Below, piece after piece: positions 1 through 64,000 of a stretch of DNA of 64,000 nt; the stretch's first letter is position 1, and every line of letters begins with the position of its first letter. The DNA lies in contig JAIQDT010001656.1 in the NCBI GenBank assembly GCA_021521415.1, positions 372,001-436,000 of the forward strand, in the 5' to 3' direction. This DNA is from Bidens hawaiensis (lineage: Eukaryota > Streptophyta > Magnoliopsida > Asterales > Asteraceae). Below the pieces are notes generated by a model. That model ran no database searches, was not told where the DNA came from, and saw nothing but the letters and a program-made list of their open reading frames with translations. The position numbers and the translations under genes were made by a program.

Positions 1-1031
1 CCAAAACATAATAAATGTGTTATAATGGTTATATATATTTTCACTGCTAATTGTCGTTAAAAGATTCAAAATAAACTATTTATTTATATTAAAACTTATT
101 ACATATTATTATTTATTTTAAATGATATTTTTTATTTGGAATATATTTATTTAAACAAAATTATCACATATATTATAATTAGTTAAATATTTATTTACTT
201 ATATTATATTTATGTAATAATATACATACTATATCTACTTAGTTACACATTATTATCATTAAAATTATTTATTTATTTATATATTTATATTTGTATTATA
301 ATAATTATATCTCATATTTATTTATTTAAATTAATTATTTATAAACTCGATTATATGTTTTTTGCATTTAGTTTAAAGGTGATTTTATAAATAATTAAAG
401 TAACGCTTCTTATGATTAAATGATAGACAATAATATTGTTTTTACTTTAATAATAATGTTTGAAATTAATCGTTTAATCAATAACATTCTAATCATCAAT
501 ATAATTCAATTCACATCGAAACCTTAACTTATTATATGTGTAACCCATAATATTATATTATTTAACTAGGAATCATTGACGGTAAATCTCTAAGGGTTAA
601 CATTCTCACATATTCTCTTGTATTTTGTGCATCTAATCGGGTGAATAATTACTCCCCTAATTTACTTATGTTTAAATGTTTTGGGGACTTACGCGCTCCA
701 ATTCTCAATTTGCATACTATATTATATTCTCAAATGCAAACCGTTAACATTTGTGTTGTGTATCAGTTGAATGACTACTTGCTATTTGCTATTTATTTAT
801 GTGTTTATTTATCGCATTTGGAGAGGTCCATCATTATAATCACATCATGTCATAGTGGTCGGCGTCCGATCGCATGACAATGGTTTCACCGACACCTCAA
901 TTAATCTATCATGGTAACAAATGCCCGATTTGCATGGCAACGGTTTAGCCCACACATCATTATTTGTTTGCAGTATTTACATGCTATGGTTCGATTGTTT
1001 ATACTCATGAATAACAGTTTTGCGGTTTTCT

Positions 1032-1062
<31 letters not shown>

Positions 1063-1378
1063 AGTGTCAAAACTGATGATTTTCCGACTCAACCTTGTAT
1101 TGACAAACCTATTCTATTTTGTACACATTTGCAGGTATTCAGGTTGGATTGTTTATAAGATGAAGATCACTTAGAGATGAATTTTAGAATAAAAAACTTA
1201 TTTAAGAATTATTTGATCTTGTTTTGTAATATTCTTTGAATTGATTTACTTGCTTGTAAAATTTTTAATTATAATAAGTTATTAGATATTGTCACTTTAC
1301 AACTGCATGATAGTACCTTATGAGCTGTGAACAATCAGTTCGCGCCTTGGCATTTCCGCCTTAGGTTGGGGTGTGACA
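1..1378 (+). mobile_element. Ty3/gypsy LTR, terminal part (3' end at 1378)
   Basis: The stretch ends in GGGGTGTGACA at 1378. It is the reverse complement, with divergence, of the LTR that begins TGTCACACCCC at 14570. The shared blocks include the area around 640-700 here and 18000-18050 there. The first 600 bases are very AT-rich and hold no gene. No primer binding site follows 1378 (the next bases read into a SIRE-like ORF), so this is the outer end of a 3' LTR or of a solo LTR inserted into that ORF. Its left end is outside the window or not recognisable, and the target duplication cannot be checked. Short ORFs inside it are not genes. Confidence 0.7.
1032..1059. repeat. (TA)n microsatellite
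   Basis: An uninterrupted run of alternating T and A lies inside the gypsy LTR. It is probably a length-variable simple repeat. Confidence 0.9.
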
Positions 1379-3487
1379 CTCTTGACGATCAAGTTTGTGA
1401 AGGAGCAACATGCGATCAACGAGAAGGTGATAAAGAAAAGAAACACACTTGCTGCACGAGTGGTTGAACTGGAACATGATAGAGAAGTTGATAGAGCTTG
1501 GATTGAAAGTCAAAGAAGCTAGATTGAAAACTTGCAGAAGTGGATAGACAATCAACAGTAGTGGTTAGTCAAAGCTCATTGATGAATGCTGAACACCACG
1601 TTGATATTATTATGTCAGTCCAGAGTGTCTCATCTTGAGACTGATCTTCCATCCTCCTCCAACTTTGCACAAAATCTGAGAAGGGAGCTAAAGTCAACTG
1701 CCGATTGGTGAGCAGTTTGAGAGACTCATGTCTCGGGTAACTTTGTTGGAAAGAGAGTCGAGTAATTCAAGGAACGTGGGCATGTTGATTGGTGAGAATG
1801 TTGAGTTGTGTTCAGTGATCGAGCAGTTGGAGAAATAAATTGAAGAAACAAAGACGCTTTAGCAATGATCAGAACCGTGTCAAAGAGGGTCTTGTGAACC
1901 GCTATCTTGCGACTATTGAAGTGATGAGGATGACCGATGAAGATGTTGACAACTTGAAGACACGTCTGATGGAGATGTTTAGAGGGCTGGTACAAGGCAA
2001 AGAACAAAGAACAAGGCATAGCAACAAGAAAAGATCTGCTCTCGCTGACCTTGTTACTTACGCCAGAAGGGTCAAAGCCCAAAGCAAACTTGAAGGAACA
2101 CCCCCTCAATCCTCAAGGAAAGAAGCTAGTGAAAGCCGTGTTGGTGTTGCCGCTGAGGAGCCAGTTGTGGTTGTTGGAACCATTATGAGTTCAAAGGTTG
2201 TTGCTACTACTGCTGCTAACACCAGTCAGGTCAATGCAATGACTTCTACACTTGTTGTAGCTACCTCAGTTTCATAAGTGATTGATCCAGCTGTGTAAAA
2301 AAAGTTTTTCAAGAAGATGATGGTGAGGACGGTGAAGACGATGATGATGACGAGTCGGATGATGACTCGGAAAGTGATGATCAAGAAGGTGATGATGAAG
2401 GTGATGATAGGGATGATAATCCTCATGACAATTTTGATGAACAGCATGATGGAAGCGGTGATGGTGATGATGACAGTGGCGGTGAAGAGGCCACTGGTGG
2501 AAATAAGGAGAGTCAATCACAAGAATTTCCAAGTAAAGAAAGGCGAGTGAAGGAAGCAGATGTTGCACTAGGGCTGAGATCTCCTCAATTTTTAACGTTT
2601 GTTGTTTTTCAGATACCGACTTCTCCGTTCAAGAAGCCGTGGAAAGAATAAATAATGATGATGATGATGACGGAATAATATACTCTCCCAACCCGGATAC
2701 TCCGGAAAGGGAGACGCAAGGTCCAGTTGAAGAGACTGTTGTTGCTCTACATGTCAACACTGCTCAAAAGAAGAGGAAAAGAAAGAACAAGCATTATAGT
2801 GTGAGAAAGATGGCGCGCCTTAGGTGGAGATTGAAGCCATACCATGACGATTCTCCCATCCTCTATGTCCTATGGCACAAGGATAAAAAAAGTTGGGCTG
2901 ACCAGCGTGCAAGACGACCTTACATATATGACTTAATCTTATATGCACTCTTTGTCCCAGTTTGGTATGAACTACGTACTTTCGAAGGACAGTGGATCGC
3001 GCCGAGGATGAAAGCACGGTGGAGGGCTGGTTCAAGCGGTTTCTGAATCGCGAATGGGAGGGTGACTACCCGAACTTCACACTCAACCCAGGTAGATCGT
3101 ACACACTCCCAATAGAAGTCAATCCGGTCACTAGTGAGAAGCAAAAGGGCTGGAGATAAAAAATGCCTGAAGATCATGGTGAGCCTATTATGCATGGCAT
3201 GTCTTTTGAAGAAGATATTCTATATAACTTCGTCGCGTGGGAATTCGACAAATATGATTATTCATTGTGTAAGCATGCATCATCTTCGCTTTTTCAATGA
3301 GCACGAACTAGCGGGTATCTGCAAGGAGAACTTGCTTAAGCTATACAAGTCACCCTTATCGACTGTTGAAGAGTATCGTCGAGAAAACACCGATCATATT
3401 GTTGAGAAGTTCAACAAGTTTGTACGCTTTCTTGTTGAGAATCAACCATTTGATCACGACGATGTCTTCGATAATGAGATCAACTGA
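1379..3487 (+). pseudogene. SIRE-type extra 3' ORF, broken copy 1
   Basis: These are remains of the additional ORF that SIRE-lineage copia elements carry between pol and the 3' LTR. In order I see a coiled-coil-like, charged N-terminal part (1379-2270) and a long acidic Asp/Glu/Gly tract (about 2300-2520). Next come the motif YSPNPDTP (about 2680) and a basic KKRKRKNK stretch (about 2770). The C-terminal part is rich in aromatic residues (2800-3487) and includes RFFNEHELAGICKENLLKLY. Several stops and frameshifts break it. The minus-strand copy at 12237-14569 shares the coiled-coil part, the acidic tract (HD-FDE-HDG) and the SP-PDTP motif, which shows this is one family and not chance ORFs. 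The 5' end is cut off by the gypsy LTR at 1378. The protein's function is unknown; it sits in the env-like position, but I see no signal peptide or membrane segment. Confidence 0.65.
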
Positions 3488-3529
3488 AGACCGATGGTTA
3501 GGAATAATATGAGAAGACTAGAGGGAGAT

Positions 3530-3895
3530 TATAGAGCCCATTTTGTGTATTTAGTCTTATGTATTATTCCCGAGACATATCTTGTTTGTAATAATTTGTC
3601 TTTGTATGTTTGGGCCCAAGGCCATGCAAACAAAAGCCCATTTGGGCCATCAATGAATGTGTGAATGATATGCTCTCACCTATATAAGGTGGAGCATACT
3701 CATGCACAAACTAACATTTTGCAAATCTTATCCATTCAACAACTCTCCTCTCCCTCTCTAACTGTCCATTTCGGGTAATTATAAACCCAAACAAGGTCTG
3801 AGATCTCGGTTCCTCACTTGTGATTTCCTAGCTAGTGTTGAGATTGATCCAAGTAAACTAGTTGTTTGTTGTTTGATCTATCCATAGGACCTACA
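3530..3895 (+). repeat. 3' LTR of the SIRE-like element, with PPT and TATA box
   Basis: A purine-rich tract, GAGGGAGAT at 3521-3529, precedes the LTR as a polypurine tract should. The expected TG start has decayed to TA. A TATA box, TATATAAG, lies at 3681-3688. The LTR ends in CCTACA at 3895, the same ending as the SIRE B LTRs. From 3896 the sequence switches to the minus-strand ORF relic that resumes beyond the copia insertion at 12232. That marks the insertion edge. The 5' LTR of this element is not in the window. Confidence 0.6.
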
Positions 3896-4006
3896 TGTAG
3901 TATCATTTCTTCGTTTTTCTTCTCGGTTGTTGAGAAAATTCACCACCAGCTGCTGGAAGAGCCATCACCGTTGTTGGCTCCTGAGCTTGATCTGCATGCT
4001 CACTAT
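3896..4006 (-). pseudogene. SIRE-type extra 3' ORF, broken copy 2 (distal fragment)
   Basis: Read on the minus strand, this continues the ORF relic at 12237-14569 after the copia element 4007-12231 is removed. The motif SPKPDTP spans the insertion point, followed by a basic stretch (PRRKTKK). It is cut at 3895 by the SIRE-like 3' LTR. ACTAT at 4002-4006 is the left target duplication of the copia element. Confidence 0.6.
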
Positions 4007-4332
4007 TGTTGGAATTACGTATGCCCGAGACACATACTTATACTAATGTGGCTAACTGTGTTTGATCCAAGTCGGGTCATACCCAATAACAAGCAAGACA
4101 ACACCAAATGTATTCTTTTAATGATTTGATCATTTAAACGAATACCGAACACTACGTGTTTGGAAATTGGTTTTCTAAACAAACACACTTGAGGATTTAA
4201 ATAAATTATCTGGATAATTTGTTTATATAAATTAATTATTTAATTAGTTAAATAATTATATAAATGTATGTACATTTTATAAAAATGAGTTTTATAAAAT
4301 GAATGGAGATGTTTTAAATGGTTAAAACAAAA

Positions 4333-4378
<46 letters not shown>

Positions 4379-4910
4379 ATAACTGTCCACCCCATGTGGG
4401 TGGAGAGTTTGGTCCAATCCTAGGCTTTGTCTTCTTGTGATGACCACTTTATCTACCTCCATTCACAACACATGCATTTGGGTCTTGTCTTTTGAATTTT
4501 TCAAGTGTAGAATGAATTCATAAACACTCTCTCTTTCTCTCTAAAACTCACGGCCATTTGGGCAGAAAATTGGGTGTTTTTGTGAGCTTGTATAGTGTTC
4601 AAATCCTAGCAATTAATTGGTGTTGTTGCTACAAAGCTTGGGGTATACTAGCTTGAGGGTTCCTACCTTGCAACCTTGCCATTTGGAGTCATCATCTTCT
4701 TCATTCACCTACATCTTCTTCTAAAGGTAGAAGAGGTACATTTTACATTATGTTAGCATTTAGTTCTTGTAATATTGATCCTTGTATTTCGGGTTTTAGT
4801 TTTACATAATGGTATGTTCATTAAACAAGTTCTAAAACTAAGCTTCCGTTGCGTTTTTCATGCTAAAGTGGTTAACTTGAAACTTTGATAAACTTGTATA
4901 AAACTCAACA
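4007..4910 (+). repeat. 5' LTR of the complete copia element
   Basis: This 904-bp LTR runs from TGTTGGAATT to CTCAACA. It holds an A-run of about 45 bases (roughly 4332-4377) interrupted by C near its start, which differs in length and purity from the 3' LTR. A TATA-like stretch (TTTATATAAAT, about 4219-4229) lies upstream of the A-run. A donor-like AAAGGTAGAA (about 4722-4731) lies near the LTR end and could pair with the acceptor just before the gag start. Confidence 0.95.
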
Positions 4911-6565
4911 ATGGCATCAAGAGCCGGTTACAAGGACTTATGCTTCTTTTGTGTTCATACATTTCGGATTTTTCATGGGTGAAAAGGGAGGTCCGAAAAT
5001 TTGGTGGATTTTACCCCTCATGGTTTTGTAAGATCTTGACATGCATGGAAAGATCTTAGGAAACCATTTAACATTTGGATGATGAAATATCAAAATTGTA
5101 AAAATTTTGGGGGGGGGTGGCCGTAGCCTCATGGGGGGGGGCTGTTTTTTTTTTTTTTTTGGTGAAATTTGGGCATTGGTTGCTTAGGTTGCATGCTTAG
5201 AACATTTGGTATGTTTGGATGTGTCATAACCGAAACCTAGACCTTGGATGTGTTGATTGTTGTTATGTGTATTTTGATTATGTTTATTATTCAATATGGT
5301 TGTAATAATTCATAATCTTAGGCTTGTGTAATTTATTTATTCATAAGTTGGTATGTAATAAGTAGATTAGTTGCATTTTCTTTTTTTTAGTAAAATATGT
5401 ATTAGGATACATTTTGTAAAAATTAGAAGATGCAAGATTTGGTGAAATTGGTTGGGCCGAAATTTTGGGCTTGTTGGGCCTCACCGGCCCATCATGGGAT
5501 TCAAGCCCATTAGGCCCATAAATTTCACTCTTGGGTCCAAGAAGACTTTTGGAAGTTTGGAGCCCATTAACAAGCCCAAAAAGAACACAACAACTTGGAG
5601 AGGATACTTGAAGCATTTGGATGCAAGGTCAAGTGGGAGTCAACATTCCATCCTTGTGTCATGTTTTGTCCCTTAGGTGTGACTTATGACCTACACTTGT
5701 TTCGGCTAACAAGTATGGTCAAATTTAGTGGTTTTCGGTTATGACTATATTTTGCATGTGTATGCTTGGTTGTTTGTTTTACTTAATGTAATGTGTGGTT
5801 GATAGATATTAGGATATCCAAACCGTCACAAAGGAACGACAACAAGCATAAAACGGGTTCTAATATATATTTGGTAATATCGCGTCAATTAGTTTAATTA
5901 AATGGGTTTATTAAAACTAAGCGATCACTCACATATAATAAAATTGGTTTTATTATAACTAGAACCTTGAAAATTGGTTTTCAAAATCGCCATATTACTA
6001 AATGCATGTTAGGATATGGCATAATGTTTTTCAACTAGAATATTTGAAAATTTAAAAATCCCTTTTTCATATTACCAAGGAAACAAGTCTAACACCATCC
6101 TTTTGTATGACACTTAACGTATTAGGGAACTTTTAATGGGATAAAGGTCACCTAACCATTTTGAGCAGACTAATATACTTAGGGTAATATTAACATATTT
6201 GTGGGATAAAGGTCACCTAACCACTTGTATGTTAATCTTACATGTTTATACAAGTAGGACGACTTGAATTGGAAACCATGTGATAAAGGTCACCTAAGCA
6301 TGGGATCCAATGGTGTTGATGGGATAAACATGCCAACACGAAATAAGGATTTCGAATGGTCCCATACCTCTAGAAGTTGCAAAGGGTTGCAATTGTCAAG
6401 GTTGACTACCTTGTTAAATCAAATAACGGGATAAAGGTCACCTAACCGAAATTTGATTTATCGTTGGATTCTAGAATTTAATTATTATTTTAAAATCTGG
6501 AATAAAAGGGTATTAATAATTAAATTGTTTATAATACTAAAATAAAACTTTGTTAAATTTTGTAG
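4911..6565 (+). other. Primer binding site and long untranslated leader with repeated motif
   Basis: A methionine-tRNA-like primer site, TGGCATCAAGAGCC, begins at 4912; it has an extra base compared with the usual TGGTATCAGAGC. The 1.65 kb leader has no gene. It contains G-runs and a T-run near 5110-5160. A motif GGGATAAAGGTCACCTAACC recurs at 6138-6157, 6203-6222 and 6428-6447, with a close variant at 6280-6299. The leader ends in TTTTGTAG directly before the gag ATG, which looks like a splice acceptor. Packaging or translation roles for the motif are speculative. Confidence 0.75.
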
Positions 6566-9500
6566 ATGGCCGCTAACAATGCAAACACCTCTACCCATAA
6601 CACCCGTAACCTATCCTTAAGAACCATCCTTGAAAAGGATCGTCTAAACCATAATAACTTTATGGATTGGTATCGCAACTTGAGAATAGTTCTCAAGCAA
6701 GAAGAGATATCATATGTCTTAGACGATCCCATTCCCGACGAGCCTGACGTGGAAAATGAGGAGGCTTATAACGATTGGGTCAAGTACACCAAAGATTCGG
6801 TGCAAGCCTCTTGCCTCATGTTAGGGACTATGATTCCCGAAATCCAAAAGGATTTCGAGCATCATGGGGCATACGACATGATAACTCAATTGAAGGAAAT
6901 GTTCCTTCAACAAGCTAGAGCGGAACGTTTCGAAACGGTTCGAGCGTTTCATGCATGTCGTATGGAGGAAACCCAAACCGTCTCATCTTATGTCCTAAAG
7001 ATGAAAAGCTACATCGAAAAGCTTCGTAGGTTGAATTGTCCCGTGTCTAATGAGTTGGCTACGGATTTGATCCTCAACTCTTTGACCAAAAGGTTTGAAA
7101 CCTTTGTCATGAATTATAACATGAATGGGTGGGACAAAAGCATTGGTGAGCTTCACGCAATGCTAAGAACGGCCGAAGCGGGAATGGGTAAAAAGGCTTT
7201 ACCCGTTCTAACAATCGATGAAGGAAAAAGGGGACATAACTCCAACCCCAAAGCAAGTGTTGCTAAGGGCAAGGGCCACGTCCGAGGAAAGGGAAAGAGG
7301 AAAGCCATCACGCCCACCAAACCGAAGGAAAAGAAGCAAAAGGTTGCGGCGCAAGATCCATGCTTTGAGTGTGGAGAGATAGGTCATTGGAAAAGGAATT
7401 GTCCGACCTATCTCAAAGCGTTAAAAGATAAGAGGGATGCGGGGCATACCTCAGGTATTATCTTTACTATACATATTGAACTAAATGTTATTTCTTCAAA
7501 TACATGGGTACTTGATACCGGATGTGGAACTCACATTTGCAATTTGTTGCAGGGGTTCAAAAGAAGTAAACAACTCAACAAAGGGGACATTAGTCTCTTT
7601 ATGGGCAATGGAGTAAGAGTTGAAGTCCAAGCCCAAGGAAACTACATGTTAAAGCTTCCAAGTGGTTTGGAAGTAATTTTGAAGAATGTTTTGTATGCTC
7701 CTAAGTTAAGGAGAAACATTATTTCCGTGTCCCTTTTAAAACAATGTGGCTTTGATCTTAAATTTATAGATTATGATATTCATGTTTTGATGAATGGCAT
7801 ATTTTATTTTAAAGCTATACCCATGAATGGTATATATGAAATAGATCAAATTGGTACGTCACATAGTAGTTCAATGTACAATATCAACACCAAGAAACTC
7901 AAGAAGGACTTGGGTGATTCCTATCTTTGGCATTGTCGCCTTGGACATATAAGCAAGAATCGCATGCAAACTCTTCGCAAGAGTGGTATTCTAGAAACAA
8001 ATGAGTATGATTCATTTGATGTATGTGAATCTTGTTTACAAGGCAAAATGACAAAGCAACCCTTTAATAAAACTTTTGAAAGGTCAAAAGAATTATTGGG
8101 TATCATACATTCGGATGTATGTGGTCCTTTTAGACCAATGACTAGGAATGGTGAAAGATACTTCATTACCTTTATTGACGATTATAGTCGATATGGTTAT
8201 GTGTACTTATTGAAACACAAAGATGAAGCTTTTGAAATGTTCAAAGACTTCAAAATTGAAGTAGAAAGACAACTCAAGACCACAATCAAAGTACTTCGTA
8301 GTGATAGAGGAGGTGAATACCTAAGTGGTGTTTTTCAAGATCATCTTAAGAGTTGTGGAATTATTTCACAACTTACTCCACCTGGAACACCACAACATAA
8401 TGGTGTGTCTGAAAGGAGAAATCGTACCCTATTAGATATGGTTCGATCGATGATGGCTAGAAGCACTTTACCTCTATCATTTTGGGGCTATGCTTTACTT
8501 TCCGCTGTTCGCATATTGAATATGGCTCCAACCAAGAAAGTGGAGAAGACACCTTTTGAAATATGGCATGGAAGGGTTCCATCGCTATCATTCTTAAGAG
8601 TTTGGGGTTGTGAAGCTTATGTAAAGCAATACACCCCAAACAAATTAGAAGTCCGATCCACTAAGTGTATCTTTATAGGTTATCCTAAAGATGATTTAGG
8701 ATATTACTTTTACGACCCTAGTGAGCAAAAGGTTATTATTGCTCGAAAGGGTAAGTTCTTGGAAACTAAGTTCCTTAAGGAAGGAACTAATAGTAGAACA
8801 GTGGAACTTGATGAGGATCAAGAACCACAAGATGATACACAATTGGTTGATACTAGCACTCAACAAGAGGTTGTTGAAAGTGATCAAGTGGTTGATCAAA
8901 ACACACAAAACGTTCGCAGATCTGGTAGAGTTAGCAATCCACCTGAAAGATATGGATTTTTTGTAGAAGGTTGCTACGTGGTAGATTCGGATGAACCAAC
9001 CACATACCGTGATGCAATGTCCAAGAATGATTGTGACAAATGGCTTGAAGCCATGAACGTTGAGATGCAATCCATGTATGACAACCAAGTTTGGGAATTG
9101 GTTGAACCACCACTCAACTCCAAAGCTATTGGAAGTAAGTGGGTTTTCAAAAGAAAAACTGATATGCATGGAAACTTGGATACTTATAAAGCAAGACTTG
9201 TAGCTAAGGGTTTCACTCAAACTCAAGGGGTTGATTATGATGAAACTTTTTCGCCTGTAGCAATGCTAAAGTCTATTAGGATATTATTTGCCATAGCTGC
9301 ACATTATGATTATGAAATTTGGCAAATGGATGTCAAGACCGCTTTCCTAAATGGATATCTTGAGGAAGATGTCTATATGGTTCAGCCTGAAGGTTTTGTC
9401 GATCCGAAACATCCTAATAAAGTATGCAAGTTAAAGAAATCAATCTATGGATTGAAACAAGCATCTAGAACTTGGAATCATCGTTTTGATGAAGAAATCA

Positions 9501-10576
9501 AAAATTTTGGATTCATCAAGAACGCTGATGAGGCTTGTGTGTATAAGAAAGCTAGTGGGAGTATAATAACCTTCTTAGTATTGTATGTCGATGACATTCT
9601 ACTATTTGGAAATGACGTTCCAACCATGGAAAGCGTTAAGGCTTGGCTTGGAAGTAGATTTTCCATCAAGGATCTTGGTGAAGCTGCCTATATTTTGGGA
9701 ATAAAGATCTATAGGGATAGGTCAAGGCGCTTGATAGGTTTGAACCAAAGTACATACATTGATAAAATCTTGAAAAGGTTCAAGATGGAAAACTCCAAGA
9801 AAGGTTTGGTACCTATTCAAAGAGGGACTATATTGAGTTCAGCTCAATGTCCAAGCTCAAAGGGTGAGCAAGAGATAATGAAACAAATCCCATATGCTTC
9901 TGCTATAGGATCCATCATGTATGCGATGATATGTACTAGACCGGATGTGTCATGCGCTTTGAGCATGACAAGCAGATACCAACAGAATCCAGGAAACAGT
10001 CATTGGATGGCTGTTAAGAACATATTGAAATACCTTAGGAGAACTAAGGATATGTTTCTGATATATGGATCTGGTGAGGAGGAACTCGCTATAAAAGGTT
10101 ACACGGATGCGAGCTTTCAAACTGATCGAGATGATTCTCGATCACAATCTGGGTATGTGTTCACTCTTAATGGAGGAGCTGTCTCTTGGAAGAGCTCAAA
10201 ACAGGAAGTGGTAGCATTATCCACTACAGAATCAGAATACATCGCCGCTTCATTGGCAGCTCAGGAAGCTGCATGGTTGAAGAAATTCATTACTGATCTA
10301 GGGGTGGTCTCTACCATTCAAGACCCCCTAGAAATCTTTTGTGACAACGAGGGTGCGATTGCTCAAATCAAGGAACCTCGTTCGCACCAAAAGACAAGGC
10401 ACATAGAGCGGAGATTCAACTACATAAGGGATGAAGTTGAAAAAGGAAAGATATGTATTCGCAAAGTTGGAACTGATCAAAATCTTGCGGATCCATTCAC
10501 GAAGCTCCTAGAAAGACCGAAACATGAGCGTCATGCGAGTGGCTTAGGACTTCGATATTCTAGTAATTGGATTTGA
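6566..10576 (+). CDS. Copia gag-pol polyprotein, intact
   Basis: This 1336-residue polyprotein supplies the capsid and the enzymes that copy and integrate the element. The gag domain covers about residues 20-210, with a zinc knuckle CX2CX4HX4C at 266-279. The protease active site is DTG at 317-319. The HCRLGH of the gag-pre-integrase zinc region starts at about 456. The integrase core has D517, D580 and E616, which gives the D-D-35-E spacing. The reverse transcriptase carries YVDD at 1007-1010. RNase H follows, with D1181 in YTDAS and later SEYIAA, CDNEG and ADPFTK motifs. There are no stops or frameshifts. Gag and pol are in one frame, as usual for copia. The ATG was chosen because it opens the frame immediately after the TTTTGTAG acceptor-like site. 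Confidence 0.97.
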   Translation: MAANNANTSTHNTRNLSLRTILEKDRLNHNNFMDWYRNLRIVLKQEEISYVLDDPIPDEPDVENEEAYNDWVKYTKDSVQASCLMLGTMIPEIQKDFEHHGAYDMITQLKEMFLQQARAERFETVRAFHACRMEETQTVSSYVLKMKSYIEKLRRLNCPVSNELATDLILNSLTKRFETFVMNYNMNGWDKSIGELHAMLRTAEAGMGKKALPVLTIDEGKRGHNSNPKASVAKGKGHVRGKGKRKAITPTKPKEKKQKVAAQDPCFECGEIGHWKRNCPTYLKALKDKRDAGHTSGIIFTIHIELNVISSNTWVLDTGCGTHICNLLQGFKRSKQLNKGDISLFMGNGVRVEVQAQGNYMLKLPSGLEVILKNVLYAPKLRRNIISVSLLKQCGFDLKFIDYDIHVLMNGIFYFKAIPMNGIYEIDQIGTSHSSSMYNINTKKLKKDLGDSYLWHCRLGHISKNRMQTLRKSGILETNEYDSFDVCESCLQGKMTKQPFNKTFERSKELLGIIHSDVCGPFRPMTRNGERYFITFIDDYSRYGYVYLLKHKDEAFEMFKDFKIEVERQLKTTIKVLRSDRGGEYLSGVFQDHLKSCGIISQLTPPGTPQHNGVSERRNRTLLDMVRSMMARSTLPLSFWGYALLSAVRILNMAPTKKVEKTPFEIWHGRVPSLSFLRVWGCEAYVKQYTPNKLEVRSTKCIFIGYPKDDLGYYFYDPSEQKVIIARKGKFLETKFLKEGTNSRTVELDEDQEPQDDTQLVDTSTQQEVVESDQVVDQNTQNVRRSGRVSNPPERYGFFVEGCYVVDSDEPTTYRDAMSKNDCDKWLEAMNVEMQSMYDNQVWELVEPPLNSKAIGSKWVFKRKTDMHGNLDTYKARLVAKGFTQTQGVDYDETFSPVAMLKSIRILFAIAAHYDYEIWQMDVKTAFLNGYLEEDVYMVQPEGFVDPKHPNKVCKLKKSIYGLKQASRTWNHRFDEEIKNFGFIKNADEACVYKKASGSIITFLVLYVDDILLFGNDVPTMESVKAWLGSRFSIKDLGEAAYILGIKIYRDRSRRLIGLNQSTYIDKILKRFKMENSKKGLVPIQRGTILSSAQCPSSKGEQEIMKQIPYASAIGSIMYAMICTRPDVSCALSMTSRYQQNPGNSHWMAVKNILKYLRRTKDMFLIYGSGEEELAIKGYTDASFQTDRDDSRSQSGYVFTLNGGAVSWKSSKQEVVALSTTESEYIAASLAAQEAAWLKKFITDLGVVSTIQDPLEIFCDNEGAIAQIKEPRSHQKTRHIERRFNYIRDEVEKGKICIRKVGTDQNLADPFTKLLERPKHERHASGLGLRYSSNWI

Positions 10577-11342
10577 TCTATTTTGTATTTACGTTTAAAA
10601 GACTTTTGTAATTTAACTCTTTTATATGATTATGGAAACTTGAGTTAAATTCTAATTTTGCATGTTTAATCCATGAATAAGTTATCTTATTCTAAAAGTC
10701 CGTAGTCGATCACATTTGTGGGAACAAATATGAAGCAAGACTATTATGAACTAGAATTGGTGGATATTCATAAGGAATGAATATGGAGCATAGGTTTGCT
10801 GCCAAGGTTCATAGATATTTGTGGGATACAAATATTGGACTGACCCGCTCTCAATATTACTACATGGAGTCGATGGACCTGATCATTAGTAATTTTGAGT
10901 AAAGGAGAATTTCATATTATCCTTAGACCTGAGATGTATACTGGGTCTTGATTTTCACCAAGTATTACACTTTGACTCTCCCCTTCGCTATTCGTAAAAG
11001 ATGGTACATAAGGATGAGCTCGGGTGGAGTATAAAGTGATAGTGAGAGGCGTATACAGTCAAGATGGAATTTGTTCCTCTTATGTGTTGAGAGTTTAGAT
11101 GTCTAAGGCCTGATAAAGTTGAATTGTAAAGAGAATGATCGCCTATGTCTCTTAGATCCAACATGACATCTAGTAACAAAGGGATATAATGATAGATTCA
11201 CCTAAATCATATAAAGTAAGAGACTTGAAGGGATGATGTTATTGAATGGCACTTCGTCAAACACATTAGGGGTGGTGAACTGTTGTTAGGCGGTATTCAC
11301 CACTTGCATTAATTTTCTATGTATCTCGTGCAAGTGGGAGAT
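10577..11342 (+). other. Untranslated 3' region and polypurine tract of the copia element
   Basis: No ORF of note is present. The region ends in AAGTGGGAGAT (about 11332-11342), a classic copia polypurine tract abutting the 3' LTR. I see no other feature in it. Confidence 0.85.
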
Positions 11343-11654
11343 TGTTGGAATTACGTATGCCCGAGACACATACTTATACTAATGTGGCTAACTGTGTTTG
11401 ATCCAAGTCGGGTCATACCCAATAACAAGCAAGACAACACCAAATGTATTCTTTTAATGATTTGATCATTTAAACGAATACCGAACACTACGTGTTTGGA
11501 AATTGGTTTTCTAAACAAACACACTTGAGGATTTAAATAAATTATCTGGATAATTTGTTTATATAAATTAATTATTTAATTAGTTAAATAATTATATAAA
11601 TGTATGTACATTTTATAAAAATGAGTTTTATAAAATGAATGGAGATGTTTTAAA

Positions 11655-11699
<45 letters not shown>

Positions 11700-12231
11700 A
11701 TAACCGTCCACCCCATGTGGGTGGAGAGTTTGGTCCAATCCTAGGCTTTATCTTCTTGTGATGACCACTTTATCTACCTCCATTCACAACACATGCATTT
11801 GGGTCTTGTCTTTTGAATTTTTCAAGTGTAGAATGAATTCATAAACACTCTCTCTTTCTCTCTAAAACTCACGGCCATTTGGGCAGAAAATTGGGTGTTT
11901 TTGTGAGCTTGTATAGTGTTCAAATCCTAGCAATTAATTGGTGTTGTTGCTACAAAGCTTGGGGTATACTAGCTTGAGGGTTCCTACCTTGCAACCTTGC
12001 CATTTGGAGTCATCATCTTCTTCATTCACCTACATCTTCTTCTAAAGGTAGAAGAGGTACATTTTACATTATGTTAGCATTTAGTTCTTGTAATATTGAT
12101 CCTTGTATTTCGGGTTTTAGTTTTACATAATGGTATGTTCATTAAACAAGTTCTAAAACTAAGCTTCCGTTGCGTTTTTCATGCTAAAGTGGTTAACTTG
12201 AAACTTTGATAAACTTGTATAAAACTCAACA
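11343..12231 (+). repeat. 3' LTR of the complete copia element
   Basis: This 889-bp copy of 4007-4910 has an uninterrupted, shorter A-run (about 11661-11698). It ends CTCAACA at 12231 and is followed by the target duplication ACTAT. Confidence 0.95.
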
Positions 12232-14569
12232 ACTATGAACCGGAGTGTCCGGTTTCGGTGAGTAGTTGATATCATCATCATAAACTTTATTCTCCATGAC
12301 ATGTTCCACAACTTGTTGTACTGGAGACTCAGTACCTGCAATCATCAACGTTAAATTTAGAGGAGTTGTCAACTTCCGAAGCAGCGTCTGCGTCCCTTAT
12401 TTTCTTCGCGGGATCATTAGTAGCAACATCCATTGGTGAGTAATCTTGTGACTGACTTGTACCATTTCCACCACGAACACCATCATCACCGCCGTCATCA
12501 CCATCACCATTACCCCCACCATCATGCGGTTCATCAAAACTATCATGACATTCATCATCCTCATCATCATCATCATCATTTTCATCATCCTCATCATCGT
12601 ACTCGTCATCGTCCGCCTCCTAAATAATCACATTCTCCTCGTTCCCGATAATAGTTGCTCCAACATCCGGAGTAATCACCTGAACGGTCGCAACAGTCAC
12701 AATTGAAGAAACAATGGTCTCAACAATTGTACCAGTGATCACTGCTACTTCACTACAACTAACACCTGCACCACTACCACTCTCCCTGTCCTTAGTTAAT
12801 ACGGTTTGAGCATTAGCAACAATCTCAGCCAACGCAACCCGTCTCCTTTTTCCTTGATTGTTTTTATCATCATCAGAGCCAGATTCGGTCTAGCTTCTAA
12901 AAAGGTCTTCAATCGATTCTTGATATCTTCAACATCTTCGTTTCTCATCTTCATGATTTAAATAACTCCAAGATAGCGATTGACCAAACCTTAATTCACC
13001 CGCCCTTGAGCTTTTTCTGAAACACTCTTGTTGATCAATCAGAGCGCGCTTTCAGTCTTTCAATTTCAGCTCTCAGTTTAACATTTTCACCAATTAAAGT
13101 TCTAATATTTCTTGAGGAACTTTATTCACCCTCCAACATGCAGACTAGAGTATCAATTTTTCCACCTCAATCATCATCCTAACAACATGTGAATCTAACT
13201 CTCTTCTCAAATTTGGTGCAAGGTTTGAGGAGGAAGGTAGATAAGTCTCAAGACATGAGACCCTTGATTCAAGACACATGACCTCGTCATGATTCTCAGC
13301 ATTCAATAGATTTTCATTTGTCATCAAAGTATGCTGATTGTTGACTTGATTTTCCTATGTCTCCATCCATAGGTGTTGACTTTCGATCAGGGCTCTATCA
13401 ACCTCACTGTCTTGCTCCAGCTGAGAAACTAGAGCAGCCAACGTGTCTCTCTTCTTCACCACTTTCTCATTCGTCACTTGTTGATCCTTCACGAAATTGA
13501 TAAACAAGTGTTACCATTTAACCCTCATCTCGTTTGAGTCCTCCAGTGCCTGAATCCTATCAAGGATAGGATCCTAGTATACCGGGGACCTCCTAGACTT
13601 CCTAGTTGATAATGTAATGGCTGATATGATTGGCTTTGGGTCATTGCGGGTGGTGCGATTGAAAATATCGGTTTGGGTAGGCATGGTTATGCTTTGAGTG
13701 CTAAGGGTGAGGTTAGGGCTAAAGGTAAGCTAGTGGTTTGGGTATGGCTGGTTATGGGTAGGGTAGTAGGTGTGGTAGTGAATGTGGTTGACCAGAATGT
13801 GGTTCCCCTAAGAGGTGAGGTAAAGGATTAGCTAAAAGGGGAGGAAATTGGTGAGCTTGTCCTAGGTGGTGAGAGATGTAGTTGTTGTAAGGGTGAGGTG
13901 TGAATTGGTTTAGTTTTGGTTCCACTTATTTGTAAAAGAGGAAAGACTTGGATGGGTTGGTCTTTGTGAGTGAGGAATTGGTCAGGAGAGGTTACGGGTG
14001 AGTCGTGTAGTTTCCTAGAGGTGGATTTAGTTTTGGTTTTTGTCTTGTTTTTGGTTTTGGCTTCAGGTTTGGGTACATGAATTTTTTTGGCTTTAAGGAT
14101 TTCTAAGGTGCGGGATAAGGTGGTTAGTGATGCTTGATGTGGGTCGGTTTGGGGGGTTGGTGGTGGTTTTGTCAAAGTGGAAGAAGAGGGAAAGATTACC
14201 TTTACAGATCATGGAATCTTTGAAGGCCTTAACTTCTTGAAGTCCTTGTTCTTATTCAAACGTTTGAGAGGATGTTCGGGTTCCACTTCTTCTTCCTCAA
14301 CATGTTGGGACGAATCACCAGCAGAAGGCTTGCTGAAAGCCTTCCATTTCTTGTCGTGAAGCTTCTTGGTTCGATGTTCACCTTCAACTTCAGTATCAGA
14401 ATCTGTGGCCTCACTATCATGCTCTTGGCCATCTCCACTTTCTCCATCATCATCACCATCATCTCCACTATCTCCTTCATCTTCTTCCGGCAAACAAACC
14501 GAACTTAGTACCGAGCTCTTGTCCTCGATACTTATACCCAATTCTAGCAACAGGCTCCAGCAAAGCCTT
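12232..14569 (-). pseudogene. SIRE-type extra 3' ORF, broken copy 2 (main part)
   Basis: Read right to left, this is the second member of the extra-ORF family. It starts with an acidic, Ser-rich part (about 14210-14550), then a Pro/Lys/Thr-rich part (13830-14175). A coiled-coil-like part follows (about 12960-13560; for example KRDTLAALVSQLEQ and EVDRALIESQ), then an acidic Asp tract (about 12490-12620). It leads into SPKPDTP at the copia insertion. Copy 1 at 1379-3487 aligns from the coiled coil onward. Many stops and frameshifts make it non-coding now. It is bounded on the right by a gypsy LTR at 14570. Simple GAT-type repeats encode the acidic tract. Confidence 0.6.
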
Positions 14570-15140
14570 TGTCACACCCCAACCTAAGGCGGAAATGTCG
14601 GGGCATGAGCTGATTGCTCACAGCTCTCAAGGTACTATTATGAAATATTTAAAAGTGACAATATCTATTTAATTCGATTAAATGATTCAAATAATTCAAG
14701 TACAAAGTACAAAATCCATAATCATACAACAATACAATTTATATCATAAATGATCTTGATTAAAAATTTTCTAACTTAAATTCTTCACTAAGTCTTCACC
14801 AAATCTTGCAACTAGTTCAAACAATAACTTGCATATGCGTATAAAATAGAAAGGTTTGTCAACAACACATGTTGAGTGACTAAAACACCAGTTTAAGACA
14901 CTACAATAATACTATATAATAAATAAAGAAAGATGCAAATGATTCCTGTGAGATAAGCAGTTAAGCCATAGCATATACACAATCAATCAAACCATAAAGA
15001 ATGGGCTCAACCAATTCCATATAAATGGACATTGGTTACCAATCAAGGACTAAATTTTTTCCACAAAAATGGACATCGTTTGCCGAAAATAGTCGTATGA
15101 TCATACTATAATGAGGAACTTCACCAAAATACGCTCAAAT
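14570..15140 (-). mobile_element. Gypsy LTR, outer part (first segment)
   Basis: It begins TGTCACACCCC and is the inverted relative of 1-1378. It is interrupted by the solo LTR 15141-17892 and resumes at 17898. The minus strand is taken as the sense strand because a GGTGAGT donor-like site, also seen in other gypsy LTRs of the window, lies at about 18048-18055. No primer site flanks it, so it is an outer LTR end or a solo LTR. Confidence 0.65.
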
Positions 15141-17892
15141 TGTAAGGCCCCGATCCCGGTGCCTCACTTTTGACGTTGGATTTACTCATAAAGACAGTTC
15201 TAGATATCAGAGTTAATTAAAACTTTACGCGGAATATAAAACTTTCATAACATTACAATAATACTTCATAACTTGTCTTAAAACATTCTTGTCTTTCAAA
15301 AATAAAACATTGAATATAAAACGTCATGAGTCTTCAGATGCCAGACTCTTATTCTTCTGCCACAAGTCCCCGCTCAAGCCAGCTGTCTCACCCTACTCAC
15401 ATGCGTGCATACTAAAAGTCAGCTACACTGAGTGAGTTCTAGATAATAATACATCATACAATACATACATTTACCTTCAATTATGCATCCGAAGATACAT
15501 AATAATTACTTTACTAACTTACTTTCATTACATAATTTCATACATACATTCATAATTTAATATTTTCATAATATATAAGTACTGTCCATTCTATCTCAGA
15601 TATTATGTTTGAACCCGTCTCGGATCTAGCCGCGTCGATACATCAATTAAACAATACGAACACGAGATCGATCAATACATTAAATAGATATTTTATTGAT
15701 AAATAAGGAAGAATACATTATTGTATGGAATAACTTATGGAGAGCATAATAACTTAGATCTAGGATCTCTCACATCTCTCTTATGTGTGATCACTTTACA
15801 AATGAGCATGGATTAGCCTTTTTATAGGCAATATGCTCCAATTCGTTAAGTTAAGCCTAATTCGTTATAACTTCATAACGAATTAGACTCCATTCGTTAT
15901 GCTTCCATAACGAATGGTAATACCTTAACGAACTAGCCCTCATTCGTTATGCTTCATTAACGAATGGGCTTATACCTTAACGAACTAGTCGTTAACTAAC
16001 AAATGGGTCTCATTCGCTATACAATCCATAGCAAATGGGCCATTTACATTAAATATACAACCTAGACTATCTATAAATTATTCGATCGCTACGGATACGA
16101 AAACCGTGCACTAACATATTATAAGGGTATGATCCCAGTGTCCTTGTCTATGTCAGATATTATAAGGGTCTGATCCCTCTGTCCTTGTCTATCTCAGATA
16201 TTATTAGTGTCTGATCCCTTTCTTGTCTATCTCAGATATATTAGGGTCTGATCCCTCTTTTCTTCTCTATCTCAGATATTATTAGGGTCTGATCCCTTTC
16301 TTCTCTATTTTAGACATAATTAGGGTCTGATCCCTTACTTCTTCATCTTCGTACATACTATCTTTCTATAACCATAACATACATATCATTCATACATATT
16401 CATATGTTGTACATATATATATATATCATACACATTCATCTTTCATATGCATACCTCCCTTGTTAATATGTGCAATATCCGAAGATCGTTCATGTACCGA
16501 CAAGCTTTCATTCCCATTCAAAACATAATATATATCACATAAATCATACATGGCATACACTTACCATTTAAGGCAAGTGTATTAACTATCACATCGAGTA
16601 TGCACACAGCCCCGAAAACATAACAAGGTTGTGGGGCTAGAAACTCACCTGAATGCGGTTACGTTCACCGTTAATAGTTATTCCCTTCTTTAGTTGGGCG
16701 CACTGACTGTATATCAATTACACGTATCAATTAACTATCACTAACCATATCGCGTTTCTAGTCTAATTATAACCCTCAACAAACAGGGGTCTGGGGGCAG
16801 CGCCCCTGACAACGGGGTTCTAGGGGCGGCAAACCGCTAGCGGGGGTACAAGGGGCAGAGCCCCTGACTGGGGTTAAGCTACTTCGTTAACTCATTCTTC
16901 ATAACGAATTAAGCCTGATTTGTTATCGGATTCGTTATCTTATCATGCCTTGATTCTTTATCTAGTTCGTTACCTTATCATAACGACTTGGGTAAGTAAC
17001 GAATCACTTGACTCGTTATCATATCATAGCGAATTAGGTGAGTAACGAATCACTTGATTCGTTATCTTAATATAACGAACTGGGTTAGCTAATTCGTTAT
17101 CTTGTCTTAACGATGGGCAAGTAACGAATTACTCGATTCGTCATCTTGGTCTGTTCATCATAACGAATTAGTATCTGTTCTTATCCAAACTTTGACTAAA
17201 AGGGTCAAAGTCAAAATTGCCAAGAACAGTCAACACTAGATTCGCGATTAAGCCTCAAATCTTGATGAAATAACACGAAAATGGTGTCAATGGACTCGCA
17301 ATCTCAGTGCCTATAAAGCCTAACCATCCAATCCTTCATACATCGCGTTTACACAGTCCGATTTGTTCATTTATAAACCCAATTATTCATTTAAAAAATT
17401 AACCCATCAATTGTTAATGGATTTCAGTAGGATTTGTTTTGTTGGATCCGTTTTTAACATACTCAAACAGATATATGATTTCTAGACGTAATCCGAACCT
17501 AAACGCACAAGTTCTCGATATAAACGTACCTTAAACGAGTCGGTTTACGAACATGGTCTAGTCTTGATGTTTTTTTGGTTCATCACCACAATCTAGCACA
17601 AACGAGTTCGGGTTTTCGCCTTCGGATCTTGGCTCGGGTTATATGATAGTGTTTGTGTGTGTTTTTGATGGTGTAGGCTATGGTGTAGAGATGGATAAAA
17701 ACGGAAAGGATTAGGGTTTAAGGGGTATTTATACTCCCTTAAGCCCATGGACCTATGGCCCATTCCATCTCTTATTCCATCTTCTAAAGTCCAAGCCCAA
17801 CCTTCTACAGTTTATTATCTCAACCGATAAACGACACATTATAAAATAACGAAATTTATTTTATTATTTCTTATCGAAAGTAGGATGTTACA
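15141..17892 (-). mobile_element. Gypsy (G1/G2 family) solo LTR with TSD CAAAT
   Basis: It starts TGTAAGGCCCCG and ends GGATGTTACA. The target duplication CAAAT is present at 15136-15140 and 17893-17897. No internal region remains, so this is a solo LTR left by recombination between two LTRs. Minus-strand sense features include a TATA box TATAAATA at 17726-17733, a splice-donor-like AGGTGAGT at 16643-16650 and a hairpin at 16558-16579. A minisatellite with AGGGTCTGATCCCT units lies at about 16117-16340, and an AACGAAT/ATTCGTT word array at about 16876-17175. A copia solo LTR is nested at 15606-16116. Confidence 0.92.
15606..16116 (-). mobile_element. SIRE-like copia solo LTR with TSD TATTA
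   Basis: Read on the minus strand it starts TGTTAGTGCACGG, the same start as the SIRE A LTR at 18133, and ends TTCAAACA. TATTA duplications lie at 15601-15605 and 16117-16121. A TATAAAAAG box lies on the minus strand at about 15828. Between the box and the LTR start are hairpins built from ATTCGTTAT and ATAACGAAT, for example perfect 12-base arms at 15857-15868 and 15875-15886. It sits inside the minisatellite of the host gypsy LTR. Confidence 0.92.
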
Positions 17893-17897
17893 CAAAT

Positions 17898-18132
17898 AAA
17901 GCAAGTAAGCAAATAGCAAGCAAGGCATAAACTGATATATATACAAGGATTAAACAGTTGTGGTTTTTGAATAGTAGATAATATATAAATACTGTAAATA
18001 CGCATATGTCCCCAAAAGATTTGAAGTAAGTAAAAATATGGGAGTGAAATACTCACCTTAGAAATTAAGCAAGAGATAATGATTCAACAAGAAAGATAAT
18101 GGTAGATCAAGCTCTTCGATAATTATACCGAC
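17898..18132 (-). mobile_element. Gypsy LTR, second segment of the 14570 LTR
   Basis: This continues the LTR after the solo-LTR insertion; 17893-17897 is the right copy of the CAAAT duplication. It matches the reverse complement of about 570-700 in the left LTR. It is cut off at 18132 by SIRE element A, so its far end is missing. Confidence 0.6.
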
Positions 18133-18702
18133 TGTTAGTGCACGGTTTTGTCATCTCGAGTCTTTGTAAATTATCGTTTGTAATTATTATTATTTTAATG
18201 TTAAGGATATTTATGGAAATTAAGTTAGTTCATTAATGTAAAGGCTAATTCGTTAAGGATGTTTAACGAATTAGCCAGTTCGTTTTTTGTAATGTCCATT
18301 CGTTAAGGATGTTTAACGAATGGACTGTAATTCGTTATGTATGTTCCCATTCGCTATGGAATGTTGACGAATGGGGGCATAACGAATCAATGATTCGTTA
18401 TGCTTTCCTTTTGAGTCTTGCAAGTTAACGAACTGGAGCCAATTCGTTACTGGATGTGTAACGAATTGGTCTCCATCGTCTATATATAGGGTGTTTCATT
18501 CCCTCATAATTTAAGTTTTGAGTTTAACGTATCGAATCTCTGCAGAAATACTCTTTCGCTCAATTTTTCCTTAATCTATTAGTAATATACATACTAGAAT
18601 ACTAATACATATATATAATTAATTATAAGCAGATCATAAACTAGATCCTTAAGGTATTAGATCTAATCCGATAATCGATATTGATTAGATCTAACGTATT
18701 CA
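18133..18702 (+). repeat. 5' LTR of SIRE A, with a hairpin chain in U3
   Basis: The LTR starts TGTTAGTGCACGG and ends GTATTCA. A TATA box, TATATATA, lies at 18481-18488. Upstream (18243-18469) are inverted repeats built on TTCGTTA/TAACGAA. Perfect arms lie at 18243-18256 with 18263-18276, 18294-18306 with 18313-18325, 18377-18389 with 18391-18403, and 18439-18450 with 18458-18469. The first two share the loop GGATGT although their outer arm bases differ. The primer binding site TGGTATCAGAGC lies at 18707-18718, just outside. Confidence 0.88.
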
Positions 18703-20023
18703 CGAGTGGTATCAGAGCATTTAGGTGTTAGATTACTCTTAATTAAACGTTATTTAATTTGTAATTGATGTTGATTTGATTATTTTTTGGTTTTATTAAG
18801 TATTTGTTTTTTTTTCTAAAAATGATAATTATTATTTTACTTTTTTTAATTATAATATTTGTTTTTTTATTTTAAAAGTGAAACAAAGCGATTACAATAA
18901 AGTGGCAGGCAAACAGGAAACAAGCTGCGCCTCAACCCCCTTTTGAATAGCAAAGCGAATCCTACTAAAAACGAAGGTTTGGGACCTAGGAGCTGAAGAG
19001 GTTCCGTGTACGATACGCTGAACCCGTGTACGATACACGAGATAAGTGTGTTAGTTGAATTTGGTAGAACTGACGGTTGATACTGTTAATTATGGATTGA
19101 ATTTTGTTCGGATTGTGTTTGGTAAATTTTGAGGAACGTGTGTGTGAATTGAATTGTGATTTGAGGTTGATTGAACTGGTTTTGGACTGGATCTATGAAT
19201 GTACGGAACAGGGGATGGTTTTGTGGTAATTAAAGTTTGTTTGATCGATTAAAGGTTACGAGATAAGTGTATTTGGGTTCGTGTGTTGTTTCCAAGCAGT
19301 TTGAGTTGCTATTTGGCCGATTTGGTGTTGTATTGAGGTAGTTTTACGTATATTTAGTTAGGTATTTGGTTGATTTTGAATCTGGGAATTTGCAGATTTC
19401 TGGAATTTGCCTTGAAGATTTGAATATCTGCTTGAAGATTCGTTAATGGCTATATTTCGTTATAGTTAATTCGTCACCCACGTGTCGTAATTTGTTATCA
19501 AATCTGAACAGATTCGTGCCAATTCTTAACAGATTCGTGCCAGGTGGCGAGTTGGTTACAACTAACTAACAACCTTGTTCGTTATCAGCTGTAGCTGATT
19601 CGTGCTTACTATTCTTAATTCGTGTTCCTAGATTCGTTATATTTTCATCATTGATTCGTTATCAATTCGTCTATTGATTTGTTCAGTGATTCGTTACTTA
19701 TTCGTTCTTGATTTGTCATCTCAATTCGTTAACAATTCGTTGTTGAAACGTTATACTGATTCGTCAGTGATTCGTTAGTGATGTGTCTTTGATTCGTTAC
19801 TGATTCGTTATCATCTAATTCGTTCCTAGTTCGTCCTTATGCTATTCCTGATTCGTTACTCAGATCTCATCTGAATCGTTAAGTTACTATTCTCAATTCG
19901 TTATCCATTCTTCATTTAATTCATCAAAGTTACTGTTCTTGATTCGTTACTATTCTTGATTCACTAATTTTCACTTTTAACCCTCAAGTTTGTACTTTGG
20001 TTGAATTTGAACTTGTTAATTAA
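18703..20023 (+). other. Leader of SIRE A, with ATTCGTTA word array
   Basis: A TGGTATCAGAGC primer site is followed by 1.3 kb without a gene. From about 19437 to 19975 the word ATTCGTTA and near variants (ATTCGTC, ATTCGTGC) recur at high density, mostly in one orientation. It is the same word as in the LTR hairpins. Confidence 0.8.
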
Positions 20024-23000
20024 ATGGCTGGTTTTTACGCGTTGGCATCCCAGAACGTACTTATGCAACAGATGTTACATTTTGATGCTGAAATTGGATC
20101 CCATTCAAAATGCCCACGACTAATGAAATACAGTGATTTTGAAAAGTAAGAACCACGATTTTGAGCACATCTTGGATCTGTGCATCCCGATTGCTTAATA
20201 TGTCTTGATGATGTCTACACAGTACCAATGCTTGGTGATGTGACTATGGGTTTTACTCCTAAAGCTTTTTCTCAGTACTCGTAAGAAGAGAAGGAGGCTT
20301 TAGAGATCGAGACGAAAGAATTTTTCACTCTTACTATGGCTTTACCTGATAATATATTCCATCAAGTTGGGAGTATCAAGATTTGCGCTTCATTTTTCAG
20401 CATATTAAGATGAGAAGCATGGGTAATACTGAAGAGAGTAAGAAAGTAATGTTAAAGTTCCAATTCTGAAACTTTAACTTACTAAAAGGAGAAACTGTTG
20501 AGGAAATGCTTACTCGTTTCAATCCCTTGATATCTGAGATGAATAAGTTATAAATGGAACCTTCCTATGGATACAGTTTAAAATGCTTTACCAAGTTCAT
20601 ACTCAACATTCCTGATGGTGTTGAAGGAGAATAATTATTTCAAAAACGAATATTTGACGGCTTCAGAATGTATGCAGAAGATTGAAGCTAGAGAATATGA
20701 TTTGAAGTGTCAAAAGTCATCTAAAGAAGTTCAAGATCCATATTTTTATGGTGGTTGTATGCCTTTAAGTAGCACAGCATCTCCAATCACTTCATTTCTC
20801 ACTTAGAATGCAAATGAAAGTTCAACAAAAACTTATAGTGATCCAAATGTATGCTTTACGACATCTGGATTCACTTATAACTTAGGAGAATCAGCAAGTC
20901 AATTTTCTGCACCACCTAACGTGAACTTGAAAGAGGCTGAACAAAATTTTGCCTTTCTGTGTGCTTTCAGGACTTCGTATGAGAACTTGGTTGGTAGAAA
21001 AATTGCCACGAGTGAGTTAACCAATGAAGAATATGACCAAATCAACCCTAATGATTTGGAACTTATGGATCTTAAGTGGAACATGGCAATGATAGTAAGG
21101 AAAGTGAAGAATTTCGTGCAAAGAACTGGGAAAGATCTACCATCGTTGAACAAGAGAGTTGGGATTGATAAGCTAAAAGTCAAGTGCTATAACTGTTAAG
21201 AGTTTGGACACTTTGCCAAAGAGTGTGACAAACCAAAGAAAGAGTACAATGGACCTAGAATTCAAGATAGGAGTTATGTGAAAAAGGGTAATGATGCTGA
21301 TAAACCTTCTGGTAGTAAACCTTCTGCTTCGGGTTCACAGGCTTTGCTTTCTGCTGCTGATGGAACTGATTGGACCCAAAGGGTATTGTGCAACGAAAAT
21401 CAAGCAAACTTGGCTATGTTTGAGATGAATGAGAGCTTACAAAATGCAAGTGGAATGTGTTATCATCTGACAATTACATTAAATCTGATTCTGACGATTC
21501 ATGTCAAATGCAGCCAACCACGTTTTCTTGTATGGCCAAGATCAATGAGGTTATTTCTTCTGTTTCTGATTCTGTTAATTTATCTGCCAATATGACTTGT
21601 GTTGATTGTGAGACTATTAAACCTAAGTTAGAATTATTGAAAGATCATAATGACCGTTTAGTGAAAGAAATTTCTTCTCTCAAGGATACTTATAGACAAT
21701 CATTAGAATCTCAAATGAGATCTAGGGAGAAAATTGAAGCATTTTCTATTAGTAACCATGACCCCAAAGCTGAATTGTCGGTCAAAATGACAATTAATGG
21801 TCAGAAATTTCAAGAAATCTTGAAACATCGATATAAGATAACAGAACTTGAGAATGAAGTTCTTGAGTTGAAAAACAAATTGGGAAAATTTAGAAATTCA
21901 TCGTTTTTCTAAATGAGATTATTGAAGTAAATGGTAAGCAAAAAGATTCTAAAAAGGGTGTAGGTTTTGTTGAAGTGCCACCACCTTTTCATAATGACCA
22001 TACTGCAAATCCTTTTGCTGGAAAAAAAGAAGTTGTTGTTAATGAACATGTTGTTCAAGAAAAATCTAAACCAGTAAAAAACTGATAATGTTACAGCCCA
22101 ATCGTCAACTCAAAAATATCATGTTGAAATCAATAAAGTTTTGTTGAGAATGTTGAGAAAGTTATCATTGAGGATGTTTGAACCCGAAATACACAAAGAC
22201 CAGAAAAATCCAAGTTCAAATCACATTCTATGTGAACCTCATGAATTTGAGGAAACTGTGTATGGTTCAACCACATCTCAGATGAAAAAGGAGAAAATAG
22301 TTAAACCAGTGAAGACTAAGAAATCAGAAAAGCCTAAAGTTTCTTTTGCCTCAAAGCCATCATCTGGTCGTGTATTCAAGCTGAAAGGGATCAACAAGGT
22401 GTTCACTGAGAATGACATCCCACTTAATTTTATCAAGCCCGAATTGACTGAAAGTGTCTTTCACAATGAAACTTCTAAGTCACAAGACCTTGAAATCAAG
22501 TTTCAAAATCCAAGACATCAAATGTGATACAAGCTAAAAATTTATTAAAATCTGCTAAGAAAGTTCAGTTTGTTAAATCAAAAAGACCTGACACTTTACA
22601 AAGCTTTTCAAACTGTTCAAACCTTAATTTCTACATGAAACGAAAATCTTTGACATTTGATGACTTTGACAAAGGTCCTATTGCTGGTGTTTATCATCAA
22701 ACTTCGGTTGCACATGTTTATGCTAAACCGTCACGTGAACATGTTGACATGAGGACATGTTTTCTCTGTGGTGAACAAGGTCACGTAGTCAGAAACTATG
22801 GTCTGAAGAAATCCCAAAATCTTCATCCATTTATCAAGGAGCAATCCAAACCTGTTCCAGTGATTAAGGAGATTTTAAGAAGACCATTGTCTTTCGATGA
22901 TGAAACCCATATTATGTTTTCTGATGCAAATCCTCTAAAGGTGGTTCATGTTAATGAGAATGTAAGTAAGTTAAAGACCAAATTCATTCCTACGGAACCT

Positions 23001-23177
23001 ATTTGCACAAACATGAATACGGATATTGTTCAAGCTGCATACTTACGACGAAAGTCAAAACGACCTATGACTTATTCACTAGAGGCTAAGCAACATTCGG
23101 ATTCACTAAATGTTAAGATTCCAAGAGAAACTCAAGATGTGCCCAAGACTGAGGTCTGGGCTGCCTTTTTGAACTGA
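20024..23177 (+). pseudogene. SIRE A gag, broken
   Basis: It begins at ATG 20024 with many stops and shifts. The conserved block LMDLKWNMAMIVRKVKNFV (about 21060-21117) is followed by a zinc knuckle CYNC-GHFAKEC whose fifth residue is a TAA stop (21197-21199). A coiled-coil region (21600-21900) follows, then the VPPPF motif (about 21977). A second zinc knuckle at about 22759-22800 reads CX2CX4H but ends in Tyr where the fourth ligand Cys is expected. Two distant zinc knuckles separated by a coiled coil match SIRE B and the SIRE lineage. No functional protein can be made. Confidence 0.8.
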
Positions 23178-26100
23178 TCATTTTTTCTTTCATGTGAAGA
23201 GTTCATCCAAGACTGTTTATGGTGAAAACTGGATAATGGATAGTGGATGCTCTCGTCATATTACTGGCAACATTAACCTCTTAACAAATGTTAAAAATAT
23301 ACAAGGGGGGGTATGTGGCGTTTGCGGGTAATTCGGGTGAAATGATCACTAAGGAAGGTGATGTGTTAAATGAAAGCATCACATTTGAAAAGGTGAATTA
23401 CTGTGACAAAGTTGACCATAATTAATTGAGTATATCACAAATCTGTGATAATAAATACACAACGGTATTTACTGATAAGGGGTGCATAATACTGAAACTG
23501 GGATACGTAATTCCTGAGGATATGGTAGTTATGAGATCTCCAAGATCAAATGATATTTATGTGTTGAACATGACTTCTAAAGTATTGAATTATGTAGAAA
23601 CGTGTTTTGTTTCTAAGGCAACTTAAAAAGACACGATTCTGTGGCACAGAAGAATGGGTCATATTCATGTTAGGAAAATGAATTATTTAATGCAAATTGA
23701 CCTTGTTTATGGTGTTTCTTTGAAACATTTTAAGTTATCTGACCACTGTGTTTCTTGTAAAAAGAGCAAACAAAAAAGGAAGACTCACCCATCTAAGTTA
23801 ATCAATACCATTGATACTCCACTAGAACGACTTTGGATTTGTTTGGTCCTGTGAATCGTGCGAGTATTGCTGCTGATTGGTATTGTTTAGTCATCTGATG
23901 ACTATTCAAGATATTCATGGGAATTATTTATGAGTTCAAAAGATCAAATACCCATTCTGGTTCAAAATCTTATCGCTAAGATCGAACACTATACAAGTTT
24001 AAAGTGAGACGTATTCGAAGTGATAATGGTACGGAGTTTAAAAATAATGTATTAGATTTCTTTTTCATTAAAAAAGGAATTCATTGAGAATATAGTGCTT
24101 CTTACGTACTACAACAGAATGGGTGGCTGAAAGGAAGAACAGAACATTTATTAAAGGTGCAAGAACGATGCTCGCAGATTCTAAGCTTCCTGCTCAATTA
24201 TGTAATGAGGCTGTGAATACTGCTTGCTACACGCTCAATCGTGTTATGATTGTGAAGAAGCTTCAAAAGAGGAGTTATGAACTGCTAAACAAGCGTAAAC
24301 CTAATTTAAAGTACTTGGAACCTTTTGGGTGTCCTTGTACTATGTTGAAGAAAGATGCTGGAAAATTTGAAGAAAAAGCGATTGAAGGCTATTTCTTAGG
24401 TTCGTATCACCTAAGACACGAGTATTTAACTTTACCTCGGGCTATGTCGAGGAGTGGTACCATGTTGATTGCCAAAGATATACCACACCTCCTCAACGTA
24501 AAGGACCTGATTGGATGTTCGAGTATGAGAGTTTATTTATTTCATTTACTCAAATAGTTGACCAACCAGATGAAGACTTGGTGCGTGCGTATCTAGAAGA
24601 TAAATACTTACCACCAAGACCTTTTATTTCTAATTATGATGAAGCTTCACAAGATGATCTCGCTGATACATCTGATGTGATTTCTATCTCGTCAGATGAT
24701 GGTCATTTTGTTGATTCCTCCTTGGCTCCATTTCCTGATACACATGAGATCGGTGAATCGTCTCATGATGTTGAGGAGAATCTTACTAATTTAACAGATA
24801 ATGTTGTTGTGACTGAGAATCCTAATCTTCGGATTCATACTTATCATCCATAGGACAACATTATTGGTGATCTTGATGTAGGTGTGCAAACACGTCATCA
24901 AGTTGCCACTTCAAATGAATCTAACGTATTGTGTGCGTATGCGGATATGCATTCCTCGGGAGTCATGGATCTCGCAAAATACACTTGCTTTCTATATCAA
25001 GTGGAACCAACGAATACTCGCATGGCACTTGAAGATCCATCTTGGGTAGAAGCAATGCAAGAAGAGTTGCAACAAATTAACTGACTGGGTGTATGGGATC
25101 TCATTGATTAACCCGTTAGAGTTAAGAAGCCTATCCCTACGAAATAGGTATTTACGTATAAGAAAGATGATCGTGGTGTGATCGTAAGAAACAAAGCAAG
25201 ATTAGTGGTTCAAGGCTTCCACCAGCAAGAAGGCATAGATTACACGGAAGTATATGCTCCAGTTTCTCGATTGGAAGCTATACGAATATTTTTGACTTAT
25301 GCGGATTATAAGAATATTAAGGTTTATCAGATGGAAGTGAAAAGTTCATTTCTCAATGGAGAAATACAAGAGGAAGTGTTTGTTTTGAAGCCTCCTGGTT
25401 TTGAAGATCCAGATTATCCGGACCGAGTTACAGATTTAACAAGGCCCTGTATGGTCTACACCAAGCCCCGAGAGCTTGGTACGACACTCTTGCTGATCAT
25501 CTTATAGATAATGGCTTCAAACGAGGAACTGTGGACTACACTTTATTTTATAAGAATGTTGGTGATGATATGCTCCTCGTCTAGATAGATGTCGATGACA
25601 TCATATTTGGATCAACAAGAGGAATTCGTGAAGTCGATGCAAACAAAGTTCGAAATGAGCTCGATGGGGGAGATGAACTTCTTTTTAGGGCTGCAGGTTC
25701 ATCAGTCTGACAAGGGAATCTTCATTCATCAGACGAAGTACGTGAACGATGTCTTGAGCCGATTCAAGATAACTGCCGGAAAAATCCCTTCAACGCCTCT
25801 TCCCGTGGGTCACAATTTGTCACCGGACGAATTAGAGGATTCCTTAGATCCTACTCTTTACCGAGCGATGATAGGTTCTTTAATGTATTTAGCTGCTTCT
25901 CGGCTTGACATAATGTTTGCAGTTTGTTTGTGTGCTAGTACCAATCAAGTCCCCGAGTGACTCACCTGGCTGTGGTTAAACGTATACTTCATTATCTGAG
26001 GGGTAATCCTGACACCAGGTTATAGTATCCCAAGGAAGATAGTTTTGAATTCACTGCGTTTTCCAATTCGGATTATGGAGGATGCAAGATCAACTTTAAA

Positions 26101-26535
26101 TCGACCACAACGGGTTGTCAATTCCTAGGAAGCCACCTTGTTTTCTGGCAGGGTAAGAAGCAGTCAACGGTCTCCATTTCAACCGCCGAAACAGAATACG
26201 TGGTAGCCGCGAGTTGCTGTTCACAGGTTCTGTGGATCCAGCAACACTTGTGGGATTACGGTTTGAACTTTCTTACTACTCCCATCTATATTGATAACTC
26301 TGCTGCTATAAGTATCACCAAGAATCCCGTGCAACACTCAAAAACTAGACATATTGAAATTCAATATCATTTTATAAGAGATTGCTTAGAAAAGAAATTA
26401 ATAGATATTGAGAAAGTGCACACTGATTTTCAAAAAGCCGATCTATTTACCAAGGCATTTGATAAGACACGTTTTAACTTTTTGCTTGGTCTAAGTGGAT
26501 TAAAAACTCTTGCTGAAGTCCTTAAACAAGAATAA
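23178..26535 (+). pseudogene. SIRE A pol (protease, integrase, RT, RNase H), broken
   Basis: The protease motif DSGCSRHITGN lies at about 23239-23271. The gag-pre-integrase zinc region is at 23640-23770 (HRRMGH, CVSCKK). Integrase core remnants include RSDNGTEF (about 24015-24038) and AERKNRT (about 24126). RT fragments span 24960-25720, where the catalytic YVDD appears as DVDD preceded by a TAG stop. RNase H fragments continue to 26535 ([29 protein letters not shown]). Multiple frameshifts and stops are present. Order and motifs match the better preserved SIRE B. Confidence 0.85.
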
Positions 26536-27380
26536 TTATCTTTATTGTATTTTTTTCTACTTTTATTTCTTTTATTTTTAAGTTTTGGGTTTCGGGAAAA
26601 AATGAAAATACAAAAATATTGTAATTTCTGTATGTATAGAGAAAATCCAAAAAACATAGAAAATTCTGAAAAATAAAAAAAGATTGTGATTTCTGTTGAA
26701 ATATTTTGAAATTTTCAAAAACATTAAAAATTTTGAAAAATCAAAAAGATTGTGGTTCTTATTTGTATAGAAAATCCGAAAAGACAAAAAGAATGTGTTT
26801 TAAGTATGTACAGAGAAAAACCAAAAAGATTTTTTCATACATTCGGTTAAAATTATGTCATTTACTCATATTTGAAAGACATATACTTGTATATGTTTGG
26901 TCCTGATGTTTAATAGTAATGTTCGGGATAGCCATTTCCCTGATAATGGAAAGTAGTTGGAACAATTGTTGTGTGTTTTATTTAATTCTTTCGCTGAAAA
27001 TAATGTCGGTTATTTAAGTTTGTGGAACATGCTTGCATGTTTTGGTCCTGTTATCTACTCTTAGATTGATAGGATAACCATTAATCTATAGACTAAAAGT
27101 AACTGGGCGATTGAATTTATTTTTCAGCTCCTAAAAAATTTTGAGTATTGAAGCAAAAAGAGAAAATGATAGTACATTGATCATCTAGTCCCATATCTAG
27201 AAAGAAATAAGCTTAAAAGACTGAGTGCTTAATTGCGTTGGTGTATTGATAGGTCTTAAACAAGCCGTTAGAGTAAAGTATGTGATATAAACATAAAGAA
27301 ATGCCAAATTGAAAGAGGTGTTAGTCTACCAAAAATCTCGGTAATGATGGCAGAAAGTAATAACCTATCATACTCAAGCC
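26536..27380 (+). other. SIRE A 3' non-coding region with two copies of a conserved fold
   Basis: There is no gene here. Two copies of one module lie at 26877-26945 and 27023-27115. Each has a palindromic hairpin (ACATATA..TATATGT; ACATG..CATGT, both with loop CTTG). GGTCCT, a variable self-complementary segment, and GGATAGCC or GGATAACC follow. The same pair occurs in SIRE B at 40361-40460 and 40508-40605. 27381-27385 is the left TTATG duplication of the inserted solo LTR. Confidence 0.7.
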
Positions 27381-27385
27381 TTATG

Positions 27386-30300
27386 TGTCACACAGTCAAT
27401 TTTCGACTGACGGGGTTTTACCGTGAGGCGCGTGACATACTAGGATCTAGCCATGTGTCATAATGAAAAACCAATTTATAATGGAAAATATTTAAATATT
27501 ATTGCTCATCATAAATGAGGTAAGTACATTTACAATAAAGTTTTTACATTTGCGGAAGCGTATAATTTATGAAAACACTTAAAAACCCAGAGTGCGTATC
27601 AAGACGCCCGGACATAACATTTCATTGAAGAATCCCAGCATAATTCGATGCTTAGTGGGATCCATGCATCCTAGACTCATTTCAACTTTGAACGTGCACC
27701 TTAAACACCTAAGAAAGACATGCTAAAACGGGTCAACACAACGGTTGGTGAATTCACAGGTTTGAGTTTAAAAACAAGTTTGTCAAACAAACCATTTAGT
27801 AAGTAAACAGTGTAAGTAGTAAAGCATGGATAATGTATGCATTAGTAATACCGCTAGTTAATTAGGCTAGCAATCATGTTACATTAGTGTAGGTTCCATT
27901 GTGACCGAGGCTGAATTGTTAGTTTGTTTGCCACCCACAGAGTCTAATATAAGACTAGTGCATATTGCGTTCCTAGTAAATGAAACGACCGGCGACTCCC
28001 TCAAACGAGAGCCCCGCGGGGGTTCGTCAAACTCAGTAGTACTACTTTTCATTACCGAGCCAATGTACAATCGTTAACGGTCCAATGTGCATTGGGGACT
28101 TCAGTATAAGTTCACAATGTACACATGAGGTATTAAAAAGTCTACAATTATCCAAAAAGTTTGTATGTTGCATGCTTTCCCCCCAAAAGGAGTAAGTAAA
28201 AATTAAGGTAGTGAAACTCACCTCGAATGCGGTTCAAATTGAAAGTCAACTGCTTAAGTCAAAGTTATTCTAGTGCCTAAATCACACAAGCACTATATGT
28301 ATTTGCTAAGCGATTCCTAGAACCCTTAGTATCCAAACAATTCCCTTGTTTATTTGAAGTTTGACCAAAGTTTGACTTTGTGTTGAATTTGACCAGAGTT
28401 TGACTTTTGTTGACTTTTACCAAAGTTTGACTTTCTGTTTGACTTTTGTCCAAAAGGTCCAAGTTGTTGACCTTTGACTAAAAGTCCAAGTCTCGATGAC
28501 CGAAGACTAAAAATTGTGTTTTGTTGACCGTTGACCTTTGACCTAAATGTTAACCGACGACCCGTTGGTGACTTTTGACTAATAATCTAGACTTAGAATG
28601 ATTACATGATGTTCCTAGTCACAATTTTACAACAATCAAGCAATGTGCACTTAGCCACTTTTCATACAATCCTATGACTAAGTCTAACCTCTACCACTTT
28701 CAACACTTCACAAGTAAGACTAACCACTTAGTCAAATAGTTCTAAGTTGACCCATAAAGTCAAAATCCAATTTATCACAATCATTCTATTACAAACCCCA
28801 ATTATTTTTACTAACCAATAAGTTACTCATCCTTAACAAGTTTTCAATCATCAAAACTGATTTTCCAACTAACCAAAACTTGTAATTAAATTACCAAATA
28901 ATTCACACATATTTTTACAAGTATTAGGTATAACATATATTTTTCTTATAATTTTATAATTCACCAAAACATACAGAATATTCATACTCTACAACAACCT
29001 AATTTCAGTCTCTATTTTAACAAAGCAGTTGACAAATATTTGTCAAAAAATCTATTGTTGTCTAATTGATACAAGACCAATTGGATTTGATTCCTACTTC
29101 AAGATATAACATTCCAGAAGTGTAATCATACCCATATCTATTTTTAATATCAAGTTATGCAATTTATAACACAACTCAGAAAATGTATCATTCAATCAGG
29201 ATTGCACCCCGATTTTTGTAAATTAATAAAGACTAGTCAAACCAAGTCCAAAAATTACTATTCTTAACTTTTTGAAAACTAGATTCAAAGTACTTAATCA
29301 TAGAATCAAAAATCAATCAGAAACACAAACGTATCATCAAGTTATTCAATATACAATTTAAGACACAAACTCTGTCAACAAGCAGATTCAAACCAAAAGT
29401 CACAAAAATCATGATTTTTAGGTCTCTATGATCCTAAATCACCAAGGGACCATTATATATGATCAAAACACATCTTTTTATTGTTCATACATATTTTATT
29501 ACAAATATTTTAAGGGTTTTCATATCAAGAAATAAATAAAACAATTTTAACATGTAGATTGTCAAGTTTATCGTATTTCGTTTTCTTATGATTTCATGTG
29601 CTTGGATACGTTCATCCCAAATCAAAGAAAAGTAACAAAACATATAAAAACATGCTTACCTTCTTGTTTCAATAATGAAGACTCCATAACCTTGATTCAA
29701 GAATCACCAAAATCAATTGTATATATGTCTAGGGAGGAGTTTTAAAGAAAGTATTGTTTAGAGAGACATATGTGATGTGTGTGTGTGTATTGTGGATTAT
29801 GGCAAAGGAAGGAGAAAATGAAGAGAAAAGGTTTTCAAATCAAAGGTTGTGTAATCAAAATCTTATTAAAAACATATTAACTCTCATTTACAACAATTTA
29901 ACTACTATTAATCAATAATAAACTTTATATTAAGACTTTTATTTAATAACATGTATCATGTAACATTTTTAATACAAGTTTACTAGGCATAACATAATCT
30001 AAAGTTCATGGTACATTTTAATAATTAACATGTACATGAAATATAAGATGCATGTAACAATCATTCTTGAACATTTATTACACATAACATACATATAGAC
30101 ATGTAGCATATGACATGTAGCATGTAACATATATTACCATAGTTGATAATGTAACATGTGAAAAGTAGTGTGTAATATATATCACATTAGTTTATGGTGT
30201 AACATGATACAAGTAGTATGTAATATATATCACACTAGTGTATATAACACATAACATGTAGCACTTAACATTTTGCCTACCATATGTATCATAACATTTG

Positions 30301-30527
30301 TAACAAGTTATCATTTTCGTATAATATGTATCATAACATTTATGACAGGTTTATTATTTTAATTAATAGCAATTGTTGTTGTTGTTAGGCCGCCAACGAC
30401 TCAGACAAACTCCTGTGTGTGATTACGCGACATGTGACATGCGACATGGATGCTAGTTTTCTGACTGAGTTAACAAAATTAACTGAGTATAGTTAACAGT
30501 GTTAACCTACAAATGCCGGGTGTCACA
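27386..30527 (-). mobile_element. Gypsy-type solo LTR, 3.1 kb, TSD TTATG
   Basis: It starts TGTCACACAGTC and ends CGGGTGTCACA. TTATG is duplicated at 27381-27385 and 30528-30532, which proves both ends. No primer site, polypurine tract or coding domain is present, so it is a solo LTR. The minus strand is probably sense because a GGTGAGT donor-like site occurs on it at about 28217-28224, as in the other gypsy LTRs. The interior is AT-rich, has several repeats of GTTTGACTTT type near 28360-28450, and has no gene. Confidence 0.88.
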
Positions 30528-30532
30528 TTATG

Positions 30533-31095
30533 TTTATCTGATCACCAAAAACAAAATAAGATTGAATAACAAGCATTTGGGTTCTGGACTCTATGAGTCT
30601 TTATGCGGCTTAACCATCTGGGTATTCATATGCTTGAATATTTCAAATGCTTTTAGAGCAAACCCAAAGTCATTAAACCTTGATCACTGCTGTACATCGT
30701 ACAAATTGAATTACTGACTTGATTAAAATCCGTTGTTAGTCATGTTCCTCCCTTGTGTGCCTCTTAATACCAATAAGAAATAGACCCCAGGGGACACAAT
30801 GTATGTAAGCCGATAGATGGACTCGTGCATACTCACTCATGGTAAAGGAATCTTGGTGCATCAATCAAAATTATCTATAAAATTCAAAATTTTGATCAAC
30901 AGCATAATAGTTTAATTCAAGTTGGGGTGATACGGTAAAAATCAAATTAAGCTTGAACCGAGATTAGAGGCTGATAGTTTCTGATATTCTGTGATTTAAT
31001 TGAACATTTAATCATATCACAAAAATACTTGAAAGTTTGTTATAAGATTTAAGTGGAGAACAATATCAATGACTGACTTAACGCTAGTCATAATA
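30533..31095 (+). other. SIRE A 3' non-coding remnant
   Basis: This continues SIRE A after the solo LTR. Weak similarity to SIRE B around 40950-41400 is visible (for example TAAGCTTGAACC-like text). No coding sequence is recognised, and the right edge is approximate. Confidence 0.5.
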
Positions 31096-32504
31096 TCGCT
31101 AAAATATAAAACTGCGATGGAAGGGCAATTTGGTTAATATGATTCTCTGCTTAAACTCACAAAAAATACAAAAATATAGATGGAGGCGATGACAGAAGGT
31201 GACATAGGCACGGTAAAGATGTAGACGAAGAACATAGGCGTCCCTCTTTTTTAGCTCGACGTAGCTCCTTTTTAGCTGCATATAGTTGCGCATAAAACAT
31301 TAAAAAGGTACCGAATGATTTGGCTATCATGCAATCATGCATTGTACAGTTAGCATAACATTACAATAGTTTCATTTTTTGCATAGAACGAACTAATTAA
31401 TGAAAGAATATTAATTTAGTGTCAGTAAGGTTGCATACGAAGTTGTGAAAAAAATAGGGAAGAAATATTGTGTGATGTGCGTGTGGTTAAAGAGACTGTT
31501 GGGGTCCTCTTACAGCTCAATGGGTTAATTTGAGTTGATGCCAAGATGAGAAAGAAAGATTCTTTTGGAGTTGTTGCTCCTATAGTGTTTTATGTACTTC
31601 ACAATTAGTGTTTTATATACTTCACAGACATTTTTGTTGATACTAACATGTTAAACAATAGTGTTACATACAGTTAAATGGAGTCAGCCCTGATAAGCCT
31701 ACATGACATCAAACCGCGCTCAAAACTGCAGCTCATACGAATAAGGATTCCAAACAGAACTCTGCTATCTGTTTATTGACTGCCGTGTAAGTTGTACATT
31801 AAGATCAGTAAATGCCACAAAAGAAAATGGCATCTTTGTTGATACTTCAGAGTTTAAACTTTCTTGAAAAACTTTATATATATACACTATTAAAATAAAA
31901 TAACAGCATGCATTAAAATGACTAGATTAGATCATCTACGTATATGTTTTCTAACATATAATACTTATTTACTCGGTGGAGGGGGATGCAATCGAAGTCA
32001 TTGCAGACTTGAGTCAACAGGAACACTTCGATGAAATACTAACAGTGAAACAATGCAATGTCGTAACAAACTACCTTAATGTTAACCCAAGAAGGTCGTT
32101 GGGTGGCTACATGAAAGATATTCCTTTATAACAATGGAAATACCAATTAATATAACTAATACTTATGGTAATCTTCAGCATTTAAGGATATTAGATTGGA
32201 AACCACCACAAGTTCGGGTGATGATGGTGGTGCTGGACCTTCAGTGAGTGAGTGGATGTGGAGATTTGGAACCCCTTTATTTTGATCCCTTTATTCTCAA
32301 ATAGAGGTCCGGGTATTGTAAACATATGTTTTCATTCAATTTGTTTTGGAGATTATGTTTAATAAAGTTAAAAGTTTTGGTTCTTAGACTCATGTTTGTT
32401 ATTCTTTGGTGTGGTTGGTTAGTCTTTCGTATACGATTGTTGGATATTTCCATAAACGGCTATGGTTTCACAACCACCCGCAACGCGGGGGCTCGAATTA
32501 CTAG
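31096..32504 (+). mobile_element. Possible Helitron 3' end within unassigned DNA
   Basis: A GC-rich hairpin, CCGCAACGCGG at about 32478-32488, is followed 12 bases later by CTAG at 32501-32504 and then T. This is the usual 3' signature of a plant Helitron: a short hairpin before a CTRR end, inserted between A and T. A 5' TC end was not identified with confidence; the given start is only the limit of SIRE A. No Rep/helicase ORF is present, so it would be non-autonomous. Confidence 0.35.
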
Positions 32505-33348
32505 TTTATATAAAATATGATCTTTTATAAATTACTTAAAATATATTTGTAAATACGCAAATTAACATGATATACTTTATATATACATATATTTTAAATT
32601 AAAACCCTTACTAATTTTTAAGCATATAATATAAATACACATGCATATGAGTTTTAACCAAAGTTCGGAAAGAAAACTAGTTAATTTGTCGATTTTTAAC
32701 GAAATATAGAATATATAATAAAGAGGTTTTACAAAATAAAAACACAAAAACGGGCTGGGGCAGGCTCGAACCTGCGCCCCCATCTCGTCCAGTGTCTTAA
32801 CATGTCGCACGCAACCAACTGAGATACCCATAAAAACACATAAACTGAAACAAACATTTTATAAAATGCCATGCCCAAACCCCAAAACATCCATAAGAAC
32901 CCTAGTTACCTAATCGATTAATCTGATGTTTTTTGGTCTAATTAACCTTAGGGTTAATGTTTTATGATAAGAAACGAATCAATAAATATATAAATTACCT
33001 TTGACGTTGTTTATACACTGGTTAATTGATTATGACAGAGCCGGCCATAAAACGACTACGAACATGTATTTGCAGAATGTGATAACCAAATTAAGAAAAA
33101 GGGTTTCATATGCGAGTTGGAGAGGATGGACAGGACGAGTTTAGTTGAATTTTAATTGATGATTTATGTTATAACACCAGACATGTATAGATGGTTAATA
33201 TATTACTAAATACAAATCGGTAATTGATCTCATCCCAAGATTAGGGTGTCGGTGGACTTGTCATGGCATGAATAAGGATATGAAAGATTCAATTTCTAAA
33301 TTTGTATCGAGAATTATGGTGCAAGCTAGCAGATTTGGGTAAACGGGT
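32505..33348. other. AT-rich DNA without a recognisable gene
   Basis: Apart from the tRNA-like stretch at 32751-32831 I see nothing definable. 33344-33348 (CGGGT) is the left target duplication of gypsy element G1. The DNA resumes after 54161. Confidence 0.6.
32751..32831 (-). other. tRNA-like sequence (tRNA pseudogene or SINE head)
   Basis: On the minus strand, an A-box-like TATCTCAGTTGG (about 32816-32827) and a B-box-like GGTTCGAGCC (about 32763-32772) are spaced about as in a tRNA gene. The B box sits in a perfect T-arm, GCAGG/CCTGC (32760-32775). The acceptor ends do not pair, and no normal anticodon arm forms. An intact tRNA is therefore unlikely; a degenerate tRNA or the head of a SINE fits better. 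The flanking minus-strand sequence becomes T-rich. Confidence 0.45.
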
Positions 33349-33415
33349 TGTAAGGCGCCGTTACCGGTGCCCTACTTTAGACGTTGGATTTACTCATAAA
33401 CACAGTTATAAATAT
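33349..33415 (-). repeat. 3' LTR of G1, terminal 67 bp
   Basis: It begins TGTAAGGCGCCG and is interrupted after AATAT by SIRE B. It continues at 45785. Confidence 0.9.
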
Positions 33416-33839
33416 TGTTGGTGCATGATGTCAGTAGTTCAGTGTCGAGTGTCTGTAATCGTGTTAGTTAGATTTGAGTTTTGTATGTAAGCGAAGTTAC
33501 TAACAAGTTCGCTTAAATGGGCGAACTTGTTAGACAAGCGAAGTTAGGGACAACTTCGCCTGAACATACCAGGCGAAGTTGTCGTGTCTATATAAGCCAT
33601 TTGAATACGGCTTAGTCATTAGAAGTTAATAGAATCAGAGTTTATTTCGTGTATTCGAGTTAGAGAGTTTTGTATTCAGTGGTCATTGTATCACGTGTTT
33701 ACGGTTGGAATACAACGTGTGTTTGGTTATCGTATCGTGTGTTAGCTCGTATTGTTTTCTATACTCGTAACGTCTTACGTAGGGATTCCGCACCTACGTA
33801 GTACGCGATATCTCGTGTAGATCCGGCTGGGAACCTACA
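33416..33839 (+). repeat. 5' LTR of SIRE B, with GCGAAGTT hairpins and TATA box
   Basis: A TATA box, TATATAAG, lies at 33589-33596. The U3 part at 33491-33583 holds six copies of GCGAAGTT or GCGAACTT in both orientations. A perfect 14-base hairpin (33549-33562 with 33570-33583, loop AACATAC) ends just before the TATA box. The same arrangement in the 3' LTR lies at 45431-45523. Confidence 0.93.
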
Positions 33840-34351
33840 ATTGGTATCAGAGCTTTTGCTCGATTGTGTGGTTCGGGATTATCACGCGGGTATAGAAATC
33901 GTTCCGTTCGACTATTCGCGGGACGAGTTTTCTGAGCTTTTGTGCTATACTCTCCTCCTACAATCTTAAACAACCCTTAACACCTTCACAAACCTCGAAA
34001 AAACCAGAAATCTAATCTGCAGAAAGTTCGTGTTCATCAGGCGAAGTTGCCGTCACTGTTAGTAGGATTTCGGCGAAGATATAAGGTTAAGCGAAGTTAT
34101 CCACAACTTCGCCTATCTCTTCAAGTTCGCTTACCTCAAGCGAAGTTACCCACAACTTTGCCTACCTCCCAAGTTCGCTCAACTTAAGCGAAGTTATTCT
34201 CAAGTTCGCCAATCAGGCGAATTTAAGAAAGTGAGCGAAGTTACAAATTCACGCGAAGTTAAGTTTTAAGCGAAGTTATCCACAACTTCGCCTACAGTGC
34301 TGTTTGAAAATAAATTTTTTTATTTTCGGATTTCTTTGAGTTTAGAAAAAG
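33840..34351 (+). other. SIRE B primer site and leader with word array
   Basis: The primer site TGGTATCAGAGC lies at 33842-33853 and matches the 3' end of initiator methionine tRNA. From about 34037 to 34291 the leader carries GCGAAGTT and AACTTCGC copies in both orientations, ending shortly before the gag ATG at 34352. Confidence 0.88.
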
Positions 34352-36789
34352 ATGTCTTCGATAAACATTACCGAACTAGTAAAGATGGAAGTAGAAGCAG
34401 GTTCGGCTACAAAGGCACCTAAGATGCTTAAGAAAACTGATTATGTAGCGTGGAAAGATCGTTTTGAACAATATGTCAAGTATCAAGATGCCAAGATGTG
34501 GGTGTGTATACAAGATGGTTACATTCCACCTACTGCTGAGTATGAAGGTCGTGATCAGATCAAGAAATACAAAGAGATGGAAGAAGAGGAGAAGAAAATG
34601 TATGAGGCAGAAAGCAAAGCTCATGCAGCAATTACAATGGCTCTTCCACAAGAGATACTTCACACCTTCCGAAAGTATAAAACTGCTAGAGAGCTTTGGG
34701 AAGCCTTGAGAACCGGTTTGAGGGCAATGTGGGAATTCGTGCCTCGAAAATTAAACTTCTAAAAACCCAATTCTCGGTCTTCAAGTATCTGAAAAATGAA
34801 TCACTTGATGATATCATCACTAGATATTATCATCTGATGACTGAACTCAGCAACTATTCAATTGCTTACAAAGAAGATGAGATAGTTGAAAAGCTTCTTG
34901 ATGCTCTCCCACCGAAATGGGAGATGTATACTGTGTTGATGAGAAAAGATAAAGACTTTGCTGACTATGACCTGGAGACAGCAGTTAACAAGCTAAGAAC
35001 GTTTGAACTGAACATGGTACGAAAGGAGACACCTACCGATCAGGTTCAAGATCCGGGTATGTATGGTGCAAAGGTTAACTCTGGATCAAGTTCGAAAACT
35101 GAATCATCTGCTTATTACTCTAAGGGAGAGTCAGGCGCTAGCTCAACACATGAAGGACATGTATCTCTCAACATGAACGGTGATGTGTGCTTTGTAGCTG
35201 GAGGATCAAATGCTTCTCAACCTCAAGCGACCAAGAGTAGTTTTTCCCCAAGTGTGTCAAACAACAACTACTCGAAGATGCCCATGAGTGTTAAATCTGC
35301 TGAACAGCAGTTTGCTCTCTATGCATCCTTTATTGCTTCGTATGAGAACTACATTCAGGGTAAGATTGTTGATCCTGCAATTTTGGATGAAGACTATGAT
35401 CAGATCGATGCTGATGATCTGGAGGAGATGGATCTGCAGTGGCAGATGGCTATGATTGTCAGAAGGGTGAAGAGGTTCATGAAGAAGACTGGCAGGAAGT
35501 TTGTCGGAGAGAGGCCAGGGTTTGATAAGTCGAAGGTACGCTGTTACAACTGTCAGCAGAATGGCCACTTTGCAAAAGAATGCAAAAATGAACGTGTAGA
35601 ACGCAGTCAAAACAAATCTACACAGCAAAGTGGTAGTGGTAATGACTATAGAGCCATGATTTCCAGACAGAATGAGGAGTATAACTGGAATCTGCATGTT
35701 GAAGAAGTATTTGAACAGGCCAATTTGGCAAAAATCGAAACTGCAGATAGTGAGAAAGGAACTGGCGAAAATGAGGCTCACATGGCAGATGTAGCAGACC
35801 AGCTCTCCGAGGTAAGTACCGAACTCCCTTGTACTAAGTGTGAACATCTGTCTGAACAACTGACAACTCTAACTGATCAGTTTGTTAGTTTGGATGCGCA
35901 ATATAAAACTTTAAAAGAAGATCATCATTTCACTAAAGCTAGAGAAAATAGTTACAAAGTAAAAATTAAAGCTAGTGAGAAAGATATTAAAAGTCTTAAA
36001 GCAAAGCTTGCTGAAAAAATTCAAGTGATTGATCTTAGCTATGAGGTTCTAGAAGAAAAAACCAAACTAATAGCTGAAAAGGAAAAACAGATAGCTGATC
36101 ACTAGGTAAAAGTGGTGGAACTTAATAGGAAACTGGAGCAATTCAGAAATTCCTCCGCTATACTTGATCACCTCGTTAGTGATCAAGGTTCCCCAAAAAG
36201 GGGAGGAATTGGTTATCATGAAGTTCCACCACCTTTCAATCATAATTACACTTATGACCCTAGTAATCAGAAATCTGTTGATGTTGACTATGGTCAGACA
36301 CTTCCAGTTCAAGTTACTACTAAAGAACCAGAAGTTAGTAAGCCTGTTGCAAGTATTAAGATTTCTGCTCCGAGTCCTGTCTCATCTAACTCAGACAAGT
36401 CCTCTGAGTCGTGTGAGACAAAACAAGAGGAAGTGTTACCGAAAAGTGGAGAGAAAAATAAAACACCTGAAAAGAAGTCTCCACTAAACCCGTATGTCCC
36501 GCCATATGTGAGACAAACGGGCAGTAATACAGCCTCAACATCTAAGACAACTTTTGATAAGAAAGTTGGACATAGGAGTTGTTTTAGATGTAATCAAATA
36601 GGACACCTTGTTGCTGATTGCCCTCTGAAGCAGAAATTCAGAGGTGTGAGGACTTCAAAATCTGAGAAAAGAACTAACGGTAATCAATATAATGGTAAAA
36701 ATGAAAACCCATCAACTTTCAGAAAATGGACTAATTCAGGTTTTCAAAAAAATAGATCCATTTTTACACTGCTAACAACCAAACCTTAA
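34352..36789 (+). pseudogene. SIRE B gag, nearly intact but broken
   Basis: ATG 34352 opens MSSINITELVKM and a gag domain with the YVAWKDRFEQY motif. A single-base loss near 34706 shifts the frame into 34696-36105. That frame holds LEEMDLQWQMAMIVRRVKRF (about 35410-35480), a zinc knuckle CYNCQQNGHFAKEC (about 35542-35583) and a coiled coil (about 35840-36160). A TAG at 36103-36105 interrupts the coiled coil. The same frame then continues to a second zinc knuckle CFRCNQIGHLVADC (about 36582-36623). A further shift near 36760 leads toward pol, and a TAA at 36951-36953 separates gag from pol. That last stop may be native, because SIRE elements are known for a gag/pol stop that is read through. 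Confidence 0.88.
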
Positions 36790-36962
36790 GTAATAATTCT
36801 TTTAATTCACAAAGGTTTGGATGGCCTCATAGTCAATCCACAAGAAGGTATCCTGTTAGGGCTCACAGAAATTATTATGATACTAACTTTGGACAGCCAA
36901 GGTACGGAATGTATCGACCCAAGACCAATCGGTCTTGGGTCCCCAGATTTTAATCATCTGCT

Positions 36963-39900
36963 TTGATCGTGCAGGAACAGTTGAACAGGGCTGCCAACAA
37001 TCAATGGGTTGTGGATAGCGGCTGTTCCCGGCACATGACTGGTAACAAGAAATTGTTACACGACTTGAAACCTGTTCAAGGAGGAAGAGTGAGTTTCGCT
37101 GGAGAGAGCGGTGGAAGGATTACAGGAATAGGGACGGTGTCGAATGGAAAGATGACTTTGGAGAAAGTAAACTTTGTTGAAGAACGGAAGCACAATCTGC
37201 TGAGTGTTTCGCAGATTTGTGACAAAGACTACACCGTACATTTTACAAAGAATGAAGCGCTTGTGTTGTATCCTGGTTTTAAGATACCAGAGGATTGGAT
37301 TATTATGAAGGCTCCAAGAGTGAAGAATACGTATATCATGGATATGAGATCGATAGAGATGGCCACAGAAGAATCGTGTCTTCTGTCAAAAGCAACTGAA
37401 TCGGAGTCCGAGTTGTGGCATTGGAGAATGGGGCACATTCATCTTTGGAAAATGAACTACCTTGTCAAAAATGGACTTGTGCTGGGTGTTCCATTGAAGA
37501 ATTTCAACTTTGAAGACAAATGTTTATCATGCAAAAAGGGAAAGCAACACAAGAAATCCCATCACACCAAGAAGGTCAATTCAATTGTCAGTACCCTAGA
37601 ATTACTTCACATGGATCTCCTCGGTCCCGTGAATGTAAGAAGTCTAGGAGGAACATCGTATTGCTTGGTGATCACTGATGATTTCTCTCGATATTCCTGG
37701 GTATATTTCCTGAAGTCAAAGGATGAAACAGTGCAGATGGTAAAGAATTTAATTACCAAGGTTGAGAATATCATGGGGAAACAGGTTAAATTCATCAGGA
37801 GTGACAATGGAACTGAGTTCAAGAACTATGAGATGGAGATCTTCTGCTTACAGAAGGGGATAGAACACCAATACAGCGCACCATATACACCTCAACAAAA
37901 TGGAGTGGCTGAGAGGAAGAACAGAACTTTAATTGAAGGAGCCAGAACCATGCTGGCTGATTCGAAACTTCCCGTGGTGTTTTGGGCTGAAGCTGTTGCA
38001 ACAGCCTGTTATATCCTTAATAGAGTGTTAACTGTTAAAAGATTAAATAAAACCTGTTATGAACTTATGCATGGGAGAAAGCCAAACTTGAGTGGTCTTG
38101 AACCATTCGGGTCCCCATGTTCGATATTAAAGACCAATTCTAAATTTGGTGAAGTAGCCGACGAAGGAATCTTAGTCGGATACGTTGTTGGGACTCCCAA
38201 CAGACGGGTCTTTAATACATCGAACAGAAAGGTTGAGGTGGTGTGTAACACTGATATCACAAGTTACAAATCACCAAAACCAAGCTCGGGACCCGCTGGG
38301 GTTTTCGACTATGATAGACTTTTTAAATCTTTTAACATACCTTATCTGGATTTTGCAGAAGTTGAGGAAAGAATTGCTACGAAGATGATGTGCGATGAGG
38401 AAGACACTTTGGTGCAACGACCACAGTATGATGGATGTCAGCCTTCCTCGTCAAATGCTGTCAATACCCCTGCTGCCTCTACTGAAGAAGAATTCATCAA
38501 TCCGTTTCACTCTCAAAATCAATCACCCATTGATGAGCTATCTTCGAACTTGGAAGATAATCTGAATGTCAGTTCAGTTCCGACTACGATAATTCACAAA
38601 GATCATCTTTTGGAGAATGTGATAGGTGATCTGTCCGCCGGTGTACAAACAAGACAAAGCTTGAATAAGCACACCTATGTTTACACAAGCATTAAATAAT
38701 CAGGCATAATCAACGAGTGCTTGTACACCTGCTTTATCAGCCAGATTGAACCAAAGAACTATCAAATGGCTCTTAAGGACAGCTCGTGGGTCGAAGCCAT
38801 GCAAGAAGAGTTAGCTCAGTTTAAGAAAATGGAAGTATGGAACTTGGTTGCAAAACCAAGGAATGTGCATGCGATAGGCACGAAATGGGTCTTCAAATGT
38901 AAGAGAGATGAGAAAGGGATTGTTATCAGGAACAAGGCGAGGCTGGTTGTTAAAGGCTTTGATCAACAAGAGGGGATTGATTACAATGAGGTGTTTGCTC
39001 CTGTAGCAAGATTGGAAGCCATTCGTTTGTTTTTGGCATTTGCTGCTCATAAGGAGATGAAGGTCTTTCAGTTGGATGTGAAGTGTGCGTTCCTAAACGG
39101 TAAAGTCGATGAGGTTGTGTATGTCGAGCAACCTCCGGGTTTTCCTGACCCTGACTTTCACGATCACGTGTACAAGCTAAGTAAAGCGCTGTATGGACTA
39201 CATCAGGCACCTCGTGCCTGGTATTCAACCTTATCAGATTACTTGCTTGAGAATGAGTTTGAAAGAGGTAAAATTGATAGCACATTGTTCTTCAAGAGAA
39301 AGGGTAGCGACTTCCTACTCGTGCAAGTCTACGTGGACGACATTATCTTTGCTGCATCAAAGGTCGCCATGTGTCAGGAGTTTGAGGCCGTCATGAAGAA
39401 GAGATTTGAAATGAGTGCTATGGGTGAACTAACTTTCTTTTTAGGATTGCAGGTTGATCAGAAGAAAGACAGGATGTTCATTCATCAGACGAAGTATGTC
39501 CATGATGTTCTCAAACGCTTCAAGATGGAGGACAGCACTCCATATGATACTCCAGTCTGCGTCAATCACAAATTGGGTGCTGATTCAGACAACGATGCAG
39601 ATGTGGACCCAACCCAATATCGGGCTATTATAGGTTCTTTAATGTACTTAACTGCTTCTAGGCCTGATATAATGTTTGCTGTTTGTCTTTGTGCACGCTT
39701 TCAGGCAAGCCCAAAAGAATCTCATTTGAAGGGTGCGAAGAGAATACTGCGGTATCTCAAAGGCAAGCCGAAGCTGGGGTTGTGGTACTCGAAAAGAGGA
39801 GACTTGGAGCTAGTCGCTTACACAGATTCTGATTATGGAGGGTGCAATCAGAGTCGGAAGTCTACAACTGGTGGATGTCAGTTTCTTGGTGGCAGACTGG

Positions 39901-40277
39901 TGTCGTGGCAATGCAAGAAGCAGACCTCAGTCGCAATTTCAACCTGTGAAGCAGAATACATGGCAGCATCCAACTGCTGCTCCCAGGTTCTTTGGATTCA
40001 ACAACAGTTGCGCGATTATGGTCTGAATTTCTCACTTACTCCTATTTGCATTGATAACACTGCTGCTATCTCAGTAACTAACAATCCCGTTAAGCACTGT
40101 AAAACTAAACATATTGACATACGTCATCACTTTATACGGGATTGTGCTGAGAAGAAACTGATTGAGCTCGAAAAGGTTGACACGTTAGATAATTTCGATG
40201 ACTTGTTCACGAAAGCGTTTGACAAAACTAGATTTCAAAACCTTGTTGAGCTGAATGGGATGATCAATCCCGAGTAA
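36963..40277 (+). pseudogene. SIRE B pol, one nonsense codon
   Basis: The two parts are in the same frame and are separated only by a TAA at 38697-38699. Part 1 has protease DSGCSRHMTGN (about 37014-37046), the zinc region HWRMGH..CLSCKK, and the integrase core with the triad in HMDLLGP, RSDNGTEF and AERKNRT. Part 2 (38721-40277) has RT with [19 protein letters not shown] and YVDDIIF, then RNase H with [23 protein letters not shown] and DDLFTKAFD. All catalytic residues I can place are present. The stop lies between integrase and RT, so RT would need read-through. Confidence 0.93.
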
Positions 40278-42393
40278 CCATGTCATATGTTTGTGTTTGA
40301 GAAAAAAAAAAAAAAAAAAAAAACGTCACTATCGCTTAGAATTATTTCGGTTGCCTCAGTTTGAAGGACATGACTTCGGATATGTTTGGTCCTCATTTCT
40401 ACTTGTAGAATATGAGGATAGCCATTAACCAGATGACTGACAGTGACCGGGGCGGTGTATGATGAGTTTTCATTCTTTCGTTGAAAATTAGTCGATCATA
40501 CTTAGTTAGAAGGACACATACTAGTATGTGGTCGGTCCAGCTGATCCATTGGATCTTCGGGATAGCCGTTTTCCTGAAGACTTTGAGTTGGTCGGGGCGA
40601 TTGATGTTAAAATTTTTTCTTTTTGGGAAATGAAATTATTTTTCAAGTCTACTACTTCGTAAGAAGTTACTTTACTATGATTAACAGAAAATTGATCCAA
40701 CCTTGGAAAATGATAGATATACTGATTCTGTGTGCTTAACTAGTGAATTTATTAGGCCTAAAAGACTTTAGAACAGTCATTGTATGTCATGGTAGCTTTT
40801 TATGGTGCGTAAAAGTAGAAGTGATACTAACTAAATCTACTCGATTTTATGTGGAAACTCCTTAAGAGTTGTGCATGTCTTCATACATATCTTTCCGAAT
40901 GATAGGCAGAAAAGCGATTACCCAGTCATACACGAGCCCGTGAGTGTTCTGATTCCCGTGAAGATAGAGTGTCAAGACGCTGCAGTGATCCAGATTCGGG
41001 ACTTGTAGTTATTTTCTACTTGAAGTTGTGTATATATTTATAAAAAAAAAAAACAAAAAAAAAAAAAAAAAAAAAAAAAACACTTCTGGAGTTCATAATG
41101 TTAATGATTGTCAATCAAGACGCAAGAAGATGAACAGGAAGCAGAGTCTAAGATCGAAGAGTAATTACTACTTAATCAGACACTACGGGTCGAGGTCAAA
41201 TCGGGGTGACTTGGGGAAAGCCAAATACGCCTTGAGAATAGATAGGAGGCATCATAATCTCTGAGTTGTTGCCCACTTAAGTTTTGAGCTTAATTGAACC
41301 TAACTCGTATCACAGAAACGATGAAAACCATTTTAAGTAGATTACCTGCTTACAACCTGTTTCTTTATGTCATAATACAGCTGAACACGGATCTGTGTGA
41401 CAGTCACGAAATTAGTATGATTCCTGTTCGGATCTTTTCTAAAACATGGTAGTCCCTGTCGAGACTGAAATTTGATCCTGTGTATTTTAATTTTTCAAAT
41501 TTTTGTTACTTTTGTAATTGTTTGATTTTATACCTGGTTACTTGGTCTTGATCGTATCATTTAACGCTTTAAAGGATGTTTTTAAAACTTTATTGAAAAT
41601 TGTTAAAAGTGTAGGGGTTTGTTTTGTAAATACAGTCGAACTTGTTGATAACTTCGCCTGGAATAGGCGAAGTTATCGATAACTTCGCCTGTACTAACTT
41701 TGACCCTATATAAAGAAGTTTTAAGGTCAAACGATTTATTATTTTCCAAAATACCAGCGAACTTACTCTCTGTCAACCTAAGCGAACTTATCGATCAGTT
41801 TTTCTCGATCTTCTGTGTTTAACCTTACTTCGATTCAAATCAAATTAAAGGTGTGTAGGGTTCGATTATCATATTATCATTGTCTATTGAGGTTAATCAT
41901 AGGTCGTTTCGACTCGATTCTCCACCTCGTCTTTCGAAGCCTTAAACACCCGATTTCAAACTTGTTTTTACGTGATAGTAAACTACTTGAACGTCTAAAA
42001 CTTCATAAAATCATGTATTTTGGAGTCCTCGATCTCCGAAATCATCATCTACACGTCGTTCAAAATCCCTAACTGTTGCCGATTCAAATTCGGCGAAGTT
42101 ACAGTTTAGGCGAAGTTATCCGTAACTTCGCCTGAGGTTTAACTTCGCCTGATTATTGATTTTGAAATAGTTTATGAGGCGATGTTGTGATTAGGCGAAG
42201 TTATCCGTAACTTCGCCTGGACCATTTTACTTAACTATTATCAGACGAAGTTCAAGTTGAAGCGAAGTTGTTTCCCAACTTCGCCCCACATTTAACTTCG
42301 CCTATACAGAATTGATCACAACTTCGCTCATGGTAACAGGCGAACTTGTGATTCGCTTTGACGTTTATTTAATTTAACCTGTTTGTTGCAGAT
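40278..42393 (+). other. SIRE B spacer: two conserved folds, then GCGAAGTT palindrome array
   Basis: There is no gene in the 2.1 kb between pol and the extra ORF. Two structured modules lie at 40361-40460 and 40508-40605 and recur in SIRE A. A-runs lie at about 40302-40323 and 41041-41080. From about 41636 to 42355 the spacer is packed with GCGAAGTT words. It includes a perfect 26-base palindrome at 41665-41690 and two identical hairpin units near 42108-42133 and 42193-42218. The spacer ends in a pyrimidine-rich stretch and TTGCAG (AG at 42390-42391), a good splice acceptor two bases before the next ATG. Confidence 0.85.
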
Positions 42394-43509
42394 ATGGCTG
42401 CTGTTGCTGGAGCAGGTGGTGCAGGCGGTGATGACGGAGGTGATCACAAGAGACAGTTCTTCCCGGGTCACAACATGTACATAACATTAGACCCGAAGGC
42501 GAGCGGAGTTGATGATTTCCGCGAAATCATAACATTTCTTTTACGCTCGAGGATATTCCACGAGATTACAACAACTCTGCCAATATCCTTGCCCAATATT
42601 GAGGATTTCTGGCAGACAGTGGAATACGACTGTAGAGTCGAGCCCCCGGTGATGCGCGCAACAGTCAACAATCAGATTGTTCAGTTCTCTTCTGAACAAA
42701 TCCGGGCGGCTTTACGATTTGGGAATGAGACAAGGGATGACCCAACAGAGTTTGTAGCTCCTTTCCGTGATGGAGCGTTTTTGAGAATGGGATACTCTGG
42801 TCCCTTGGGGGATACGCAGAGGAGGAAAGGCTTTTTACTTGACCAGTGGCGCTTTCTCATGCATGTTATGATCGTTTGCATGTCAGGGAGAAAGGCGGGC
42901 ACTGATGGCATGGGCGCGACCATGCAGTCAGCGATGACTGCTCTGACTTACAACAAGCGATTCAGCTTTAGTCAGATGGTCTTTTATGAGATTGATCGTC
43001 AAAGAAGAGCGATGGCGCGTGAGCGATTCATCATGTATCCAAGATTCCTACAAATGATCTTGAATCATGTTGCTCCAACGCTTCCTCAGCGCCGTCCGAT
43101 CCGATACGTTGAGAGTGTGAACAAACGGATCTTCGCCCAATGTAGATCCTCCAGTGCGAGGAGCAAACCTGAGCTCCGTCCTCGACATACTCCACTCTTT
43201 GGGTACTTGATCAACCCGGGGTATGTGCCTGCACGAGGGGACGAGTTTAGGGACCCAGCACCACAAAAGGCAGGAGCACCTCAAGCTATACCTGCTGCTC
43301 CTGTTGTGTCACCGGAGGAGAACGTGGACCTTGATGCAGAATTTGGTGGTCAAGGCTTCTTTGATATGGATCGGGTGGATCCAGAGGAAATCGTACAGGT
43401 CCCGGTTGAACGTGCTTCGACTGTGAATGTTACTAGGGCAGCTACAACGGTGGCTGGCTCAGATTCTGATGATGAAGTGGCAGAGGCAAGAAGGATTATG
43501 GTAACTTGA
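42394..43509 (+). CDS. SIRE B extra ORF, part 1 (371 residues)
   Basis: This frame opens with ATG directly after an acceptor-like TTGCAG, which suggests expression from a spliced RNA as for an env-type gene. It begins with an Ala/Gly-rich stretch and then has a globular part (residues about 20-275) with motifs such as MYITLDP, FLMHVMIVC and YPRFLQMILNHV. It ends in an acidic tail (SDSDDEVAEAR). I see no signal peptide or membrane helix, and no enzyme motif I recognise. The TGA stop at 43507-43509 is probably secondary, because the same frame continues as acidic and basic low-complexity sequence to TAG 43579 and on into part 2. Similar ORFs accompany SIRE elements, but their role is unknown. 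Confidence 0.75.
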   Translation: MAAVAGAGGAGGDDGGDHKRQFFPGHNMYITLDPKASGVDDFREIITFLLRSRIFHEITTTLPISLPNIEDFWQTVEYDCRVEPPVMRATVNNQIVQFSSEQIRAALRFGNETRDDPTEFVAPFRDGAFLRMGYSGPLGDTQRRKGFLLDQWRFLMHVMIVCMSGRKAGTDGMGATMQSAMTALTYNKRFSFSQMVFYEIDRQRRAMARERFIMYPRFLQMILNHVAPTLPQRRPIRYVESVNKRIFAQCRSSSARSKPELRPRHTPLFGYLINPGYVPARGDEFRDPAPQKAGAPQAIPAAPVVSPEENVDLDAEFGGQGFFDMDRVDPEEIVQVPVERASTVNVTRAATTVAGSDSDDEVAEARRIMVT

Positions 43510-43581
43510 GAAAGACTACATGGGAAACGAAAGAGAACAGTTGATGATAGCGAGTCTGATTATGAGGAAGAAGTACAATAG

Positions 43582-44769
43582 TTGATCCGGAGGTCAAGAA
43601 GGGAACGAATAGGTGCAGGATCAGGAGCCGGTGAGAGCTCTAGGGTGGTACGTTTCACTCCACCAGCACTATCCGGTATGACAATGGTTCCCTCATCCCT
43701 ACAGGTTACAAGGCCAAGCGCTACGGGTGTTCCCGTGGTGGCTACCTCGTCTACTTTTGGCCTCCCACCCACTACCTTCCAACTTTCGACTCCTGAGATC
43801 GTTTCATTGCCGCCTCCGACTGTTACTCCATCGGAGGTCGTGGCACAATTTATAGAGTCGACTGTTGTGGCCACTGCAGGGCTATCGGTGACGATACCAC
43901 CTGCGGTTACGTCTATTTCTACTTCTGAGGTCCCGGTGACATCGGAAATCCCTCCTCAGTACACTCAAGATAAATCACGTATGAGGTTCGATTTCGATGC
44001 AACCCTATCAGACTCTGAACGAATAGCAGCACTGGAACGGGTCGTGGCAGAGCAGTCAAGGATTAATCTTATCCAGACCCAGGCTATTCAGCGCCTAGTT
44101 ACAGAGAATCAGATGCAGTCGTCCCTGCTGGTACAACATGGAAAAATCATAGATGCTTTCAAGGAGTTCTTGGCATCTCAGGGGGAGACGAGCTGTAAAG
44201 GTGACGAGTTGAGGACCAAGAGACGAAATGATAGAGACGATGATCCCAATGCATCTAAAGATGCAGGTGGTGAGTTGCCAAGAACTGATCAAGCTCTTGG
44301 AACTTTCACAACTCAGGGGGAGTTGACAACTGCAGCTGGTGGTGATGATGTGGTGGTGGTGGATGTAGAGGAGATGGATGATGTTTTGGTTGGTGATGAT
44401 GATGTACTACCGAGTGATGTGATAGAGAAGATTGGTGAAGATATTGTGATTTATACAGAGATAGAAGAGGGAGAGATAGTAGAGGAGAATGTGGAGCATG
44501 AGATACCGCAAGTCGAGAACGTAGATATGAGTCAACAGATTGGAAATGATGAGTCTGAATGGGAAGAGCAGCTTAGATGGAAGGAAGGCTATGCTCAGTG
44601 GTTCGTCAAAACGAAGAAACCGGCGGTCCCTACAATGTTTAAGAAGAGTTACAACATTAAAGGCTATGCTGAAGCGAAGAAAGGGATTATTTGCTGGATA
44701 TATGATGAGCAGTTGAGGCTCTTCGTGATTAAAAGGTATGACGGTGTTCAGTACTTTAAAGGATGTTAA
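43582..44769 (+). pseudogene. SIRE B extra ORF, part 2 (395 residues)
   Basis: It is in the same frame as part 1 across two nonsense codons. It has a basic start (RRSRRERIGAG), a Ser/Thr/Pro-rich linker and a predicted coiled coil (RIAALERVVAEQSRINLIQ, about 44010-44066). A strongly acidic region follows (about 44340-44510), then a Trp/Lys-rich part (EWEEQLRWKEGYAQWF). The order coiled coil, acidic tract, aromatic C-terminal part matches the relics at 1379-3487 and 12232-14569. The frame is lost near 44760, where part 3 takes over. Confidence 0.7.
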
Positions 44770-45284
44770 GATCGTTGAATACACTGCTAGAATGTGAAGT
44801 GAAAGACTTAGCCAGATTGGGATTGATAAACAGAAGTGACGATAATATGGCTAGAGTCATTGGGAAAATTGTGTGGAAAGAGAGTATAAAAGAGAAGAAA
44901 TTTGAGCTGTTGAAGCCACAAAAGGGAAAACTTGTTGAAGACAAGGATAGAGGTTTGAGAGCTGATGGAAAGCCTTGGATGATTATGAAGTATAAACCGA
45001 TCCGGTGTTTGAAAGAAGTACCGATGAAGCTAATGCCCAATGATGTGCTTAAAGACCTGAAGTGGTGGTTTGTAGATTGTGAGACAGCTGAGGCAGTGAT
45101 GGAAGACGAAGATGAACAAGAGCTGCTTAGAGTGTACGATCCGATGCACTTGGTAAACTTATCGCAAGCTGATTTGCAGGTGTTGAATGACAAGAAGATA
45201 TTTTATATTCCTGCTTGGAAAGACGAAGCGAGGAAATATCAAAGAGTTGTCTCGGTTTGTGTTCGAGAAGGAGTGCATGCTTGA
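44763..45284 (+). pseudogene. SIRE B extra ORF, part 3 (C-terminal)
   Basis: This is the shifted continuation of part 2. It is Lys- and Leu-rich (LLECEVKDLARLGLINR, VKLMP-like and LQVLNDKKIFY segments). LECEVKDLARLGLINR has the same place and similar pattern as LAGICKENLLKLYK in the relic at 1379-3487, which supports one conserved C-terminal domain. After the stop the sequence runs to a purine tract (CCAAGGGGGAG, about 45343-45353) next to the 3' LTR. Confidence 0.65.
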
Positions 45285-45355
45285 AGATAGAAGATTGAAG
45301 ATTACTAGACACGTGTTTGAAGCTAAAGAGATGAAGCTACTGCCAAGGGGGAGTC

Positions 45356-45779
45356 TGTTGGTGCATGATGTCAGTAGTTCAGTGTCGAGTGTCTGTAATC
45401 GTGTTAGTTAGATTTGAGTTTTGTATGTAAGCGAAGTTACTAACAAGTTCGCTTATATGGGCGAACTTGTTAGACAAGCGAAGTTAGGGACAACTTCGCC
45501 TGAACATACCAGGCGAAGTTGTCGTGTCTATATAAGCCATTTGAATACGGCTTAGTCATTAGAAGTTAATAGAATAAGAGTTTATTTCGTGTATTCGAGT
45601 TACAGAGTTTTGTATTCAGTGGTCATTGTATCACGTGTTTACGGTTGGAATACAACGTGTGTTTGGTTATCGTATCGTGTGTTAGCTCGTATTGTTTTCT
45701 ATACTCGTAACGTCTTACGTAGGGATTCCGCACCTACGTAGTACGCGATATCTCGTGTAGATCCGGCTGGGAACCTACA
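45356..45779 (+). repeat. 3' LTR of SIRE B
   Basis: It is 424 bp, with three differences from the 5' LTR. A TATA box lies at 45529-45536, with word hairpins upstream. It is followed by the duplicated AATAT. Confidence 0.95.
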
Positions 45780-45784
45780 AATAT

Positions 45785-47666
45785 CATAGTTAATTAAAAC
45801 TTTGCTCTGAATATAAAACTTTCAATAACATAACAATAATAAACCATAACTTATCTTAAAACATTCCTGTCTTTCAGATTTAAATAATAAGTATAAAATA
45901 TCATCAGTCTTCAGATGCCAGGCTCTTATTCTTCTGCCATGTGTCCTCGCTCAAGCCAGCTGTCTCATTCTACTCACCTGCGTGCACACTAAAAGTCAGT
46001 TACGCTGAGTGAGTTCTAGTTAATCATAAATCATATAATACATACTCTTACCTTCAATCATGCATCCGAAGATACATAATGATTACTTTACAAACTTACT
46101 TTCATTACATAATTTCATACATACGTTCATACTTTATTACTTTCATACTATATAATTACTATTCATTCTATCTCATATATTATTAGGGTATGATCCCTCT
46201 TTCCTTTGTCTATCTCAGATATTATTAGGGTCTGATCCCTTTCTTGTCAATCTCAGATATTATTAGGGTCTGATCCCTCTTTCCTTTGTCCATCTTAGAT
46301 ATTATTAGGGTTTGATCCCTTTCTTGTCTATCCCAGATATTATTAGGGTCTGATCCCTCTTTCCTTTGTCTATCTCAGATATTATTAGGGTCTGATCCCT
46401 CTTTCCTTTGTCTATCTAAGATATTATTAGGGTCTGATCCCTTTCTTGTCTATCTTAGATATTATTAGGGTCTGATCCCTCTTGCCTTTGTCTATCTCAG
46501 ATATTATTAGGTTCTGATCCCTTTGTTGTCTATCTAAGAAATTATTAGGGTCTGATCCCTTTTTACATCTCTATCACATATATTATTAGGGTCTGATCTC
46601 TTTCTTCTCCATCTCAGATATTATTAGGGTCTGATCCCTTTTTTACTTCTCTATCTCAGATATTATCAGGGTCTGATCCCTTTCTTCTCTATCTCAGATA
46701 TTATTAGGGTCTGATCCCTTACTTCTTCATCTTCAAGCATATAATCTTTAGATACCCGTAACATACATATACTTTCTTTAATCATTCATACATATTCATA
46801 TGTTGCACATATATCTATCATACACATTCAACTATCATACACATACCTTCCTTGTCAATACACGCAATATCCGAAGATCGTTCACATACCGACAAGCTTT
46901 CATTCACATTCAAGATATACATAAATTACATATATATCATACATGGCATACACTTACCATTTAAGGTAAGTGTATTAATTATCACATCGAGTATGCACAC
47001 AGCCCCGAAAACATAACAAGGAAAATGGGGCTACAAACTCACCTGGATTCTGTTTCTTTCTCCGTTAATAGTTAATCCCTTCTTTAATTGAGCTCGACTA
47101 ACTGTATATAACTTACACGTATCAATACTCATATGATCTAATCTGATGACCCAGTATTAGATTACTTTTACTTAGCATATTAGGTTTTTCATTTATGTTA
47201 ACGTTCTAGTATTTTATCTTCTTATGTCTTTACAATGCACACCCTCTAATGTATACACCCTCTAATCGAAGATCGGATCAGTGGAAATATTCATATGTAT
47301 GTCATGAACACTCAGCTAAAATTTGAGACCTATCCGACGGTCAGATCTCCGGAAATTTTTGTGTCTTTGTAGGTGGTTTTCTCAAAAACGGGAATTGGAG
47401 AAGTGTGTGTTTTTGATGGTGTAGGCCATGGTGTAGGGATGTATGAAAATGGAAAGGATTAGGGTTTTAAGAGGTATTTATAATCCCTTAAGCCAGTGGA
47501 CCTTAGACCCGTCTTTCCTTTTTGGTCCATAATTAACTACATCTAATTAGCCTACTTATCCTTCCATTTTTATTACTTTACTATTTTTCTATTAACTCAA
47601 GTAAATTTTCGGTCTTAAATAAATAATATATTAATTATTTATTCTTAGAAATTTCGGGATGTTACA
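45785..47666 (-). repeat. 3' LTR of G1, main part
   Basis: This continues the LTR after SIRE B and ends GGATGTTACA at 47666. A minus-strand TATA box TATAAATA lies at 47475-47482, a donor-like AGGTGAGT at 47037-47044 and a hairpin at 46951-46972. Compared with the 5' LTR it lacks about 0.9 kb between 47250 and 47275 (the part that lies at about 52840-53757 in the other LTR), including the word array. Confidence 0.9.
46160..46735. repeat. Minisatellite in G1 3' LTR (AGGGTCTGATCCCT unit)
   Basis: About 14 imperfect units of roughly 38-42 bp each contain CAGATATTATTAGGGTCTG and GATCCCT. Two unit types (TTTCTTG and CTTTCCTTTG tails) partly alternate. The same array occurs in the other gypsy LTRs with different copy numbers. 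Confidence 0.93.
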
Positions 47667-49204
47667 AGTCTTACCCACCTTATAAGTGGTTTCGTCCTCG
47701 AAACCTGCTTAGTCCTTGTAAAATGAATACTTTTTTTTAACCAGCTTAGCTTCTTAACTTACCGGTTTGTCCTTTGTCTCACAATAATCGAGTGATATGC
47801 ATTAATTTTAGCTGTCTTAAGTAGCGTGTGCATGAAGTCCTCGATGATATGTTTCCTTATCTAGACTTTACAACTGCATATCATTTCCTCAAGCATGCTC
47901 TTCTTTCTTGTCCTTTCCATTTTCTCCTTAAGGATTTTTTCTTAAAATCCCTTTGTCTATTCCTTGAGATAGAAAACTCCGTGCAATCCTTGAGCACATC
48001 CATTGCATAACTTATCGAAAAACTTCTTAAGTCACCATTTAAACCTTCTTTCATTCTCAGCCTTGCATCAATACGTAGGGTTCATGAGTTATAGCTTTCT
48101 AAGGTAGCTTGATCATGAAGTCCGTGCTGATACACTTTCTTCTCTCGACTAATCAAATCTCGTATTGTCCTCTGAATATTGTTGTCTATTGCTGCATAGA
48201 AGGTTATCTGACATATCATAACAATTTATTTTAACCGACTTCTTTTCTGAGCATGTGTTGAACTTCATATGGATATTTATAATTTCATTCTTTCTTTACC
48301 GACCTAAAGGACTTCCCGTTGGTGATCACATGAATATCAGTTAGACACTAATCATTCATGTTAAGACTTAAATTCCAATAACATAAGTCTAAGCCATCTC
48401 CACGCCTTCCATGCATGTGTTTCCAGCTTTTGTCCTTGGTTTCTTGTACCCTCTTTCTGCGTTACTGTCGTTTTCACCTTCGTAATACTTGCAGTTGTTC
48501 TTGTATGTGTAGGAAAAGTATCTTATTCTTCCAAAACTATTACATGTCATGAACTCGTCTTCGTTTGACTTCTACTTAATGTTTTCACCTTCATCAGTAT
48601 CCGCCTTCATTGTAATCAAATTCCTTCCTTTCGATACCCCGATGTAAACCGAATATTTATGTTTGACACAATTGACAATGGCATTCCATGCCTTGTCACA
48701 ATCTTGCTAATGAACTCCTTAACTAATATTTCTGATAAGATAGCTTCTCACATTGGTATAAAGTGAGCACCTTTCTTCAAACGGTCCACAATCACCCAGA
48801 TAGTATCATGGTTTCTAGCTATACATGGTAGCTAAGTTTTGAAATCCATGGTGATGCGTTCCCATCTCCATTCTGGTGTTTCTAATGGTTGTTCCTTTTC
48901 ATGCAGCTTCTGATGTTCTGCATTGACTTGCGAGCAAGTCAAACAGTTACTGACATATCATATCACTTGCATCTTCCATACTTGGCCACTAGTATTCTAT
49001 CTACAAGTCTTGATACATCTTGGTGGATCTCGCATGTCTACGAATCCACCAGCGACCAAATCTGATTCTCACATCATAAGTATTATCTTTCAAATCTCTA
49101 TGTAACCCGATAATTCATTCCTTTTCTTCTTCATCCTGCTCCCATTCTTTATACTCTATTGCGTCTCGCAGATCTCGCTCATGAAATCTGAAGTGCTAAC
49201 TAAT

Positions 49205-49241
49205 TTATACAACTTACTATCCTACAAAGTAAGTTGTATAA
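49205..49241. repeat. Inverted repeat at an internal deletion junction
   Basis: Perfect 14-base arms (49205-49218 and 49228-49241) surround a 9-base loop. A 17-base part (49217-49233) is repeated directly at 49293-49309, where it belongs to the RT coding remnant. The G2 sequence lacks the first copy. Confidence 0.9.
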
Positions 49242-50938
49242 ACTCGCACCTTGCATTTGATCAAGCAAATCATCAATTTGTGGCAACAATATCTATCCTA
49301 CAAAGTAAGCTTGTTCACCTCGCAGTAATCTATACACATTCTCACACTTCTGTCTTTCCCTTCAAGAACATCACCGGTACACCTCGTAGGGAAATACTCG
49401 ACATACAACACCTTTGTCGAGGAATTCCCGTAGTTGGGACATTAACTCTTTCATCTTGGACGGCGACATGCGGTAAGGTTCTTTCGCGACGGGTTGTGCT
49501 CTTGGTATTAACTCTATCTAGAATTCTACCTTTCGTTCCAGTGGTAACTCCGGAAGGTCCTATGGGAACACTTCTGGTTAGTCACACACTACAAGAACAT
49601 CTTTCATTTCTTTCGTGCCGCCCATAGCTTTGACAACAAACGCCAGGTAGGCACTGCACCCTCGTCTCAACAAACCTTCAGCTTCTATCATCGCAATGAC
49701 GTTAATCCTTGAACTTTCCTTATCACCATAAACCGTCACTGTACCGCCATCCAATGACATAAACCTTATCAACTTACTCTTACATTCCATACGATCTTTA
49801 AACTCAAACGTCAAATCCATTCCCCAAACGAAATTGAACTCTCTTAAGGTAAATCATAAAGAGTTGCAAGGAACTCACGCCCCTCTAGGTATACCTTACA
49901 ATTCTTAACCATTCTCATACTTTAACGAAAGTATCGCTAGTGGTCTCTTCCATAAAGTTTCAGGTACACAACTACATTCTTCTTAGCGTCTTCTTTCATT
50001 TTTGCTAAACTATGTAGCCTCATCCTTTCATGCATGCTCACTTAGGATATCTTGACAATCACTTGTCCTTCTCGATCATCTCCGCTTCCTCATCGCTCGC
50101 TTCGTTACTCCTGATCCCAGAAAGTTCCCTTATGGAGTTAACTATTGCAGGCATACTACATGTCTCGACTCATTCTATTTGGTTTATCTCCGTTTATTGT
50201 ATGTTGCTTCCACTTGGATTCTCAAGTTTGGACTACCTTTGATGCTTTAGCGAACATTGTTGGCATTGTATTTCGAAACAATCGAGCAATTCCCTCAGTG
50301 TTCATGAATACAAGCTCCAAGCGTTATCCTTCTTCATTACTTCGTAAAGTAGATGTCCAACTACTTTCGTATATCGCTTTGTCACATCTTCTTCAATAGG
50401 TGTCTTGTTGGCACGTGTCTTACCACAGCGTCCAGTACGACCTCTTCGTGCTCGTCGCTTTTGTAGCAGTCATAAATCTTATCTCCAAAGAAACACAAAC
50501 GTTATCACTCTAGGAATTATTTAGCACATGATTCGTAAGGTAAGTAGTTAATGACAGTGGCCAAGTGTAATTAACTCTTTACATTACTCCTCAGGTTCTA
50601 CATATTTCCCTTTGTGACTTCACTTGTGCTAGTTCCTACTTCTCACACAATCATAACTTACATATAACCTACATTCTTATCCCTAGCAATTAAGCTAGCA
50701 TACACACATTCTTTCTTTAGCAATTAAGCTAACATTCAAATATTCTTTCTATAGAAATTAAGCTAACTTCCTTACACATTCTTACATTATGCATGAAATT
50801 AATCATATACTTTACCTTTACCGAGCTTGCTTGAATGACACATAGCTATCTTGAACTAGCATCTTCATTCTTTTCTTACTTAAATCCCATTCTCTGTTCG
50901 TGTCTAAGCATGTAGGATGCTTAAATCTCTCGAACTTT

Positions 50939-50950
50939 GCTCTGATACCA
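50939..50950 (-). promoter_or_regulatory. Primer binding site of G1
   Basis: The minus strand reads TGGTATCAGAGC, complementary to the 3' end of initiator methionine tRNA, three bases inside the 5' LTR. It fixes the element's orientation. Confidence 0.9.
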
Positions 50951-51027
50951 ACTTGTAAGGCCCCGTTACCGGTGCCCTACTTTGTACGTTGGATTTACTC
51001 ATAAACACGGTTCTAAATATCAGAGTT

Positions 51028-51536
51028 TGTAAGTCCCTCCGGGGCGTCGCTGATCGATACGAGATCCGCACGAGGTCTAGGAGTGCGGAATCCTCCTAGA
51101 TTCGTTTATTGGTGTAGAAGACGAAGAACACAATTACACACAAACACATACACGAACAAACACACGAATGGGATAAACACATCTGCAGATCTTTTATATC
51201 ATAACCGAAACACATTACATACCAAACACGTAAACAAATGACGGCCGACCCGAGGTGAGCTCTACCTCGGGCCGTCCCACACGACTCTCCCTCTCGGTTT
51301 CTCTCTAGACAATTAAACTGATCACAAAACACTCTGATTTTCTGGATACCAAACCTAAACAAAACACACATATATATATAGACAAAACTTCGCGGGCTTG
51401 GGCTGTAGGCGAAGTTGTTATAACTTCGCCTAAGGCGAAGTTGTTCTAACTTCGCCTATGGCAGAACTTGTTACAACTTCGTACTTCTTTTCCGCTGAAC
51501 AGAATTGCATAGCGACGGTCACAAAATGCACCAACA
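51028..51536 (-). mobile_element. SIRE-like copia solo LTR with TSD GAGTT
   Basis: On the minus strand it starts TGTTGGTGCATTT, close to the SIRE B LTR start, and ends GGGACTTACA. GAGTT is duplicated at 51023-51027 and 51537-51541. It carries two hairpins of GGCGAAGTT/AACTTCGCC (51406-51432 and 51433-51457) upstream of a minus-strand TATATATATA (about 51370-51381). It lies 74 bp into the G1 LTR. Confidence 0.93.
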
Positions 51537-51924
51537 GAGTTAATTAAAACTTTGCGTGAAATATAAAACGTTCAATAACATAACAATAATAAACCATAAC
51601 TTGTCTTAAAACATTCTTGTCTTTTAAATTTAAACAATAAGTATAAAACATCATCAGTCTTCAGATGCCAGACTCTTATTCTTCTGCCATGTGTCCCCGC
51701 TCAAGCCAACTGTCTCATTCTACTCACCAGCGTGCATACTAAAAGTCAGCTACGCTAAGTGAGTTCTAGTTAATCATATATCATATATTACATACTCTTA
51801 CCTTCAATCATGCATCCAAAGATACATAATGATTACTTTACTAACTTACTTTCATTACATAATTTCATACATACGTTCATACTTTATTACTTTCATACTA
51901 TATAATTACTGTTCATTCTATCTG

Positions 51925-52395
51925 AGATATTTTTAGGGTCTGATCCCTCTTTCCTTTGTCTATCTCAGATATTATTAGGGTCTGATCCCTTTCTTGTCTA
52001 TCTCAGATATTACTAGGGTCTGATCCCTCTTTCCTTTATCTCAGATATTATTAGGGTCTGATCCCTTTCTTGTCTATTTCAGATATTATTAGGGTCTGAT
52101 CCCTCTTTACTTTTTCTATCTCAGATATTATTTGGATCTGATCCCTCTTTCCTTTGTCTATCTCAGATATTATTAGGGTCTGATCCATTTCTTGTCTATC
52201 TCAGATATTATTAGGGCCTGATCCCTCTTTCCTTTGTCTATCTCAGATATTATTAGGGTCTGATCCCTTTCTTGTCTATCTTAGAAATTATTAGGGTCTG
52301 ATCCCTTTTTACTTCTCTATCTCAAATATTATTAGGGTCTGATCTCTTTCTTCTCTATCTCAGATATTATTAGGGTCTGATCCCTTACTTCTTTA
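51925..52395. repeat. Minisatellite in G1 5' LTR
   Basis: About 12 units of the AGGGTCTGATCCCT type occur here, fewer than in the 3' LTR of the same element, so copy number has changed since insertion. Confidence 0.92.
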
Positions 52396-52885
52396 TCTTC
52401 AAGCATACTATCTTTACATACCCGTAACATACATATACTTTATTTAATCATTCATACATATTCATATGTTGCACATATATCTATCATTCACATTCAAGAT
52501 ATACATAAATTACATATATATCATACATGGCATACACTTACCATTTAAGGAAAGTGTATTAATTATCACATCGAGTATGCATACAGCCCCGAAAACATAA
52601 CAAGGAAAATGGGGCTAGAAACTCACCTGGATTCTGTTTCTTTCTCCGTTAATAGTTAATCCCTTCTTTAATTGAGCTCGGCTAACTGTATATAAGTTAC
52701 ACGTATCAATACTCATATGATCTAATCTGATGACCCATTATTAGATTACTTTTACTTTGCATATTAGGTTTTTCATTTATGTTAACGTTCTAGTATTTTA
52801 TCTTCTTATGTCTTTACAATGCATACCCTCTAATGTATACACGTATACATGTACGGGTCACCATGTATCCGGGTCTCAACGTACC

Positions 52886-53052
52886 CGAACTTGAATGTAA
52901 GCGAACTTATATGTAAAAGAACATAATAGCGGAGAACTTATATGTAAGCGAACATATCAGCGGCAAACTTATATGCGAGCGAACATAATAGCGGCGAACT
53001 TATATGTAAGCAAACATAACGTTAGGCGAACTTAACTGAAGGCGAACTTGAA
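52886..53052. repeat. GCGAACTT word array in G1 5' LTR
   Basis: Repeated GCGAACTTATATGTAAGCGA-like units and variants (GCGAACATA, GGCGAACTTAA) occur. Word spelling differs from SIRE B (GCGAAGTT) by one base. The 3' LTR of G1 has lost this region. Confidence 0.88.
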
Positions 53053-53968
53053 TGTGCAGCAGTAGCTGTGGGTTTGGTCTTAACCCACTAATCGTTCAAC
53101 GTATAAACCTTTAATATGATCTTAACCATTCCCGTAAACGTTCCCATAGCCATTTTCAGATAAGACTTGCCCCGGGATATCGTAAAGTTTGGACCTTTAG
53201 GCTTAAAACGTTCAAAACTAGATTTAGGACTTTCTTTATCGAGCCGTTCATAACCGCAAATTCGTTAAGTTCATTTTTAACATCAATTTTGCAACTTCAT
53301 CACATAATAAGGTCCGATTTACTATCCTACTAAGTTTCATGCAAAACCGACTTCATTTACTCGTTCTTTTCACAAACCGAACACTACTCGTTTTACCCGA
53401 AATGAACCAACTAATCCGTTTATTATCAAGTTCATTACTTTATCAATAATCATGACCCGATCTATCATCCAACCATTTTTCATGTAAATCCGTTCATGAA
53501 AAGTAAGCCTTTTTAGCAAAAACGTACCTTTGAGGTTTTTGTCTAAAATCACTCGAGAGGCTCAAAACCATATCAAACGAACTCCGAATTGAGTGATTCA
53601 AGCGTCCACAGAACAGTCTTGTCCCGATTTACAAAACCATCATTTCACCTTCACCAGAAACAGCCGCCACAGTCACCGGAAAAGCTGAACAGTCGCCGGA
53701 ATCTTCACTTTTGAGCTGCTACGGTTTTTCTGATAAAAACCAGACTTCCAGACTTCTGATCGAAGATCTGATCTGTGGAAAACTTCATATATATGTCATG
53801 AACACTAAGTTAAAATTTGAGACCAATCCGGCGGTCAGATCTCCAGGAATATTTGTGTCTTTGTGGGTGGTTTTCTCAAAAACGGGAATTGGAGAAGTGT
53901 GTGTTTTTTATGGTGTAGGCTATGGTATAGGGATGTATGAAAATGGAAAGGATTAGGGTTTTAAGGGG

Positions 53969-53976
53969 TATTTATA
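53969..53976 (-). promoter_or_regulatory. TATA box of the gypsy LTR family
   Basis: TATAAATA on the minus strand, in the conserved context AAGGGAGTATAAATACCCCT, is found at the same place in all family LTRs: 17726-17733, 47475-47482 and 57044-57051. It supports minus-strand transcription starting at the right-hand LTR. Confidence 0.75.
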
Positions 53977-54166
53977 CTCCCTTAAGCCCATGGACCTTAG
54001 ACCCATCTTTCCTTTTTGGTCCATAATTAATTACATCTAATTAGCCTACTTATCATTCCATCTTTATTATTTTACTATTTTTCTATTAACTCAAATAAAC
54101 TTTTCGGTCTTAAGTAAATAATATATTAATTATTCATTCTTAGAAATTTCGGGATGTTACACGGGT

Positions 54167-55288
54167 TGCGAAAATGGGTCGGCTAAAAATGTTTGGGCTA
54201 AAGGGTTATTGGGTTAGGATATAATACTATATTAATAATACAGATCTTGCAGTTTGGTCCCTGAACTATTGGGATGAAATCATATAAGGCTAAACTATTT
54301 TTTAGTGTCATTTTCATATATTTCTCAAAGTTAATATATATAATAATTAAATATCAAAATCAATTAAAAAAATAATAATTACTCGATAACGCGCTATTTT
54401 TATTGAATAAATTTTCCGAACATAAAACGGTTCGGGTAATACAAATTGGTAAAATCGAGTTGTTACAATCTCCCTACTTTATGGATTTTCGTCCCGAAAT
54501 TAAAGGATACTATATCAATACCAATAGATTTTGTGCAAAGGAGAATTTTAAATATAAATTTTCTTTTAAATAAATCATGATACATAACTTTGAATAGTTA
54601 ACACAATGCTCCATACGAAAATCCGATAAGGACACTTATATAGTAGAGACACCAGCGGCGTATCCACCATGTCCTTATCATCTCTACATTTGTACCATTA
54701 TCCCAACTACTTCCGATTCTATATTATGACACACAATTGCACGCATTATGATTTCCATGCGAGGACTTCGATAATTATGTCGGATGGTCCACGTGATTTG
54801 TCCCGTCGTGTGGATTTACAAAACGTTTAAAAATATAATTTTAAGAATAGAAATCCTTTAGGGAAAGGAGTTTTAAGTGAGACGTCTTTAAATAGAAAAA
54901 AGTTTATAGTTTGGTTATTTAAAATGGGGAGTTTTATAGAACTACCCTTCAATAATTTTAAACTTTACTCGAGGGGCATAATAATAGAAAATCTTAGTTG
55001 GTACTTCAATAATTCATATATATGTTAATTCAAAATTTAATAAATAGTCGATAGAAGGCAGAAGTGAAATACAAGTAAGATAGAATTCGACGAGTGGCAA
55101 AGTCTCCTGGTAGTTTAAATCTTCAGTTGCGCATAACTTGGAACCTTGAAACTTAAGCGTCTTGGGTGATTTGATCCATGAGGGCTTGAGCAGTCGTGGT
55201 AGATTGAACCGACATTGCTTGGGTAACTAGAGCTCGAACTTTTGGCAAGAGGGTTAATTGGTTAGATTAGGCATGGGTAACTAGAGCC
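54167..55288 (-). mobile_element. Relic of a third gypsy element (LTR edge and internal end)
   Basis: TTGTTACA at 54462-54469, followed by ATCTCCCTACTTT and TTTTCGTCCCGAAATT, reads on the minus strand as a purine tract next to an LTR start. So the LTR lies left of 54470 and the internal 3' end to the right. No coding domain is recognisable in 54470-55288. The left part 54167-54461 rejoins 33348 if G1 is removed. The outer limits are unclear. Confidence 0.5.
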
Positions 55289-57234
55289 CGCTGTTTCAGT
55301 CTATTCACCTGCGTGCCTACTAAAAGTCAGATACACTGAGTGAGTTCTAGCTAATAAAATAACATACTTACATACACATACACGTGTCTGAAGGTAAGTA
55401 TTACATACTTAAATTTTTAATCATTCTTCCATATATATACTTTCATTCTTTCATACTTTCTTTCTTTAACATACACAGTACGTCCATAACTATTCTTTCA
55501 TTATAAAGAGCATTCCGCGCTACATACCTCGGATATTATTAGGGTCTGGTACCCTCCATCCTCGAATATTATTATGGTCCGGTACCCTTCATCCTCCTCG
55601 GATATTATTAGGGTCTAGTACCCTTCTTTCCATGCAACTATACTTTAATTTCATACATACCCTGCTTTATCATTCATGCATATTTTACACACAATTACAT
55701 ATTCTAACACTTACCTTCCTTGGTGATACGTGCAATATCCGAAGATCGTTCACGTACCGACAAGCATTCATTCATAACCTCGATAACCATCACACATATC
55801 ATATATGGTATACACTTACCATTTAAGGTAAGTGTATTAACTATTCACATCGAGTATGCACACAACCCCAAAAACATAACAAGGAAATGGGGCTAGAAAG
55901 TCACTTGTAGGCGATTCCTTTATGAATTTACTGTTATGCCCTTCTTGAGCTGTGCACGGCTAACTGTGTATTAATCATAGTACCAATTAATTGCTTCTAG
56001 TTATACCATACTTCTAAGTTGTTATAACCCTTAGCAACAGGGGTCCGGGGGCAGCACCCCTGGCAGCGAGGTTCTAGTGGCGGCAGCCCCTTGTGGGGTC
56101 CAAGGGGTAGAGCCCCTGCTGGGGTTAAGCTGCCAGGTCAGATTGGAAAAATATTATCTTCATTAATAAGTCTTTACTAAAAACCTCATCAGAAAACTGA
56201 AATTTAATTATTTAATCAAATCAAATCTTCGTTTTAAACGTTACCTTTCATCATTAATTATTTACTTATTCTTATCTTAACCGTCATATAAGTCCATCTC
56301 TATCGTTTACGTAAGTATGCGCTGTTTATCTTTCGTTTATTTCTGAAAATCATTTAAGTTAGCGTATAAGTTGTCATCGACGTATAAGTCCTCCATCTGG
56401 CATATAAGTCCTATTGGCATGTAAGTTCTTTAGGGTATAAGTTCTCTCTGGCATATAAGGTACTACCAGCGTGTAAGTGCATCTAGCGTATATGTCATAC
56501 ATATACGTCACATACATACACGCTATCATACATATATGTGGCTTACATATACGCTGCATTTACCTTATACGTTGCAGATACTTATGCAGTCCATCATACT
56601 TATACGGTACATACATAGACGATGCACTTATACGGCGTATATGTGCAGGTCGGCCCCCTTTTCACGCTTTTTTAAGGTTTTTCTTCGATTCTGGCGCCGT
56701 CAGCAACCGTTAACCACCATGGTTAGTCGAGGTTTGATCATTTATGGCCTTTGGTAGCTTCGCGGTGTCCAGATATGAGCTACTGTGGTCCTTAAGCTCG
56801 TTTTTGGTTGATTAAACTCCCGAATAAAGCTAGATCTAGATCCAAACGGCTCGTACGGCATCACGGGGCTGTGGTGTCGGGTTCTACTATGTTGGTACAG
56901 CTGGGATAAATCATTACTTACCTTTTGGTCTCGGATCGTTGAATATAGTAGAGTAGAGAGTGTTTGGCTTAAGTGTGTGTCTTTGAAGGTGTAGGCTATG
57001 GTGTAGAGATGGATGGAAACAGAAAGGATTAGGGTTTAAGGGGTATTTATACTCCCTTAAGCCCATGGACCTAAGGCCCATATTTCCTTTTTGGTCCAAT
57101 TTTTAATTCCATCTAATTAGCCTACTTAACCTTTCACCTTTATTATTTTATAATCTCTTTACTAACTCATGTAAACTTTTCCATCATAATTAAATAATAT
57201 ATTAAATATTATTCTTAAAAAATTCGGGATGTTA
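55289..57234 (-). repeat. 3' LTR of G2, left end truncated
   Basis: Homology to other LTRs of the family starts in mid-LTR (CTATTCACCTGCGTGC), so about 250 bp of the outer end are missing. The inner end GGATGTTA is slightly decayed. It holds minisatellite units GGTCTGGTACCCTTC at about 55540-55625, a hairpin at 55813-55834, a donor-like site mutated to AAGTGACT near 55899-55906, a GCGTATAAGT-type word array at about 56305-56640 and a TATA box at 57044-57051 (minus). Confidence 0.85.
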
Positions 57235-57289
57235 GTAGTCTACCCTCCTTAAAATAGGTTTCGTCCTCGAAACCTAACTCTTAATTAAA

Positions 57290-57715
57290 CAAGTCCAGGT
57301 AAAACTTGCGCATCTTTTCCTCAACTTCCCAAGTAGCATCCGATCATTTACGATGCTTCCATATCTCACTTAAGGAATAACTTTATGACGAAGCTGTTTT
57401 GCCTTATGATCAACTATCTCAACAGGTTTCTACACGTAATTCAACTATTCATCAACCTTGATGTCTACTAACGGCACGTGGGACGTGTCATCAACTAGAC
57501 CTTTCCACAAGTGAGAAACATGAAAAGTAGAGTGAATCCCTTCTAACTCTTCAGGAAAATCCACCTTGTAAGCTACTTCACCAACACGATCGACAATCTT
57601 AAATGGTCCGATGTACCTTGGACTTAACTTTCCTCTCTTCCTGAAACGAATGATTCCCTTACAAGGTGAGACCTTGAGCATCACATTGTCAACAATGTTA
57701 AACTCAATTGGTCAT
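57290..57715 (-). pseudogene. G2 integrase C-terminal domain and chromodomain
   Basis: The frame at 57445-57684 has the GKLSPRYIGPFKIVDRVGEVAY motif and STFHVSHLWK, typical of the gypsy integrase C-terminus before a chromodomain. The chromodomain follows leftward after a stop and a frameshift; a DATWEVEEKMRKFY-like stretch is readable at about 57304-57345. Such chromodomains steer integration to marked chromatin in chromoviruses. Confidence 0.85.
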
Positions 57716-58672
57716 CGCCGCTTGTCATCATACGACTTCTGACGATCTTGGGCAGCTTTCATCTTGCCTCGATCTGATCGAACTTTGAAGAGGTTTCTTG
57801 CACAACTTATAGACTTCCCATCTCTTTCTGACCAATCTCTCCCCAACATACCGGGGTTCTAAAACGACTACCATACAACATTTCGAATGGTGGTATACCA
57901 ATACTCGAATGGTAGCTGTTATTGTAAGAGAACTCTGCCAGATGCAGATGATCATCCCAACTTCCTCTAAAATATAAAACAAAAGCACGTAGAATATCCT
58001 CAAGGGTTTGGATAGTCCTTTCAGACTGCCCATATGTTTGAGGATGATACGCCGTACTAATGTTCAATCTTGTTCCCATCGCTTCATGGAACTTCTTCAA
58101 GAATCTCGAAGTAAAGCGTGTATCCCTATCCGACACAATCGATATCGGCACTCTGTGTTTAGCCACAACCTCCTTTATGAACATACTTGCTAGAGTTTTG
58201 GACGAGATGGCCTCTCGTATAGGCTGAAAGTGGGCACTTTTCGTTAAATAGTCCACATTCACCCAGATGGTATCAGGATGTTTAGCTGTACGGGGTAGCT
58301 TAGTTATGAAACCCATGGTGATGTGTTCCCATTTCCATTCAGGTATCTCTAATGGTTGCATCTTCCCATAAGGCTTTTGGTGCTCTGCCTTGACTTTCAA
58401 GCAAGTTAAGACTTACTGACATTATCTACTACTTCATTTTTCATGTTCGGCCACTGGTAGTCTCTCTTAAGATCTTGATACATCTTGGTAGATCCCGTAT
58501 GAATCGAGTATCTCGACCTGTGAGCTTCTTCTAAGATTCGTTCTCTAAGATTTCCATGACGTGGAATCCACATACGATCAAACCTAGCTTTAACACCGTG
58601 AGTGCTATCTATCAGCTCGTCTTGTTGTCCGAAAATTCTTTCCTTTTTCATTAACCCTTCACCTTTAAGCAC
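57716..58672 (-). pseudogene. G2 integrase, zinc region and catalytic core
   Basis: The zinc-binding N-terminal part (58406-58672) contains LEEAHRSRYSIHTGSTKMYQ and ends near a lost Cys pair. The core (57807-58400) has VDYLTKSAHF, SDRDTRF and GQSERTIQ, which hold the D, D and E of the active site, followed by FSYNNSYHSSIGIPPFEMLYG. A frameshift separates the core from the C-terminal part. Confidence 0.88.
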
Positions 58673-59290
58673 CTAAACTGCACCTTGATGATTTCTTCGA
58701 AGAAATTTGAGTTAACGATCAACTTATAAGACTTGACTGTTGCAATGACTTCTTTATTCTTGCGGCTGAGCGCGTTGGCAACCACATTAGCTTTACCCCG
58801 ATAGTATTTGATATCACAGTCGTAGTCCTTTATCAACTCTAACCATCTTCTCTGTCTCATGTTCAACTCGTTCTGCTCGAAGAAGTACTTTAAACTCTTG
58901 TGATCTGTATAAATAGTATACTTAGTACCATACAGATAATGTCTCCATATCTTGAGAGCATGCACTACCTCTGCTAGATCAAAATCATGCATTGGGTAGG
59001 TACTTTCGTGAACCTTCAATTGTCTAGACGCATAAGCTATAACCTTCCCTCGTTGCATTAATACGCAACCTAACCCACGATGTGAGGCATCAGTACATGC
59101 AGCCAAATCCTCGCCACCCTCAGGTAGAGCAAGGATTGGAGCTTGCATGAGTCTTTTCTTTAGTTCCTCAAAAGCTTCTTCCTGGAACTTACCCCAATTG
59201 AATGCTACAGACTTTAGGGTGATACCAGTCAACGGTGCGACTATCTTGTAGAAGCCTTCGATGAATCTTCTATAATAGCCAGCCAACCCT
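58651..59290 (-). pseudogene. G2 RNase H
   Basis: The motifs YYRRFIEGF (end of RT), [55 protein letters not shown] and VVANALSRK are in the order of gypsy RNase H. The HELEL-type acidic position reads DLAEV. There are 211 residues open in one frame. Confidence 0.88.
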
Positions 59291-59855
59291 AAGAAGCTAC
59301 GTATATCGGTCGGGTTCTACGGGGTCTTCCAATTCGTTATCGCTTCAATCTTCTAGGACCACAGTAATCCTATCAGGATTTATTACGTGACCTAGAAATT
59401 GCACTTCAAGCAACCAGAATGCGTACTTCGAGAACTTAGTATACAACTTTTCCTTCTTCAGAACCTCCAATACTTCTCGTAGATGCTCCACGTGGTCAGA
59501 TTAGCTCTTCGAATAAATCAATATATCATCAATGAACACGATAACGGATGTGTCTAACATCGTCCGACATACCCTATTCATCATGTTCATTCGTTAGACC
59601 AAATGACATCACGAGGAACTCGTAGTGTCCATATCGCATCCAAAACGTTGTCTTACGGATGTCTGCCTCTTTCACCTTCAGTTGATGATAGCCTGATCTA
59701 AGATCTATTCGTGAGAACCAACTCGAACCTTGCAGTTGGTCAAACAAATCATAAATCCATGGCAACGGATATCTGTTCTTCACCGTAAGCTTATTCAACT
59801 CATGGTAGTCGATACACATTCTCATACTTCCATCCTTCTTCTTGACAAACAACAC
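59291..59855 (-). pseudogene. G2 reverse transcriptase, broken
   Basis: The N-terminal half (59574-59855) shows [46 protein letters not shown] and [12 protein letters not shown] small loss and stops follow. The catalytic FIDDILIYSK remains readable at about 59516-59545. The reading frame changes several times before RNase H. Confidence 0.88.
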
Positions 59856-60530
59856 CCGTGCTCCCTAGGGAGAAACACTAGGCCTTATAAAACCTTTATC
59901 ATGGAGTTCTTGCAGTTGGGACATTAACACATTCATCTCGGGAGGCACCAGGTGGTAAGGTGCCTTCGCGACGGGCTGTGCTCCTGGTATTAAGTGTATA
60001 TGAAATTCTATCTCTCGCTCTAGTAGCAACCCCAAAAGGTCCTCGGGAAACACTTCTGGGTACTCGCGCACAACATGAACATCTTTCATTCCTTTCTTCT
60101 CAGTCGTAAATTTGACAATATACGCCAGGTAGGCACTATACCCTCGCTTTAACAATCCTTCTGCTTTTATCATCGAAATGAAATTGAAACCTGAACTGTC
60201 TTTATCACCATAAACCGTCACTGTACTACCATCTATGGATTTTAACCTTATTAGCTTACTCTTACACACTATCTGAGCTTCAAACTCAAATAGCCAGTCC
60301 ATTCCCAAAAGCACATCGAACCCTCCTAAGGTCATAACATATAGGGTTACTGGTAACTCGCGTCCCTCTAACTCTATCTTATAGTCCATAACCATTCTCA
60401 TTATCCTAACCGAGGTCTCACTAGCGGTTTCTACTTTAAAAGTTTCAGGCACATGGTAGCATTTCATTTTGGCTAACTTACTAGATGCCGTAGCTACAAA
60501 ACTCCTATTTGCACCTGAATCAAACAACAC
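59856..60530 (-). pseudogene. G2 protease and RT N-terminal linker
   Basis: The aspartic protease motif LFDSGANRSFV begins near the start of this frame, with LLGMDWL further on. The linker has VVREYPEVFPEDL and LIPGAQPVAKAPYHL, typical of the segment before RT. The frame ends in a TAG just after SPSVSP, at the position where this family normally has Trp; G-to-A change would explain it. Confidence 0.88.
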
Positions 60531-60539
60531 AGAAGCAGA

Positions 60540-61889
60540 AATACCGTTTACTAAAAACGTACCTTCCCAACATCAGGGATTTGTTTGGCCTGCTCCTGGG
60601 TCGGCATGTAGGCCTTGGTCCTTGGCCTCGTCTGGTCGGTATCCTTCTTTCCGCTTCCTCCTGCTTCACCATATGTGCACTCTCTTGCCACATGACCCGT
60701 CTTACCACATTTGTAACACGCGGGCTTTGCATTGCATTCATTAGCATAGTGTCCCACCTTTCGACACTTATAACAGGCATGTGCCCCAAGCCTACATTCT
60801 CCACCATGAGCCTTCCCACACTTGTGGCACACATAAGAATCCGTGCTCACTTGCACTCGCCACCGGGCACCTTCCCACAAGTCTTCCATGTCTTTATCTC
60901 CCACACTTTTTGCATCTTATCCCTAGGGTTCCACAACTGAGTACCGGGCCCTTTGACAGGAGTGACCCATTTCTTATCTTTCTTCTTTTCCGCCACCACA
61001 TCGTCCGCTGCCAGGTCATCGTAAACCAATTCTGTGAGTCCCATAGCAGAATCAAAGGTAGTAGGTCTACTATCCTTGACCAAGACGCGAACATTCTGTG
61101 GCAGTCCCCTGATGTAACACTTGATTCACATGGCTTCAGTGTTCACCATGTTAGGCACCAATATAGACATGCGGTTGAATTCAGTGATGTACTCACGTTG
61201 TGTCATCTTACCCGTCTTCAGATTCAAAAACTTCATGTCAGCCCTCTCGACCTCATCTTCAGCACAAGATCGCTTCATCACCAACTCCTTCAGGTCATCC
61301 CACCTCATAGCTTTGATCTCTTCTCAGGTCTTCCTCTGTTCCATAGTTTCCCACAAAAACGTAGCCTCGTCACCAAATGGCTGGGTAGCATAAGCCACTG
61401 CTTGATTGGGACGACACTCTCTAATTCGGATTACCCTGTCTATAGTGGTTATCCACTAGACAGTAGCAATTGCGTCCCCAAGACCAGTCATCTTTGGTGG
61501 GTCATAACCCTTGAATGACTTGTAGTTACAGCTACCTCGACCCCATCTCCTTTCATCAACCTTCACAGACCTAACCTCACTCGAGTCACCTTTCTCTCAT
61601 CATCCTTCTTACCATTCTCCCATGTCCTCTCTGCTGTCCTTGCATGGCTCCCAGCAAATCCTTCTCGATGCATGTTCTCACTGTAGCACTGCAGCTACAG
61701 CTTGAGAAATGACGACCTAAACCGCATGATCAAGTTGATACCCCTCATTGTTGCTCGGATTCTGCCCAACTGCACTTTCTTCTTCCCTTGTGTTAGTAAC
61801 TGAATCTAGAGAAGGTTTCCGGTAATGTGTGGCCTACCACGACGTCTCGTACGACGTCCTTGACCGACAATCTTTCTTGCTCGAGCCAT
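60540..61889 (-). pseudogene. G2 gag, broken
   Basis: The probable start is the ATG at 61887-61889 (minus), opening a basic N-terminus (MARARKIVGQGRRTRRRGR). The gag core includes LNLKTGKMTQREYITEFNRM (about 61150-61230). Three Cys-rich knuckles lie at about 60660-60840, two of them canonical CX2CX4HX4C (CYKCRKVGHYANEC, CYKCGKTGHVAREC). Stops and frame changes separate these parts. Confidence 0.85.
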
Positions 61890-62315
61890 TCGTATTCTAA
61901 AAGGAAACACAAATGTCATCCCTTAAGGAACTATTTAGTACAAGGATAGTAAGGATAACAGGTAATAACAGTGGCCAGCTGTGATGAGCTAATCACGTTA
62001 CTTTCCGTGTCCTATACACTTTCCCTTGTGAGTCTATTTGTGTTGGTTCTACTTGTAAATATTTAGGCATCTAATAGTTCATATAACCATACACTTCTAT
62101 ACCTAGCGATTAGGCTAACTTCCTTACACATTCGTACATTATACATGAAATTAATCATACACTTTACATCTACTGAGCTTGCTTCAGTGACACATGGAAT
62201 TCTTGCACTGGCACTTTCTTTCTTTTCTTACTTTTCTTACTTAAGTCCCATTTTCAGTTCGAGTCTAAGCATGTAGGATGCTTAATTCTCTCTAACTTAT
62301 GCTTTGATACCAACT

Positions 62316-64000
62316 TGTAAGGCCTCGTTCCCGGTTCCCTACATTGGCGTTGGATTTACTTATAAACACAGTTTTAAATATCAGAGTTAAACTAAATTTT
62401 CGCGGAATAAATAAAACTTCAATCATACATTATAGTGCATTCAAACTTGTCTTTAATAACATAACATATAAATATCTTATTTAAACATCATGACAAATCT
62501 TCAGATGCCAACTTCCTCAGTTCCTGCCATGTGTCTCTCAAGCAAGCTGCTTTAGTCTATTTACCTGCGTGCATACTAAAAGTCAGCTACGCTGAGTGAG
62601 TTCTAGTTAATCAAATAACATATTTACATACACATACACGCTCCCGAAGGTACGTATTACATACTTGAACTGTTAATCAGTCCCTTTCTACCTTGATTAT
62701 TATTAGGGCTCAGTCCCTTTCTGACTTGAGTAATATTAGGGCTCAGTCCCTTTCTTCTGTGCCTAACCATCCCTTATATTCATTCATAACATACATATAT
62801 CATTCATACATTTTATATAACATTCATATCTTTAATTATAACCTGACAGTACATGCAATATCCGAAGATCGGTCACGTACCGACAAGCAATCATTCATAT
62901 CCTTCACATAAAACATATATGGAATACACTTATCACTTAGGATAAGTGTATTAACTAATCACATCTAGTATGCACACAGCCCCGAAAACATAACAAGGAA
63001 ATGGGGCTAGAAACTCACCTGGATCCTATTTCACTCTCCGTTAATCGCTATCCCCTTTCTTTAATTGAGCTCTGCTAACTGTATATGTGTTACACGTATC
63101 AATACTTGTTTTAGGTTACACTTACTTAGAATATTTTATTCTCTAAACCCTACTATATTTAAATTTTTGGTTTTTATATTCTTTTAATGATTCCTTTCTT
63201 TCCTTCTATGTACTCAAAGTGTACTTGTAAGCGGGCTTGATGATTGAATTTGAACTCATTATTGCAAGAGAGTTCTGTATAGTGATCGACTATAAGTATG
63301 TTATCGAATTACAAGTAATCGAATGAGCATGTATTCGAGTTGCATAAATGTAATCGAATATCATTGTGATCAACTCTCAATGTAATCGATCCACAATGTA
63401 ATCGATTCACAGAGTTGTATTCGAGTTCTATTATGTAATCGAATCTACAAGCGATCGAACACATTCTTGTAATTGGGTTCCTTAAAGTAAGCGATTTTCC
63501 TCATTGTATTCGAGTCTTTCACAAGTGATCGATAGGTCCAAAGTAATCGAATCCCCTTTGTAATCGATTACAAAGAGCATTTCTTCCTACATACCTCGGA
63601 TATTATTAGGGTCCGGTACTCTCCATTCTCGGTTATTATTAGGGTCTGGTACCCTCCATCCTCGGATATTATTGGGGTCTGGTACCCTTTTCTCCATGCA
63701 ACCATACTTTCGATTCGTACATACCCTGCTTTATCATTCTTGCATATTTTATACACAATTACATATTCTAACACTTACCTTCCTTGGATATACGTGTAAT
63801 ATCTGAAGATCTTTCACGTACCGACAAGCATTCATTCATTACCTCGATAACCATCGAACATATCATATATGGCATACACTTACCATTTAAGGTAAGTGTA
63901 TTAACTATTCACATCGAGTATGCACACAGCCCCGAAAACATAACAAGGAAATGGGGCTAGAAACTCACCTGTAGGATATTCCTTTCTGAACTCACATGTA
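62316..64000 (-). repeat. 5' LTR of G2, runs off the window, internally duplicated
   Basis: It starts TGTAAGGCCTCG at 62316. One block has units AGGGCTCAGTCCCTTT (62700-62755), a hairpin at 62927-62948 and a donor-like site at 63013-63020. A GTAATCGAA word array follows (about 63230-63565). Then a second, different copy of the same block begins near 63568, with AGGGTCTGGTACCC units, a hairpin at 63877-63898 and a donor-like site at 63963-63970. The second block resembles the 3' LTR of G2 more than the first does. Confidence 0.8.

What the first reader, a model, noticed from the sequence alone, without database searches (positions are those of the whole stretch)
15842..63565. Element-specific CpG words fill the LTRs and leaders of many elements
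Twelve separate stretches each repeat one short word many times, usually in both orientations. AACGAAT: 15842-16035, 16876-17175, 18247-18467, 19437-19975. GCGAAGTT: 33491-33583, 34037-34291, 41636-42355, 45431-45523, 51387-51483. GCGAACTT: 52886-53052. GCGTATAAGT: 56305-56640. GTAATCGAA: 63230-63565. Within an element the spelling is uniform across LTR, leader and spacer; between elements it changes. Coding regions are free of it. Random drift would not keep one CpG word uniform over kilobases. I infer a recognition word that co-evolves with a factor, in logic like the VANDAL/VANC motifs of Arabidopsis, or a concerted-replacement process. I know of no description for LTR retrotransposons.
Basis: partly seen in the sequence, partly recalled or inferred. 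Interest (0 to 1): 0.87.

Follow-up and report, generated by a model that had tools for sequence, protein, structure and literature searches.

The report
Retrotransposon words matched to element-encoded protein
Two unrelated kinds of jumping DNA in a plant, probably of the daisy family, carry the same short repeated code words, and one kind has a gene whose protein is predicted to fold like a known protein that binds such words to undo silencing, so the words may be address labels for an element-made anti-silencing factor.

The parts
15841..16035 (-). E3: SIRE-type LTR in reverse orientation, AACGAAT array directly upstream of its minus-strand TATA (15826)
16876..17175 (-). E4: Ty3 LTR (about 15145-17892), AACGAAT array in the variable cassette of the LTR
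18248..18467 (+). E2: SIRE 5' U3 array of AACGAAT palindromes, ending 14 bp before TATA 18481; PBS at 18707
19438..19948 (+). E2: leader array between PBS and gag, 26 words of at most one mismatch, all one orientation
33417..45779 (+). E5: SIRE element, LTRs 99.3% identical; gag, integrase before RT, and ORF3
   Evidence: ends and 5-bp target duplication AATAT read by eye
33491..33583 (+). E5 5' U3 array, GCGAAGTT/GCGAACTT palindromes, ending just before TATA 33589
34041..34291 (+). E5 leader array between PBS (33842) and gag (open frame from 34346)
41636..42352 (+). E5 spacer array upstream of ORF3; a few words before an internal TATA-like site (41707), most of them after it
42394..43506 (+). 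ORF3 N-terminal piece; its first 291 residues are predicted to fold like VANC21
43582..44766 (+). ORF3 second piece, same frame, after two in-frame stops; no Pfam match
45431..45523 (+). E5 3' U3 array, TATA at 45529
51386..51481 (-). E7: reverse SIRE-type solo LTR (about 51027-51534), GCGAAGTT palindromes upstream of minus-strand TATA 51380
52886..53052 (-). E8: Ty3 5' LTR (50954-54164), GCGAACTT array in the variable cassette, 31-bp period
56305..56640 (-). E9: Ty3 LTR, CGTATAAG-type array in the cassette, weakest of the set
63230..63565 (-). E10: Ty3 LTR fragment, TAATCGAAT array

Best explanation
The words are binding sites for a sequence-specific DNA-binding protein that SIRE retrotransposons make themselves. 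ORF3, long called env-like, is predicted to share the fold of the DNA-bound part of VANC21 and would bind its own clade's word (GCGAAGTT for clade A, AACGAAT for clade B) in the U3 promoter, the leader and the stretch before ORF3 itself, countering silencing or activating transcription. Ty3 elements in the same genome carry the same two words in a fast-changing cassette of their LTRs and so could use the SIRE factor. Shown here: word enrichment, conservation of words over spacers, clade-to-word association (two clades), predicted fold similarity, sharing with Ty3 LTRs. Inferred: binding of the word by ORF3, loss of silencing as the outcome, and use of the factor by Ty3 elements.
Confidence: 0.62

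Rival explanations
1. The words are sites for host transcription factors, each SIRE clade and each Ty3 family having recruited one of a few host factors; ORF3 has another role. The clade-word link is then shared ancestry.
For: U3 words end just before TATA boxes in 5 of 5 SIRE-type LTRs; two superfamilies share words; the 2010 paper found mainly stress-related factor sites by PLACE. Two clades are one contrast.
Against: Does not predict that the element's own ORF3 folds like a DNA-bound anti-silencing protein, nor that leader and ORF3 spacer carry the U3 word. No host factor was identified here; none was searched for.
Confidence: 0.26
2. The arrays act as RNA structure: hairpins for packaging, dimerisation, or as templates of small RNAs.
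For: Strong folds in E2 U3 (z -13.0), E5 U3 (z -7.4), E5 leader (z -6.2), E4 minus strand (z -5.8); adjacent opposite words have extra outer flank complementarity when pooled, highest in E2 U3, E5 U3 and the ORF3 spacer. Maize Sirevirus palindromes attract small RNAs (PMC10760457 passages).
Against: The E2 leader (271 nt folded, z +0.34) and E8 (z +0.11) have the word in one orientation and no excess structure; 9 of the 10 Ty3 arrays of word A listed are single-orientation (L061 is not). The word, not the hairpin, is what the arrays share.
Confidence: 0.07
3. Neutral spread: slippage and template switching during reverse transcription multiply a short unit.
For: TRF finds 11-50 bp units repeated in several arrays.
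Against: Words conserved far beyond spacers in the E5 family and, less strongly, in clade B (14.6% against 27.4%; word below spacer for 19 of 19 reference copies, which are not independent); same words at unlinked places and in another superfamily without long shared sequence.
Confidence: 0.03

Closest known systems
Sirevirus repeated motifs (RM boxes), Bousios et al. 2010, PMC2829016
   Same: Element-specific palindromic CpG repeats in many copies, in the LTR upstream of a conserved TATA and upstream of the env-like gene, forming CpG islands.
   Different: 12 of 13 published motifs have a CGG-CCG core, not seen in these words; in the sections read no leader arrays are listed, only Ty1/copia elements are compared, and the env-like gene is not linked to word binding.
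VANDAL/VANC sequence-specific anti-silencing, PMC5735166 (abstract and parts of Results read) and PMC10398659 (passages)
   Same: Short words in non-coding parts of the element, rapidly changing between relatives, matched to an element-encoded protein; predicted ORF3 fold resembles DNA-bound VANC21; motif sharing with an unrelated TE has a precedent (AT9TSD1).
   Different: LTR retrotransposon instead of Mutator-like DNA transposon; CpG words; no sequence-level DUF1985 match found; no methylation evidence.
Maize Sirevirus LTR palindromes (Bousios 2016, paper not held; seen only as cited in passages of PMC10760457 and PMC5311732)
   Same: Palindrome-rich cis-region of Sirevirus LTRs; the same palindrome also found in another TE class, Helitrons, in maize.
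   Different: Read there as small-RNA hotspots; Ty3 elements there lacked an obvious peak of structure.

Membership tests
SIRE/Sirevirus lineage (E5) | Ty1/copia gene order with integrase before RT | tested here: met
   Pol_BBD, gag_pre-integrs, rve at 36954-38696 and RVT_2 at 38700-40274
SIRE/Sirevirus lineage (E5) | Extra ORF between pol and 3' LTR | tested here: met
   ORF3 42394-44766 in two pieces; Tanacetum protein P0014 joins the end of a copia RT frame to an ORF3 domain
SIRE/Sirevirus lineage (E5) | Symmetrical repeated motif upstream of TATA in the LTR and upstream of the extra ORF | tested here: met
SIRE/Sirevirus lineage (E5) | CGG-CCG core of the motif | tested here: not met
   Core is CGAA. 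The published set also has an exception, Tnd-1, so I do not treat this core as defining the lineage.
SIRE/Sirevirus lineage (E5) | Multiple polypurine tracts | not tested
   -
VANC proteins | Fold of the DNA-bound VANC21 region | tested here: met
VANC proteins | DUF1985 domain by sequence | tested here: not met
   Not among matches at E up to 10 for 10 and 24 proteins; (43 proteins) showed 25 of 35 families, without it. Transposase_32 matches 26 of 43
VANC proteins | Encoded by a VANDAL Mutator-like element | tested here: not met
   Lies in a copia LTR element
VANC proteins | Binds the word and lowers methylation | not testable with these tools
   -
Ty3 (Tekay-type) LTR elements E4, E6/E8, E9/E10 | Ty3 pol domains | tested here: met
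   For the internal region between E9 and E10 only: RVP_2, RVT_1, RNase H, H2C2, SH3_Tf2-1; the others by LTR similarity
Ty3 (Tekay-type) LTR elements E4, E6/E8, E9/E10 | Chromodomain (chromovirus Tekay) | tested here: inconclusive
No match among the open frames scanned; frames are broken.

The most novel reading that the evidence does not exclude
The env-like gene of plant Sireviruses is not an envelope but a VANC-fold, sequence-specific anti-silencing factor; the palindromic repeated motifs known since 2010 are its binding sites; factor and word change together between SIRE clades; and Ty3 elements carry the words of both SIRE factors in most of their LTRs, forming a shared anti-silencing economy among unrelated elements.
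Probability: 0.5. Interest if true: 0.94.

Novelty: new variant of a known kind. Interest (0 to 1): 0.88.

Why it matters
It would give a function to a gene class that has been called envelope-like without a proven role, explain why Sirevirus motifs and that gene occur together, extend sequence-specific anti-silencing from one group of DNA transposons to the abundant LTR retrotransposons of plants, and show unrelated elements sharing the same binding words. It makes the role of the env-like ORF directly testable with one binding assay and one methylome.

Tried and rejected
Led nowhere: RT and Ty3-LTR scans of viral contigs found nothing; profile searches of PDB sequences did not find VANC21; no second ORF3 relative in the window's six frames; the loci fetched by then held no Ty3 LTR motif. 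Foldseek's 50 rows for the second model do not show 9lnj. A third ORF3 clade was sought with P0009, never answered, and with P0001, which gave 135 places 44-48% identical to P0001, at least two of them also places; I take them for clade A by that, without having fetched letters.

Considered and rejected: simple tandem duplication as the full cause; a hairpin-only role; recent capture of SIRE arrays by Ty3 LTRs as the general cause (best alignments of the 24 cassettes 65-87% over 23-173 bp, of the kind shared words give; L061, 78% over 83 bp to E5 U3, could hold a nested SIRE-type LTR); the diversity test as evidence, because its word columns were chosen by conservation (replaced, with words defined in E5 and the 26-mers used for picking dropped).

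Full report
The window lies in an unnamed plant genome of 3.47 Gb. The named ORF3 relatives are from Smallanthus, Mikania, Helianthus and Tanacetum, so the host is most likely of the daisy family (inference).

Observation. The words are real and local. A 6-mer profile comparison of 11 arrays sorts them into two clear groups: AACGAAT arrays (E2 U3, E2 leader, E3 and the Ty3 LTR E4; all six pairs z above 10, and 0 of 1000 random window segments as similar) and GCGAAGTT arrays (E5 U3, leader, ORF3 spacer and E7; all six pairs z above 12). The Ty3 LTR E8 joins the second group with z 8.1, 6.6, 3.9 and 2.1 to its four members. E8 and E9 also resemble each other (z 6.0); E10 resembles none. Successive words are 13-18 bp apart more often than random placement gives in E3, E4, E2 U3, E5 U3, E5 leader, ORF3 spacer and E8 (P 0.032 or less), not in E2 leader, E7, E9 or E10.

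Anatomy. The U3 arrays of the SIRE-type LTRs (E2, E3, E7 and both LTRs of E5) end 6-15 bp before a TATA in 5 of 5. In the E5 spacer before ORF3 a few words precede a TATA-like site at 41707 and most follow it; such a site was found in 9 of 19 E5-family pieces, while in clade B 14 of 20 loci have a TATA 141-173 bp before ORF3 with words upstream of it. An internal promoter is thus possible, not shown. Perfect palindromes with differing but complementary flanks occur in U3 and the ORF3 spacer; adjacent opposite words have more outer complementarity than non-adjacent ones when pooled (P 5e-5), most in U3 and spacer and not in E5 leader or E4. In Ty3 LTRs the two ends of the LTR align between elements (72-94%) but a middle cassette of about 0.9 kb in E4, E8 and E9 mostly does not, and the array lies in it, downstream of the TATA; the 3' LTR E6 lacks the cassette.

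Prior art. Sirevirus repeated motifs with this layout were published in 2010 (PMC2829016; abstract and sections 9, 10, 19, 20 read). That paper says the motif is absent from the classic copia elements it compared. The 2016 maize paper is not held and is known here only through passages of other papers.

Clade and word. From 85 places found with the sunflower protein P0006 I chose and fetched 20. All 20 have AACGAAT (3 to 23 exact copies) and none GCGAAGTT within 1.1 kb upstream; in 3 (L038, L041, L049) the top CpG word is no commoner than in the best of 20 shuffles. The window's E5 and 5 of its 20 word-picked relatives have 13-17 GCGAAGTT and no AACGAAT. Within clade B ORF3 identity goes down to 52.7%; between clades it averages 31.3%. 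All 20 word-picked loci have a word cluster just upstream of ORF3, and 14 of 20 a further cluster on its far side, where a 3' LTR would lie (not checked). AACGAAT is the word of E2, which has no ORF3 in the window.

Constraint. Across 18 E5-family loci aligned to E5, words differ at 2.4% of sites and spacers at 31.8%; CpGs in words at 0.9%, other CpGs at 31.7%. Of 13 exact words, 4 lay in the 26-mers used for picking and were dropped; 2 of the 20 fetched loci (L022, L024) were not aligned. The aligner may anchor on words, but gap fractions are low in both classes (2.7% and 4.6%). In the protein-picked clade B set the difference is smaller, 14.6% against 27.4%, and CpGs in words differ less than other CpGs for 17 of 19 reference copies (L056 was not used as a reference).

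Genome-wide. The E5 26-mer occurs 3143 times forward and 3141 reverse, the E2 24-mer 2202 and 2229, the backward controls never. A Ty3 LTR 26-mer outside the cassette occurs 7469 forward and 7528 reverse. Of 20 cassette pieces of 551 bp taken at every fifth of the 100 listed places (contigs C1, C3, C4 only), 18 have a CpG word at P<=0.01 (200 shuffles): 8 AACGAAT (L059, L063, L064, L066, L067, L068, L074, L075), 8 GCGAAGTT/GCGAACTT (L057, L060, L062, L065, L069, L072, L073, L076), one GATCGAAT (L071), one GC-rich (L070); L061 has the A word weakly (P 0.055) and L058 none. Six A-word cassettes share many 12-mers with each other, so they are not independent. No long high-identity stretch links cassettes to SIRE arrays.

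Literature on novelty. The ten searches of the held library, seen as listings and a few passages, showed no report of a VANC-like fold in a Sirevirus ORF or of word sharing between Sireviruses and Ty3 LTRs; most subscription papers are not held. A 2026 sunflower paper (PMC12844716, passages) names VANC as an example when discussing LTR elements and reports reduced CG methylation in the central part of SIRE elements.

Noticed in passing
window 4005-12232: A copia element with LTRs 98% identical and a 1336-codon open frame (gag to RT) shows no word array in the 7-mer scan.
   Followed up: partly
window 46167-46724, 51917-52385, 16116-16335: Ty3 LTRs carry a second, different tandem array of 38-42 bp units, outside the word cassette.
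   Followed up: no
window 33416/45780 and 51027/51534: Two SIRE-type insertions (E5, E7; word GCGAAGTT) lie within about 10 bp of each other in homologous Ty3 LTR copies E6 and E8, whose remaining array has the related word GCGAACTT; target duplications AATAT and GAGTT read by eye.
   Followed up: no
window 47258-47261 against 52842-53755: The Ty3 LTR E6 lacks just the variable cassette that its likely 5' partner E8 has.
   Followed up: no
L071 and window 63230-63565: Possible third word class (GATCGAAT / TAATCGAAT) in Ty3 LTRs, for which no ORF3 clade was found.
   Followed up: no
L070: One Ty3 cassette has a GC-rich CACGGGG repeat instead of a CGAA word.
   Followed up: no
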